A DNA stretch of 64,000 nucleotides from Plumapathes pennacea (lineage: Eukaryota > Cnidaria > Anthozoa > Antipatharia > Myriopathidae), in assembly GCA_964036295.1 (NCBI GenBank), contig OZ038470.1:11065078-11129077 (forward strand), read 5' to 3'. The notes under the pieces were generated by a model. The model saw only the letters and a list, made by a program, of their open reading frames with translations, did no database searches and was not told the DNA's origin. Each line of letters opens with the position of its first letter. The first letter of the stretch is position 1. The position numbers were made by a program, and so were the translations under genes. Of the stretch, positions 1 to 64,000 are shown in pieces.

Positions 1-646
1 ACTATAAGAGCTGCTGTTGTGTAACATCCCAGCGTACGTAGAGCTGGAAGCCATCGTAATGATCGTAATGGTTGTCATAGCTCGTGAAATTCGGGTCAAA
101 AGCTCTGAAAGACTGCGTATTAAAATGCATGACATCTATTTTATTGGTGCGGATGCACTAGTACCGTGCGTCTTCGTGGTTTTCTAGCCGTTCGTGGCTG
201 TGTGCACGTTATCTGTTCAATTAAGTCGTATAATTGGTACAATTAATCTTTCTGGTATTTCTTTGGCTGTGACTCTGCACGGAATCTTTAATAACAATAC
301 CGATTCATTATGTGACAACAAGCATGATACTTTAAGAGTGTCACTTCAGTTCTCGATAACGCCATAAAAATACACTTAGGCTCATCATCAATGATACATA
401 CATACATACACAACCTGTTGTTCAAGTGTCTCAGCCGAGAATGCCAAAAAAAAAAAAGAAAAAAAAAAACCCGTCCGTACGTGCAGCTAGCCACTTAATT
501 AAAACGCACTGAACCAAGTCATGGATTCAAGATGGCGTATATGCAGACACAGACTCAAAAAGGGACTAACTGTACGTTTCCCTTTCGTTTTATATCCTTT
601 ACAGAAGGACCCCGTCCGGCCTTTATGGCGGAGCTCCCTCGCCACG

Positions 647-685
<39 letters not shown>

Positions 686-948
686 CGGGATCGGGTCGGG
701 GCTACAAAATACGTACAATTAGAGCTTACATGAAGTGTTGTGTGGGGCTTTTTTATGGCGAAGCCACAGTTCTGCGCAGCCGTTGTAGTGTTTTTCTCTC
801 GCTCCCCCAGATTTAGCTTTGATTTGTTTTGAGGGACTTATAGCAGAGGTAGTTTTCAAAATGCTAATTTTCAATATTGGCTGTACACAGGAATGGAATC
901 AATATTCCGTAATTGAGCAGCAGAGCGGGACTCGACATGGTGGGTTGC
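1..948. other. Leading non-coding stretch with a 36-base G run
   Basis: No supportable gene is visible here. There is a pure G homopolymer at 649-684 and A-rich tracts near 446-470. Short open frames across the G run are compositional. The stretch leads into the exon 1 remnant of UGT pseudogene A. The G run is a likely place for sequencing or assembly length error. Confidence 0.6.
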
Positions 949-1325
949 TTGTGTGGTCTTTCTCGCTTTTGCGAGCGTTTATGTCATCGTGGATCTCGCA
1001 TCCTGCACAAAAATTGCGTGTTTCCCACCTCGTGATGAAACGTACTTATCGGTGAGGAGCTGGCCGATCGCGGGCACGAGGTAAGACTTTAGGACAAACT
1101 ATGGATTATCTAGGTTTGAGGCTCTTGTCTCAAGGATTTGGGAAAGAATCCCTCTTGAAATCAAAACCTCATCCAAAGAACCTTTAAAGGTTACAAGTTA
1201 ATATTCCTTCTTGATAGCCAATACCAAAATTAGTGTCTTTACTGACTTACATTTGTATTATTTATTGCTCGCGGGCGTGGCCCGTCGAGCTTAAAATCAC
1301 ACGCCGTGTCTCTTTCGTCATGTTA

Positions 1326-2607
1326 TCCCCGAACGAAGTGAGGGAAATAATCACAACGCTAATGCAGTAGTATCGCATCCTTCAAAGACTCGAAGCGTGT
1401 CACCATCTCAAAATTTAATGTTCGTCTATCAGTCTGTCAGTCTGTCGTGCGACCTTGTCCCCAGTTCCTATTGCTGCTTAACCAATAACAAAGGCCAGAT
1501 TGATCACGTGTGGCCCTGTAGTTTTACTCACAGAAAGAGAAATTAGATTCAGTATATCGTAGCTGTGTTTATGAAAATGGAAAACTGGAAAACTTGAAAC
1601 ACAACAGTCTTGCGAAGCTCGTCTTCAAAAGAGAAGGAAACAGGCATGGGCAAGGCGAAATCGTGAAACGATTGAACAGCGCCAAATCCATCTAGAGAAA
1701 AGACGACAAACATGTTATAACGGACAGCATCATGAACGGGAAGCGTGCCAAAGAAACGGCTCCGCAAAGGGAACAGCACTTGAAAGCAAATCGGGAGCTT
1801 CAGACACCGTTTTGTGTTAAACTCAGATACTTACAGTATTTAGAAAGGACAAGCAACAAAGGTTAGTCAGTGGAAATCGAACAATCACCGTGACAAATAT
1901 ATTCTATCCCGTATAGCTTGTATAAACTCGATCACTTCAAGAATGTATAATTAAAATCTCTATGCTGATCATTTTCCCTTGAAGTATTGTTTTACTACGC
2001 TTCTGTCACCAGTTTCGGCTACCGTATTTGTTCAGAGCAATCAGAACTTGTAGTCTTGAATGATTTAGTCAGATGTCTTATTTTTCTGTAATCTGACATG
2101 CGGTGATTGCAGCGAGAATCGTTCACAAGCCCTTCGAAGTATCACTGGGTCTGAAGCCTGTGTATAATTTGAAGTAAACTGTTCAAATTTTGCTTTGATT
2201 CTGGGAGAAATCATGCTGTTTTGAGTGGGTTAACATACAAAACAATTCGAGCTCATTAAATATGCATGCCTGAGTCAGGTGCATGCAGTCTAGAGTATAA
2301 ACAAATCGCACAGGAAGCCTATTTAATTGTACTGCCTATGAATTCAAAATTGGAAAATCAGTGTTCCTTTTTTCCCGTACTACGATGGCCAACCAACTTC
2401 AAACTTTGAGTATTAAATTTTGAGAACGTGCTTGGCAGACTGTATGAATTAATTTGATGTTCTGACCATGGGAAATACATACTTTGTCATGCAATCGATT
2501 CTTTTTTCAATGCAAAAGTATAACACACACCATTCTTTTTCTCCTTCCTTTGCGTGTAGCACTTGAGTTCGAAGAAAAGATTGAGTCAACATTTCGGTAA
2601 AACAAAG
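1326..2607 (+). mobile_element. Helitron-like STPR element, copy 1 (3' truncated)
   Basis: It begins with TCCCCGAACGAAGTGAGGG directly after an A, the same 5' end as the copies at 8238 and 33685-35226. It matches copy 2 nearly base for base from about 1850 to 2607, then stops abruptly in UGT exon 2 homology and so lacks the CTAG 3' end. The coding part (about 1560-1860) is decayed, but the conserved end TPFCVKL is still readable. The Helitron assignment is inferred from the termini. Confidence 0.6.
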
Positions 2608-3228
2608 TTAATGGAAATCTGGCTGGCACCACCAACTGTCCCCCTGTTGTGGAATCATTAATTCCCTGTGCCAGTGTCGTATGTCCCAAATCCGATGCTG
2701 GGATTCAGTGACAAAATGTCATTTCTGCAGCATGTGGCCAATTCTGCAGTATAGGTATGTCATATTTTTTGGCTTTGTCCAACCTGTTGTGTTTTCAGCT
2801 CCCATGATGAATCTGAAGAAGAAATAGAACATTAGTCTGGAGAAGTCTTACCAGGAATCAGTTGGTGAATCTGAACTTGTCCTTGTCACTGCAGACTTGC
2901 TTTGGAATATCCACAACCCCTTCTGCCAGGTTTGTAAATTGAACACTGCCTCCACCACAACACTGATGCAAAAGCACAACTGCTGCAAATGTCCAGCAGA
3001 CACAAACACATATGCTATTTTTTAGCCTCTAAGGATTGGCTTAGCCATTCTTCCTGCCTGACCCAGCTGGAATAACAGTTTTGATTCAGATGCTGTACTT
3101 CACATGAGCCGAATCACAATCCTCATTTTTGACCATACTGAATAAATTTCAGCTTCTGTCAGTATTGGGTGTCTTCCCTTACAGTGTTGAGCTTATCCAT
3201 AATACATCATTACACTGTCATCATTACA

Positions 3229-3260
3229 TTTTCCAGTAAAACACTTGTGTCTATATAATG
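3229..3260. mobile_element. Fragment of MITE terminus
   Basis: The bases CCAGTAAAACACTTGTGTCT match the right end of the MITE at 8056-8237. No other part of that element is present. Confidence 0.4.
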
Positions 3261-3929
3261 AACTGTAATAATCTATTGGAAAAGAATGTTCCTGCTCCAA
3301 ACAAAATTACTGCCAACAGCGTATTTTATGCATTATCACAAAACTCCCTTGCTTGTGCCTGTTCCTTTCATTGGTAATACATCAGCCAATATTATTCATT
3401 AGGTTAAGAGTTTAGAATTTAAACTAAATTATTACACTATTTTTCCAGTATTATCAAATATATCATACAGTGTAGTGTTCTTTTTTCATTAGGAGCAATC
3501 ATGGTTGGAACTCTAAATATCAAGCAGCATCAGGCCCTCCCCCCTGACATGGAACAGTTTGTTGCAAGTTCTGGAGAACATGGCATTGTGATGGTGTCAT
3601 TTAGTTCCAATGTGGCTACTGCTTCGGACAGAACCTTGGTGGATATGATGGCAGAGGCATTTGGTAAACTGAGACAAAAAGTTGTCTGGAGATTAAAAGG
3701 TGAAATTGAGAGTATATTTGTTTGTTCATTATGATTAAGAGACAACTGATCTACAATGTAATATATTAAGTAATCTCAAGCAAAGCTTCTGTGGTGGGTT
3801 GCTCAGAGATGCACTCAGTTGGAAGATATCAGTAAGATCCAAGAAAGAAGTAAAAAAAATTGTATTTCTGGACAGATTTGACTTGCTGTTTGTATCAGCA
3901 CTGTTGTGCTAAGTTCAAAATGGCTGAGA

Positions 3930-4195
3930 TAAAAGGTAAAGGTAAAGTGCTTTATTTAACGTCAGTAGTTCTGTCAGTTCTGAGAACTGTTATCAATGGA
4001 AGCCGACGGTGCACCCTCTACCCCCCCCCCCCCCCCCCCGCTTTTTCTCTGTCAATGCTCTGTTTTAAGGGTATTTAAAGCTCAAGCTACACAGAACAGA
4101 GAGGAGTCGAAACAGAAGTTGAAGTTACTGAGGATTGAACCTCGTGAACCTCTCGCTCCAAAGGCCGTGCACTAACCAACTGAGCCACTCCTGTT
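3930..4195 (-). mobile_element. tRNA-derived SINE in intron 3 of pseudogene A
   Basis: Read on the minus strand, the 5' end has a Pol III A box (TGGCTCAGTTGG, 4187-4176) and a B box (GGTTCAATCC, 4141-4132), as in a tRNA. A body follows, and the 3' end runs into short CTTTAC-type repeats (around 3931-3950). A 19-base C run (4021-4039) interrupts the body. This is classical tRNA-head SINE structure; the family name is unknown to me. It is not a functional tRNA, because no cloverleaf closes. Confidence 0.7.
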
Positions 4196-4206
4196 CCTAT
4201 AATCAC

Positions 4207-5760
4207 TTAACCCTTGCCCTGCTGGCGCTCAGACCATGAACTTTTTCCCACTGCTGGATGATTTTTTGAAAAGAACTTCACTACTTTAAAATATTCATAT
4301 AAATTCAAGAATTGAAGCTACTCCCCTAAACCCCCATATATGTTTCTGAATCTTTAGGAAGTATACTTTCTGCTGATGGGTCCAATATTGTAATGCGCCA
4401 CAACCACAGGGAGTCTGTTTCCATAGAAACTAGTTTAATGAGTACTTTCAATAAATTGCCTACAAAATAGTACTAAAGTTTGAGATTTTGTGTTGCATAG
4501 GACTTGAACATTGAATTGATTAGTTATGTTGTCTGTTGGTGAACAAATTTTGGGAAAAAAGCATTATTTTATTTACAAGACAGAAGGTCAGTGAATCGGC
4601 TACAATTCGCATATTATACTGCAAAATAGTATGATAATAGAAATCTACAGAAAGGTGTTTTCTTTCCAGAAACCTTCCAAAAGCAGTTGTTATACTAAAA
4701 AAATCTGATCCTTACATTTCAAAATGTCTAAAAAACACTATATTACGACAAAAGGTTATATAAATAAAGCTAGATATGAATGGACATGCCCAAGAGTACA
4801 AAAATGCCTCTCAAGAAAAAAGTAACTAATAATAATTTCTGACTGTATGAAACCTCTCAAAGCATGGAGTGACACACAGTGCAGTGAAGCACGCTTCACA
4901 CTGGTAGCGTGTCTCCTTTCTTTGTCCAGCGCTCTGGCAGACCTTGCATCTGCGAGTGGGGCAAGCCTTTCTTGCACCGGGGGTGGGTGCTATCACTGTT
5001 GGAAAGTGCCTCCCAGTGAGCCTTCCAATGTCATGGGCATTTGCAGCTGCTCTTCCAGGAGCTGATCTTTGGGCAGGAATAACCAGAAGGGTTCTTTGTA
5101 CCAGTCCTTTTACAAGTTGCAGGCAAAAGTCCCGATGCAGCATTGGCGTCTCTGCAGTATTCTTGTGCAAGAGGTATGCCTGCACCTCACAGAGATGCAG
5201 CAGGTGGAAAAAGATCTTCTTATAGAACTTTGAAGTCTTTCTTTCAAAGCTGTGGTACTGCATCAACTGGTCACTGCAGTCCACACCTCCCATGTACTTG
5301 TTGTAGTCGATGATGACCTTCGGTTTGCGGACCGCAGTGCCAGTTGCTCGCTCCACTCTCCCCGTCTCTGCTGTTTCGTTGTTGTGACAGGTGGACAACA
5401 TGTGGACATCGTTCTTGTCTTTCCACTTTAGAGCCATCAGTTCATTCTGCCTCCATGCCACATGTTGCCCCCTGCCCAACCTTCTCTTTAGCTCAACCTT
5501 TGGCAGTCCTTTCCGATTAGGTATGACTGTCCCACATGACATGATGTCGAGCTCAAACAAGTCGTGGTACAGCTCTGGACTTGAATAATAATTGTCCATG
5601 AAGACGGTGTAGCTGAAGCCTCGGTAACTTTCCAGCAGCCGCATTACTACGTCGTACGTAGCTCCTTTATCACTAACATTGTTTCGCTTTCCGCTACACA
5701 ACTCCGATTAAAAATCTCAAGCTACGATAAACATGTTTAGTACAGTATTTCTGGCTACAC
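4207..5760 (-). mobile_element. piggyBac element, truncated at the transposase 5' side
   Basis: A TTAA at 4207-4210 is followed by CCCTTGCCCTGCTGGC, which resembles the TTAA-CCCTTTGCC type of piggyBac terminus. About 600 bp inside it lies a minus-strand transposase reading frame. No matching terminus with TTAA is found beyond 5701, so the end carrying the N-terminal coding part seems lost; the outer limit given is approximate. It sits in intron 3 of pseudogene A. Confidence 0.6.
4826..5701 (-). CDS. piggyBac-family transposase, C-terminal 291 residues
   Basis: This is a DDE transposase fragment of the piggyBac (PGBD4-like) family, which cuts and pastes DNA at TTAA. The frame has two of the three expected acidic motifs: MDNYYSSPEL (Asp36) and DYNKYMGGVDCSDQL (Asp141 in GGVD). 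It ends in the family's cysteine-rich zinc-binding region (Cys247, 252, 255, 268, 271, 276, 280 and His285). The first catalytic Asp and the N-terminal half are missing. The frame opens after a TAA at 5708-5710 and starts at a TTG, so it has no genuine ATG. An AG just before the frame could be a 3' splice site of a longer gene, but I see no upstream exon. It is 291 residues against roughly 550-600 for intact proteins. No stop or frameshift inside the fragment suggests fairly recent arrival. Confidence 0.8.
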   Translation of the reverse strand: MCSGKRNNVSDKGATYDVVMRLLESYRGFSYTVFMDNYYSSPELYHDLFELDIMSCGTVIPNRKGLPKVELKRRLGRGQHVAWRQNELMALKWKDKNDVHMLSTCHNNETAETGRVERATGTAVRKPKVIIDYNKYMGGVDCSDQLMQYHSFERKTSKFYKKIFFHLLHLCEVQAYLLHKNTAETPMLHRDFCLQLVKGLVQRTLLVIPAQRSAPGRAAANAHDIGRLTGRHFPTVIAPTPGARKACPTRRCKVCQSAGQRKETRYQCEACFTALCVTPCFERFHTVRNYY

Positions 5761-5828
5761 AAGAAGTTTGTAAAGTTGTCAGATATTGACTAAGATTAGT
5801 TTTGAGTCCATAATTGCGCTAATGCTAA

Positions 5829-5985
5829 TAAAGGGGCAGTGTCATTAGATGCGCAGTTGGTCGAATCTTGAAAACATTTTGAAATCCAAGATGGCGTCCA
5901 CAACGGCGGTGGATCTGCGGTTCGATTGCTCGCCCGATTCGACCAAATGCGCACGCATGCACATCTCATGACACGGCCCCTTTAA
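5829..5985. mobile_element. Fold-back MITE
   Basis: The left end TAAAGGGGCAGTGTCAT and right end ATGACACGGCCCCTTTAA are near-perfect inverted repeats, extending inward over TTGGTCGAATC / GATTCGACCAA. It is about 157 bp with no coding capacity. Confidence 0.65.
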
Positions 5986-6719
5986 CGGCAGAAACCATAC
6001 TGCCAACACCTGATACACTCAGACTGCACTCTGATCCAAACTAGATTTGCACGTGACAGCTATAAATTATTAACACATACCAGATGAATACTCTGAAAAG
6101 CTTGTTTTTCTTCGTTCCTTTAACAGGGTACATTCCTTCCTCTCTCAGTCCCAACATCAAAATCGTGGAGTGGCTTCCACAAAATGATCTTCTCGCGCAT
6201 CCTAAAACCAAAGCGTTTATTTCTCATGTTGGACACAACAGCTTGTACGAAGCAGCGTATCAGGGCGTTCCACTTGTGGCCGTTCCACTGTTTGGTGATC
6301 AGCACTCGAATGCGCGCAAAGCTGAACACTTTGGTATTGGACTTGCAGTGGATCTGAAGACAACCAGTGCAGAAAAGTTGATTGAAGCCACTGAAAGAGT
6401 CATCTATGAACCAAGGTACTGTACAATAATAGTGCATTTAATATCCTATGTTAAAAGAGGTTTCCCCTTGCGCGTCAGGTTCTTATGCTTCTGATTATGT
6501 CGCATAATCACAAATTGCATACTGCAATATAAATGTTATAGAGATTGCGAAAAGAGAATTTGTATGTACATAGGACACAAACAAACGGCACACAGAACAA
6601 TGCTCTTCACGACACCAAACGCAATCAAACGCACTAATAGAAATGATGGGTCCTTTCATTGATACAGTAGTGTACTCTTGTTTGCTTTTCTGCGTCCTTA
6701 TGGACTGCGCTCATTTGTT

Positions 6720-7440
6720 CCGTTTTTGTCCGTTTTATAGTGTGCAATGCTAGCGCGGGCTCATTAATATTTGTTTCTCTGCGTCCTTCCTTTGTGGAGT
6801 GCTTGCGCACTTGCTCCGTTTCTTTCCGTTCCATTTATGGTGCGCGCGCGCGTTAGAGCAAGGCAAAACGAGGACACATTGTGGCGGCAACATTGTGTCC
6901 TTCGATGCTTCCATGGTGGCAAAACGTGCAGCAACGTTGTTGCGCTCAGCACGGACATAAAAATGTTTCTGCAGTTTCTCAAAAGCATTTCTTGTGTACA
7001 GGACACAAATTTTGTGTCCGCAACAGATGTTTCGCACGTGGCAAAACGGAGCAACGTTTGGGAAACATGCGCGCTAGCATGTTGCCGTCACAACGTGTCC
7101 TCGTTTTGTTTTGGCCTTTAGTGTTTGTTTCTCTGCCTTTTTTATCTTTTGGTGTGCGCGCGTATTTGTTCTGTTTCTGTTCGTCTCATTTATAGTATAC
7201 ACGTGCCTTAGCGTTGTTTTTCTGCGTCCTTGTTTTGTGGAGTGCGCGTACATTTGTTCTGTTTCTGTCTGTTCATTTATAGTGTACACGTGCGTTAGTG
7301 TTTGTTTCTCTGCGTCCTTGTCTTGTGGAGTGCGCGCGCATTTGTTCTGTTTCTGTCTGTTCATTTATAGTGTACACGTGCGTGAAGTCTTTATTTCTCT
7401 GCGTCCTTGTCTTGCGGAGTAGGTGCACATTTCTTCCGTT
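6720..7440 (+). repeat. About 88-bp minisatellite in intron 4 of pseudogene A
   Basis: Several imperfect units repeat the series TTTCTCTGCGTCCTTGTCTT, GTGGAGTGCGCGC, TTGTTCTGTTTCTGTC, TTATAGTGTACACGTGCG. Clean units start near 7121, 7211, 7297 and 7388. The same repeat occurs in intron 4 of B, B' and C' and at the duplication junction. Open frames across it are by-products of the repeat. Confidence 0.8.
6860..7118. mobile_element. MITE inserted in the minisatellite
   Basis: Inverted ends AAGGCAAAACGAGGACAC and GTGTCCTCGTTTTG...CCTT enclose about 220 bp with no coding potential. It splits the minisatellite of intron 4. Confidence 0.55.
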
Positions 7441-7907
7441 TTGTCCGTCCCACTGATATTTTTATTCTTGTTCATCCTTTTAGGTTCAAAGAAAGTGTCA
7501 CTCGGATTTCCCGCCTTTTAAGTGACCGACGCCGCACATCAGCGCAAGAATCCGCTGACTGGGTTGAGTACGTGCTCAGGCACGGAGGAGCGCGTCACTT
7601 GAGACCGGAAGTGTTCAACATCCCCTGGTATCAGTTCTACCTGCTTGACGTCATAGCATTTCTTATCTTCGTGTTGACTTTCACATTGTTGGTATTGAGA
7701 ATGTTTTGTAGATTTTTGTGTCGGTTGTATTGTAGTAGAATTGAAGGCAAGTCGAAGAAGGAATAAAATAGTTGTAAACCCTGCACCAAGCAAGCTGCAT
7801 TGATCCACTGGAACTGCCGATAGCTGGTCTATTTTTTTTTTTTTTTTTTTTTTCACACACTGATAACTGCTGCACTTAAAGACTTCTGAGCAAAATACAT
7901 AGAGGAT

Positions 7908-8046
7908 ATTACACGGCGGCGCGAAGATATGAATTTTATTTTCGAGTGGTAAAAACAATATTTTACGAACGAGCGCTTCGCGAGTGAGTAAAATATTGTT
8001 TTTACCACTCGGAAATAAATTCCATATCTTCAAGCCGCCGTGTAAT
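7908..8046. mobile_element. Fold-back element with about 59-bp arms
   Basis: ATTACACGGCGGC at the left and GCCGCCGTGTAAT at the right begin long inverted arms that meet around ACGAACGAGCGCTTCGCGAG. It is a near-perfect hairpin. A fragment of a related hairpin lies at 63379-63416. Confidence 0.75.
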
Positions 8047-8055
8047 TTTCTTATT

Positions 8056-8237
8056 ATTATATTAGACACGAGTTTTTTACGAGAAATTGCACAAACAACC
8101 GTGCAAAAGCGGGAAATGATGCCAACGATATCCTCACTAGTGAGGATATGGAAAATACGCCACTCGGGTCCCGGATGTAGTTTCGTATGGATTTTATGCA
8201 CAGTATATTTTCCAGTAAAACACTCGTGTCTATATAA
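8056..8237. mobile_element. Short MITE with inverted ends
   Basis: The ends TATATTAGACACGAGT and CACTCGTGTCTATATAA are inverted repeats. The centre holds the palindrome ATATCCTCACTAGTGAGGATAT (about 8128-8149). It abuts the Helitron-like element at 8238. Confidence 0.6.
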
Positions 8238-9733
8238 TCCCCGAACGAAGTGAGGGAAATATTTACGACGCTAATGCAGCATAGTCGGCTCATTTGAAGA
8301 CTCCAAGCGCGTCGCCATCTCGAAATCTAATGTTCGTGTATTTGTGTGTTTGTGTGTGTTTGTTTGATGCGACCTTTTTAGGCCAGGTGCCTAAGGCAAT
8401 GTCCAAATAAGGCAATGACGTAATCATTATCGACTAGCCACCGCCATGTTTTTAAGAAAGATTTGAACGAAGCAACAATTGTACGTAACTGCGTTCACGA
8501 AAATGAATTTGAAAGCTAGAAAACTTGAAACAGAACGGTCTCGCGAAGCTCGTCTTCAAAAGAGAAGCGAACAGGCACTTCAAGAGCAAAAGCGGACCGA
8601 AGAGAAGACTCCGCAAAGACAACAGCGCATGAATGCCGACCAAAAGCGACATGAACAGAAGCGGGCAACACAGACAACTCCGCAAAAAGAACAGCGCTTG
8701 AAAGCGAATCGGGACCTTCAGGAGAAAAAGCGGGCCGAAGAGAAGACTCCGCAAAGACAACAGCGCATGAATGCCGACCAAAAGCGACATGAACAGAAGC
8801 GGGTAACACAGACAACTCCGCAAAGGGAACAGCGCTTGAAAGCAAATCGGGAGCTTCAGACGCCGTTTTGTGTTAAACTCAGATACTTATTTAGAAAGGA
8901 CAAGCAATAAAGGTTAGTCAGTGGAAACCGAACAATCACCGTGACAAATATATTGTATCCCGTATAGCTTGTAACTTGATCACTTCAAGAATGTATTAAA
9001 ATCTGTATGCTGATCATTTTCCCTCGAAGTATTGTTTTACTACGCTTCTGTCGCCAGTTTCGGCTACCGTATTCGCTCAGAGCAATCGGAACTTGGAGTC
9101 TTGAATGATTTAGTCAGATGTCTTATTTTTCTGTAATCTGACACGCGGTGATTGCAGCGAGAATCGTTCACAAGCCCTTAGAAGTATTACTGGGTCTGAA
9201 GCCCGTGCATAATTTGAAGTAAACTGTTTAAGTTTTGCTTTGATTCTGGGAGAAATCTTGCTGTTTTGAGTGGGTTAACATACAAAACAATTCGAGCCTA
9301 TTAAATATGCATGTCTGAATCTGGTGCATGCAGTCCAGAGTAAAAACAAATCGCACAGGAAGCCTATTTAATTGTACTGCCTATGAATTCAAAATTGGAA
9401 AATCAGTGTTCCTTTTTTCCCGTACTACGACGGCCAACCAACTTCAAACTTTGAGTATTAAATTTTGAGAACGTGCTTGGCAGACTGCATGAATTAATTT
9501 GACGTGCCGACCGTGGGAAATACGTACTTCGTCACGCAATCGATTCTTTTTTCAACGCAAAAGTATAACACACACCATTCTTTTTCTCCTTCCTTTGCGT
9601 GTAGCACTTGACTTCGAAGAAAAGATCGAGTCAACATTTCGGTAAAACAAAGGCTACTCTTGTTGGGAGTTACCAAAGTAAAAGTCCCATCAATGGCAGA
9701 GTGAGGGGGTATCTGCGATTATCGTATTTCTAG
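8238..9733 (+). mobile_element. Helitron-like STPR element, copy 2 (complete, 1.5 kb)
   Basis: It starts A|TCCCCGAACGAAGTGAGGG and ends TCGTATTTCTAG|T. This is the A|TC...CTRR|T insertion pattern of Helitrons, with no terminal inverted repeat and no target duplication. Copy 3 has exactly the same two ends. The near-palindrome TGCGATTATCGTA lies just before CTAG; it is weaker than the usual 3' hairpin. It encodes the repeat protein at 8503-8910 and no Rep/helicase, so it would be non-autonomous. The class is inferred. Confidence 0.6.
8503..8910 (+). CDS. STPR-like 23-residue repeat protein encoded by the element
   Basis: This is an open frame of 135 residues with an ATG start. After a basic leader, four 23-residue units follow at about residues 30-52, 53-75, 76-98 and 99-119. 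Each has the pattern KRxxxxTPQxxQRxxAxxxxxE, alternating two unit types (RMNADQKRHEQ and RLKANRxLQ). The tail is TPFCVKLRYLFRK. The spacing and the basic, helical, Arg/Gln-rich character match the STPR (score and three amino acid peptide repeat) class, a DNA-binding repeat first described in Bombyx FMBP-1. Related coding regions occur in copies 1 and 3 and in the two subfamily-2 elements, mostly broken. Whether it is translated is unknown, and its role in the element is inferred only from recurrence. Confidence 0.55.
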   Translation: MNLKARKLETERSREARLQKRSEQALQEQKRTEEKTPQRQQRMNADQKRHEQKRATQTTPQKEQRLKANRDLQEKKRAEEKTPQRQQRMNADQKRHEQKRVTQTTPQREQRLKANRELQTPFCVKLRYLFRKDKQ

Positions 9734-10533
9734 TAAATGGCTGCTAATGCTGTGAAATCCATGTGAGGAGAGATATTTTTTCCCACGCATTCTAATATGC
9801 TGTGATAATCGGCTTCTTGTTGACTATATCCGTATAAATTAAGACCACGTCGTCATAGGACCATGGTCAGCAAACTCCAGGACATCAACGCGAAGCCGAA
9901 AGCAGGGAAAACGTGATCCTTCAGAGCTTCTTTCTCCCCTTAAAAGCCAATAAAGTTTTCACCAGAGAAAGGTCAGTAAAACCTGATACAACTAAAGTGA
10001 ACCAGAGTATCACAGTAAGGTCGTCATAGAAACACGGTCAGCAAACCCCAGGACAGCAACGTGAGGCCGAAAAAGCAGTGAAATTGTGTCCCTTGAAAGC
10101 TTCCTTGTCTAACATACATGTTTTCGTTACAGCTGATTGACCCTCTAAACGCCAATAAATTTTTCACTGGAGCCAAGGTCAGTAAAAAACTAGAAGGCCG
10201 TCTCCTGCTGTTGGAGTGAGCCAAAATATTATGATAAAACTCTTGTATTCCGCGCATGCACTTTAAAAATGTTTTAATTTTTCTGACAGCCTTGTTCGCT
10301 AAAAAACTAATTGTACAAAATGTACACTGCAGTTAGATCACAACTGTGTCATACAGCTATTTGTAGTCATCTGTGAACTGTAGTAGTAATTCTGGCTTGG
10401 AATGAACATCGCTATTAATTTTGTCTTTTGAGAATGCGACGTGTACAATGTCCAACTAAGTAATAAATTAACGCGAAATAGAACTGCCTTTTTGTTGAAC
10501 AAAAACAGATTCCTTTAGAAACTTTGACGTTAT
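9734..10533. repeat. Tandem array of a roughly 120-200-bp repeat
   Basis: Units share GGTCAGCAAACYCCAGGAC, then GCCGAAAAGCAG, GCCAATAAA, TTTTCACCRGAG and AGGTCAGTAAAA. Units begin near 9865 and 10037 here; others are near 11935, 36124, 36265, 38420, 38575 and 39495. No coding sequence is visible. The origin of the repeat is unknown to me. Confidence 0.65.
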
Positions 10534-11938
10534 TCCCCGAGCTCCGCGAGAGTAATGATCACGCGGCCAATGGTGTAGTATCGCGCTTTTTTGAGACTCC
10601 AAACGGGGCGCCGTCTCGAAATTTAATGTTTGTCTGTCAGCTTGGCGTACGAACTTCAAGCGCGGTGGCTAAGCACTCTGTAATTAATAAGGAAAGAAAA
10701 GCAACTTGAACGAAGCAATATTGTACGGCATTCACGAAAATGAATTTGAAAACTGGAAACACAACAGTCTCGCAAAGCTCGTCTTCAAAAGAGAAGGGAA
10801 CAGGCACGGGCAAGGCGGAATCGTGAAACGATCGGACAGCGCCAAATCTTCTCGAGAAAAGACGACACTGATCATGTTATGACCGACGGCATCATCTAGT
10901 GTGCCGAAGAAACGACTCTGCAAAGAGAACAGCGCATGAATACCGATCAAAAGCGGCATGAACAGAGGCGCATAACACAGACAACTCCGCAAAGAGAACA
11001 CCCATAAAAGCGAATCGGGAATTTCAGGAGAAAAAGCGGGCCGAAGAAAATACTCTGCAAAGAGAACAGCGCATGAATGCTGATCAAAAGCGGTATGAAC
11101 AGAGGCGCATGACACAGACAACTCCGCAAAGAGAACACCCCATAAAAGCGAATCGGGAACTTCAGGAGGAAAAGCGGGCCGAAGAAAAGACTCCGCAAAG
11201 AGAACAGTGCATGAAAGCGGATCGGGAGTACTTTTAATATCGAAAGCGGACCTAGCAGCTGGCGATTTCTTTGAGACATTTGAGCACAACATAAATACGA
11301 TGGCGACGCCGTTTTGTGTTAAACTCGGATACTTATTCAGAAAACAAGCAACAAAGTTCAGTCAGTGGAAATCGAACAATTACCGTGGCAAAATATACAA
11401 GATCCAAGTTTTGACGACGCACACTACAATGGAAAGGGGAATTTTCGCACTGTATAAAGACTGCTTTTTATTTTGAAATCACTGAAGATGTAGATGAATA
11501 TGTTTTGGATTTTGTATCACTGGAAAAAACTAGCATCACGTCTTCCAGGAACCGGTGAGTTTTATAATATTTACAGTTGACGTACAGCAGTATGCTAATT
11601 GCAATCGTATTTGTCATTTTGATGTCCCGGGACCTGTGATGAAAGTCAAGTAGGATTATATTGTGACCTTTTCGCTAATTTTCGAGCTATTCCAGAGTGC
11701 CTTCGTGCAAGATAATCTTTTCCGTCGGGGTTTGCCGTTATTTCAAACTGTGTGACTTATACGAATAACAAATATTTTCTAGACACTTTCAAATGAAGAA
11801 ACAAGCGACTCTCGCTTTTAGTTATAAAATTGTTACACTCGAAGAAACGTAATGTTAGTATCAAGTAAAAAAGCATATATGTATTTGGTTAAGATACAGC
11901 GTTGGCTGGAGCAATTGCAGCTTTTGTTAAAATTCAAC
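10534..11938 (+). mobile_element. Second-subfamily Helitron-like STPR element (3' truncated)
   Basis: It starts A|TTCCCCGAGCTCCGCGAGAG, a diverged form of the copy 2 start, and has STPR-type coding remnants at about 10740-11226. Beyond these is a conserved tail (TPFCVKLGYLFRKQATK). The reading frame is broken several times. It matches 36746-38148 but stops near 11938, where array sequence resumes. Confidence 0.55.
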
Positions 11939-13702
11939 AGGACAGGAACGTGAGGCGGAAACGCAGCGAAATTGTGTCCTTTGAAAGTTTCCTTGACCAA
12001 CATACTTTTTTTCGCCACCGTTGAGTGACCCTTTTAACGCCAATAAATTTTTCACCGGAGCCAAAGTCAGCCGGAAAAAATAAAATAAAATAAAATAGAA
12101 GGCCGTCTCCTGCTGTTGGAGTGAGCCAAAATATTATGATAAAACTCTTTTGTATTGCGCCCATGCACTTTAAAAATGTTTTAATTTCTCTGACAGCCTT
12201 GTTCGACAAAAAAACTAACAACTGTACATTTACAAGATGTACACTGCTATTAGATCAGAACTGTGTCATACAGCTATTTGTAGTCATCTGTGAACTGTAG
12301 GAGAAATTTTGGCTTGGAATGAACGTCGCTATTAATTTTGTCTTTTGAGAATGCGACGTGTACAATGTTTAAACAAGTGACAAATTACGTGACATAGAAC
12401 TTCCTTTTTGTTGAACAAAAACAGATTCCTTTAGAAACTTAAACGTTTTATTGTTGGCTATTTATTTTCATTGTAAAATATTGTTTTGAAAGTGGCATCA
12501 GCCTGTGCGTGTGTGCAGCCCATTTGCCTCTGAAGACTGATTGTTTGCTGCGGAGCACCGGCGACGCAGCGAAAATATTTTTGTCACACTTTGTATACAG
12601 CGAACGAAGCCTTGCATGATCGTTCTACCAATTCAGAATTTGTAGGAAAGTATGGAAAATACAGCAACGAATCAGTGCGTAAATCTCGCGAGAGCAGACA
12701 GGCAGCTAAACATTCCAGAAAACGGGAGCGTGAGCCGTCTCGAATTCCTGCCAAGAAACTCTTAAATGCGATGCGCAGAAAAATTTGTCGGAAGAAAATA
12801 CGATCTTATGTTAGGCGTTTTATTCCAAGGTCATCACTACCCCCCACCCCCAACCCCTCGTTATCATATTATCAAAGCACCGCCCCCACCCGCTCGTCAA
12901 GCGCGCGGAACTGGACACGAGTCAATAGTATCTCATCGAGTTTTCGACTGTTTCGGACCATTTTTTTCGTTAGAATATCCAGTGTGGGCTCCTGTGTTAT
13001 GAGACGCAGCACTTCACTTCTCCTTGAGAACTACTAGTTTTAAACTTAATCATCATGGTAAGCATGTGATCCTACCCCTTACTAGGTTTGTTTACCATCG
13101 GTGGCCAACGTTCTTCCAGCGTGCATCGTGTGAGACTTATGGAACATTCCAAACAGAACAGTTTGGTTACCAACAATCGTAACCTTGTGCATAAAATCAA
13201 GCATCCAGTAAGATCTGCTTCATTTTATCCTCTCGCACGAAGCAGGAACAATCTTTTTGGTCTTCGGTTGACGCAGCACACTTTTGAGGTAAGCTTTCTG
13301 TCCTTTGCATTCGCGTTTGCCCCATCACTTCCTTGCTTGGTTGGGCTGTCGCAGCCGATTGTGTGAAACTCATTACATGGTAGTACTTGAGGTTGTTTCA
13401 ACGGATTTTCAAGGACAGAGCATAACGCTTGACTTTCTAATTACAAGCACGCACGCACACATTCGCGGCGAATTGTTTAATGATGAATTTCGCTGCGCTG
13501 TGCAGAAGAACTTCGTTCTGTAAAAGCTAGCTGTTGTATGTTTATCAATTTGTGAATTCAGCGTAAAAACAGGTGCTCTTATTTACGATCCAAGCCCCAC
13601 ATTACTTCTCATAGAAAGAGGTTGTAAGTAAGAAGTGTTTGAAGGTTTAGTTGGAAGTTCAATATATTTAACTTAGGCGCTAATAATTTCTTTCTGGTTA
13701 AG
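11939..13702. other. Non-coding stretch upstream of gene E
   Basis: 11939-12480 is more of the 120-200-bp array. 12481-13702 has no recognisable gene. A 148-codon frame (12591-13037) is rich in Arg, Lys and Ser at its start but has no recognised domain, and a 92-codon frame (13088-13366) is likewise unrecognised. This segment is absent from unit 2, so it probably carried the promoter that E' lacks. Confidence 0.5.
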
Positions 13703-14616
13703 ATGAATATGAAAATCTATCTGCTGGCTCTCCTTGTCTTCGTGGTAATCGACGCCACCATGGCGAGAAGGGGTGGCGGTGGGTCAAAATGCAAAGGAAA
13801 GAAAAAAGGTAACTGGAAATGTTCTTGACAGAGGCGGCAGCAGAAGGACAAGATAAGTTAACTCTGACGGAGATAGTAATAGAGTAACTATCTTTCGGAG
13901 ATCTGGTACAAGTTGTTTGATAATGGCGACTGACTAAAAAATTTCATGGGGCTCAAAGAAGTGAGTCCAAAATGAGTCACAAAAATATTCAATTGATAAG
14001 GTTGATGCAGGAAAGCGATTGAAGAATAAATAGGTTTCAATTGCCACATTGCTTTACAGTCTCAGTGTTTATTTGGATTCTTATACTCTTTTATGCAGCA
14101 CTGTGCGCACAGTTGAGCGCTTGCAAAGCGGAGAAGGATGAACAAGTGACGGAGATTGACGAATTGAAAGCGGAAAACGCAGGACAGGCGACGGAGATTG
14201 ATGAACTGAATGCGGAAAACGCAGGACAGGCGACGGAGATTGATGAATTGAAAGCGGAAAACGCAGGACAGGCGACGGAGATTGAAGACCTCAATGCAAA
14301 GATCAAAGAACTTGAAAATAGTATGAATGTAAATGTACAGTAGAACTCCGCCTTACGGCCACCCCGTTATTACGGAAATTTTTTGTTTGTCCCGCGGAAC
14401 AAACGCCCAGTCATTTTCTTACTTAAAAACCCCGTTAATACGGCCAGATTTTTATGTCCCGATGATGGCCGTAATAACGGGATTCCACTGTATGTCTTTA
14501 TGTAAACTGTGTATGTCAATATGCATGTATGTATGTATGTATGTATGTATGTATGTATGTATGTATGTATGTATGTATGTATGTATGCATGTATGTGTGT
14601 GTGTGTGTGTGTGTTT

Positions 14617-14659
<43 letters not shown>

Positions 14660-16945
14660 TGTGATGTTCAACGTTATTATGTCTACGCGCAAAAACAGAC
14701 GACGGTAATTATTAACAAACCATTAGCATCCTGAACATCTTAATTTGCTTTGCAAAACAGGATACTGGGAATGTCGTATTTCTAGTATGTACAGTATGTA
14801 CCGTATGTAGTAAGTGTGACGTAGTAACGTACGAAGTGAAATGTCGAACAGCAAACACTGGAATCATGCATAATAGAATCTTCATAAGTGCTGACAGTGC
14901 CTATTTTTACTTTTCAGAATGCAAAGTTAAGTGTTACAAGTCTTGCAAGGAAGCTTATGATGACGGCCACAGGTGTGTTTAGTGTCAGCTACTTTATAGA
15001 CCGCTTCCAGTCTCTTAGGTATCGAAAGCAAGGCGCGAAGCTCTGGCGCGAATAAAAGAGAATCTCCCTTTCTCGCCCCAGTCTTTCGCGCCTTGCTCCG
15101 GTATCTGAGAGTATGGAACAGGAACAGGATCGTTAATTGCACCATGGGAGGAATGAATTATCAGTAAAGCGGCTTGCTGTGTTATATAACAGATGTTTTA
15201 CCAAGTGATTCGATATATGTAAAAGCAGCAAGACAGGCTTATTATTAGTCATCAGGGGTTTCTTGTTTTCAAAGTTTTGTTGGTAATTTTGATCAGGGCG
15301 TCACTGTAGTGCAACTACCAGGAGACACCGCGGAAGTACGTTTTTCGGCCGTGCGGTCATTGCGCAAAACTGTGAAAAAACTCGCAAACTCAAGAAAATA
15401 GCAAAGTAATGGCGACAATGACTAATAAAAGTGACACATTTCCGTGATGTCCAATCTGGAGGTTTCCTTTAAATCATGCAGCTATTCTCTGCAAAAGAAA
15501 GTTTATAATCGTTGTGGTTGAACTATATGAGAGAATTTTATTTAGCTCGAAATATCTGGCCTTATGAATTTCAATACTTTTCTGCCAGGGAAAACAAGGC
15601 ATATTCGCTCTGCCTGGACTCTGGTGAGCATCAAGTGTACTGCCACATGTCTGTAATCAATGGATGCGGGTCGGGTGGATTTACGCTGGTCATGAAGATG
15701 GATGGCGCACAGGTAAGTGAATCAGGACACTGCGCATGCGTCTTTACCACTGTTCAAGTCATCAATACCTGAAACTAAAGCCTTTAGAAGTGGTAAATAG
15801 GCTGCGACGTTACATAAACCGTATTGATTAGCTGTCGAAAGGTACTGTGTGATTGCCCGAGTTTGCGGTGCTTTTAATCAACAAGTTTGGCTATTCAAAA
15901 ACAAAAAGAAATAAAAATTATTCGGTACGCGCAAGCAAGTGTGTGTTTACACCCTTCGTGAGTTGGTAGTGCCGTCTACTTCGGTTTACATACGAAAGTT
16001 GACTTCGAAAGCTACTTCAAGCCTTGCAGTGTCGATTGTGCAAAACCATTTCAGAGCCTAGTATTCTCTTTGTTGTTACTTTGAGCGCGTTTCCAGCTTA
16101 GCACCGATGGAAACACAGAAAGTTGTGTTCACTGAGTATAGTTTAGCCACTTATTGTAGTTTTGTTTAGTAGTCAAATATGGAAACAAAATGATTTCAGA
16201 CATCCTTCGTATGATATAGAAAAGATTAGTAAATTTCTGGTCCATCAGAGGTCACGAAAAACAAGAATCGATTTCTCTCTTGAATGACAGTCGTTCATGA
16301 ATATTGCATATAGTACTACGTAAGCGTTCTCGTACGGGTTATATAGAATGTTGGCAATGGGAAAGTTTGTCTGTCCATGGCGAAGAGGCTTTTATACTTA
16401 ATGTTAAACGTAAAGTGTTTTCTTTCTTTCAGAGCACTTTCTTGTATAACTCAGCCCTTTGGACCAACAAACAAGCGCACAATGTGGGCGCAGGAGTGAG
16501 CGGGTTTGACAATCAGGAAACCAAACTGTCAACGTACTGGGAGTCTCCGTTTAGCAAGGTCTGTCTCGGGATGAAAGTCGGTAATGACTTAAGGTTCATC
16601 TCAATCAACCAGAATGCTCCGTCTCTGTCTTCACTCATTGCTGATGGCCAGTACCGTGCAACGTCTATTGGCCGGAACGCGTGGAAGTCGTTGCTTAGCG
16701 ACGGCTCTCTGCAACGAAATTGTAACAAAGAAGGATTTAACGCCTTCGCAAATAAAGATGGGCCCGTAGCAAGGATTGGCATCTTAAGCAACGAGCAGAA
16801 TGACTGCAGCAGCTGTGATTCTCGCATTGGTTTTGGCACCGGAGGTAATCCTGATAAGACAAACTCGTGCGGAAATGTTGCATTTTGGTTTCCGGACAAC
16901 GGCGACAAACGTACCAAAGCCCACGGTTACATCTTAGTGCAGTAA
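13703..16945 (+). CDS. Gene E: secreted fibrinogen-like protein (skeletal organic matrix protein 5-like)
   Basis: Four phase-compatible exons: 13703-13808, 14918-14972, 15589-15712 and 16433-16945, giving 265 residues. An optional in-phase exon at 14099-14320 would add 74. Exon 1 encodes a signal peptide (MNMKIYLLALLVFVVIDA) and a Gly/Lys-rich stretch; exon 2 a Cys-rich linker (CKVKCYKSC). Exons 3-4 encode a fibrinogen-like fold with CGSGGFTLVMK, the YWESPFSKVCLGMK block, SLIADGQYRATSIGR, CDSRIGFGTGG, NGDK and the C-terminal GYILVQ. In cnidarians this architecture is commonly labelled uncharacterized skeletal organic matrix protein 5-like; a role in matrix or lectin-type recognition is inference. 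It should be secreted and soluble, with no membrane segment after the signal. The start is chosen because its exon ends in phase 1, as exon 2 requires. A polyadenylation signal lies at 17062. It precedes UGT B on the same strand. Confidence 0.75.
14099..14320 (+). CDS. Putative cassette exon of gene E: coiled coil of 14-residue repeats
   Basis: This is a 222-nt stretch between an AG acceptor (TTATGCAG) and a GT donor (gtatga). It enters in phase 1 and leaves in phase 1, so it can be included or skipped without changing frame. It encodes EIDELKAENAGQAT-type units of 14 residues (42 nt), repeated three to four times, ending in an EIEDLNAKIKELEN helix. The acidic heptad pattern predicts a coiled coil that could multimerise the fibrinogen-like domain. 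Only its last about 35 nt remain upstream of E' (39655-39690). Alternatively it is part of a separate transcript with its own hydrophobic start (14041-14098). Confidence 0.5.
14338..14490. mobile_element. pogo/Tigger-like MITE in intron 1 of E
   Basis: TA flanks the ends CAGTAGAACTCCG and CGGGATTCCACTG, which are inverted repeats with an internal ATTACGG / CCGTAAT pair. The CAGTRGAA start and TA target fit pogo-type Tc1/mariner elements. A second copy is at 39700-39854. Confidence 0.6.
14523..14658. repeat. Microsatellites (ATGT)n and (GT)n
   Basis: About 16 units of ATGT run from 14523 to 14589, followed by GT repeats to 14658. Long frames over it are compositional. Confidence 0.95.
15014..15112. 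repeat. Fold-back repeat in intron 2 of E
   Basis: TCTTAGGTATCGAAAGCAAGGCGCGAA pairs with a later TTTCGCGCCTTGCTCCGGTATCTGAGA (imperfect arms). The same hairpin is in E' at about 40815-40915. Confidence 0.5.
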
Positions 16946-17061
16946 AATGATCAAGAGACTCGTAAACAGTCTTATTTGGTTGCAGGGTTTAGGATTCAAA
17001 ACGAAGTTGTGTTGTATTATTGCACTGAGATGCATATAATGGGAACTGTAGTGGTAGTTCA

Positions 17062-17067
17062 AATAAA
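17062..17067 (+). terminator. Polyadenylation signal of gene E
   Basis: AATAAA lies 117 nt after the E stop codon. The corresponding site in E' (about 42970) reads AAAGGAAAA and has lost the signal. Confidence 0.5.
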
Positions 17068-18210
17068 AAGATTATTTGACAGTCAATATCAACTTTTGAA
17101 ATTAGTTACAAATTATTTCAAGTAACTTGGATAGTTTTTAAGTCTGTTGTAATCTTGCTGTTTTAAGAAATTGTAAAACGGGCTATAAAGGTCATAATAA
17201 ACGCGGGAGAAAGGGACTTGTTTATTTTATTGAGAGTTTCTCTCCTACCCCCTCCTCCCTCGACGCTCTTCTTGCGCTCGCTCCAATTTTCGCGTGGTCA
17301 AAACTCGAAAAAGTCTTTGTATGAGTTCAGAAACCTACGGGAACGCTTGTTACACAGACCATTCCTGAAGTGGTTCAGACGTCAAGGTAAGGCACAAAGC
17401 TGACCAGTTCAGCTTCCGTTAGGAGGTCCGCCGATTTGATGCAGAAACCAGAGCAAGCGAAGAGGAAAATGAGAAACAAAAACAAAAAATAAATATATAA
17501 ATAAATAAATAAATAAATAACAAGCTACCCAAACGGCTGAGTGATATTTTGGACGGGTAACTGTCAGCAGTTCCTCCCGTTGGGTGCGCCAAGCAACACA
17601 GGATATTCTGCATCAAGTTGAACTTTCGATAAAATTTTGTTGTGATTTCGTTTTGGTTTGATTTGGTTCTTGCTCCGCGTTCCAGGACCCAGTTTTCGTT
17701 TCCTGCTTCCAAGTTCTTGGTTCACATGTTTCCCGTTCCCAAGTTTCTAGTTGCCATGTTGGCCCTTTTCCAATTTTTCCCGTTCCCATGTCTCTCGTTC
17801 CAATGTTTCTCGTTCCCATATTTTCCGGTTCCCAAGTCTCTTTTCCCAGGTGTCTGGAGATCGGAGGAGATCGGTACTGAGATCGCACTAAGTTCGCATC
17901 GGCGTGCGTGCACACTTGAGGAAAGTTCTGCCTCTGGTGATGGCGGGATGAGCCGGCCGGGCGTGATGGCGGATGAAACTGTAAATTTGCAACATTTGTG
18001 GAAAGCGTCCTTGTCTTGTGGAGTGCGCGTGCATTTGTTCTGTTTCTGTCTGTTCATTTATAGTGTACACGTGCGTTATCGATTGTTTCTCTGCGTCCTT
18101 CTTTTGTTCGGGGGACGACGGGAAGGAGGAATGAGTAGCCGAGTTTCTCTCCTTCCCTCCTTCTCGTCACTCCAGAATAAGAGAGACGACTGGGGACGAG
18201 TCAGCCCGGT
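17068..18210. other. E-B intergenic region with a 15-bp minisatellite
   Basis: No gene is supported. An (AAAT)n tract sits at about 17489-17520. A degenerate repeat of about 15 bp, CGTTCCCATGTTTCT, runs from about 17700 to 17850 and produces artificial open frames on both strands. One unit of the 88-bp minisatellite follows at about 18004-18100. Unit 2 has the same layout at about 43590-43985. Confidence 0.6.
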
Positions 18211-18305
18211 GCTTGTGTGGTCTTTCTCGCTTTTGCGAGCGCTTTAATCATTGTGGATGTCGCATCCTGCGCAAAAATCGCGTGTTTCCTGATGTTCGGA
18301 GGAAG
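18211..18305 (+). pseudogene. Orphan UGT exon 1 remnant upstream of B
   Basis: It reads in frame VVFLAFASALIIVDVASCAK, then IACFLMFGGSPL, matching exon 1 of B closely. It lacks an in-frame ATG and loses similarity in the place where the acceptor segment and splice donor should be. It lies about 180 bp before the real exon 1. Its equivalent in unit 2 is at 44086-44180, and the exon 1 remnant of pseudogene A belongs to the same subtype. Confidence 0.7.
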
Positions 18306-18481
18306 TCCCCTCCCGTCCCCCACCCCCACGTCCTTTTAGACTCACCCCAGTTCATCCGCGCGCGCTGCTTGACAAAGCCTCAGCCTGTGTGCAGGCTCCG
18401 ATCACGCTGCCGTCACCTATTGTTATTTAAATCGGCCAACAGCAGTCATTTGACCGTCGTCTAGGAGTTTTGCACGCAAAC

Positions 18482-21400
18482 ATGGCGAGTGTATGTGTGA
18501 TCTTTCTCGCTTTTGCGAGCGCTTTTATCATTGTGGATATCGCATCCTGCTCAAAAATCGCGTGTTTCCCGATGTTTGGAGGAAGTCAGTACCTCGTGAT
18601 GAAACTTATCGGTGAGGAGCTGGCCGATCGCGGGCACGAGGTAAGAAATTTAATAAACTGTCCAAAAAAAATTTAAATTTGTCCTGTTAACATCCCTCCC
18701 CCCGGGCATTTGAACTTTTCGATTTTTGGCGGTCGAATTTCCCACGTTTCCCTCCGCACTGCTGTACACAGGCGGCCCAGACCCGGGAATCTGTCTGTCC
18801 GTCACACAGTGATGTTGCGTAACAGAAAATTATAAGGAAATGTATGGGGAAAAGCAACGATCTGGATAAGTCGTAAGATTCTGAATGAATTAAAATAAAA
18901 GCAGATGTGCCTGTTATTTGTGGCCTCTTGAGTCCCTCGTGTCGATTTCAAGCTGCTACAAATTTTCTGTGAACAACACAGAAATAGTGGCCACTAATAG
19001 TGGCCGTAGCGGCTTGAAATCGACACAAGGGACTCAAGAGGCCACAAATAACAGGTACATCTGCTTTTATTTTAATTCATTCAGAATCTTACGACTTATC
19101 CAGATCGTTGCTTTTCCCCATACATTTCCTTATAATTTTCTGTTACGCAACATCACTGTGTGACAGACAGACAGATCCCCGGAGTCTGGGCCGCCTGTGT
19201 GCTGTACAAGGCCTGAAATTCGTATTAGTATTGTAAAATACATGAGATGTGGGCTTAATCCGCCAGTAAACACGGCTTAACATAAAAAAAACCGGCTTGG
19301 TAAATCGATAAAACCGATTGCATGACGGGCATCCCCGTCCTCTTATATTTAGGAAACCCCCCATCCCCTCAGTAAAGAGTATGTTACATACATGTACCTG
19401 AATTCTGACACATAACTTTATGTGAGTTGAACCAAGTGAATACTTCCTGGAAAAATGCATGTAACATATAACAGCCTGTTAGCAGTATGAGAACAGATAC
19501 AAAATGAAATGGTAAAACCTTTAGACTTGCCTTGGTCCATAGTAAAAAACTTCTCTGTCCAATTGTATAAATTCAGGGGCAATTTTTCTTTTTCTCCCAT
19601 TCTATTTTTCTATTTTCTTTTTTTTTTTTTCTTTTTTCATTTTGGTATTTTGGTTTCAGGTCTCTTTGGTGGTCTCTTCAAACCAAAAAATAAAAAAATC
19701 TGAGAAGTTGGAACACAAGATCTTCAACATCCCATATGATGCAGGCTACCTTGAAAAGGAAATTATAGGCTATGGCATCAAAGAGGGCATGTTAAAGATG
19801 ACGTTTAAGATGACAGATGTGATGAAAGAGACATGTCACAAGCTACTGGGTGATAAAGAGCTACTTGATAGTCTGAAAGACTATGACCTCATGATTACTG
19901 ATATTGGAATGTCGTGTGCCCCTCTTGTAGCTGATTTGCTGAATATAAAGAGAGTGGAGATCTGTCCAGCTGCCCCTAACGTTCCTCTGTTATCATACCA
20001 TCAATCACCCATGCCAGTGTCATATGTCCCAAATCTGATGCTGGCTGGATTCAGCGACAAAATGTCATTTTTACAACGTGTGGCCAATTTTGCAGCATAC
20101 ATTATGTTTAGCTTTGTCCAAGATGTTATGTTTGCAGCTCCCTATACAAATATGAAGAAGGAATACAACATTAACCCAGAGAAATCTTACCAGGAAGCAG
20201 TTGGTGAGGCTGAACTTCTCCTTATCACTGCAGATTTTGCTTTGGAATATCCGCAGCCTCTTATGCCAGGTTTGTAAAGTAAACTAATAATTAGTATTGA
20301 CTGCCATCTCCCTCCACCCTTTGTACAGTATATAGGACTGCCAATTTGGACAGAAAATCTCTCCTGATAACCCCTCCCCCTCTCATCCTCCTGTCTTCAA
20401 ATAGAAACCCCAGCTACCTCTCCCAACTTCACATAAAATTACACATACTTTAGAGAACTCTGAGGAAATAACTGTACAACTACTACACTATATGAAAATG
20501 ATGAGTTGTATTTGACTGTTTAGAATAAAGAAAATGTTACTAGAAATGTGATCATCGCAGCCCCCTTGCACTGATGCAGTGATTTCGATTAAGTGCAATT
20601 TTCTGGTAAACTAAAATACTTTTCCTGTGGAAAATTTCTTCACACTAGCACAGGTTTTTGAAATATTGGCATTGTCTCAGGTGATTGTGTGATTTGTTTC
20701 CCGCCCACACAAAAAAGATCATTTATACTAAAGAATTCAAGGCTACAATATATTTTTAATTAATGGATAGGATTTTGGGACATTCTGGTGCAGCTGTCAA
20801 CACTAATAAATGACCACTGATCCAGATTGGCTTTGGCCAGAAAACCTATTCAGTACAGTGTAAACACAAGCCCTGAGTCTGAAGCTGTGGAGGGTACTCA
20901 CAGTAAGGTTTAATACAGGGATGCTAATTGCCCTGAGGTCCAAACCCTTATCCTTTCATATATTACCATTTTTGAAAGAAAAGGTACCCCAGGCCTTTCA
21001 CATACTTTTCATTAAAAATGGTACCTTTTTATAGACCTTTCCAAAAATGGCACCCCGTACATATATCTTCTATAAAATTGAAACACAGCTTAATTTTCCA
21101 TTATTTAAATGTTCAGAATAACCAAAACTTTGTAAAGTGACACCCCCTCCTCCTCTCCCCTTCATCTGTTAAAAATGTCAATAATATTGCTTCATATAAT
21201 AATTATATGATAATATTATTATCTGAAAAAGATTTACACAACAAAAAGATGGCTATTTATTGCCTGCATATTAAACCAGGTACAATATGATGGGGGATTT
21301 TGAAGTTCAAATTGCCTCATAAGAAACTTTTTGATTTTTTGGTGACTGTTTGTGGAATGGTGCTAAATTGGACTATAGGACTACTTATATCTGGAACCTC

Positions 21401-24169
21401 TGTATCAAATACCAGGAATATTGTACTTGTTACTGTATTATATTATTAATATTTTGTCTTCTTATTAGGAGCCATCATGGTTGGGGCTCTAAATGTCAAA
21501 CAGCCCCAGCCCCTCTCCCCTGACATGGAACAGTTTGTTGCAAGTTCTGGGGATCATGGCATTGTGATGGTGTCATTTGGTTCCAATGTGGCTTCTGCTT
21601 TGGACAGAACCTTAGTGGATATGATGTCTGAGGCATTTGGTAAACTCAAACAGAAAGTTGTCTGGAGATGGAAAGGTAAAATCTGCAATATGTACTTCCA
21701 TATTCAACTTCTTGCAATATCTTGTAAAATACCTGGTCGTCTTGTGAAATCTTGCAAAGATCTTACCTTGGTAAAATTTTTCTGAGATATTGGCTACTGT
21801 AATCTTGTCAAGATCATGCCTGATCTGATAAGATATTTCCAGAAAATTCTTGCTTCTATCAACAAGATCCTGTCAAGATCTTGTTATGTATTTTTTAAAG
21901 ATCTTGCCAGCATTTTATTGGGAGATGTTACAGTACAAGATCTTGCCAGAACATCTTGCACGTCTGGAGTGTGAGTTTGCTTGTTTCTTTGTTAGGAAAG
22001 AACTCACTAAGGCTGATCTAATCTCAAGCAAACCTAGAGATATGAGTTATAGCAGTACACGGGATACATATCATATCAAGATATATATACATATTATATA
22101 TCATGGTTTCTTCAACAGGGTACATTCCATCCTCTCTCAGTCCCAACATCAAAATCGTGGAGTGGCTTCCACAAAACGATCTTCTCGCGCATCCTAAAAC
22201 CAAAGCGTTTATTTCTCATGTTGGACACAACAGCTTGTACGAAGCAGCGTATCGGGGCGTTCCACTTGTGGCCGCTCCACTGTTTGGTGATCAGCACTCG
22301 AATGCACGCAAAGCTGAACACTTTGGTATTGGACTTGCAGTGGATCTAAAGACAACCAGTGCAGAAAAGTTGATTGAAGCCACTGAAAGAGTCATCTACG
22401 AACCAAGGTAAGAGTACAGACAAAAAAACGCACCTCACAAATAGATGCGACCTTCTATTGATAGTGTGTACGTGGGGTTGCGCGTATTTTTTCTGTTCGT
22501 TCCATTTGTAGTGTGCACGTGTGTTAGTGTTTGTTTCTCTGCGTCCTTTTCTGGTGGAGTATGCGCATTTGTTCTGTTGTTGCATGTGCGTTCCATTTAT
22601 AGTGTACACGTGCGTTAGTGTTTGTTTCTGTGCGTCCTTGTCTGGTGGAGTGCACGCATTTGTTCTGTTTCTGTCCGTTCTATTTGTAGTATGCACGTGC
22701 ATTAGTGTCTGTTTATTTGCGTACTTATCTTGTGGAGTGCGGGCGCATTTTTTGTTTCTGTCCTACGCAACCCGTTGGCAGAAGCGCGGTCGTCCGATTT
22801 TGTAGGGAACTCCCCCAGGGAGTTGACGTGTGGTCGGTACCTCGGAATATACAGACTTGACATTAAATATGGAATACCAGGTCACTTTTGCCACTTCCAT
22901 AGAAGGCAAGCCACACAGTAACACCACGGCCCCCAGCCTGTACCCTAGGTAGTACACAGTCAACCGATACTGCTCTTTCCGTCGTTGACGTACTCGGACA
23001 CGTCCGTCATGGCGGTACACCTCAAACCTGGCTTCATTACTAAATATTACAAGGTGCCAGTGGCCAACCTGCAGACGTCCATGGTCCCTTGCCAGCTGTA
23101 ATCGCCTCTGTCGGTGAACTTGTGTCAGGAGAGGTTTCCTCAGAGGTCTCCTAGCCCACAAACTAGTGTTCACCCAACCAACTGTTGAGCAGAGTTCAGG
23201 ATACAGGGACATTAATAGCATTCTGCCACTCAGTCCTGAGGGAGGAGGCTGTCCTTGTACGACCACCTATGCACATCCACCTGAGTAATCGATCTTGTCT
23301 TCTGGTAGTTTTGAAAGGATGTCCAGACCGAGGTCTAGGAGTAGGTACACCAGTCTCAGCTTCTCCTCAGCTTACTGACCGCTCCTTGCATAATGTTGTA
23401 CTGTCCGGCTATGGCCGTTTGTGTGAGGCCACTGTTTCGGAGCGCAACAACCCCATGAGTCACCGCAGCACCCAACTGACGTACCACCACCAAGGAATAA
23501 CTCTGTAAAATTTCAGCCAGCTACGACAATGCGTTCAGGAGATATAGATGGAAACATGTTGACCAGCGGTTTTTGTATAGATCACCAAAAAGCGTGCCAC
23601 AGTGCTGATGGTATGTTCACTCACCCCACGCATGATTGAAAGCAATGGTTGGTCTAAAAATCGCATGCCGGTCAGGTGACATGGTCTACTGTATACAGTA
23701 TAGAGCATGTTGTTGCACCATTCAAATGCTCTGAAAACTGACTCTATTTATTTCATCCCGATTAAACAGAAACATATATTCCATATTTAATGTCAAGTCT
23801 GTAGAAATGTCGGCTGCTTTCCTTGCGTCATTGTTTGCGTCGCCTCTTGTATGAGTATGCCGTGAGAATCATGTTCCTCTCTTCAGGTTCAAAGAAAGCG
23901 TTACTCGGATTTCCCGTCTTTTGAGTGACCGACGACGCACATCAGTTGAAGAATCCGCTGACTGGGTTGAGTACGTGCTCAGGCACGGAGGAGCGCGTCA
24001 CTTGAGACCGGAAGTGTTCAACATCCCCTGGTATCAGTTCTACCTGCTTGACGTCATAGCGTTCCTTTTTGCCGTGGTGACTGTCATATTGCTGGTATTA
24101 TGGATGTTCTGTAGATGTGTGTGTCGATTGTGTTGTAGAAGAAGTGAAAGCAAGCCAAAGAAGGAATGA
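18482..24169 (+). CDS. UGT B: UDP-glycosyltransferase, complete, 515 residues, Gln at the catalytic-His site
   Basis: Exons 18482-18640, 19660-20269, 21469-21675, 22119-22407 and 23887-24169 have GT-AG borders and phases 0, 1, 1, 2. UGTs transfer a sugar from a UDP-sugar to lipophilic acceptors, usually from the ER lumen. A signal peptide (residues 1-23) precedes IACFPMFGGSQYLVM, where Gln36 stands in the place of the usual catalytic His. The partner Asp region is MITDIGMSCAPLV. The UGT signature spans about residues 341-384 (WLPQND, SHVGHNS, YRGVP, DQ). One membrane segment (about 473-497) is followed by a basic tail ending KPKKE, which fits a KxKxx ER-retrieval signal. Length is normal for the family. 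The start has a good context (AACATGG). Intron 1 holds a long fold-back element, intron 4 a minisatellite and a dead Tc1 element. The UDP-sugar used cannot be read from the sequence. Confidence 0.9.
18763..19209. mobile_element. Long fold-back element (about 200-bp arms) in intron 1 of B
   Basis: The left arm (18763-18958) and right arm (19007-19209) are nearly perfect inverted repeats, for example GTGATGTTGCGTAACAG / CTGTTACGCAACATCAC and TTGTGGCCTCTTGAGTCCCT / AGGGACTCAAGAGGCCACAA. The 48-nt loop contains a second GTGGCCACT repeat. No coding content is present. The same element is in B' at 45604-46050. Confidence 0.85.
20270..21468. other. Intron 2 of UGT B
   Basis: 1.2 kb without coding potential. 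It contains an AT-rich palindrome near 21188-21225 (CATATAATAATTATATG). The matching intron in B' is 47086-48279. Confidence 0.7.
21715..21962. repeat. AGATCTTG-rich cluster in intron 3 of B
   Basis: Many imperfect copies of (A)AGATCTTG and TCTTGTCAAGATC occur within 250 bp, and also in B' (about 48535-48765). It looks like a decayed short tandem repeat. No protein-coding sense is seen. Confidence 0.5.
22440..22765 (+). repeat. About 88-bp minisatellite in intron 4 of B
   Basis: Three to four units with GTTAGTGTTTGTTTCTCTGC, TTGTTCTGTT and TAGTGTRCACGTG, as in pseudogene A intron 4 and B' (49255-49660). Confidence 0.75.
22852..23801 (-). mobile_element. Tc1/mariner element, defective, in intron 4 of B
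   Basis: It is flanked by TA. The ends CAGACTTGACATTAAATATG and CATATTTAATGTCAAGTCTG are perfect inverted repeats. On the minus strand, 22763-23266 reads part of a Tc1 transposase (HWHLVIFSNEARFEVYRHDG, then VRVRQRRKEQY). Asn replaces the first Asp of the usual FSDESRF motif in this stretch. An HTH-like N-terminal part (GLTQTAIAGQYNIMQGAVSK, readable in the unit 2 copy) is in another frame. It is dead as a transposase source. It predates the duplication, since B' has it at the same place. Confidence 0.85.
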
Positions 24170-24386
24170 AAGCATGCCGCAACTCTTCTCCTAAACAGGG
24201 TGAGTTGGGATCACAGGCATTTTATGAGGGAGGGAAGAAGGATGGAGTGTTTCAGTCAAAGTTATTAGAACAGTTTTCGGTTGACTATCGAGACGAGTTG
24301 TGATTTCTTTGTTTTTGTGCTTGCTTCGCTTTCCGATTTGTCCAAACATGTTTAGCAGCATTCTTCGCCAATCAGGAACAAAAGCG

Positions 24387-24392
24387 AATAAA
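24387..24392 (+). terminator. Likely polyadenylation signal of UGT B
   Basis: AATAAA lies about 218 nt after the stop codon and is conserved at 51284-51289 in B'. Confidence 0.45.
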
Positions 24393-25462
24393 CCTGAATG
24401 CGATCTGCTTACCTAAACAAGCAAGTGGCAATGACGTTTTCTCTTATTGACGATTGGTCTCTTCTTCAAATTCAAAGTAAACCAATCACAAATTACTTTA
24501 GTTCCTGGTTGGTTGAAATGTGTTCTTACGGATTCTGTGATTGGCGCTGTAATTACTTTGGTTTTGGTTTTACGAAAGTCGTCCTGAAAGCTACTCTGGT
24601 GTAGAGTTTTAGTGATGGGGGGAAGAAGGCACTTCCTATTACTATACGAGGAGGCTCCGCCTGAAAGGGGTCCCTTTTCAAGCCTCAGGTACAAAACAAG
24701 GTATAAAAAAGCGAAGCTTTTTGGTGTTTGAGCGGCTAACCAAAGGAAAATTGTATTGGCATTTTATAGGAGTTCTAAAACTTGTCCCTTGATTGAGTTT
24801 GCAAGAGTCGCGATGTCGAGTCAGGTATTCCTGTTCAAGGCATAAAAAGGGGGCACATTTTTACTGAGAGTTTATAAAAGGGTTACTAATTCGACCTCAA
24901 AAGTTTTGTCAAGCAAGGTTGTAAAATCGGGAACCAATAAAAGTGTTGTTCTGACTTCTTGAATTTTGTGGAGGTCGTCTCAGTTCTCTCGGCAATCTGC
25001 TCGACTGGCCCGATCTTGCGACCGGTGATGCGCGGAATGATTTCTGGTTCATTATAATAGCAGCCTGTTCGAAATCAAACAAAACCCAGAATAATGAAAC
25101 TAGCGCTGTTGACACTAATTTGCTTTGTGGTACAGAGTTGAGAACAAGGCGATTCAGTTCCAACACAGCAATTCAAAGAATTTCAGCTCTGTTAGAAAAC
25201 AGGGCCGTAAGTAATTTTTTCGGAATTTGATTGTCTATTTCTCCCGCGGAAATGAATCAGCACCCCCCTTGATCTCAACTACAGTGTTGCCCATCTATTA
25301 TAGAACACAACACGAGGTGAATTAGGTCCAGCACAGCAATTCAAAGAATTTCAGCTCTGTTAGGGGGGGGGGGGGGGGTTGTTTGATTTTGAACAGCCTG
25401 CTACCCAGCCTGCTACCCTATTTCTCAGTCTCCTTTGGCTTGTCCGACACGTCAGCTCTGTC
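24393..25462. other. B-C intergenic region
   Basis: No gene is seen. GCTGTGTTGG / AATTCAAAGAATTTCAGCTC type sequence appears twice (around 25155-25195 and 25335-25363), ending in a G run at 25363-25378. This is the likely promoter region of C. No TATA box is obvious. Confidence 0.5.
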
Positions 25463-26409
25463 ATGGTTGTTTCTTTAATGTTTCTCGCTTTTTTCTGCTT
25501 ATTAATCACAAGCTTTGAAGTATCCTGCGCGAAAATTGCGTGTTTCCCGATGGAGGGAGGAAGTCATTACTTCGTAATGAGAAATATTGCTGAGGAGTTG
25601 GCCGATCGTGGACACGAGGTACTAATCAGGAATACAGATTCGCACATGGTGGCTCACCCAGAGCATGCATCGACTTGCACAAAATTGAACACATCTGTCG
25701 TCGTGTCGAACGACTCTGATGCGGTCAAGGTCAAACATCGGCCAAACATTTACGGACTTATTCTGTAAGCACAGTGCCTTCACATTAGAATTTGCTGTGA
25801 TACTGATGAAACATTGGTTTGACTGTATTTCTGTAGAAAGTTACGGAGAGAGGTTTGAATCCTTTGGTGCAGCAGTTAGGTTGTAGTATTGTACTAAAGT
25901 GTATTTTAATGTGTACAGAGAAATTTGTCCAACTTGTAAAATAGGGCCCGGTCGCACTGGGAAACTTAGTCGATAATAACTCAGCATCGAGAGCAATACG
26001 ACGGCTTCTTCAGTGTTTGGTAGCGACTTGCTAACATTTATTTCTGGTGAATGATGCAAATGTCGATATTTATGTCGTTAAAGTTACGGAGCGACCGGAG
26101 CCATATACATGCACACTTGTAATTGTTTTATTGCATTGGCCCCAAGCGTTTTGTGATATTGATGAAACATTGCGGCCGAATTTTACTAATGACGAATTAA
26201 TTTAATTATCGACGGCTTATAAAACTGCAGCAATCATGATCGTAGCAATGGCTCGATCGCTCAGTTATCGCCTTATAATCCCTGAACGTGTTTTTTAACG
26301 ACAGAATAGAAACATAGCTTTACGCCTAGACGCGTTGTTGTGGAAACTGATTAATTACAATAAGTTTTTCCGGTCCACCCCCCCGCATGCATGGACGCTA
26401 TTAAATTTA

Positions 26410-26594
26410 AGGCCCCGTTTACACTAGAGCGAATTTATCTGGATTCGAGGCATTTGTTTCCGGATTTGTGAAAGCGTTTACACTGGTTTTTATGAATCCG
26501 GGATCATTTTTATTGACTCCGGAGAGAAAACTAACCTGGAATCGAAAGTGGGAACTTTGTATCCGAAACAGTTTTCAAGTGTAAACGGGGCCTA
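26410..26594. mobile_element. MITE with GGCCCCGTTTACAC ends in intron 1 of C
   Basis: The ends AGGCCCCGTTTACACT and AGTGTAAACGGGGCCT are perfect inverted repeats. Internal GGATTCG / CCGGATT motifs repeat. It is also present in C' (53718-53902). Confidence 0.75.
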
Positions 26595-27587
26595 ATAGTT
26601 CGGCAAGCTTTGTTTATACTAGAAACAAACCCAGTATCCGTCTGGACGAGTTATTCGGCAGATGGATAAAATCAATTGGAAACCAATTTTGACGAATAAC
26701 CTCAGTGGTTATCGTGCACCCCTCATTCGCCCCTAGGCATTAAAATTTGCATCACATTGAACTTTATTGTCCTCTTTTATCTTGTTTTCAAGGTCTCTTT
26801 GGTGGTCACTTCAATCCAACGAATAAAGAAATCTGAGAAGTTTGAACACAAGATCTTTAACGTCCCATTGAATGAAGATTACATTGAAGAGAACATCACA
26901 AGCAAATGCATAAAATTGGGCATATCACAAACGGCATGGAAGATGACAGAACTCCAGGCATTGATATGCGACAAGCTCCTTGGTGATAAAGAGCTGCTTC
27001 ACAGCCTTAAAGAGTATGACTTGAGTGTCAGTGATACTGCGATGTTATGTGCCCCTCTTGTAGCCAATGTGCTGAAAATTAAGAGAGTGGAAGTCTGCCC
27101 TACCGCACCAAATGTCCCACGGTTAGTATACCGTCAAATCCCAATGCCAGTTTCGTACGTCCCAAATCTGGTGCTTGGGTTCAGTGACAAGATGTCGCTT
27201 CTCCAACGCGCGGCCAATGCTGTAGCATACGTCGCATTTAGCTTTGTTAGAGATGCTATGATTTCAACTCCGCTGATTAAAAGTTTGGAGGAGAAATACA
27301 ACATTAGCCAGGAGATATCATTCCAGGGTGCAGTTGGGGAGGCTGAACTCGTCCTCATCACCGCAGATTTTGCTTTGGAATATCCTCAGCCTCTTATTCC
27401 AGGTAATTGTTAAAGTCCGTTAGTTTCAGCAAATGTTTATACATGACGTTTGGAGGATATAAAATAGGTTATATAGCTAATATACAGCACTTAGGTACCA
27501 GTAGTTTAAACCTTTCATTCCCAGGAGTGTAATACAACCAGTTCTTAAGAGAACTAGGTTGACTGCGTCGGCGTGGTGGAAGACGAA

Positions 27588-27770
27588 CTGGTGTTAGTAT
27601 CAACTGTGTGTTGATGAGGGTAATGGAACGCCGTAAAAGAGACAATAGCTGACCTTTCGAGCGCTAGCCCTTCGTCAGAGTTAATGACGAAGGGCTAGCG
27701 CTCGAAACGTCAGCTACTGTCTCTTTCACGGCGTTCCATTACCCTCATCAACACACAGTTGATACACCAG
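27588..27770. mobile_element. Hairpin MITE with about 85-bp arms in intron 2 of C
   Basis: The arms run from CTGGTGT...ATCAACTG to CAGTTGATACACCAG and meet at CCCTTCGTCAGAGTTAATGACGAAGGG. Pairing is close to perfect, for example CGAGCGCTAGCCC / GGGCTAGCGCTCG. A copy is at 54891-55069 in C', and a half copy without the second arm at about 62700-62830 in gene D. Confidence 0.85.
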
Positions 27771-28639
27771 TTTGATTCCCAGGAGTGCACAACTCCAGTA
27801 TTTTCCTTTCAATCTCTCACCAGAGATATATCGTACACTAGTTTGGAGAACTTGGCTTCTGACAGCTTCATATTTCCTCGCCAAAAGTAGTTTATTGTTT
27901 ATATAGTCTATGTGATTGTACGGGTGACTGTTGTTTTTTAGTTGTTAACAGTGAGGTTTCTACTACCTAATCGCTGCTGTGCTTGGTCATTTTAGTCTTA
28001 ATGCGATTGGTTGTCGAAACTCAAAGGGCCGTTCTTGTTCTAAGTTTCTATTGTTTCAGTGGGTGTTGATGATTAGTACTATAACTGATGCATTCAGCAG
28101 AGTCCAGTTTATGTCGTGTGTCCAGGAACACGTGATTCCTGATGTGACCCTTTCTGGTCACGTGTTTATGTGCTTATGTTTAGTCTCAGAGTCTTGTGTT
28201 CCCCAAACTGAGTTGCCTGGCAAAGTTTGCCATAACTCTAAAGATGACTACCACTCAGGTTTTCGAAACCTCAGCCAAAAACAGCAGTCAATCTGAAGCT
28301 GCTATTTTCACCTGGATGATCACACTCGATGAACAATTTTGTTAATCCCTCATTTCCACATATATTTGTTTAACTCTTCACGTACTTCCGAGCTCAAAAT
28401 ACAAAATCTCTGTACCATTCATGAAGAAAATGTGTGAGTGATGTGATGAGAATTGATTGTCAAATCAATCTTTATCTGAGCAAAGATTAGCAACTTCTTC
28501 ATACTGTATGATATATCTTTGGTGCAGACTAAAGAAAATCAAAGCAGCGTGGCCGCTGTAAGGTCGCCCATATATGTTATACTGCCTGATTGGGATTAAT
28601 TTTTTGCACCAAAGTAAGAGAAAATCGGTTGTGCCTAAA

Positions 28640-29325
28640 TCGTACCAACGGGAAGGACAGCCGCGCAAGACTGAAAACGAGTTTAGACCCGATCGCTTCA
28701 CGACCGAGAATCGGACGATGTCGGTAAATCCAAGATGGCTGTTTTCTGTGTATTTCATCGAACGATGAAATGAACATGCGTTATCGAGTTAAGTGAAATA
28801 ACATCGCTTCTTTTGATCATAGTTCAGACGATTATAATACATATTGAACCTCGTGGCGAACTAAACTGTAGAAAATGTGACGTGTCCATCCCGCTGGTAC
28901 GGTGTAATCGTGTCGTACCAACAGGAAGGACAGAGTGAAATAACTCGACTATTTTAGCCGAGGATTATTTTAAGTGAAGAGTAAGTGTATCTTCAATAAA
29001 ATCAAGTGGCATCTCTTCCTTTGATGGTGATTTAGACAACTGAGGCGAACTAAACTGTGGAAAATGTGATGTGTCCTTCCCGCTGGTACGATGGAGTTCG
29101 ATCGTACCAGCGGGAAGGACAGCGGGAAATAACCAGACTATCTTTAACTGTATCTTCAGTCGAGGATATACAGAGTAAAATGTACCATCGGAAACTCAAG
29201 TAGAATTGCTTGACTGAATTATATTTGACACAAAATGAGCCTCACAGTGAAGTAGAGTACAGTAAAGTGTGGTGTCCTTTCCGCTGGTACGCTGTCTTTG
29301 GATCGTACCAGCTGGAAGAAATCTC
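28640..29325. repeat. About 190-bp tandem units each centred on a TGTCCTTCCCGCTGGTACG palindrome
   Basis: Inverted pairs of TGTCCTTCCCGCTGGTACGA and its complement occur at about 28890-28940, 29071-29123 and 29273-29320, with a single arm near 28640. Each pair is preceded by GCGAACTAAACTGT-like sequence. The middle pair is a perfect stem of about 21 bp with a short loop. No coding function is seen. Confidence 0.7.
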
Positions 29326-29737
29326 GTACCCAGACCCTCCAATGTGGACGAAACTCGAAGGCTGGGAGGACGTTTTAAGAATTGGATCGCTAGTTGAACC
29401 CGTCAAGGGTAATCCCCTAGTTTTAAATAGATCTCTGTAGTGCTAAGACGACTGGGAAAAGTACCAACGGCCAGAAATGGCGAGCTTTCTAGAACGATGA
29501 AGTTGCAGGGACCCAGTTGATTTGGCGTTGCCAGTGAGCTCGCGGTGTGAGTTGCGTGGAGACCAGAATATACTAAAATGGACAGAAGGGACAAGAGCGG
29601 AACTCTCAAGACAGACTTCAGTTTCTCACCAGAAAAATATCACACAGTATAGAGAACTTAGCTTTTGACACCTTGCTCAAATGAAACCTGACTAAACTAT
29701 AAATTATCATTAATAATGGTAATAGGACTGAGTGGAG

Positions 29738-29853
29738 TCCGATTCGGTCTGTAATCATACGAGTGATTACGAAATCGGACGACCGCGCTTCGCGGGAGTC
29801 TGATTTCGTAATCACGAGTATGATTACAGACCGACATCGGACGACACGAAGTC
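29738..29853. repeat. Nested fold-back with about 45-bp arms
   Basis: CGGTCTGTAATCATACGAGT and its inverted partner ACGAGTATGATTACAGACCG flank an inner CCGCGCTTCGCGG stem. Outer sequence CATAAATATTACAATTT (about 29870) reappears inverted near 30880, so a larger element may run from about 29700 to 30900. Confidence 0.65.
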
Positions 29854-32800
29854 CTCTTACCAATTAATCATAAATATTACAATTTATGAGAATGAAATGA
29901 TCATATAGCTTCAGCGTCTTCTCCTGTACTATACATAAAAACAAAGCATCAAGAAGTACTTCATCGCCGATCTATTTTAACACGCGCGTACACACGGTTC
30001 GGCGTTTGTAAACACGCCGCTTGTTCGTAGTTATCTAGCTCTCAGTTATATCAACTTAAAATACTTGAGAGAAAGAAGAAGCTAATTTACCCAATGATTT
30101 GAGTTGAATGCGGATTTTTGAAGTAAAAGTAAAAAATGTGTAAGTTCTTTACACTCAGTAAAAATCAGTAAACCCATCACGAACTTACAAATTGAAAGAC
30201 AGTTTATTTCGACTTTTCAGGTTTACATTTTTTAACATAACAGGTACTTTGAAACTCAGAATACTAGTTTATTTTTTTCACAGAAGTTTACTCCAAAGCA
30301 TTCAAAGGAAATACTCAAGACTGAAAAAATCTGTATCTTAGCGGGTCGGCACAGCAATTACAAACTTACCGATTTCTTGACGGCTTAATTTTCTAGGAGC
30401 GTTTGTCCATCACAGTCCATCACAACAAAGTTAAGTTTCTTCCATGATTTTGAAATGAATTAACGACGTTCATTGACATTGGCCGAGCCGTAAGTTTCGG
30501 AGTGTCTATAGCACAGCATGCTGGCGATGTCGTGAACTAAACAAACGCGCCCGACCGGCGAAAATTTCCTGTCTTCTTTCGTTACATAGTGACTGTTCAC
30601 GTTCTTTGATTGACCACAAACTGTTCCTTGCATGTTAAGTTGTCCAAGAATTAACAAAATTCGCCTTTCGAGAAGCCACAAACTCACACCGGCAATCGAG
30701 TTTTCCACTGAAAATCAGTGTAACGCTGATTGGTGCATTTAAATTTCACTCTTGCTTATGATTGGTCAAGCCAACTGTCCGATTACAGAACAAAGAAGTA
30801 TCCGATTACAGAACAATAGGTGTCCAATTAATGATTAATCGGGGGGGTTTATGAACCAATCACATTCGAGGAAATTGTAATATTTATGATTATAACACTA
30901 ATACACTTGCTTCTTGAAGGTTGAGCGACTCTGCATTTTGAGCTTAGGAGCAAAAGTGTCAGCCGGCAAGAAAAACTGAGTAATGCGCGCGTCACATATC
31001 TTTATATGCACAATCGATTCTAATCAGAGGCCACGATTAATCCAGCCTTCGCTTCAATACTTATCTATTCCTTTTATTAACTGAATGCATTTCTTCTCTC
31101 AGGCTTTAGAGTATTCGTGCTTTGTAACAAATACAAAACTGAAAGCCCGCGGGACTGAAAGCGAGGAATGAATGAAACACGATACTGTACTTGTTTACAA
31201 TATTTTGCGGTTTTGTTCACAGCGTGTTCAGTCCCTGTGACTGCAAACTCAATGCACAGGACTATTTCGGTGTATTGTTCATTTCTAGTACACATTGACC
31301 ATTGCGAAACAAAAGCTACATGATCGAATGGAAGAAATATTTCAGCAGGTAATATATGATAAGCAGAAGCATTTCTGTTAGGCAACAAAAGTCACGTACA
31401 ATGTAAAGCATAAATCGCTATTGTTTTATGGCTGAAGCTCATCGTAGCTTTGGTTTCCGTTTTCGGCCTGTTATCTTCCTAGAAGTATTTTGTGTCGCCA
31501 CAGAAAGTTTCGTCGGGACTAAATAATTAGCGGCGACAGAGTTATTTGCAATCGCGTAGCTGTATCCATCAAATATCGAATCCACGAAATTTCTGCGGTG
31601 AACAAGAACGCAAGCCAAATCCAGTTTATCCATACATGTTCCACAGAACCAAACGGTGTTGAGTTTCGAGCATAATTGCCTCGCTGTGTCAACCTCGATA
31701 TGCGTTACAGCTGTAGAAGCACCCTCGTTACATTAAAAGAGCGGCACAATGGCTGCATTTCATGATCACGGCATATTAGCCATGCAGTTTCATCATCTTC
31801 GTTCGACCGAACATTCTCGCTCAATTGCGGTATGCTTCGTAATCACAGTACAGTGAGTGCCCTACCACTGTAGGAACACTCTGGCTCAATGAACAAACGA
31901 CAAGCTTCGAATGTTTGACTACCACGATAAATAAATCAGGACAAGTTAACACGTTCGTCACGCCCAATTTTGGAATGCCCAAATTTGGATAGAACACAAA
32001 AGAACACATCTTTATATGGATTTCCATTGTGGACGCAGAGTGAATGGGGGACAACTCAATCCCATAAAGGTCGCCTCTCCACTTCGTGGAGTGGGCGACC
32101 TTAAAAAACTAAGTTAGTTACCCTTGGGAGTGAAAGGGTGCAAGTATTGAACAACCGCGCCTAACTACCATACATTCAAACTTGAATTGTTCCCTCTTGC
32201 ATTTGTCAATAGGAGCCATCATGGTTGGAGCTCTAAATATCAAACATCCCCAGCCCCTCCCCCCTGACCTTGAGCAGTTTGCTGCAAGTTCTGGGGAACA
32301 CGGCATAATAATTGTGTCTTTCGGTTCCGTCGTGGCTACTCACTTGGAAAGAACCCATGTGGATATGATAGCTGAGGCAATTGGTAAACTCAAACAAAAA
32401 GTTGTCTGGAGATGGAAAGGTAAAACGTTTATGGAGCAGATACCGATTTACGTCTTGTAGTGGAGCGGTTTTCAAGTGAGTAAAGTAATTACATGCACTG
32501 CCAATCATAGCAACTGCAAGAATTACTTTCAACCAAGACAAGGTTTTTTGGTGTTATGTGACGTCATGACAGCCAAGCACATTCAAATAGCAGTGTTCTC
32601 TTCCAACTCTTAGTAAACTCGTCAAATGAAACCTAAATGTGTGACCACTCAAATGAAGCTCTCAATGAGTACATTCTAATAGTAGTGTTCACACAAATTT
32701 TGTGCGTTTCTAAATTTTCAGCGCTTGTCGCCCTCTAAAGTGGATACTTGGTTTCAGTCGATGTTATTCAGTGCCAAGTCCAAATTGCGTTGAATTTAGA

Positions 32801-33507
32801 GTTCAGTAGTTCTGAAGAGAGTCAATCAAAGTCTTTTCTTCAATCTACGTTCCTACCTTATACGTCTTACACGACCAAGGGAATTGAAGCAAGTCAAAAA
32901 GTGTAAAGCCACTATATAAGAGACGGAAAGGCAAATTAACGATTAATACCGACTGAATTTCAGAATTTTTAGGTGATCTAGCTATACTTTGTTTCCTGTT
33001 TTTGTTTTTGTTGTTGGTTTGTTTATTTTCTTTTCTTTTTTCTTTTTTCTTTTTTAGGGTACATTCCGTCCTTTCTCAGTCCCAACATAAAAATCGTGGG
33101 GTGGCTTCCACAAAAATGATCTCCTCGCGCATTCTAAAACCAAAGCGTTTATTTCTCATGTTGGACACAACAGCTTGTACGAAGCGGCGTATCGGGCGTT
33201 CCACTTGTGGCCGTCCCACTGTTCCCTGATCAGCACTATAATGCGCGCAAAGCTGAACACTTTGGTATTGGACTTGCAGTGGATCTGAAGACAACCAGTG
33301 CAGAAAAGTTGATTGAAGCCACTGAAAGAGTCATCTATGAACCAAGGTAATGATATATTTGTGTACAAGTAATGTAACACCCATTATGATAGAGTCATTA
33401 TATCAACATTCTGAAATGGGGAGTGAAAGAGAGTGCTGGTTAGAAAACAAGCAAACAGTCATTTCTCTTGCACACTAGTCAGACAAGAACACAGGAAATG
33501 AATAAAT

Positions 33508-33680
<173 letters not shown>

Positions 33681-33684
33681 AATA

Positions 33685-35226
33685 CTAGAAATACGATAAT
33701 CGCAGATACCCCCTCACTCTGCCATTGATGGGACTTTTACTTTGGTAACTCCCAACAAGAGTAGCCTTTGTTTTACCGAAATGTTGACTCAATCTTTTCT
33801 TCGAGCTCAAGTGCTACACGCAAAGGAAGGAGAAAAAGAATGGTGTGTGTTATACTTTTGCGTTGAAAAAAGAATCGATTGCGTGACGAAGTACGTATTT
33901 CCCACGGTCGGCACGTCAAATTAATTCATACAGTCTGCCAAGCACGTTCTCGAAATTTAATACTCAAAGTTTGAAGTTGGTCGGCCGTCGTAGTACGGGA
34001 AAAAAGGAACACTGATTTTCCAATTTTGAATTCATAGGCAGTACAATTAAATAGGCTTCCTGTGCGATTTGTTTTTACTACTGCATGCACCAGACTCAGG
34101 CATGCATATTTAATGAGCTCGAATTGTTTTGTATGTGAACCCACTCAAAACAGCAAGATTTCTCCCAGAATCAAAGCAAAACTTGAACAGTTTACTTCAA
34201 ATTATACACGGGCTTCAGACCCAGTAATACTTCTAAGGGCTTGTGAACGATTCTCGCTGCAATCACCGCGTGTCAGATTACAGAAAAATAAGACATCTGA
34301 CTAAATCATTCAAGACTCCAAGTTCCGATTGCTCTGAGCGAATACGGTAGCCGAAACTGGCGACAGAAGCGTAGTAAAACAATACTTCGAGGGAAAATGA
34401 TCAGCATACAGATTTTAATACATTCTTGAAGTGATCGAGTTACAAGCTATACGGGATAGAATATATTTGTCACGGTGATTGTTCGATTTCCACTGACTAA
34501 CCTTTGTTGCTTGTCCTTTCTAAATAAGTATCTGAGTTTAACACAAAACGGCGTCTGAAGCTCCCGATTTGCTTTCAAGCGCTGTTCCCTTTGCGGAGTT
34601 GTCTGTGTTACCCGCTTCTGTTCATGTCGCTTTTGGTCGGCATTCATGCGCTGTTGTCTTTGCGGAGTCTTCTCTTCGGCCCGCTTTTTCTCCTGAAGTT
34701 TCCGATTTGCGTTCAAGCGCTGTTCTCTTTGCGGAATTGTCTGCGTTACCCGCTTCTGTTCATGTCGCTTTCGATCGGCATTCATGCGCTGTTATTGGCT
34801 CGTTTCACGATTTCGCCTTGCTCGTGCCTGTTCCCTTCTCATTTGAAGAGGAGCTTCGCGAGACTGCTGTGTTTCAAGTTTTTCAGTTAAGTTTTCCATT
34901 TTCGTGAACGCAGCTACGATATATTGTTGCTTCGTTCAAATCTAAATGCTTCGTTCAAATCTAATTTCTCTAAGTTATTCCGAGTAAAACAACAGGGCAC
35001 ACGTGATCGATCCGGCCTTTGTTATTGGTTAGCGGGGTAACCGCGCCTAAAGTCGTACGACAGACTGACTGACAAACAAACTGACTGACAAACAAACTGA
35101 CTGACAAACAAAATGACTGACAGACAACGTTAAATTTCGAGATGGCGACAGGCTTGGAGTCCCCAAGTAGGCGGTATAATATTACTGCATTAGTGTCGTG
35201 AGTATTTCCCTCACTTCGTTCGGGGA
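33685..35226 (-). mobile_element. Helitron-like STPR element, copy 3 (complete, inverted)
   Basis: On the minus strand it starts A|TCCCCGAACGAAGTGAGGG (at 35226) and ends ATTTCTAG|T (at 33685), the same two junctions as copy 2. The STPR coding region (about 34505-34910, minus strand) has an early stop (ACGAGCCAATAA) but retains four repeat units and the TPFCVKLRYLFRK end. It lies between the last exon of C and the start of unit 2. Confidence 0.65.
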
Positions 35227-35780
35227 TAATAGTAGGCCTATACTTATACACAATTTAGTTTAAAGCTTACATCTTGTGGGGTCGTGTAGTGAGCAAAAAA
35301 TAAATGTCATGAAATATGTAAGTGTATATACAATAAGTAACGAAGTAAGGAAGTTGACCTCCTAGGAGGGTCAGATGATAGCCTCCCTTTACATGCCAAG
35401 CGCTACCCCTAGGGTTATCTCACCAAGAGTCTGAAAGGTATCGTGCGTTTGCGACATTACCTGGCACCGCTAAACTTAGCCCGACCCTACCTTGAGCGTT
35501 TACATGGTAAAAAGTTGTCCCTGTTGGGGAGGGGGTAGCCTGCAAGCCTCTTAGGAGGGGGAGGGGGGGGGGGGTTAACCCTCCTCCCAGGGTGACCCTA
35601 CCTATCATGTAAACGGAACAAGGAATTTCAATAGAGAAGGGTGACTTCTAAGGGGTCTCTTCTAAGATGGTCATCTTCCTTTCATGTAAACAGGACTTAA
35701 GCATGGAAACGTTCCCATTTCCTAATCCTTATGATTGTGCCGATATTGTGTATGAAAACATGTTTTTTTTTTCATTACAT
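35227..35780. other. Non-coding, fold-back-like stretch
   Basis: It contains a decayed inverted element (about 35345-35697) with AGGAGGGTCA / TTTACATG motifs paired at distance and a G-rich run at 35560-35574. It resembles the paired elements in C' intron 4 in its GGGTGACCCTACC and CATGTAAAC motifs. No gene. Confidence 0.45.
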
Positions 35781-35789
35781 GTGCACACT

Positions 35790-36123
35790 AGGACAGAAAC
35801 GGATGAAATACGCACGCACTCCACAAAACATGGACGCAGAGAAACAAACGCTAACGCACGCGCCTTCTATTCACGTAAATAGAACAGACAGAACAAATGC
35901 GCGCGCAATCCACAAAAGAGGACGTAGAGAAATATGCAACGCACGCGCACGCTATAAATCGAACCGACAGAAGCAGAACAAATGCGCGCGCAATCCACAA
36001 GACAAGGGCAGAAACGCTCGTGCACATTATAACGTACATGCAACAACAGAACAAATGCGCGCACTCCACATGACAAGGACGCAGAGAAACAAACACTATA
36101 TAACGCACGTGCACACTATAAAT
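35790..36123 (-). repeat. About 88-bp minisatellite (reverse orientation) at the unit 1/unit 2 junction
   Basis: Units with ACGCAGAGAAACAAACRCTA, GCACACTATAAAT and AACAGAACAAATGCGCGC are the reverse complement of the intron 4 minisatellite. The last unit breaks off at TATAAATG|GCCGAAAGCAGGG, where unit 2 begins. Confidence 0.75.
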
Positions 36124-36745
36124 GGCCGAAAGCAGGGAAAACGTGATCCTTCAGAGCTTCTTTCTCCCCTTAAAGGCCAATAAAGTTTTCACCAGAGAAA
36201 GGTCAGTAAAACCTGATACAACTAAAGTGAAACAGAGTATCACAGTAAGGTCGTCATAGAAACATGGTCAGCAAACCCCAGGACAACAACGTGAGGCCGA
36301 AAAGCAGTGAAATTGTGTCCCTCGAAAGCTTCCTTGTCTAACATACTTTTTTCGTTACAGCTGATTGACCCTTTAAACGCCAATAAATTTTTCACCGGAG
36401 CCAAGGTCAGTAAAAAACTAGAAGGCCGTCTCCTGCTGTTGGAGTGAGCCAAAATATTATGATAAAACTCTTGTATTCCGCGCATGCACTTTAAAAATGT
36501 TTTAATTTTTCTGACAGCCTTGTTCGCTAAAAAACTAATTGTACAAAATGTACACTGCAGTTAGATCACAACTGTGTCATACAGCTATTTGTAGTCATCT
36601 GTGAACTGTAGTAGTAATTCTGGCTTGGAATGAACATCGCTATTAATTTTGTCTTTTGAGAATGCGACGTGTACAATGTTCAACTAAGTAATAAATTAAC
36701 GCGAAATAGAACTGCCTTTTTGTTGAACAAAAACTTTGACGTTAT
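36124..36745. repeat. 120-200-bp array, unit 2 first part
   Basis: Near-identical to 9893-10533, with GGTCAGCAAACCCCAGGAC and GGAGCCAAGGTCAGTAAAA motifs. No coding sequence. Confidence 0.65.
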
Positions 36746-38148
36746 TCCCCGAGCTCCGCGAGAGTAATAATCACGACGCCAATGGTGTAGTATCGCGCTT
36801 TTTTTGAGACTCCAAACGCATGACACAGACAACTCCGCAAAGAGAACACCCCATAAAAGCGAATCGGGAACTTCAGCAGGAAAAGCGGGTCGAAGAAAAG
36901 ACTCCGCAAAGAATACGGCGCATGAATGCCGATCAAAAGCGGCATGAACAGAAGCGGATGACACAGATATCTCCACAAAGAGAACGCCCGATAAAAGTGA
37001 ATCAAGAACTTTAGGAGAGAACGCGGGTCGAAGAAAAGACTCCGCAAAGAGAACAGTGCATGAAAGCGGATCGAGAGTACTTTTAATATCGAAAGCGGAC
37101 GTAGCAGCTGGCGATTTCTTTGAGACATTTGAGCACAAGATAAATACGATCGCGACGCCGTTTTGTGTTAAACTCAGAGACTTATTCAGAAAACAAGCAA
37201 CAAAGGTCGGTCAGTGGAAATCGAACAATTACCGTTGCAAAATATACAAGATCCAAGTTTTGACGACGCACACTACAATGGAAAGGGGAATTTTCGCACT
37301 GTATGAGGACTGCTTTTTATTTTGAAATCACTGAAGATGTAGATGAATATGCTTTGGATTTTGTATCACTGGAAAAAAACTAACACCACGTCTTCCAGGA
37401 ACCGGTGAGTTTTATAATATTTACAGTTGACGTACATCAGTATGCTAATTGAAATCGTATTTGTCATTTTGATGTTTCGGGACCTGTGATGAAGGCCAAG
37501 TAGGATTATATTGTGACCTTTTTGCTAATTTTCGAGCTATTCCAGAGTGCCTTCGTGCAAGATAATCTTTCTCGTCGGGGTTTGCCGTTATTTCAAACTG
37601 TGTGACTTATACGAATAACATATATATTTTCGAGACACTTTCAAATGAAGAAACAAGCGACTCTCGCTTTCAGTTATAAAACTGTTACACTCGAAGAAAC
37701 GTAATGTATCAAGTAAAAAACCATACGTGTATTTGGTTAAGATACAGCGTTGGCTGGAAAAATTGCGGCTTTTGTTAAAATTCATAAAATATTCGGTGTC
37801 GAAGCCGGATCGACTTTGCTGACTGTGCAAAACTGAGACTGAGTCACGATTCCAATTACGCTTTTTTCTTGGCTTGCAAGTCTTGGAGGATACTCTGCAG
37901 CTGCGTGTAGAAATTGTCTCAGCGAATTTTGGAGTTTATCTTGTCTATGAAGGCTTGAAAAGCATCACTTTGCACGTTGTCTGAACTAAACCAGACTGCC
38001 GTGCGACAAATATATTCTTTTAGCGGCCGACTGGTGACGTCGCTATACAACCATGATTTGTAATATCGAAGCGGAAAATAGACAAGAATCGCGCTTCCCG
38101 AAAACCCACTAGAGGGCGAGGGGATATCTGCGATTGTCGTATTTCTAG
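36746..38148 (+). mobile_element. Second-subfamily Helitron-like STPR element (complete)
   Basis: It starts A|TTCCCCGAGCTCCGCGAG and ends TCGTATTTCTAG|T (38148), the same terminus as copy 2. STPR-type units are readable at 36820-37014 (TPQREHPIKANRELQ, RRMNADQKRHEQ), ending in a TAG. The frame later resumes toward TPFCVKLRDLFRKQATK. No replicase is encoded. Confidence 0.55.
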
Positions 38149-39655
38149 TAATTGCTATATATTCATTTTCAATGTAAAATATTGCTTTGAAAGTGGCATG
38201 TGTACAGAGTGCTTATCCCCGGAAGAGATTGTTTTTAAAACTTAACCAGCATGGTACGCATGTGATCCTATATCCACACACTGATAAATGCTGTACTTTA
38301 AGACTTTCGAGCAATATGTGGCTGTTAATACTGTGAAATTCGCGTGAAAAGAGATATTTTTTTCCCGTCTTGTGGTTGAATATCCGTATAAATTAGGACC
38401 ACGTCGTCATAGGAACATGGTCAGCAAACTCCAGGACATCAACGCGAAGCCGAAAAGCAGGGAAAATGTGATCCTCCAGAGCTTCCTTTTCCCTTTAAAG
38501 GCCAATAGTTTTTCACCGGAGAAAGGTCAGTAAAACCTGATACGACAAAACTAAACGAGAGTATCACAGTAAGGACAGCAACGTGAGGCCGAAAAGCAGT
38601 GAAAGTGTGTCCCTCGAAAGCTTCCTTGACAAACATACAGCTGATTGACCCTTTAAACGCCAATAAATTTTTCACCGGAGCCAAGGTCAGTAAAAAAAGT
38701 AGGACTAGAAAGTCTTCTCTGGAGTGAGCCAGAATATTATGATAAAACTCTTTTGTATTGCGCCCATGCACTTTAAAAAATACTTTGATTTCTCTGACAG
38801 CCTTGTTCAACAAAAAAGTAATTGTAATTTTACAAGATGTACACCGTTATTAGATTAGAACTGTGTCCTACAGCTATTTGTAGTCATCAGTGAACTCTAG
38901 GAAGAATTCTGGCCTAAAAGAACATCGCTATTAATTTTGTCTTATGAGAATGCGACGTGTACAATGTTCAACTTAAGCTGAGTTTCAGGCTTTTTTTCTG
39001 GGGAGATGTGGTATAGGGGCGAGAGAGGAAAAACGCGTAATTTTCATTTGTCTCTTCTCTCCCCAGTCTCTTAGGGCGAGGGAAAATTTACCTGTTACTC
39101 AGGTTATGTTTAACTAAGTGATAAATCACGCGACATAGAACTGCTTTTTTGTTGAACAAAAACAGATTCCTTTAGAAAATTTAACGTTATAATTGCTGTA
39201 CATTTATTTTCAATATAAAATTTTGTTTTGAAAGTGACATCAGCCTGTGTGTGTGTACAGCGCACTTACCCCCGGAAGATATTGTTTTTAAACTTAACCA
39301 GCATGGTACGCATGTGATCCTACCCACACACTGATAAATGCTGTACTTTGAGAATTTTGAGCAAAATATGGCTGCTAAAGCTGTGAGATTCGCGTAAAAA
39401 GAGATATTTTCTTCCCGCGCATTATAATATGCTACGATAATCGTTTTCTTGTTGACTATCCGTATAAATTAGGACCACGTTGTGATAGGAACATGGTCAG
39501 TAAACTCCAGGACATCAACGCGAAGCCATAAAACAAAAAAATCTGATCCTCAAGAGCTTTCTTGGCCCCTTAAAGGCCATTAAATCTTTCGCCGGAGAAA
39601 GGTCAGTAAAACCTGATACGACTAAAGTGAACCAGAGTATCACAGTAAGGTCGCA
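38149..39655. repeat. 120-200-bp array, unit 2 second part
   Basis: At least three diverged units (about 38420, 38575 and 39495) of the same repeat as 9865-10310, separated by non-coding sequence. It ends by joining directly to the last part of the E cassette exon at about 39656. Confidence 0.55.
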
Positions 39656-39699
39656 AAGCAAAGATCGAAGAACTTGAAAATGGTATGAATGTAAATGTA

Positions 39700-39854
39700 C
39701 AGTAGAACCCCGTCTTAGGGCCACCCCGTTTTACGGAAATTTTTTGTTTGTCCCGCGGAACAAACGCCCAGTCATTTTCTTATTTGAAAAACCCCATTAA
39801 TACGGCCAGATTTTTATGTCCCAATGGTGGCCTTATTTTAACGGGGTTCCACTT
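39700..39854. mobile_element. pogo/Tigger-like MITE upstream of E'
   Basis: CAGTAGAACCCCGTCTTA at the left and GGGGTTCCACTTTA at the right; it is the counterpart of 14338-14490. A (TATG)n tract (about 39873-39906) and another CAGTAGAATTCGCT terminus (39919) follow. Confidence 0.55.
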
Positions 39855-40721
39855 TATATCTGTATGCAAACTATGTATGTATGTATGTATGTATGTATGT
39901 ATGTATGAAATGTGTGTACAGTAGAATTCGCTATCTCGAACTTTCAAGGAAAGCGAGAAATAGCTCGAGATAAATTCTTACGTCTAAAATGCCATACGAA
40001 TGTATTTATTTATGCAGCATGTATGTATGTATGTGCTATGTATGTTTGTATCATGTTTTACATAATATGCAATATGTATGATCGTATGTTTGCATGTCTG
40101 TTCCCGAGCCCTGCGAGGGTACTTGCATTTTGTGGTGTACCTTTTGAGGCCGCGCGGCATTCTGGGAGGCGACCGCAAGTCAACAAGAGCGATTTGCTAA
40201 TTATGTTACTTTGTCGAACGAGAATTTGATATTTATCAAACTGGAGAACTACAAACGCAACAATCTCAAGAGCAGAACAAAGCTCTACCTCGATTTAAAA
40301 CGAATATAGGAGTCTTAAAGAAGTACTGCAGATTAGGTGGACTTTGATTTTCTCAGTATAAATCTATGAACCTGCAATGGAAGTATGTATATCGAACTCA
40401 AATACGAAGTTGTCAAATTTCACGACCAATAAGAATTGGCGACTGTGGCAAAAGCGATGAAAAGTGATGCTCAAAGTGCAGAAAGTCTACGCGCAAAAAC
40501 AGACAACAGTAATTATTAACAAACCATTAGCATCCTGAACATCTTAATTTACTTTGCAAAACAGGATACTGGGAATATCGTATTTCTAGTATGTACAGTA
40601 TGTGCTGTATGTACTAAGTGTGACGTAGTGACGTACGAAGAGAGATGTCGAACGGCAAACACTGGAATCATGCACAGCAGAATCTTCATAAGTGCTGACA
40701 GTGCCTATTTTTACTTTTCAG

Positions 40722-42859
40722 AATGCAAAGCTAAGTGTTACAAGTCTTGCAAGGAAGCTTATGATGATGGCCACAGGTGTGTTTAGTGTGCAGCTACTTT
40801 ATAGACCGCTTCCAGTCCCTCAGGTATCGAAGGCAAGGCGCGAAGCTCTGGCGTGAAAAAAGGAGAATCTCCCTTTCTCGCCTCAGTCTTTCGCGCCTTG
40901 CTCCGGTATCTGATAGCATGGAACAGGATCGCTAATTGCACCATGGGAGGAATGAATTATCAGTAAAGCGGCTTGCTGTATTATATCACAGACGTTTTAC
41001 CAAGTGATTTGATATATGTAAAAGCAGCAAGACAGGCTAATTTTTAGTCATCAGGGGTTTCTTGTTTTCAAAGTTTTGTTGGTAATTTTGATCAGGGCGT
41101 CACTGTAGTACAACTACTAGGAGACACCGCGGAAGTACGTTTTTCGGCCGTGCGGTCATTGCGCAAAACTGTGAAAAAACTCACAAACTCAAGAAAATAG
41201 CAAAGTAATGGCGACAATGATTAATAGAAGTGACGTCAAGAACACATTTCCGTGGTGTCCAATCTGGAGGTTTTCTTTAAATCATGCAGCTATTCTCTGC
41301 AAAAGAAAATTTATAATCGTTGTGGTTGAACTATATGAGAGAGTTTTATTTAGCTCGAAATATCTGACCTTCAGAGAGTTATGAATTTCAATACTTTTCT
41401 GCCAGGGAAAACAAGGCATATTCGCTCTGCCTGGACTCTGGTGAGCATCAAGTGTACTGCCACATGTCTGAGATCGTTGGGTGCGGGTCGGGTGGATTTA
41501 CGCTGGTCATGAAGATTGATGGCGCAAAGGTAAGTGAATCAGGACACTGCGCATGCGTCTTTACCACTGTTCAAGTCATGAATACCTGAAACTAAAGCGT
41601 TTAGGAGTGGTAAAAAGGCTGCGACGTTACATAGACCGTATTGATTAACTGTCGAAAGGTACTCTGTGATTGCCCGAGTTTGCGGTGCTTTTTATCAACA
41701 AGTTTGACCATTCAAAAACAAAAGGAAATAAAAATATTCGGTACGCGCAAGCGTACTAGCAATGGTGTATGTTTGCACTGTTAATTGGTCTAATCTTCGA
41801 AGTAAACACAACGACATATAAATTTGGTTTGTGACTTTTGAAAATGTTTTTTTTTACGCCCTTCATGAGTTGGTAGTGCCGTCTTACCTCGGTTTACGAA
41901 AGTTGACTTCGAAAGCGACTCTTTGCAGTGTCGATTGTACAAAACCATTTCAGAGCCTAGTTTTCTCTTTGTTGTTACTTTGAGCGCGTTTCCAGCTTAG
42001 CACCGATGGAAACACAGAAAGTTTTGTTTACTGAGTTTAGTTTAGCCACTTAGTGGTTTTTTGTTTTGTAGTCAAACATGGAAACAAAATGGCTTCAGAC
42101 ATCCTTATGATATAGAAAAGATTAGTAAATTTCTGGTCCATCAGAGGTCACGAAAAACAAGAATCGATTTCTCTCTTGAATGACAGTCGTTCATGAAAAT
42201 TGCATAAAGTACTACGTAAGCGTTCTCGTTCGGGTTATATAGAATGGTAGCTGTCCACAGAAGAACAATGGGACAGTTTGTCTGTCCATGGTGAAGAGAA
42301 TTTTATACTTATTGTTAAACGTAAAGTGTTGTATTTCTTTCAGGACACTTTCTTGTATGACTCAGACCGCTGGACCAACAAAGAAGGGCACAACGTGGGC
42401 GCAGGAGTGAGCGGGTTTGACGAACAGGAAACCAAACTGTCAACGTACTGGGAGTCTCCGTTTAGCAAGGTCTGTCTCGGGATGAAGGTCGGAGTTGACT
42501 TAAGGTTCATCTCATTCGACAAGGAGGCTCCGTCTTTGTCTTCACTCATTGCTGATGGCCAGTACCGTGCAACGTCTATTGGCCGGGACAAGTGGAAGTC
42601 GTTGCTTAGCGACAGCTCTCTGCAACGAAATTGCAACAAAGAAGGATTTAACGCTATCGGCGCAAGTGAAAGGCACTCCAAAGCTAGGATTGGCATCTTG
42701 AGCAACGAGCAGAATGACTGCAACAGCTGTGATTCCCGCATTGGTTTTGGCACAGGAGGCTATCCTGATGACGGAAACTCGTGCGGAAATGTAGCAGGGC
42801 ACGGTGGGGACAAAGGCGACAAACGTACCAAAGCCCATGGTTACATCTTAGTGCAGTAA
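40722..42859 (+). pseudogene. Gene E': fibrinogen-like protein, 5' truncated
   Basis: Exons 40722-40776, 41406-41529 and 42344-42859 match exons 2-4 of gene E with intact splice sites and phases. They are fully open to the stop, covering CKAKCYKSC, CGSGGFTLVMKIDG and the C-terminal GYILVQ. Exon 1, with start codon and signal peptide, and nearly all of the coiled-coil exon are missing. Sequence upstream of 39656 is the repeat array instead. It differs from E by scattered substitutions, for example DRWTNKEGH for ALWTNKQAH. Coding constraint appears preserved, so an alternative first exon or recent loss are both possible. The polyadenylation signal used by E is mutated here. Confidence 0.7.
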
Positions 42860-44085
42860 AAAAGAGACTCGTAACAGTCTTATTTGGTTGCAGGGGTTTA
42901 GGATTCAAAACGAAGTTGTGTTGTTTTATTGCACTGAGATGCATATAATGGGAACTGTAGTGGTAGTTCAAAGGAAAAGATTATTTGACAGTCAATATCA
43001 ACTTTTGAAGTTAGTTGCAATTGTTTCAAGTAACTTGGATAGTTTTTAAGTCTGTTGTAATCTTGCTGCTTTAAAAAACTGTAAAACGGGTTATAAAGGC
43101 CATAATAAACGCGGGAGAAAGGGACTTGTTTATTTTATTGAGAGTTCTCTCCCTACCTCTCCACCCCTCGAATCTCTTTTTTGCGCTCGCCCCAATTTTC
43201 GCGCGGTCAAAACTCGAAAAAGTCTTTATGCGTTCAGAAACCTACGGAAACGCTTGCTACACAGACTATTCCTGAACTGGTTCAGACGTTAAGGTAAGGT
43301 ACAAAGTTGACCACTTTAGCTCCCGTTAGGAGGTCTTTCAAGTGTGGAGCAGAAACCAGGGCAAGCGAAGAGGAAAATGAGCAACAAAACAAAATAACAA
43401 GCTACCCAAACGGCTGGGTGATATTTTGTGCGGGTAACTGTCAGCAGTTCCTCCCGTTGGGTGCGCCAAGCAACACAGGATATTCTGCATCAAGTTGAAC
43501 TTTCGATAAAATTTTGTTGTGATTTCGTTTTGGTTTGATTTGGTTCTTGCTCCGCGTTCCACGACCCAGTTTTCGTTTCCTGCTTCCAAGTTCTTGGTTC
43601 ACATGTTTCCCGTTCCGAAGTTTCTAGTTCCCGTTTGTCCTTTTCCATGCCCCCGTTCCCATGTCTCCCGCTCCCATGTTTCTCGTTCCCATATTTTTCC
43701 CGTTCCGAAGTCTCTGTTCCCAGGTGTCTGGAGATCGGAAGATATCGGTACTGAGATCGCACTAAGTTCGCATCGGCGTGCGTGCACACTTGAGGAAAGT
43801 TCTGCCTCTGGTGATGGCGGGATGAGCCGGCCGGGCGTGATGGCGGATGAAACTGTAAAATTTGCAACATTTGTGGAAAGCGTCCTTGTCTTGTGGAGTG
43901 TGCGTGCATTTGTTCTGTTTCTGTCTGTTCATTTATAGTGTACACGTGCGTTAGCGATTGTTTCTCTGCGTTCTTCTTTTGTTCGGGGGACGACGGGAAG
44001 GAGGAATGAGTAGCCGAGTTTCTCTCCTTCCCTCCTTCCCGTCACTCCGGAATAAGAGAGACGACTGGGGACGAGTCAGCCCGGT

Positions 44086-44180
44086 GCTTGTGTGGTCTTT
44101 CTCGCTTTTGCGAGCGCTTTAATCATTGTGGATGTCGCATCCTGCGCAAAAATCGCGTGTTTCCTGATGTTCGGAGGAAG
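44086..44180 (+). pseudogene. Orphan UGT exon 1 remnant upstream of B'
   Basis: Unit 2 counterpart of 18211-18305, with the same lack of a start codon and donor. It is now 1.1 kb from the real exon 1 because of the insertion at 44305-45274. Confidence 0.7.
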
Positions 44181-44304
44181 TCTCCTCCCGTCCCCCACCC
44201 CCACGTCCTTTTAGACTCGCCCCAGTTCATCCGCGCGCGCTACTTGACAAAGAGCCTCAGCCTGTGTGCAGGCTCCGATCACGCTGCCGTCACCATTGTT
44301 AATC

Positions 44305-45274
44305 GGTTGTGACTAAACTGGATACTCCAAAATCAGGTTTCCGAGAGGAAACTGGGACCGAATCAAAAATTAAATTTTCGTCAGCTCGGACTGTGTTCCG
44401 AAAACAGTACGACAGTGACGTTGATGTTTTGAAAGTTCTTGGCGTGCATTAGCAAGTCCGTTCGGCTGGCCGCGTCGCGCCGCCTGTGTTCCTTTTACGC
44501 GGACGTGGAGGTCAACTCCAAATAAACCTGAAGCGGCTCAAGACATGGGTCGAAACTGTAACCAGTCAACAGATATACACAAGAAGCATTGTAGTCGTGA
44601 ACGTGAAAAGGACAATATTACTGTTTATTTGTAAAATTTCGGGTCAGCCGGCCATTTGCTCGAGAACACAGTGGTTTTGGATGAAAATAACTTATCTATA
44701 TAAGCATCCTAATACAATAAATACGGATAAATTTAGGATACGTTGGAAATCTGATCCGTCTATAACTGTTGGCTTCTATGGGCTTCATTTTTGTTTCTAT
44801 TTACTTATCATCCCTGTGGTGATTTTTGACATTTCGCACCTTCGAATGCTTAAATCTTAAATGCTTAAATGTCTTATCATAGCATGTCTTATCGTGAATG
44901 CGTTCGTCTTCTGGAGTTAAGACTGATCAAGAAACACAGGATCGTACACAAGCCGTTTCAATCGCTCTCCGGAACAGTTCACGCGGTGGGATTTTTTTAT
45001 CTTCGGTGTCAATATTCATCTGTGCCAGATCAGCCATAACAAGCCTTTCTTCTTTAGTATTTTCTCCCCGAGCTAATTTTTTCCTTCTAAAACCTTTCCA
45101 GTGCCGAATTTTATTTGACTGTCTTCCGGTGTTAGATGCTTCAGACGAACCGAGGTCGTTTTTTTGTCCACAATGTTCGTAAACGGCTCCGGACGACTTC
45201 GCCGATAACTCGTTGTTTTGGTCCCAGTCTTCACTCGGAAACCTGATTTTGGAGTATCCAGTTTAGTCACGACC
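44305..45274. mobile_element. 970-bp DNA transposon with 10-bp target duplication, unit 2 only
   Basis: Left TSD 44295-44304 and right TSD 45275-45284 are both ATTGTTAATC. The ends GGTTGTGACTAAACTGGATA and TATCCAGTTTAGTCACGACC are inverted repeats that extend inward for about 50 bp with mismatches. A 9-11-bp TSD suggests a Mutator-like or similar family. Both arms read as open frames (VVTKLDTPKSGFR). No full transposase is present. Absence from unit 1 shows insertion after the duplication or loss of the element from unit 1. Confidence 0.7.
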
Positions 45275-45322
45275 ATTGTTAATCAGTCATTTGACCGTCG
45301 TCTAGAAGTTTTGCACGCAAAC

Positions 45323-48300
45323 ATGGCGAGTGTATGTGTGATCTTTCTCGCTTTTGCGAGCGCTTTTATCATTGTGGATATTGCATCCTGCTCAAAAATC
45401 GCGTGTTTCCCGATGTTTGGAGGAAGTCAGTACCTCGTGATGAAACTTATCGGTGAGGAGCTGGCCGATCGCGGGCACGAGGTAAGAAATTTAATAAACT
45501 GTCCAAAAAAAATTTAAATTTGTCCTGTTAACATCCCTCCCCCCGGGCATTTGAACTTTTCGATTTTTGGCGGTCGAATTTCCCACGTTTCCCTCCGCAC
45601 TGCTGTACACAGGCGGCCCAGACTCCGGGGATCTGTCTGTCCGTCACACAGTGATGTTGCGTAACAGAAAATTATAAGGAAATGTATGGGGAAAAGCAAC
45701 GATCTGGATAAGTCGTAAGATTCTGAATGAATTAAAATAAAAGCAGATATGCCTGTTATTTGTGGCTTCTTGAGTCCCTCGTGTCGATTTCAAGCTGCTA
45801 CAAATTTTCTGTGAACAACACAGAAATAGTGGCCACTAATACTGGCCATAGCGGCTTGAAATCGACACAAGGGACTCAAGAGGCCACAAATAACAGGTAC
45901 ATCTGCTTTTATTTTAATTCATTCAGAATCTTACGACTTATCCAGATCGTTGCTTTTCCCCATACATTTCCTTATAATTTTCTGTAACGCAACAGCACTG
46001 TGTGACAGACAGACAGATCCCCGGAGTCTGGACCGCCTGTGTGCTGTACAGAGTCCTGAAATTCGTATTAGTATTGTAAAATACATGAGACGCGGGCTTA
46101 ATCCGCCAGTAAACACGGCTTAACATAAAAAAATTGGCTTGGTAAATCGATAAAATTGATTGCATGATGGGCATCCCCATCCTCTTATATTTAGGAAACC
46201 TCCCCCATCCCCTCAGTAAAGAGTATGATTCTGACACATAACTTTATGTGAGTTGAACCAAGTGAATACTCCCTGGAAAAATGCATGTAACATAGCCTGT
46301 TAGCAGTATGAGAACAGATACAAAATGAAATGGTAAAGCCTTTAGACTTGCCTTGGTCCATAGTAAAAACTTCTCTGTCCAATTGTATAAATTCAGGGGC
46401 AATTTTTCTTTTTCTCCCATTCTATTTTTCTATTTTCTATTTTTTCTTTTTTCATTTTGGTTTTTTTTGTTTCAGGTCTCTTTGGTGGTCTCTTCAAACC
46501 AAAAAATAAAAAAATCTGAGAAGTTGGAACACAAGATCTTCAACATCCCATATGATGCAGGCTACCTTGAAAAGGAAATTATAGGCTATGGCATCAAAGA
46601 GGGCATGTTAAAGATGATGTTAAAGATGACAGATGCATTGAAAGAGACATGTCACAAGCTACTGGGCGATAAAGAGCTGCTTGATAGTCTGAAAGACTAT
46701 GACCTCATGATTACTGATATTGCAATGTTGTGTGCCCCTCTTGTAGCTGATTTGCTGAATATAAAGAGAGTGGAGATCTGTCCAGCTGCCCCTAACGTTC
46801 CTCTGTTATCATACCGTCAGTCGCCCATGCCAGTGTCATATGTCCCAAATCTGATGCTGTCTGGATTTAGTGACAAAATGTCATTTTTACAACGTGTGGC
46901 CAATTTTGCAGCATACATTATGTTTAGCTTTGTCCAAGATGTTATGTTTGCAGCTCCCTATACAAATATGAAGAAAGAATACAACATTAGCCCAGAGAAA
47001 TCTTACCAGGAAGCAGTTGGTGAGGCTGAACTTCTCCTTATCACTGCAGATTTTGCTTTGGAATATCCGCAGCCTCTTATGCCAGGTTTGTAAAGTAAAC
47101 TAATATTAGTATTGACTGCCATCTCCCTCCACCCCTTCGTACAGTATATAGGACTGCCAATTTGGACTGAAAATCTCTCCTGATAACCCCACCCCCTCTC
47201 ATCCTCCTGTCTTCAAATAGAAAGCCCAGCTACCTCTCCCAACTTCACATAAAATTACACATACTTTAGAGAACTCTGAGGAAATAACTGTACAACTACT
47301 ACACTATATGAAAATGATGAGTTGTATTTGACTGTTTAGAATAAAGAAAATGTTACTAGAAATGCGATCATCACAGCCCCCTTGCACTGATGCAGCGATT
47401 TCGATCAAGTGCAATTTTCTGGTAAACTAAAATACTTTTCCTGTGGAAAATCTCTTCACACTAGCACAGGTTTTTGAAATTGGCATTGTCTCAGGTGATT
47501 GCGTGATTTGTTTCCGGCCCACACTAAAAAGATCATTTATACTAAAAAATTAAAGGCTACAATATATTTTTAATTAATGGATAGGATTTTGGGACATTCT
47601 GGTGCAGCTGTAAACACTAATAAATGACCACTGATCCAGAGCGGCTTTGGCCAGAAAACCTATTCAGTACAGTGTAAACACAAGCCCTGAGTCTGAAGCT
47701 GTGGAGGGTACTCATGCAGTAAGGTTTAATACAGGGATGCTTTGCCCCGAGGTCCAAATCCTTATCCTTTCATATATTACCATTTTTGAAAGAAAAGGTA
47801 CCCCAGGTCTTTCACATACTTTTCATTAAAAATGGTACCTTTTTATAGACCTTTCCAAAAATGGTACCCCTTACATATATCTTTCTATAAAATTGAAACA
47901 CAGATTGATTTTCCATTATTGTTCAGAATAACCAAAACTTTGTAAAGTGACACCCCTCCTCCTCTCCCCTTCATCTGTTAAAAATGTCAATAATATTGCT
48001 TCATATAATAATTATATGATAATATTATTATCTGAAAAAGATTTACACAACAAAAAGATGGCTATTTATTGCCTGCATATTAAACCAGGTACAACATGAT
48101 GGGGGATTTTGAAGTTCAAATTGCCTCATAAGAAACTTTTTGATTTTTTGGTGACTGTTTGTGGAATGGTGCTAAATTGGACTATAGGACTACTTATATC
48201 TGGAACCTCTGTATCGAAATACCAGGAATATAGTACTTGTTACTGTATTATTATTATTAATATTTTGTCTTCCTATTAGGAGCCATCATGGTTGGGGCTC

Positions 48301-51066
48301 TAAATGTCAAACAACCCCAGCCCCTCTCCCCTGACATGGAACAGTTTGTTGCAAGTTCTGGGGATCATGGCATTGTGATGGTGTCATTTGGTTCCAATGT
48401 GGCTTCTGCTTTGGACAGAACCTTAGTGGATATGATGTCTGAGGCATTTGGTAAACTCAAACAGAAAGTTGTCTGGAGATGGAAAGGTAAAATCTGCAAT
48501 ATGTACTTCCATATTCAACTTCTTGGAATATCTTGTAAAATACCTGGTCGTCTTGTGAAATCTTGCAAAGATCTTATTGGTAAAATTTTTCTGAAATCTT
48601 GGCTAATCTTGTCAAGATCATGCCTGATCTGATAAGATATTTCCAGAAAATTCTTGCTTGTATCGACAAGATCCTGTCAAGATCTTGTTATGTATTTTTT
48701 AAAGATCTTGCCAACATTTTATTGGGAGATGTTACAGTACAAGATCTTGCCAGAACATCTTGCACGTCTGGAGTGTGAGTTTGCTTGTTTCTTTGTTAGG
48801 AAAGAACTCACTAAGGCTGATCTAATCTCAAGCAAACCTAGAGATTTGAGTTATAGCAGTACACGGGATACATATCATATCAAGATATATATACATATTA
48901 TATATCGTGGTTTCTTCAACAGGGTACATTCCATCCTCTCTCAGTCCCAACATCAAACTCGTGGAGTGGCTTCCACAAAACGATCTTCTCGCGCATCCTA
49001 AAACCAAAGCGTTTATTTCTCATGTTGGACACAACAGCTTGTACGAAGCAGCGTATCGGGGCGTTCCACTTGTGGCCGCTCCACTGTTTGGTGATCAGTA
49101 CTCGAATGCACACAAAGCTGAACACTTTGGTATTGGACTTGCAGTGGATCTAAAGACAACCAGTGCAGAAAAGTTGATTGAAGCCATTGAAAGAGTCATC
49201 TACGAACCAAGGTAACAGTACAGACAAAAAAACGCACCTCACAAATAGATGCGACCTTCTATTGATAGTGTGTACGTGGGGTTGCGCGTATTTTTTCTGT
49301 TCGTTCCATTTATAGTGTGCACGAGCGTTAGTGTTTGTTTCTCCGCGTCCTTGTCATGTGGAGTAAGCGCATTTGTTCTGTTGTTGCATGTGCGTTCCAT
49401 TTGTAGTGTGCACGTGTTTTAGTGTTTGTTTCTCTTCGTCCTTGTCTTGTGGAGTGCGCGCGCATTTGTTCTGTTTCTGTCCGTTCCATTTATAGTGTAC
49501 ACGTGCGTTAGTGTTTGTTTCTCTGCGTCCTTGTCTGGTGGAGTGCACGCATTTGTTCTGTTTCCGTCCGTTCTATTTGTAGTATGCACGTGCATTAGTG
49601 TCTGTTTATTTGCGTCCTTATCTTGTGGAGTGCGTGCGCATTTTTTGTTTCTGTCCTATGCAACCCGTGGGCAGAAGCGCGGTCGTCCGATTTTGTAGGG
49701 AACTCCCCCAGGGAGTTGACGTGTGGTCGGTACCTCGGAATATACAGACTTGACATTAAATATGGAATACCAGGTCACTTTTGCCACTTCCATAGAAGGC
49801 AAGCCACACAGTAACACCACGGCCCCCAGCCTGTACCCTAGGTAGTACACAGTCAACCGATACTGCTCTTTCCGTCGTTGACGTACTCGGACACGTCCGT
49901 CATGGCGGTACACCTCAAACCTGGCTTCATTACTAAATATTACAAGGTGCCAGTGGCCAACCTGCAGACGTCCATGGTCTCTTGCCAGCTGTAATCGCCT
50001 CTGTCGGTGAACTTGTGTCAGGAGAGGTTTCCTCAGAGGTCTCCTAGCCCACAAACTAGTGTTCACCCAACCAACTGTTGAGCAGAGTTCAGGATACAGG
50101 GACATTAATAGCATTCTGCCACTCAGTCCTGAGGGAGGAGGCTGTCCTTGTACGACCACCTATGCACATCCACCTGAGTAATCGATCTTGTCTTCTGGTA
50201 GTTTTGAAAGGATGTCCAGACCGAGGTCTAGGAGTAGGTACACCAGTCTCAGCATTCTCCTCAGGATCTTACTGACCGCTCCTTGCATAATGTTGTACTG
50301 TCCGGCTATGGCCGTTTGTGTGAGGCCACTGTTTCGGAGCGCAACAACCCCATGAGTCACCGCAGCACCCAACTGACGTACCATCACCAAGGAATAACTC
50401 TGTAAAATTTCAGCCAGCTACAACAATGCGTTCAGGAGATATAGATGGAAACATGTTGACCAGCGGTTTTTGTATAGATCACCAAAAAGCGTGCCACAGT
50501 GCTGATGGTATGTTCACTCACCCCACGCATGATTGAAAGCAATGATTGGTCTAAAAATCGCATGCCGGTCAGGTGACATGGTCTACTGTATACAGTATAG
50601 AGCATGTTGTTGCACCATTCAAATGCTCTGAAAACTGACTCTATTTATTTCATCCCGATTAAACAGAAACATATATTCCATATTTAATGTCAAGTCTGTA
50701 GAAATGTCGGCTGCTTTCCTTGCGTCATTGTTTGCGTCGCCTCTTGTATGAGTATGCCGTGAGAATCATGTTTCTCTCTTCAGGTTCAAAGAAAGTGTTA
50801 CTCGGATTTCCCGTCTTTTGAGTGACCGACGACGCACATCAGTTGAAGAATCCGCTGACTGGGTTGAGTACGTGCTCAGGCACGGAGGAGCGCGTCACTT
50901 GAGACCGGAAGTGTTCAACATCCCCTGGTATCAGTTCTACCTGCTTGACGTCATAGCGTTCCTTTTTGCCGTGGTGACTGTCATATTGCTGGTATTATGG
51001 ATGTTCTGTAGATGTGTGTGTCGATTGTGTTGTAGAAGAAGTGAAAGCAAGCCAAAGAAGGAATGA
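45323..51066 (+). CDS. UGT B': UDP-glycosyltransferase, complete, 515 residues, Gln at the catalytic-His site
   Basis: Exons 45323-45481, 46476-47085, 48280-48486, 48923-49211 and 50784-51066 have the same lengths and phases as B. The signal peptide, CFPMFGGSQYLVM (Gln36), DIAMLCAPLV, the UGT signature (WLPQND to DQ in exon 4), the single membrane segment and the KPKKE end are all present. By my reading it differs from B at 13 residues: nine in exon 2, four in exon 4, none in exons 1, 3 and 5. Intron 1 has the long fold-back element, intron 3 the AGATCTTG cluster, and intron 4 the minisatellite and dead Tc1. A likely polyadenylation signal is at 51284. It is presumably an ER membrane enzyme; donor sugar and acceptor are unknown. 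Confidence 0.9.
45604..46050. mobile_element. Long fold-back element in intron 1 of B'
   Basis: Counterpart of 18763-19209 with arms of about 200 bp. It was in place before the duplication. Confidence 0.85.
49255..49660 (+). repeat. About 88-bp minisatellite in intron 4 of B'
   Basis: Four to five units, one more than in B, with TTTCTCTGCGTCCTTGTC and TAGTGTACACGTGCGTTAGT motifs. Copy number has therefore changed since duplication. Confidence 0.75.
49745..50698 (-). mobile_element. Tc1/mariner element, defective, in intron 4 of B'
   Basis: Same TA-flanked CAGACTTGACATTAAATATG ends as in B. The minus strand holds a transposase C-part (49656-50159, FSNEARF) and, in a different frame, an HTH part (50160-50390, GLTQTAIAGQYNIMQGAVSK followed by ILRRM). 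Confidence 0.85.
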
Positions 51067-51283
51067 AAGCATGCCGCAACTCTTCTCCTAAACAGGGTGA
51101 GTTGGGATCACAGGCATTTTATGAGGGAGGGAAGAAGGATGGAGTGTTTCAGTCAAAGTTATTAGAACAGTTTTCGGTTGACTATCGAGACGAGTTGTGA
51201 TTTCTTTGTTTTTGTGCTTGCTTCGCTTTCCGATTTGTCCAAACATGTTTAGCAGCATTCTTCGCCAATCAGGAACAAAAGCG

Positions 51284-51289
51284 AATAAA
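51284..51289 (+). terminator. Likely polyadenylation signal of UGT B'
   Basis: AATAAA about 218 nt after the stop codon, conserved with B. Confidence 0.45.
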
Positions 51290-51974
51290 CCTGAATGCGA
51301 TCTGCTTACCTAAACAAGCAAGTGGCAATGACGTTTTCTCTTATTGACGATTGGTCTCTTCTTCAAATTCAAAGTAAACCAATCACAAATTACTTTAGTT
51401 CCTGGTTGGTTGAAATGTGTTCTTACGGATTCTGTGATTGGCGCTGTAATTACTTTGGTTTTGGTTTTACGAAAGTCGTTGAAAGCTGCTCTGGTGTAGA
51501 GTTTTAGTGTTGGGGGGAAGAAGGCACTTCCTATGATCGACCATACGGGGAGGCTCCGCCTGAAAGGGGTCCCTTTTCAAGCCTCAGGTACAAAACAAGG
51601 TATAAAAAAGCGAAGCTTTTTGGTGTTTGAGCGGCTAACCAAAGGAAAATTGTATTGGCATTTTATAGGAGTTCTAAAACTTGTCCCTTGATTGAGTTTG
51701 CAAGAGTCGCGATGTCGAGTCAAGGCATAAAAAGGGGGCACATTTTTACTGAGAGTTTATAAAAGGGTTACTAATTCGACCCCAAAAGTTTTGTCAAGCA
51801 AGGTTGTAAAATCGGGAACCAATAAAAGTGTTGTTCTGACTTCTTGAATTTTGTAGAGGTCGTCTCAGTTCTCTCGGCAATCTGCTCGACTGGCCCGATC
51901 TTTCGACCGGTGATGCGCGGAATGATTTCTGGTTCATTATAATGGCAGCTTGTTCGAAATCAAACAAAACCCAG

Positions 51975-52345
51975 AATAATGAAACTAGCGCTGTTGACAC
52001 TAATTTGCTTTGTGGTACAGAGTTGAGAACAAGGTGATTCAGTTCCAACACAGCAATTCAAAGAATTTCAGCTCTGTTAGAAAACAGGGCCGTAAGTAAT
52101 TTTTTCGGAATTTGATTGTCTATTTCTCCCGCGGAAATGAATCAGCACCCCCCTGATCTCAACTACAGTGTTGCCCATCTATTATAAAACACAACACGAG
52201 GTGATTAAGGTTCAGCACAGCAATTCAAAGAATTTCAGCTCTGTTAGGGGGGGAGTTCTTCAAATTGCTGTGCTGGAACTGAATCACCTTGTCCTCAACT
52301 CTATACCACAAAGCAAATTAGTGTCAACAGCGCTAGTTTCATTTT
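51975..52345. repeat. Inverted repeat upstream of C', with T run
   Basis: 51980-52080 (GCGCTGTTGACACTAATTTG to AATTTCAGCTCTGTTAG) reappears inverted at about 52250-52342 (CAAATTAGTGTCAACAGCGC). A poly-T run follows at about 52350-52377. In unit 1 the second arm is absent and a G run stands there. It lies within 200 bp of the start codon of C'. Confidence 0.7.
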
Positions 52346-52534
52346 TCTGTTTTTTTTTTTTTTTTTTTTTTTTTTTTGATTTTGAACAGGCTGCTACCCA
52401 CCAGAGGTTATTTTCCTCTCTCGCCTGTTAATTGAGTACCGAAGGTGCGAGAACAACCTCTGGTACGAGGCTGTTATCTTCACTTTGGTCTAGTTCTCAG
52501 TCTCCTTTGGCTTGTCCGACACGTCAGCTCTGTC

Positions 52535-55500
52535 ATGGTTGTGTCTTTAATGTTTCTCGCTTTTTTCTGCTTATTAATCACAAGCTTTGAAGTATCCTGC
52601 GCGAAAATTGCGTGTTTCCCGATGGAGGGAGGAAGTCATTACCTCGTAATGAGAAATATTGCTGAGGAGTTGGCCGATCGTGGACACGAGGTACTAATCA
52701 GGAATACAGATTCGCACATGGTGGCTCACCCAGAGCATGCATTGACTTGCACAAAATTAAACGCATCTGTCGTCGTGTCGAACGACTCTGATGCGGTCAA
52801 GGTCAAACATCGGCCAAACATTTACGGACTTATTCTGTAAGCACAGTGCCTTCACATTAGAATTTGCTGTGATACTGATGAAACATTGGTTTGACTGTAT
52901 TTCTGTAAAAAGTTACGGAGAGAGGTTTGAATCCTTTGGTGCAGCAGTTAGGTTGTAGTATTGTACTAAAGTGTATTTTAATGTGTACAGAGAAATTTGT
53001 CCAACTTGTAAAATAGGGCCCGGTCGCACTGGGAAACTTAGTCGATAATAACTCAGCATCGAGAGCAATACGACGGCTTCTTCAGTGTTTGGTAGCGACT
53101 TGCTAACATTTATTTCTGGTGAATGATGCAAATGTCGATATTTATGTCGTTAAATTTACGGAGCGACCGGAGCCATATACATACACACTTGTAATTGTTT
53201 TATTGCATTGGCCCCAAGCGTTTTGTGATATTGATGGAACATTGCGGCCGGATTTTGCTAATGACGAATTAATTCAATTATCGACGGCTTATAAAACTGC
53301 AGCGATCATGATCGTAGCGATGGCTCGATTGCTCAGTTATCGCCTTATAATCCCTGAACGTGTTTTTTAACGACAGAATAGAAACATAGCTTTAAGCTGG
53401 TGTTATACTGGTCGATTTGCAACGACGATTTGCAACGCCGATTTGCTCCAAATCCACATAACGGTGCTGCAAGTTTTTGAATCGCTTTCAAAAACTTTCA
53501 ACGCGTTGCAGCACTGCAAACATCGCGAAAAATTGTTCGCAATGGGGTGTTACACCTCAACGATTTTTAGCGCAACATCACATCGTTGCAAATCGTCGTT
53601 GCAAATCGACCAGTGTAACACCACCTTTAGGCCTAGACGCGTTGTTGTGTGGAAACTGATTAATTACAATAAGTTTTTCCGGTCCACCACCCCGCATGGA
53701 CATTACTATTAAATTTAAGGCCCCGTTTACACTAGAGCGAATTTATCTGGATTCGAGGCATTTGTTTCCGGATTTGTGAAAGCGTTTACACTGGTTTTTA
53801 TGAATCCGGGATCATTTTTATTGACTCCGGAGAGAAAACTAATCCGGAATCGAAAATGGGAACTTTGTATCCGAAACAGTTTTCAAGTGTAAACGGGGCC
53901 TAAGAGTTCGGCAAGCTTTGTTTATACTAGAAACGAACCCAGTATCCGCCTGGACGAGTTATTCGGCAGATGGATAAAATCAATTGGAAACCAATTTTGA
54001 CGAATAGCCTCAGTGGTTATCGTGCGCCCGTCATTCGCCCCTAGGCATTAAAATTTGCATCACATTGAACTTTATTGTCCTCTTTTATCTTGTTTTCAAG
54101 GTCTCTTTGGTGGTCACTTCAATCCAACGAATAAAGAAATCTGAGAAGTTTGAACACAAGATCTTTAACGTCCCATTGAATGAAGATTACATTGAAGAGA
54201 ACATCACAAGCAAATGCATAAAATGGGGCGTATCACAAACGGCATGGAAGATGACAGAACTCCAGGCATTGATATGCGACAAGCTCCTTGGTGATAAAGA
54301 GCTGCTTCACAGCCTTAAAGAGTATGACTTGAATATCAGTGATACTGCGATGTTATGTGCCCCTCTTGTAGCCAATATACTGAAAATTAAGAGAGTGGAA
54401 GTCTGCCCTACCGCACCAAATGTCCCACGGTTAGTATACCGTCAAATCCCAATGCCAGTTTCGTACGTTCCAAATCTGGTGCTTGGGTTCAGTGACAAGA
54501 TGTCGCTTCTCCAACGCGCGGCCAATGCTGTAGCATACGTCGCATTTAGCTTTGTTAGAGATGCTATGATTTCAGCTCCGCTGATTAAAACTTTGGAGAA
54601 GAAATACAACATTAACCAGGAGACATCATTCCAGGGTGGAGTTGGGGAGGCTGAACTCGTCCTCATCACCGCAGATTTTGCTTTGGAATATCCTCAGCCT
54701 CTTATTCCAGGTAATTGTTAAAGTCCGTTAGTTTCAGCAAATGTTTATACATGACGTTTGGAGGATATAAAATAAAATAGGTTATATAGCTAATATACAG
54801 CACTTAGGTACCTGTAGTTTAAACCTTTCATTCCCAGGAGTGTAATACAACCAGAACTAGGTTGACTGTGTCGGCGTGGTGGAAGACGAACTGGTGTATC
54901 AACTGTGTGTTGATTAGGGTAATGGAACGCCGTGAAAGAGACAATAGCTGACGTTTCGAGCGCTAGCCCTTCGTCAGAGTTAATGACGAAGGGCTAGCGC
55001 TCGAAACGTCAGCTACTGTCTCTTTCACGGCGTTCCATTACCCTCATCAACACACAGTTGATACACCAGTTTGATTCCCAGGAGTGCACAACTCCAGTAT
55101 TTTCCGTTCAATCTCTCACCAGAGATATATCGTACAGTTTGGAGAACTTGGCTTCTGACAGCTTCATATTTCCTCGCCAAAAGTAGTTTATTGTTTCTAT
55201 AGTCTGTGTGATCGTACGGGTGACTGTTGTTGTTTAGTTGTTAACAGTGACTAGGTTTCTACTTAATAAATTTCCACTGGTTTGCCGTGGTGTGGACTCT
55301 TATTTACCACGGCAAACTAGTGGAAATTTGTTTTTTACCACAACATTTAGAAATATACAGGAAACTTTCGTTGTATTTCGCTGCAAAACGTGACATGCTG
55401 GCGTCAGCATCGTTGTCTGGACTCTTATTTACCACGGTAAATCGACCAATCAGAGAGCGAGAAACTTGTGTGTTGTGGTAAAATACCTAATCGGCGTCAG

Positions 55501-58500
55501 GTGATGATATCTATATCTTTGTTCGCTGCTGTTATTGGTCATTTTAGTCTTAATGTGATTGGTTGTCGAAACTCAAAGGGCCGTTCTTGTTCTAAGTTTC
55601 TATTGTTTCAGTGGGTGTTGATGATTAGTACTATAACTGATGCATTCAGTAGAGTCCAGTTTATGTCGTGTGTCCAGGAACACGTGATTCCTGATGTGAC
55701 CCTTTCTGGTCACGACGTGTTTATATGTGCTTATGTTTAGTCTCAGAGTCTTGTGTTCCCCAAACTGAGTTGCCTGGCAAAGTTTGCCATAACTCTGAAG
55801 ATGACTGCCACTCAGGTTTTCGAAACCTCAGCCAAAAACAGCAGTCAATCTGAAGCTGCTATTTTCACCTGGATGATCACACTCGATGAACAATTTTGTT
55901 AATCCCTCATTTCCACATATACTTGTTTAACCCTTTCACGTACTTCCGAGCTCAAAATACAAAATCTCTGTACCATTCATGAAGAAAATGTGTGAGTGAT
56001 GTGATGAGAATTGATTGTCAAATCAATCTTTATCTGAGCAAAGATGTGGCAACTTCTTCATACTGTATGATGTAGTATATCTTTGGTGCAGACTAAAGAA
56101 AAAAAACTAAGTTAGTTACCCTTGGGAGTGAAAGGGTGCAAGTATTGAACAACCATATTGAACTGCCATACATTCAAACTTGAATTGTTCCCTCTTGCAT
56201 TTGTCAATAGGAGCCATCATGGTTGGAGCTCTAAATATCAAACATCCCCAGCCCCTCCCCCCTGACCTTGAGCAGTTTGCTGCAAGTTCTGGGGAACACG
56301 GCATAATAATTGTGTCTTTCGGTTCCGTCGTGGCTACTCACTTGGAAAGAACCCATGTGGATATGATAGCTGAGGCAATTGGTAAACTCAAACAAAAAGT
56401 TGTCTGGAGATGGAAAGGTAAAATGTTTATGGAGCAGATACTGATTTACGTCTTGTAGTGGAGCGGTTTTCAAGTGAGTAAAGTAATTACATGCACTGCC
56501 AATCAGAGAAACTGCAAGAATTACTTTCAACCAAGACAAGGTTTTTTGGTGTTATGTGACGTCATGACGGCCAAGCACATTCTAATAGCAGTGTTCTCGT
56601 CCAACTCTTAGTAAACTCGTCAAATGAAACCTAAAGGTGTGACCACTCAAATGAAGCTCTCAATGAGTACATTCTAATAGTAGTGTTCACACAAATTTTG
56701 TGCGTTTCTAAATTTTCATAGAAACTTGACCAGCGCTTGTTGTCATAATCTAAAGTGGATACTTGGTTTCGATGTTATTCAGTGCCAAGTGCAAATTGCG
56801 TTGAATTTAGAGTTCAGTAGTTTTGAAGAGAGTTACTCAAAGTTTTTTCTTCAATCAAACGTTCCTACCTTATACGTCTTACACGACCAAGGGAATTGAA
56901 TTATATAGCAAGTCAAAAAGTGTAAAGCCACTATATAAGAGACGGAAAGGCAAATTAACGATTAATACCGACTGAATTTCAGAATTTTTAGGTGATCTAG
57001 CTATACTTTGTTTCCTGTTTTTGTTTTTGTTGTTTGTTTGTTTATTTTATTTTATTTTATTTTTCTTTTTTCTTTTTTAGGATACATTCCTTCCTTTCTC
57101 AGTCCGAACATAAAAATCGTGGAGTGGCTTCCACAAAATGATCTACTCGCGCATTCTAAAACTAAAGCGTTTATTTCTCATGTTGGACACAACAGCTTGT
57201 ACGAAGCGGCGTATCGGGGCGTTCCACTTGTGGCCGTCCCACTGTTCTCTGATCAGCACTATAATGCGCGCAAAGCTGAACACTTTGGTATTGGACTTGC
57301 AGTGGATCTGAAGACAACCAGTGCAGAAAAGTTGATTGAAGCCACTGAAAGAGTCATCTATGAACCAAGGTAACGACGCTTTTGATCTCATCACATTTTG
57401 GAACGAAATTCGAAAGACAAAATTGGCACAAACAAGCCAAAAAGGCAACAAAATACCACTTCTTAACATGCCAACAGAAATACACTAACAAGGCACCTGC
57501 ACACTAAATATGCACCAATATGAAACAAACAGAACAAATAGAGGCCCTGTTTATATGAGAAAAAGTTGGCCCGGGGACCCGAGTCACCCTCCTCCTCCAT
57601 GGGCGCGCCAGTATTCATACAATTCTTTATAAGTCGAAGCGAGCGTTTACATGACAAATCACAAGTTGCCTCGAGGCCAGGTTGACCCTGGGGGCAGGGA
57701 CACTTGGTTGATGAAACGCCAACTTTTCTCCATGTCAACACTTTGGCTCGGGAGGGAGGGCCAACTCGCGTTTACGGAACGCTGTTGAAAAACGAAATTT
57801 CGGCATAATCGAAAACACAAGAGCACAGAAATCAACGATAAGACGATCTTTCTTCGGTCTGTCTTTCGTGGGCTTTATAAACTGAAATTTTCCCAGTCTC
57901 CAAACCGAGAGAGCCAGCTTTGACCCGGTTTACCGGGACAACTTTTTTCCATGTAAACGCTCGGTACACTTGACTCGGGGAGGAGGGTGACTCGGGTCCC
58001 CGGGCCAACTTTTTCTCATATATACAGGGTCTCAGAAAGAAACGCTAACGCACGTGCACACTACAAATAGAACGAATAGAAACAACATAAATGCACACAC
58101 TGCACAAGACGAGGACGCAGAGAAACAAACACTAAGGTCCTGTTGATATGAGAAAGAGTTGGCCCGGGGACCCGAGTCACCCTCTTCCTCGAGTCACCCT
58201 GGGCGCGCCAACTATTAATACATTACTTTTATAAATCGAATCGAGTGTTTACATGACAAACCACAACTTGCCTCGGGGCCAGGGTGACCCTGGGGGCAGG
58301 GACACTCGGTTGATGAGAGGCCAACGTTTCTCCATGTCAACACTTTGGCTCGGGAGGGAGGGCCAACTTGCGTTTACGGAACGCTGTTAAAAACAAATCG
58401 GCATAATCGAAAACACAGAGCACAGAAATCAACAATAAAACGATCTTTCTTGGGTCTGTCTTCCGTGGAGTTATAAACTAAGTTTTAAAATTCTTTCGAG

Positions 58501-59188
58501 TCTCCAAACCGAGAAAGCCAGTTTTGACCCGGTTACCCGGGACAAATTTTTTCCATGTAATAGCTCGGTAAACTTGACTCGGGTCCACGGGCCAACCTTT
58601 TCTCATCAGGGCCTAATGCACGTGAACACTATAAATAGAACAAACAGAAACAGAACGAATGCGCGCGCAATCCATAAGAGAAGGACGCAGAGAAACAAAC
58701 ACTAATGCACGTGCACACTATAAATGAAACAAACAGAAACAGAACAAGTGCGCGCACACTGCATATCTGCATATAACAGCGACGCAAGCCCACAAACGTA
58801 TGTGCACATTGTATAACGAATGCAAGTGCACCTAGAGAACTCGAGGGACAAACGATTAAGGAATCACTCATCTATGTTAATAATCTTATTCTTATTCCTC
58901 TTCAGGTTCAAAGAAAACGTTACCCGGATTTCCCGCCTTTTAAGTGACCGACGCCGCACATCAATGCAAGAATCCGCTGACTGGGTTGAGTACGTGCTCA
59001 GGCACGGAGGAGCGCGTCACTTGAGACCGGAAGTGTTCAACATCTCCTGGTATCAGTTCTACCTGCTTGACGTCATAGCATTCTTTATTGCTATAGAAAT
59101 TGTGATCGTCTTGGTTGTACGGATGTTTTGTAGACTAATATTTCGTTTGTTTTGCAAAAGAAGTGAAGATAAATTGAAAGAGGAGTGA
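52535..59188 (+). CDS. UGT C': UDP-glycosyltransferase, complete, 514 residues
   Basis: Exons 52535-52690, 54101-54710, 56211-56417, 57081-57369 and 58906-59188 join in phase without a stop. Exon 1 gives a signal peptide (about residues 1-22) and CFPMEGGSHYLVM with His35 at the usual catalytic-base position. Exon 2 has the partner Asp region (NISDTAMLCAPLV). Exon 4 carries the UGT signature (WLPQNDLLAH, SHVGHNS, DQ). Exon 5 carries a membrane segment (YLLDVIAFFIAIEIVIVLVV) and a basic tail ending KLKEE, weaker as an ER-retrieval signal than KPKKE of B. It is the intact counterpart of truncated C. Intron 1 holds two MITEs; intron 4 holds two tandem 485-bp inverted-repeat elements and reverse minisatellite units. 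Likely an ER conjugating enzyme; substrate unknown. A polyadenylation signal lies at 59242. Confidence 0.9.
53395..53626. mobile_element. 232-bp Harbinger-like MITE, only in unit 2
   Basis: The ends GTGTTATACTGGTCGATTTG and CAAATCGACCAGTGTAACAC are inverted repeats, flanked by a TTA duplication (53392-53394 and 53627-53629). The empty site is seen in unit 1 near 26318 (GCTTTACGCC). The class is inferred from the 3-bp TTA duplication. Confidence 0.75.
53718..53902. mobile_element. MITE with GGCCCCGTTTACAC ends in intron 1 of C'
   Basis: Counterpart of 26410-26594. Confidence 0.75.
54891..55069. mobile_element. Hairpin MITE in intron 2 of C'
   Basis: Counterpart of 27588-27770; the arms pair slightly better here than in unit 1. 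Confidence 0.85.
55272..55487. mobile_element. Inverted-repeat element in intron 2 of C', only in unit 2
   Basis: AAATTTCCACTGGTTTGCCG pairs with CGGCAAACTAGTGGAAATTT within 60 bp. A second CTCTTATTTACCACGG occurs near 55421. Unit 1 reads directly across (TTTCTACTACCTAATCG near 27957). Confidence 0.6.
57542..58032. mobile_element. Inverted-repeat element in intron 4 of C', copy 1
   Basis: AGAAAAAGTTGGCCCGGGGA at the left and TCCCCGGGCCAACTTTTTCT at the right are exact inverted repeats. The interior has GTTTACATGACAAA and CATGTAAACGC motifs. No coding sequence. Confidence 0.75.
58134..58614. mobile_element. Inverted-repeat element in intron 4 of C', copy 2
   Basis: Same family as 57542-58032 and in the same orientation, about 100 bp away, separated and flanked by reverse minisatellite units. 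It has a small internal duplication (GAGTCACCCTC, then GAGTCACCCTGGG) near the left end. Confidence 0.75.
58615..58800 (-). repeat. Reverse minisatellite units in intron 4 of C'
   Basis: ACGCAGAGAAACAAACACTA and GTGCACACTATAAAT motifs, the same orientation as at 35790-36123. More units lie at about 58033-58133. Confidence 0.7.
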
Positions 59189-60322
59189 AGTATCACTTAA
59201 AATCTTGACTACACTCTCAGCTTAGCACAGAGAAACAAAGAAATAAAGCTGCTGTTACCCTGGTCGAGTTTTCGATGATGATGCATTATATAAATACAGT
59301 ATATACATGAAGGATACCGCAGGCCATACAGCAAATAGATACTTTAGGTAATTACATGGGGCAATAACTGGTTCATGTAGACCGTAACATAGTGATGGCG
59401 GATGTGACGTAATTTTAGGGAACTTTTGCAATTCGTCGACTATCGCACATGCCGGATCTTATAGGACATAATAACATCAGGATCGTTACACGACCTCGGT
59501 GTGCATCCATGTTCTAAAGGAGGTCAGCGTTCTAATGAAAAATTGTACTCTGTAAATACTGGTAAGTTGAGTCTAGAGATGAAAGAGCGACTATCAAACA
59601 GGAGAAAATATATCACCAGAACCAGAGAAAGAAACGGCATGCGAGAGTGACAGCTAGAATTAACAGATGGTAAGGATGTTGTTGTCAATTTGTCCCGCGC
59701 TCTTCATGGTTAGCTCCTTCACAGGGCTGTAAGTTCCCTGTAAATTTAAATTTATATTTCCCCTTTATTGGTTTTACTGCAACTATACTGTCAGTGAAGG
59801 AATTAGAGTGCCTGAGAATTTCTTCTGCTTGCAAGAGACTTTCAGCTCTTTGAGCAGTGGACGAGTTTTTAAGGTTTTTCTAAACGCGTACATTTGTATT
59901 AGTTTATAGTTAGTAGTTTAATACTTTTGCTATATCTCAAATTTCTTGTTTTAGATAGAATTTTATCTCTAAGTTCCGTTAGGAGTTGGATATCAATGGA
60001 GACGCAGGTCCTAGTGTTTCTTCCTCCTATCATTACACTTCATTATGATCGCGTTTGGAATTGACTCATGCATTTCGCCTGAAAGAGCTTTAGAGGTACC
60101 ATTGTATCACAAAAATTGATAGTTACCTACGAGAAAGCAAGAAACTGAATCCTTGTGTGCTGTACGGCTGGAGTCGCTGTAACTTGAGCATCCGGCTCTC
60201 AGCGAGGGGGAGGGACGAAAAAAAAAAAAAAAACAAATCCGCGCAAAGTAAACCAACTTGTATCCAGTCTCTTTTTGCGCGCTCCTGGAAGCCTGGGAAC
60301 CCCAGTCAGCCGTGCAACAGTC
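59189..60322. other. C'-D intergenic region
   Basis: It contains AATAAA at 59242-59247 (54 nt after the C' stop), an unremarkable AT-rich stretch, and an A run at about 60218-60232 just before UGT D. No gene is seen. Confidence 0.6.
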
Positions 60323-63300
60323 ATGGTTCCGTTTAATCTCTTTATCGCTTTTTCCAGCTTCTTTTTCGCGGCTAATGTCGTATCCTGCTCGAGAATTGCG
60401 TGTTTCCCTATGGTAGGAACAAGCCACTACCTTGTAATGAGAAATGCCGCCGAGGAATTGGCCAATCGTGGACACAAGGTGAGACTTCGTGACAGGTTTC
60501 AATTTGATGATGTTTATAAGACACTGGTCGATTTGCATTTAGGCAAACAACACTGGGAGTTGACCAACAGGTTTTGTACGAAACTTTATCGAAAGCTGTA
60601 TTTTAAAAGTTATCGAAAATGTATAATAGAGGAAACAGGATAGAACACATAATGTATACCTACCTAGAACAAGCAACAGCAACACCAAAAAGCAAAAAAA
60701 AAAAAAAAAAAAAAAAAACTACAGAAATAACATTGTTATTGAATTTCAATAACTGTTATCAGTTAGATGTATTTGCCAATCACAGCACAGAGATTCTTAT
60801 GAAGCAAAGTTATAATTAAAACTGATAATTGCTATTCACAATTGTGAAGGGGGGGGGGGGGGGGTCATCAAAGTTTTTACCTTCTCCTGGGGGGAGTCAT
60901 TAAAGTTTTGTCTTGTCCTTAGTCTACAGTTTATAGTTAGTGGATTAATACTCTTATTATATCTTAGATTTCTAAGAAATGATAAACTAAACTAAGCTAA
61001 TTAATTAAAAGTAATTACCTATACTTACTATTGCCAGAAATTGTAAAGAGTATATTTGTGTACATGCCTTTCCCAAGTTGAGCCAAGTCACAAGAAAAAA
61101 AATTCAAATGCAATATTAGGAAAAACTGGGAATTTATATGCAATCACCTTGCATTGACTTGACCTTGGCTCAACTTGGCTTAGGGTGGCCGAACTTAGCA
61201 CAAAACTTAGCTTGAACTTGCTGACAATTTGTATTTTCAGCCTTTTGTTGTTGCTGTTGTTGTTGTTTGAAATTTTTCTCTTTTTTTCTTGTTCATTGTG
61301 TTTGTACATGCTATTGTCATGTTAAATATAGTATATTATTATAGATGTATTATTTAAGTTATAGCCAGTACCCAACGTACTGTACATATTACTAAGTCTT
61401 AAAATATATCAGAGGCTAACCAGTTGGCTATTTACATAGAGTATATTATGTTATATTTTCATTTGAAGGTTTCTTTGGTAGTACCGTCAAGCCAGAAAGT
61501 AAAGAAAACTGAGAAGTTTGAACACAAGATCTTCAGTATCCCATTCAATGAAAGTTACCCAGAAGAAGAACTTGTAAGCAAAGGCATGAAAGAGGGATTG
61601 CCAAGCTTACTCTTGAAATTGACAGAATTCCGGGCATTGATGTGCGACAAGCTTCTGGGTGATAAAGAGCTGCTTGACAGTCTTAAAGACTATGACTTGA
61701 TCATCAGCGACAGTGGGATGTTGTGTGCTCCTCTTGTAGCAGATTTACTAAACATCAAGAGAGTGGAAATCTGCCCAATACCACCAAATCTTCCTCCCTT
61801 AAAAGCACGTCAAATCCCGATGCCAGTTTCATATGTCCCAAGTCCAATACTTGGATACAGTGACAAAATGTCATTCGTGCAACGAGTGGCCAACACTGCA
61901 GTATATGTAGCTGGCATTCTCCTTGATGTTATGATTGAAGCTCCTTTCGTTAATAATTTGAAGAAGAAATACAATATTAGTCTGGAGAAGTCTTACCAGG
62001 AATCAGTTGGTGAATTTGAACTTATCCTGATCACTGCAGACTTTGCTTTAGAATATCCACAGCCTCTTATACCAGGTTTGTGAATACAAAGAGCTTATTA
62101 CATGGGAAGGAATGCAATACGGCGGAGTATTTTTACGAGTCGGTTTTATTTTTTCGAGCCTGCTTCAGGCGAGAAAAAATAAAACTGACGAGTAAAAATA
62201 CAGCCGTATTGCACGACTTTTTGTGTAATAAATTGTTTATTACATGACAAACGAAGCAGGGCAAACATTCTCACCGCGTGCAAAATGGAACAAAAAATGA
62301 CGCGTTCGTAAACTTTGCTTGCGAAAACTGATCACGTAAGCTAATAAACCAGTTGATCTGGTTCCTGACAAGTGCAATACGCTCCCATCTTTGCACTCGT
62401 TTTGGCCCGTATTTGCACTCGAAAATGTGAAGTCGTGTAATAAATACACGTTATTCTACTTAGTCATAAAAGATTTTATATGAAAATACATTATGAAATG
62501 TATAAATATGAGTTGTTATAGAGACGTACTGTTGAAGCTCCCGCAAGTGAACACCCTTGGGAAGAAAAAAAGTGTCTGTAACTGGAACTGTCCATTTACA
62601 AGAATGCATTGTAAATACAGAGTAAGCCAGAGCTAGAGTTCAAACAGGGTTTTGTAAAGGCATCTGTAAGTAGAGCTGTCCACTTACGAAAGTGTGATAC
62701 CAGGTCTTAAGAGAACTAGATTAACTGCATCAACGTGGTGATAAAACTCTGGTGTATCAACAAAAAGTTGATCAAGGTACTGGAATGCCGTAAGAGTAAC
62801 AGTACGTAGCTGACATTTTGAGCACTTACGAGAGCTTCAACTGCATATACTAAATAAGAGAGGTCAATAAATGGACTGTCCAGATCTTCTAATTTCTTTA
62901 TATTTACAACAGCTTTTTTTTTTTTTTTTTTTTTTTTTTGTCAATAGGAGCCATTATGGTTGGAGCTCTAAATATCAAACAGCCCCAGCCCCTCCCCCCT
63001 GACATTGAGCAGTTTGTTACAAGTTCTGGGGAACATGGCATTGTGATGGTATCATTTGGTTCCATGGTGGGTTCTCTATTGGAAAGAACCCAAGTGGATA
63101 TGATGGCTGAGGCATTTGGTAAACTTAAACAAAATGTTATCTGGAGATGGAAAGGTAAAATGTTCATGGAACAGATACTGAAATGTTGTTATCAGTTTCC
63201 CCACTTTGAGATTTTGATTAACCATTCTGACGGCATGATTGAAAAACAAAGGCAAATATCATGAATAGGCAAGGAAAAAACTTGACATTAGACTCATTGA

Positions 63301-64000
63301 ATGGAAAATGTCAACTCCTGAACTGTACAAATCCTACTCAATTGCACAAAAGAAAATTCCTGGAGTGTTCAGAGCTACTTTTTCGAGTGGTAAAAACAAT
63401 ATTTTACGAACGAGTGCTAGTAACCTTAGAATGAAAGTTTTCAGTGAGTAATTCTCTTTCAACTCTTCAACTGTCAAATGAAACCTAAAGGACAGTGACC
63501 ACTCAAATAAACGTTTCTCAGTGAGTACATTCTAATAGCAGTGTTCACATTTTTGTTGTCGAGCACAGAGAAACAAGACAGATTCGAGATTAGATGGGTG
63601 GAATATAATTATTCCGGAATGGACAACTGGGTTTGGAGGGTCCTCAGCTTAATAGGCATTTTCTAATTTATTCAACGTATAGTCACTGTGATAGAGTGAG
63701 AACTTTATGACTTCATATTTAAGGACACTCTCTTTCATTTCTTCAACAGGGTACATTCCTTCCTCTCTCAGTCCCAACATCAAAATCATGGAATGGCTTC
63801 CACAAAATGATTTCCTCGCGCATCCCAAAACCAAAGCGTTTATTTCTCATGTTGGACACAACAGCTTGTATGAAGCAGCGTATCGGGGCGTTCCGCTTGT
63901 GGCCGTTCCACTGTTTGCTGATCAGCACTATAATGCGCGCAAAGCTGAACACTTTGGTATTGGACTTGCAGTAGATCTGAAGACAGCCAGTGCAGAAAAG
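60323..64000 (+). CDS. UGT D: UDP-glycosyltransferase, 3' end beyond the window
   Basis: Exons 60323-60478, 61469-62075, 62948-63154 and 63750 onward (exon 4, cut at 64000). Exon 1 encodes a signal peptide (MVPFNLFIAFSSFFFAANVV) and CFPMVGTSHYLVM with His35. An in-frame ATG at 60275 exists, but alignment with the other paralogs favours 60323. Exon 2 is one codon shorter than in the paralogs (607 nt), with IISDSGMLCAPLV as the partner Asp region. Exon 4 shows IMEWLPQNDFLAH, SHVGHNS and ADQ of the UGT signature. No stop or frameshift is visible. It lies outside the duplicated block and is the closest relative of the exon 2 remnant in pseudogene A. Exon 5 must lie beyond 64000. Confidence 0.88.
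60694..60863. repeat. Homopolymer runs in intron 1 of D
   Basis: An A run at about 60694-60718 and a G run at about 60848-60863. Both are liable to length errors. Confidence 0.85.
62113..62216. mobile_element. Fold-back element in intron 2 of D
   Basis: TGCAATACGGCGGAGTATTTTTACGAGTCG pairs with a later inverted copy (CGAGTAAAAATACAGCCGTATTGCA, imperfect). The apex is GCCTGCTTCAGGC. Confidence 0.7.
62700..62830. mobile_element. Decayed half of the hairpin MITE in intron 2 of D
   Basis: It matches the left arm of 27588-27770 (AAGAGAACTAGRTTRACTGC, GTGGTGRWA, GTTGATSARGGTA, GGAATGCCGTAA) with many changes and lacks the second arm. Confidence 0.55.

Follow-up and report, generated by a model that had tools for sequence, protein, structure and literature searches.

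The 64,000-base stretch of the Plumapathes pennacea assembly analyzed here (the window; C9:11,065,078-11,129,077, from a genome of 290 Mb in 24 contigs) carries two collinear copies of a gene block, arranged head to tail. They probably stem from a genuine direct tandem duplication followed by loss (probability around 0.78, a figure that includes most of a version in which a hybrid haplotype came first). The block that was duplicated has the content E-B-C-D, in which E is a putative secreted gene and B, C and D are UGTs. The earlier note had assigned two UGTs to each block and let unit 2 end at 58.8 kb. Three UGTs belong to the block, the third being D in unit 2, and the unit ends near 65.4 kb.

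The two units and their junction

Self-comparison of the window chains 9895-33353 to 36125-57376, and the two collinear E-B-C copies described earlier indeed lie head to tail.

9895 to 36124, + strand: unit 1, with E, B and a UGT that is a C/D hybrid and lacks exon 5, defined by collinear alignment with 36125 onward
36125 to 64000, + strand: unit 2, with E', B', C' and D, continuing past the window edge to ~65,400
36124 to 36125, no strand: unit junction, 0-1 base common to both sides

Position 36125 aligns to 9895, which places the junction at 36124|36125 (C9:11,101,201). Unit 1 terminates in CTATAAATG, and unit 2 starts with GCCGAAAGC, the same sequence as at 9895. A minisatellite runs up to 36124, an E-associated module begins at 36125 and a high-copy repeat at 36817. 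No junction-crossing exact word of 20, 25, 30, 40, 60 or 80 bases recurs within 244 kb. The 244,000 bases around the junction (the window plus 90 kb on each side) contain 0 N, which is still compatible with a filled assembly gap.

Alternatively, the assembler may have written two haplotypes of one locus in tandem. One haplotype would carry a C/D deletion hybrid and an open E, and the other an E' without its 5' exons together with complete C' and D. We consider this unlikely. The geometry would suit it, in that both arms share both end points like a bubble whose arms were written in succession, and repeats flank the junction, but the junction has no N and none of its crossing words recurs nearby. 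According to Ko et al. 2022 (PMC9516828), false duplications can be recognised by half depth, single-copy k-mers, discordant read pairs and gaps that separate the copies. The locus resembles the false heterotype duplications described there in having two adjacent similar copies in one scaffold, and differs from them in that no assembly gap marked by N lies between the copies. The same authors also describe a true tandem duplication, specific to one allele, whose depth is haploid; depth by itself is therefore not decisive.

The idea that unit 2 starts with an independently inserted high-copy element was mostly rejected, from the matches of 9737-10605 and 10969-11936. The best matches of the former outside the block are on C2 and C11, those on C2 near E relatives, and many others are short pieces (best 40 of 266 candidates). 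The latter includes a high-copy repeat; its unit-2 copy is 93% identical, and the next match reaches 87% over part of it (best 40 of 3,599 candidates).

On C11, two sets of matches to the E-upstream module occur in the same order ~27 kb apart (C11:5681805-5684432 and 5708408-5712623) and perhaps mark another tandem block. No third copy of the block itself was seen with B intron 2 as a query. Among 41 listed matches (best 40 of 233 candidates scored), one is full-length at 100% and one other full-length at 96% (B'), and the remaining 39 are partial and at most 89% identical.

UGT genes

The cluster holds six UGT loci (A, B, C, B', C' and D), versus four with a complete five-exon frame (B, B', C' and D; splice sites were inspected for C, C' and D).

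935 to 7770, + strand: UGT A, in the left flank of the block and outside the duplicated unit, exon 2 cut short beside a repeat element
18482 to 24169, + strand: UGT B, five exons, 515 aa
25478 to 33346, + strand: UGT C exons 1-4, exon 4 with +1 and -1 homopolymer indels leading to a stop, no exon 5
45323 to 51066, + strand: UGT B', five exons, 515 aa
52550 to 59188, + strand: UGT C', five exons, 509 aa
60323 to 64000, + strand: UGT D, five exons, ending at 65,700 beyond the window, 513 aa

B, the only UGT scanned as a whole protein, is a full-length UDPGT (PF00201, E = 1.9e-119, above the cut-off), with residues 29-507 covering profile positions 6-495 of 499. In the PDB, it is matched best by UGT2B chains 166-191 residues long. 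Peptide queries from B exons 2-5 (E up to 0.001) detect no UGT exons outside the cluster in 244 kb. Genome-wide, an exon 2 query yields 15 matches, namely B, B', C, C' and D (64-100% identity), two remnants of A and eight elsewhere (28-36%).

Exon searches and gene models bear out the earlier claim that exon 5 is present in C' and absent from C. In exon 4 of C, an A run is one base longer (A4 to A5) and a G run one base shorter (G4 to G3), which creates a stop; these homopolymer length changes could be sequencing errors. Their position in homopolymers would also suit the two-haplotype reading.

Exon 4 is ~92-97% identical among the A, B, C' and D types (6127-6415, 22119-22407, 48923-49211 and 57081-57369), whereas exon 2 of the B, C and D types is ~75-76% identical, a sign of exchange between paralogues. 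Likewise, dS between the B, C and D types is 0.59-0.92 in exons 1-2 and drops to 0.21-0.23 in exon 4. From this drop, the 3' exons seem to have been homogenised between paralogues and may have offered a substrate for the C/D hybrid. One repeat occurs three times at 93-94% identity, at the broken exon 2 of A (1731-2607), left of the block (8459-9735) and, inverted, in the unit-1 intron insertion (33683-34943).

A C/D hybrid at the end of unit 1

The last UGT of unit 1 matches C' in exons 1-4, but its intron 4 matches D and not C'.

33295 to 33350, + strand: C-to-D switch at the exon 4/intron 4 border, within 56 bp that C, C' and D share without a difference
33354 to 36093, + strand: D-type intron 4 located 3' of C exon 4 and interrupted by a unit-1-only insertion (33402-35348)

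As in a hybrid gene, the upstream part follows one paralogue and the downstream part another, and the switch falls inside shared sequence, between the last C-type site (33294) and the first D-type site (33351). Two segments of the intron are collinear with D intron 4: 33354-33401 with 64045-64093 (4/48 mismatches) and 35349-36093 with 64568-65371 (30/745 mismatches, 4.0%). Outside the minisatellite, the start and end of C intron 4 reach local alignment scores of 86 and 721 to D. The corresponding scores to C' are 23 and 28, the level of shuffled sequences (highest of 200 shuffles 28 and 29, with the shuffles preserving base composition only). Intron 1 of C and C' has no likeness to D in local alignment. 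Introns 2 and 3 share only short patches with D (scores of 91 and 117 for C, 71 and 117 for C'), as would be expected of old paralogues.

Unit 1 ends in a minisatellite within the D-type intron, ~45 bp before the would-be D exon 5, and its final 31 bases are minisatellite that D does not have. The end of unit 1 and the right breakpoint had been placed in C intron 4 by the earlier note, wrongly, as the intron there is D-type (721 to D versus 28 to C'). C lacks exon 5 because of the C/D fusion together with the breakpoint in the minisatellite. Since the 4.0% difference between the two introns falls inside the range seen across the other parts of the block, we infer that D was part of the same duplication.

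Conversely, this intron could be the ancestral one of C, acquired by D through conversion and replaced in C' by unrelated sequence. Such a history also yields C and D alike and C' unlike. We consider it very improbable, as it takes two events versus one, and as C' exon 5 together with the 3' end of C' intron 4 aligns to D at 75%, the level of old paralogues, against a difference of 4% between C and D. Two independent insertions of one repeat were rejected as a source of the D-like intron. A dispersed repeat does form part of this intron; its other scored copies stay at or below 78% identity over that part, although short pieces reach 89%, and none of them carries the rest (best 40 of 548 candidates).

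Gene E and its truncated copy

13703 to 16945, + strand: gene E, exons 13703-13808, 14099-14320, 14918-14972, 15589-15712 and 16433-16945; 339 aa, open frame, GT-AG introns
39654 to 42859, + strand: gene E', reduced to its last three exons preceded by ~29 bp from the 3' end of the coiled-coil exon

In our reading, E encodes a putative signal peptide, coiled-coil repeats, a Cys segment and a FReD-like C-terminal domain. The Fibrinogen_C match (PF00147, residues 116-169) scores 16.4 bits, below the gathering cut-off of 22. We therefore keep 'fibrinogen-like', the identity given to E earlier and weakly supported by this score, as a working label. Two partial E queries have no Pfam match, and a PDB search with E returns nothing better than an E value of 0.66, to unrelated proteins. 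Structure prediction of the last exon gives a mean pLDDT of 31.6 (two sequences). Fibrinogen-related proteins combine a coiled coil with a C-terminal recognition domain. E resembles them in its predicted secretion, its coiled coil and its weak match to the start of Fibrinogen_C, but differs in that this match is below the cut-off and covers 54 residues only.

Missing from E' is the counterpart of 12547-14291, a stretch that includes the signal-peptide exon and the greater part of the coiled-coil exon. A 746-bp query spanning these 5' exons of E finds in unit 2 a match for its last 54 bp alone. The last exon of E' is still open, and the two preceding exons are present. Two sites on C2 (C2:2723213 and C2:2731560), each upstream of a C2 last-exon match, retain 550-600 bp of the same query.

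The E last exon has 93 matches in the genome, from which 12 loci were fetched. Twelve sequences were tried in the last-exon comparison, and locus L038, which has no open frame, was dropped. E and E' differ in this exon with a dS of 0.155 and a dN of 0.130, and E' is closer to two C2 relatives (dS 0.107 and 0.087, dN 0.062 and 0.067) than to E. The last exons (16433-16945 versus 42344-42859) also diverge far more than much of the upstream flank (4-5%). E and E' are sisters in trees of the sequence before the last exon (15180-15936, support 100/99) and after it (80/85), each with 12 rows, some of which sit on very long branches and are perhaps misaligned. In the last-exon tree (11 rows), the two are not clearly grouped (support 40/11); the branch leading to E measures 0.127 and that to E' 0.029. 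We count the sister relationship around the exon in favour of the duplication, and the weak grouping in the exon itself against it. A tract from some other gene of the family may have entered the E last exon, or this exon may have changed fast. Elsewhere in the E family, two relatives 344 kb apart (L030 and L032, C10:14.57 and 14.91 Mb) diverge by no more than 1.4% in 3,359 aligned sites and are thus recent segmental copies.

Unit-specific insertions and flanking repeats

Four indels between the units, previously called clean transposon insertions, do exist with slightly shifted limits. One of them, 44305-45274, is not perfectly clean, as the matching site in unit 1 holds extra bases.

28539 to 32102, no strand: unit-1-only insertion, inside it a ~1.18 kb stretch with many 99-100% copies elsewhere
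44305 to 45274, no strand: unit-2-only repeat, 970 bp, with inverted ends and near-identical copies elsewhere
53398 to 53624, no strand: unit-2-only insertion with terminal inverted repeats and an empty site in unit 1

The 970-bp repeat has a 100% copy on C4 and is probably a DNA transposon. The fourth indel lies at 55264-55522. Insertions of elements with near-identical copies elsewhere in one unit only would also be compatible with two haplotypes.

The flanks carry further repeats. Among the matches listed, three direct repeats of ~2.7-2.9 kb on the left (L009:3626-6359, and -73072 to -70131 and -51655 to -48674 relative to the window) are 91-92% identical and have internal tandem units of ~120 bp. 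On the right, the listed matches include long tandem arrays (L020:553-4097, L025:3461-6550 and L026:522-7902), one with units of ~670 bp. On contig C24 (L051), cox1 is split by a stretch whose open frame we take to be homing-endonuclease-like.

Divergence between the units

The units differ by 3% on average, with 1-kb windows ranging from 0.5 to 8.3%. Over 13 chained blocks, differences amount to 419/13,839 noncoding (3.03%) and 95/3,480 coding sites (2.73%), a split that used E exon limits a few bases off the final E model. The E part (14661-18425) is more diverged than the B-C part (18443-33353), at 192/3,666 (5.2%) and 195/10,942 sites (1.8%), respectively; the chi-square of 125.8 is indicative only, as sites are linked. 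B and B' have a dS of 0.037 in exons 1-4 and 0.033 in full, and C and C' of 0.024 in exons 1-4.

Overall divergence of 3.0%, and of 0.5-3% in the B-C part, would also fit two haplotypes, since 0.5-3% may be within reach of two alleles in an outbreeding marine invertebrate. The dS of 0.155 between the last exons of E and E' versus 0.033-0.037 for B/B' and 0.024 for C/C' argues against them, although conversion could raise the dS of alleles too. Each haplotype would moreover lack a different gene set. Unit 1 has lost the C 3' end and most of D, unit 2 has lost the E' 5' exons, and B is kept twice. Losses in different genes of each copy are expected after redundancy and thus favour a real duplication. 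The earlier note had left duplication and uncollapsed haplotype side by side; the lack of N and of recurring junction words, the complementary losses and the uneven divergence give better support to the duplication.

Polarised by D, substitutions in exons 1-4 number 6 nonsynonymous and 1 synonymous in C, and 2 and 5 in C', with 7 unpolarised. This weakly suggests relaxed constraint on C. The corresponding counts are 4 and 2 in B and 6 and 6 in B', with 4 unpolarised. The counts are small and intact-looking B also has more nonsynonymous than synonymous changes, so they do not strongly single out C.

Proposed origin of the block

From these observations, we infer the following order of events and mode of joining, with both copies on one chromosome of the animal. 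A single A-E-B-C-D array would have been duplicated from position 9895, in the low-copy module upstream of E, to the minisatellite ~45 bp before D exon 5. The product would have been ordered E-B-C-D(exons 1-4) and then E'-B'-C'-D in full. End joining at the junction appears more likely than exchange between long repeats, because only 0-1 base is common to both sides. Later, C and D of unit 1 may have recombined at the identical end of exon 4. The C 3' end would have been removed along with the 5' part of D, leaving behind a tail-less hybrid that then acquired frameshifts. In unit 2, the signal-peptide exon of E' would have disappeared together with nearly the whole coiled-coil exon.

The hybrid could instead be older than the duplication, with a real duplication arising through exchange between haplotypes, one of which already carried it. 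This version overlaps the account above and leads to the same final structure. The divergence of 4.0% in the C/D intron 4, higher than the 1.8% of the B-C part, would suit it, but it requires a polymorphic hybrid and an ectopic join without homology. The sequence alone fits both accounts, and we regard an older hybrid as possible, if rather doubtful.

Comparison with known systems and significance

The E-B-C-D block is a new instance of known processes, namely tandem segmental duplication, the formation of hybrid genes by recombination between paralogues and complementary loss. The human UGT2B cluster consists of tandem animal UGTs (PF00201) with common gene deletions. The coral cluster resembles such animal clusters in its head-to-tail genes of one family, copy-number change and alike 3' exons. 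It differs in the non-UGT gene E inside the unit and in the hybrid without exon 5. The drug-metabolising GSTM (PMC5918908) and CYP2D6 (PMC7692531) clusters, in which deletions or hybrids occur, likewise have structural variants among neighbouring paralogues; those are other enzyme families, and our data are one assembly rather than population data.

The junction puts a tail-less UGT (C exons 1-4) before the head-less lectin-like E' on the same strand, and the ends of C exon 4 and the fourth E-type exon match in phase. A C-E' chimeric transcript could in principle be spliced, which we consider exceedingly improbable, and the frameshift and stop in C exon 4 would speak against a working C-E' protein. 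If such splicing were true, hybrid genes would arise in the cluster again and again from the similar exons 4.

The corrected breakpoint provides a precise target for reads or PCR. That UGT loci outnumber complete frames calls for caution when counting such genes. A cluster of detoxification genes and, next to it, a secreted lectin-like gene would have been copied as one unit and then thinned, leaving about one complete copy of each gene, B excepted.
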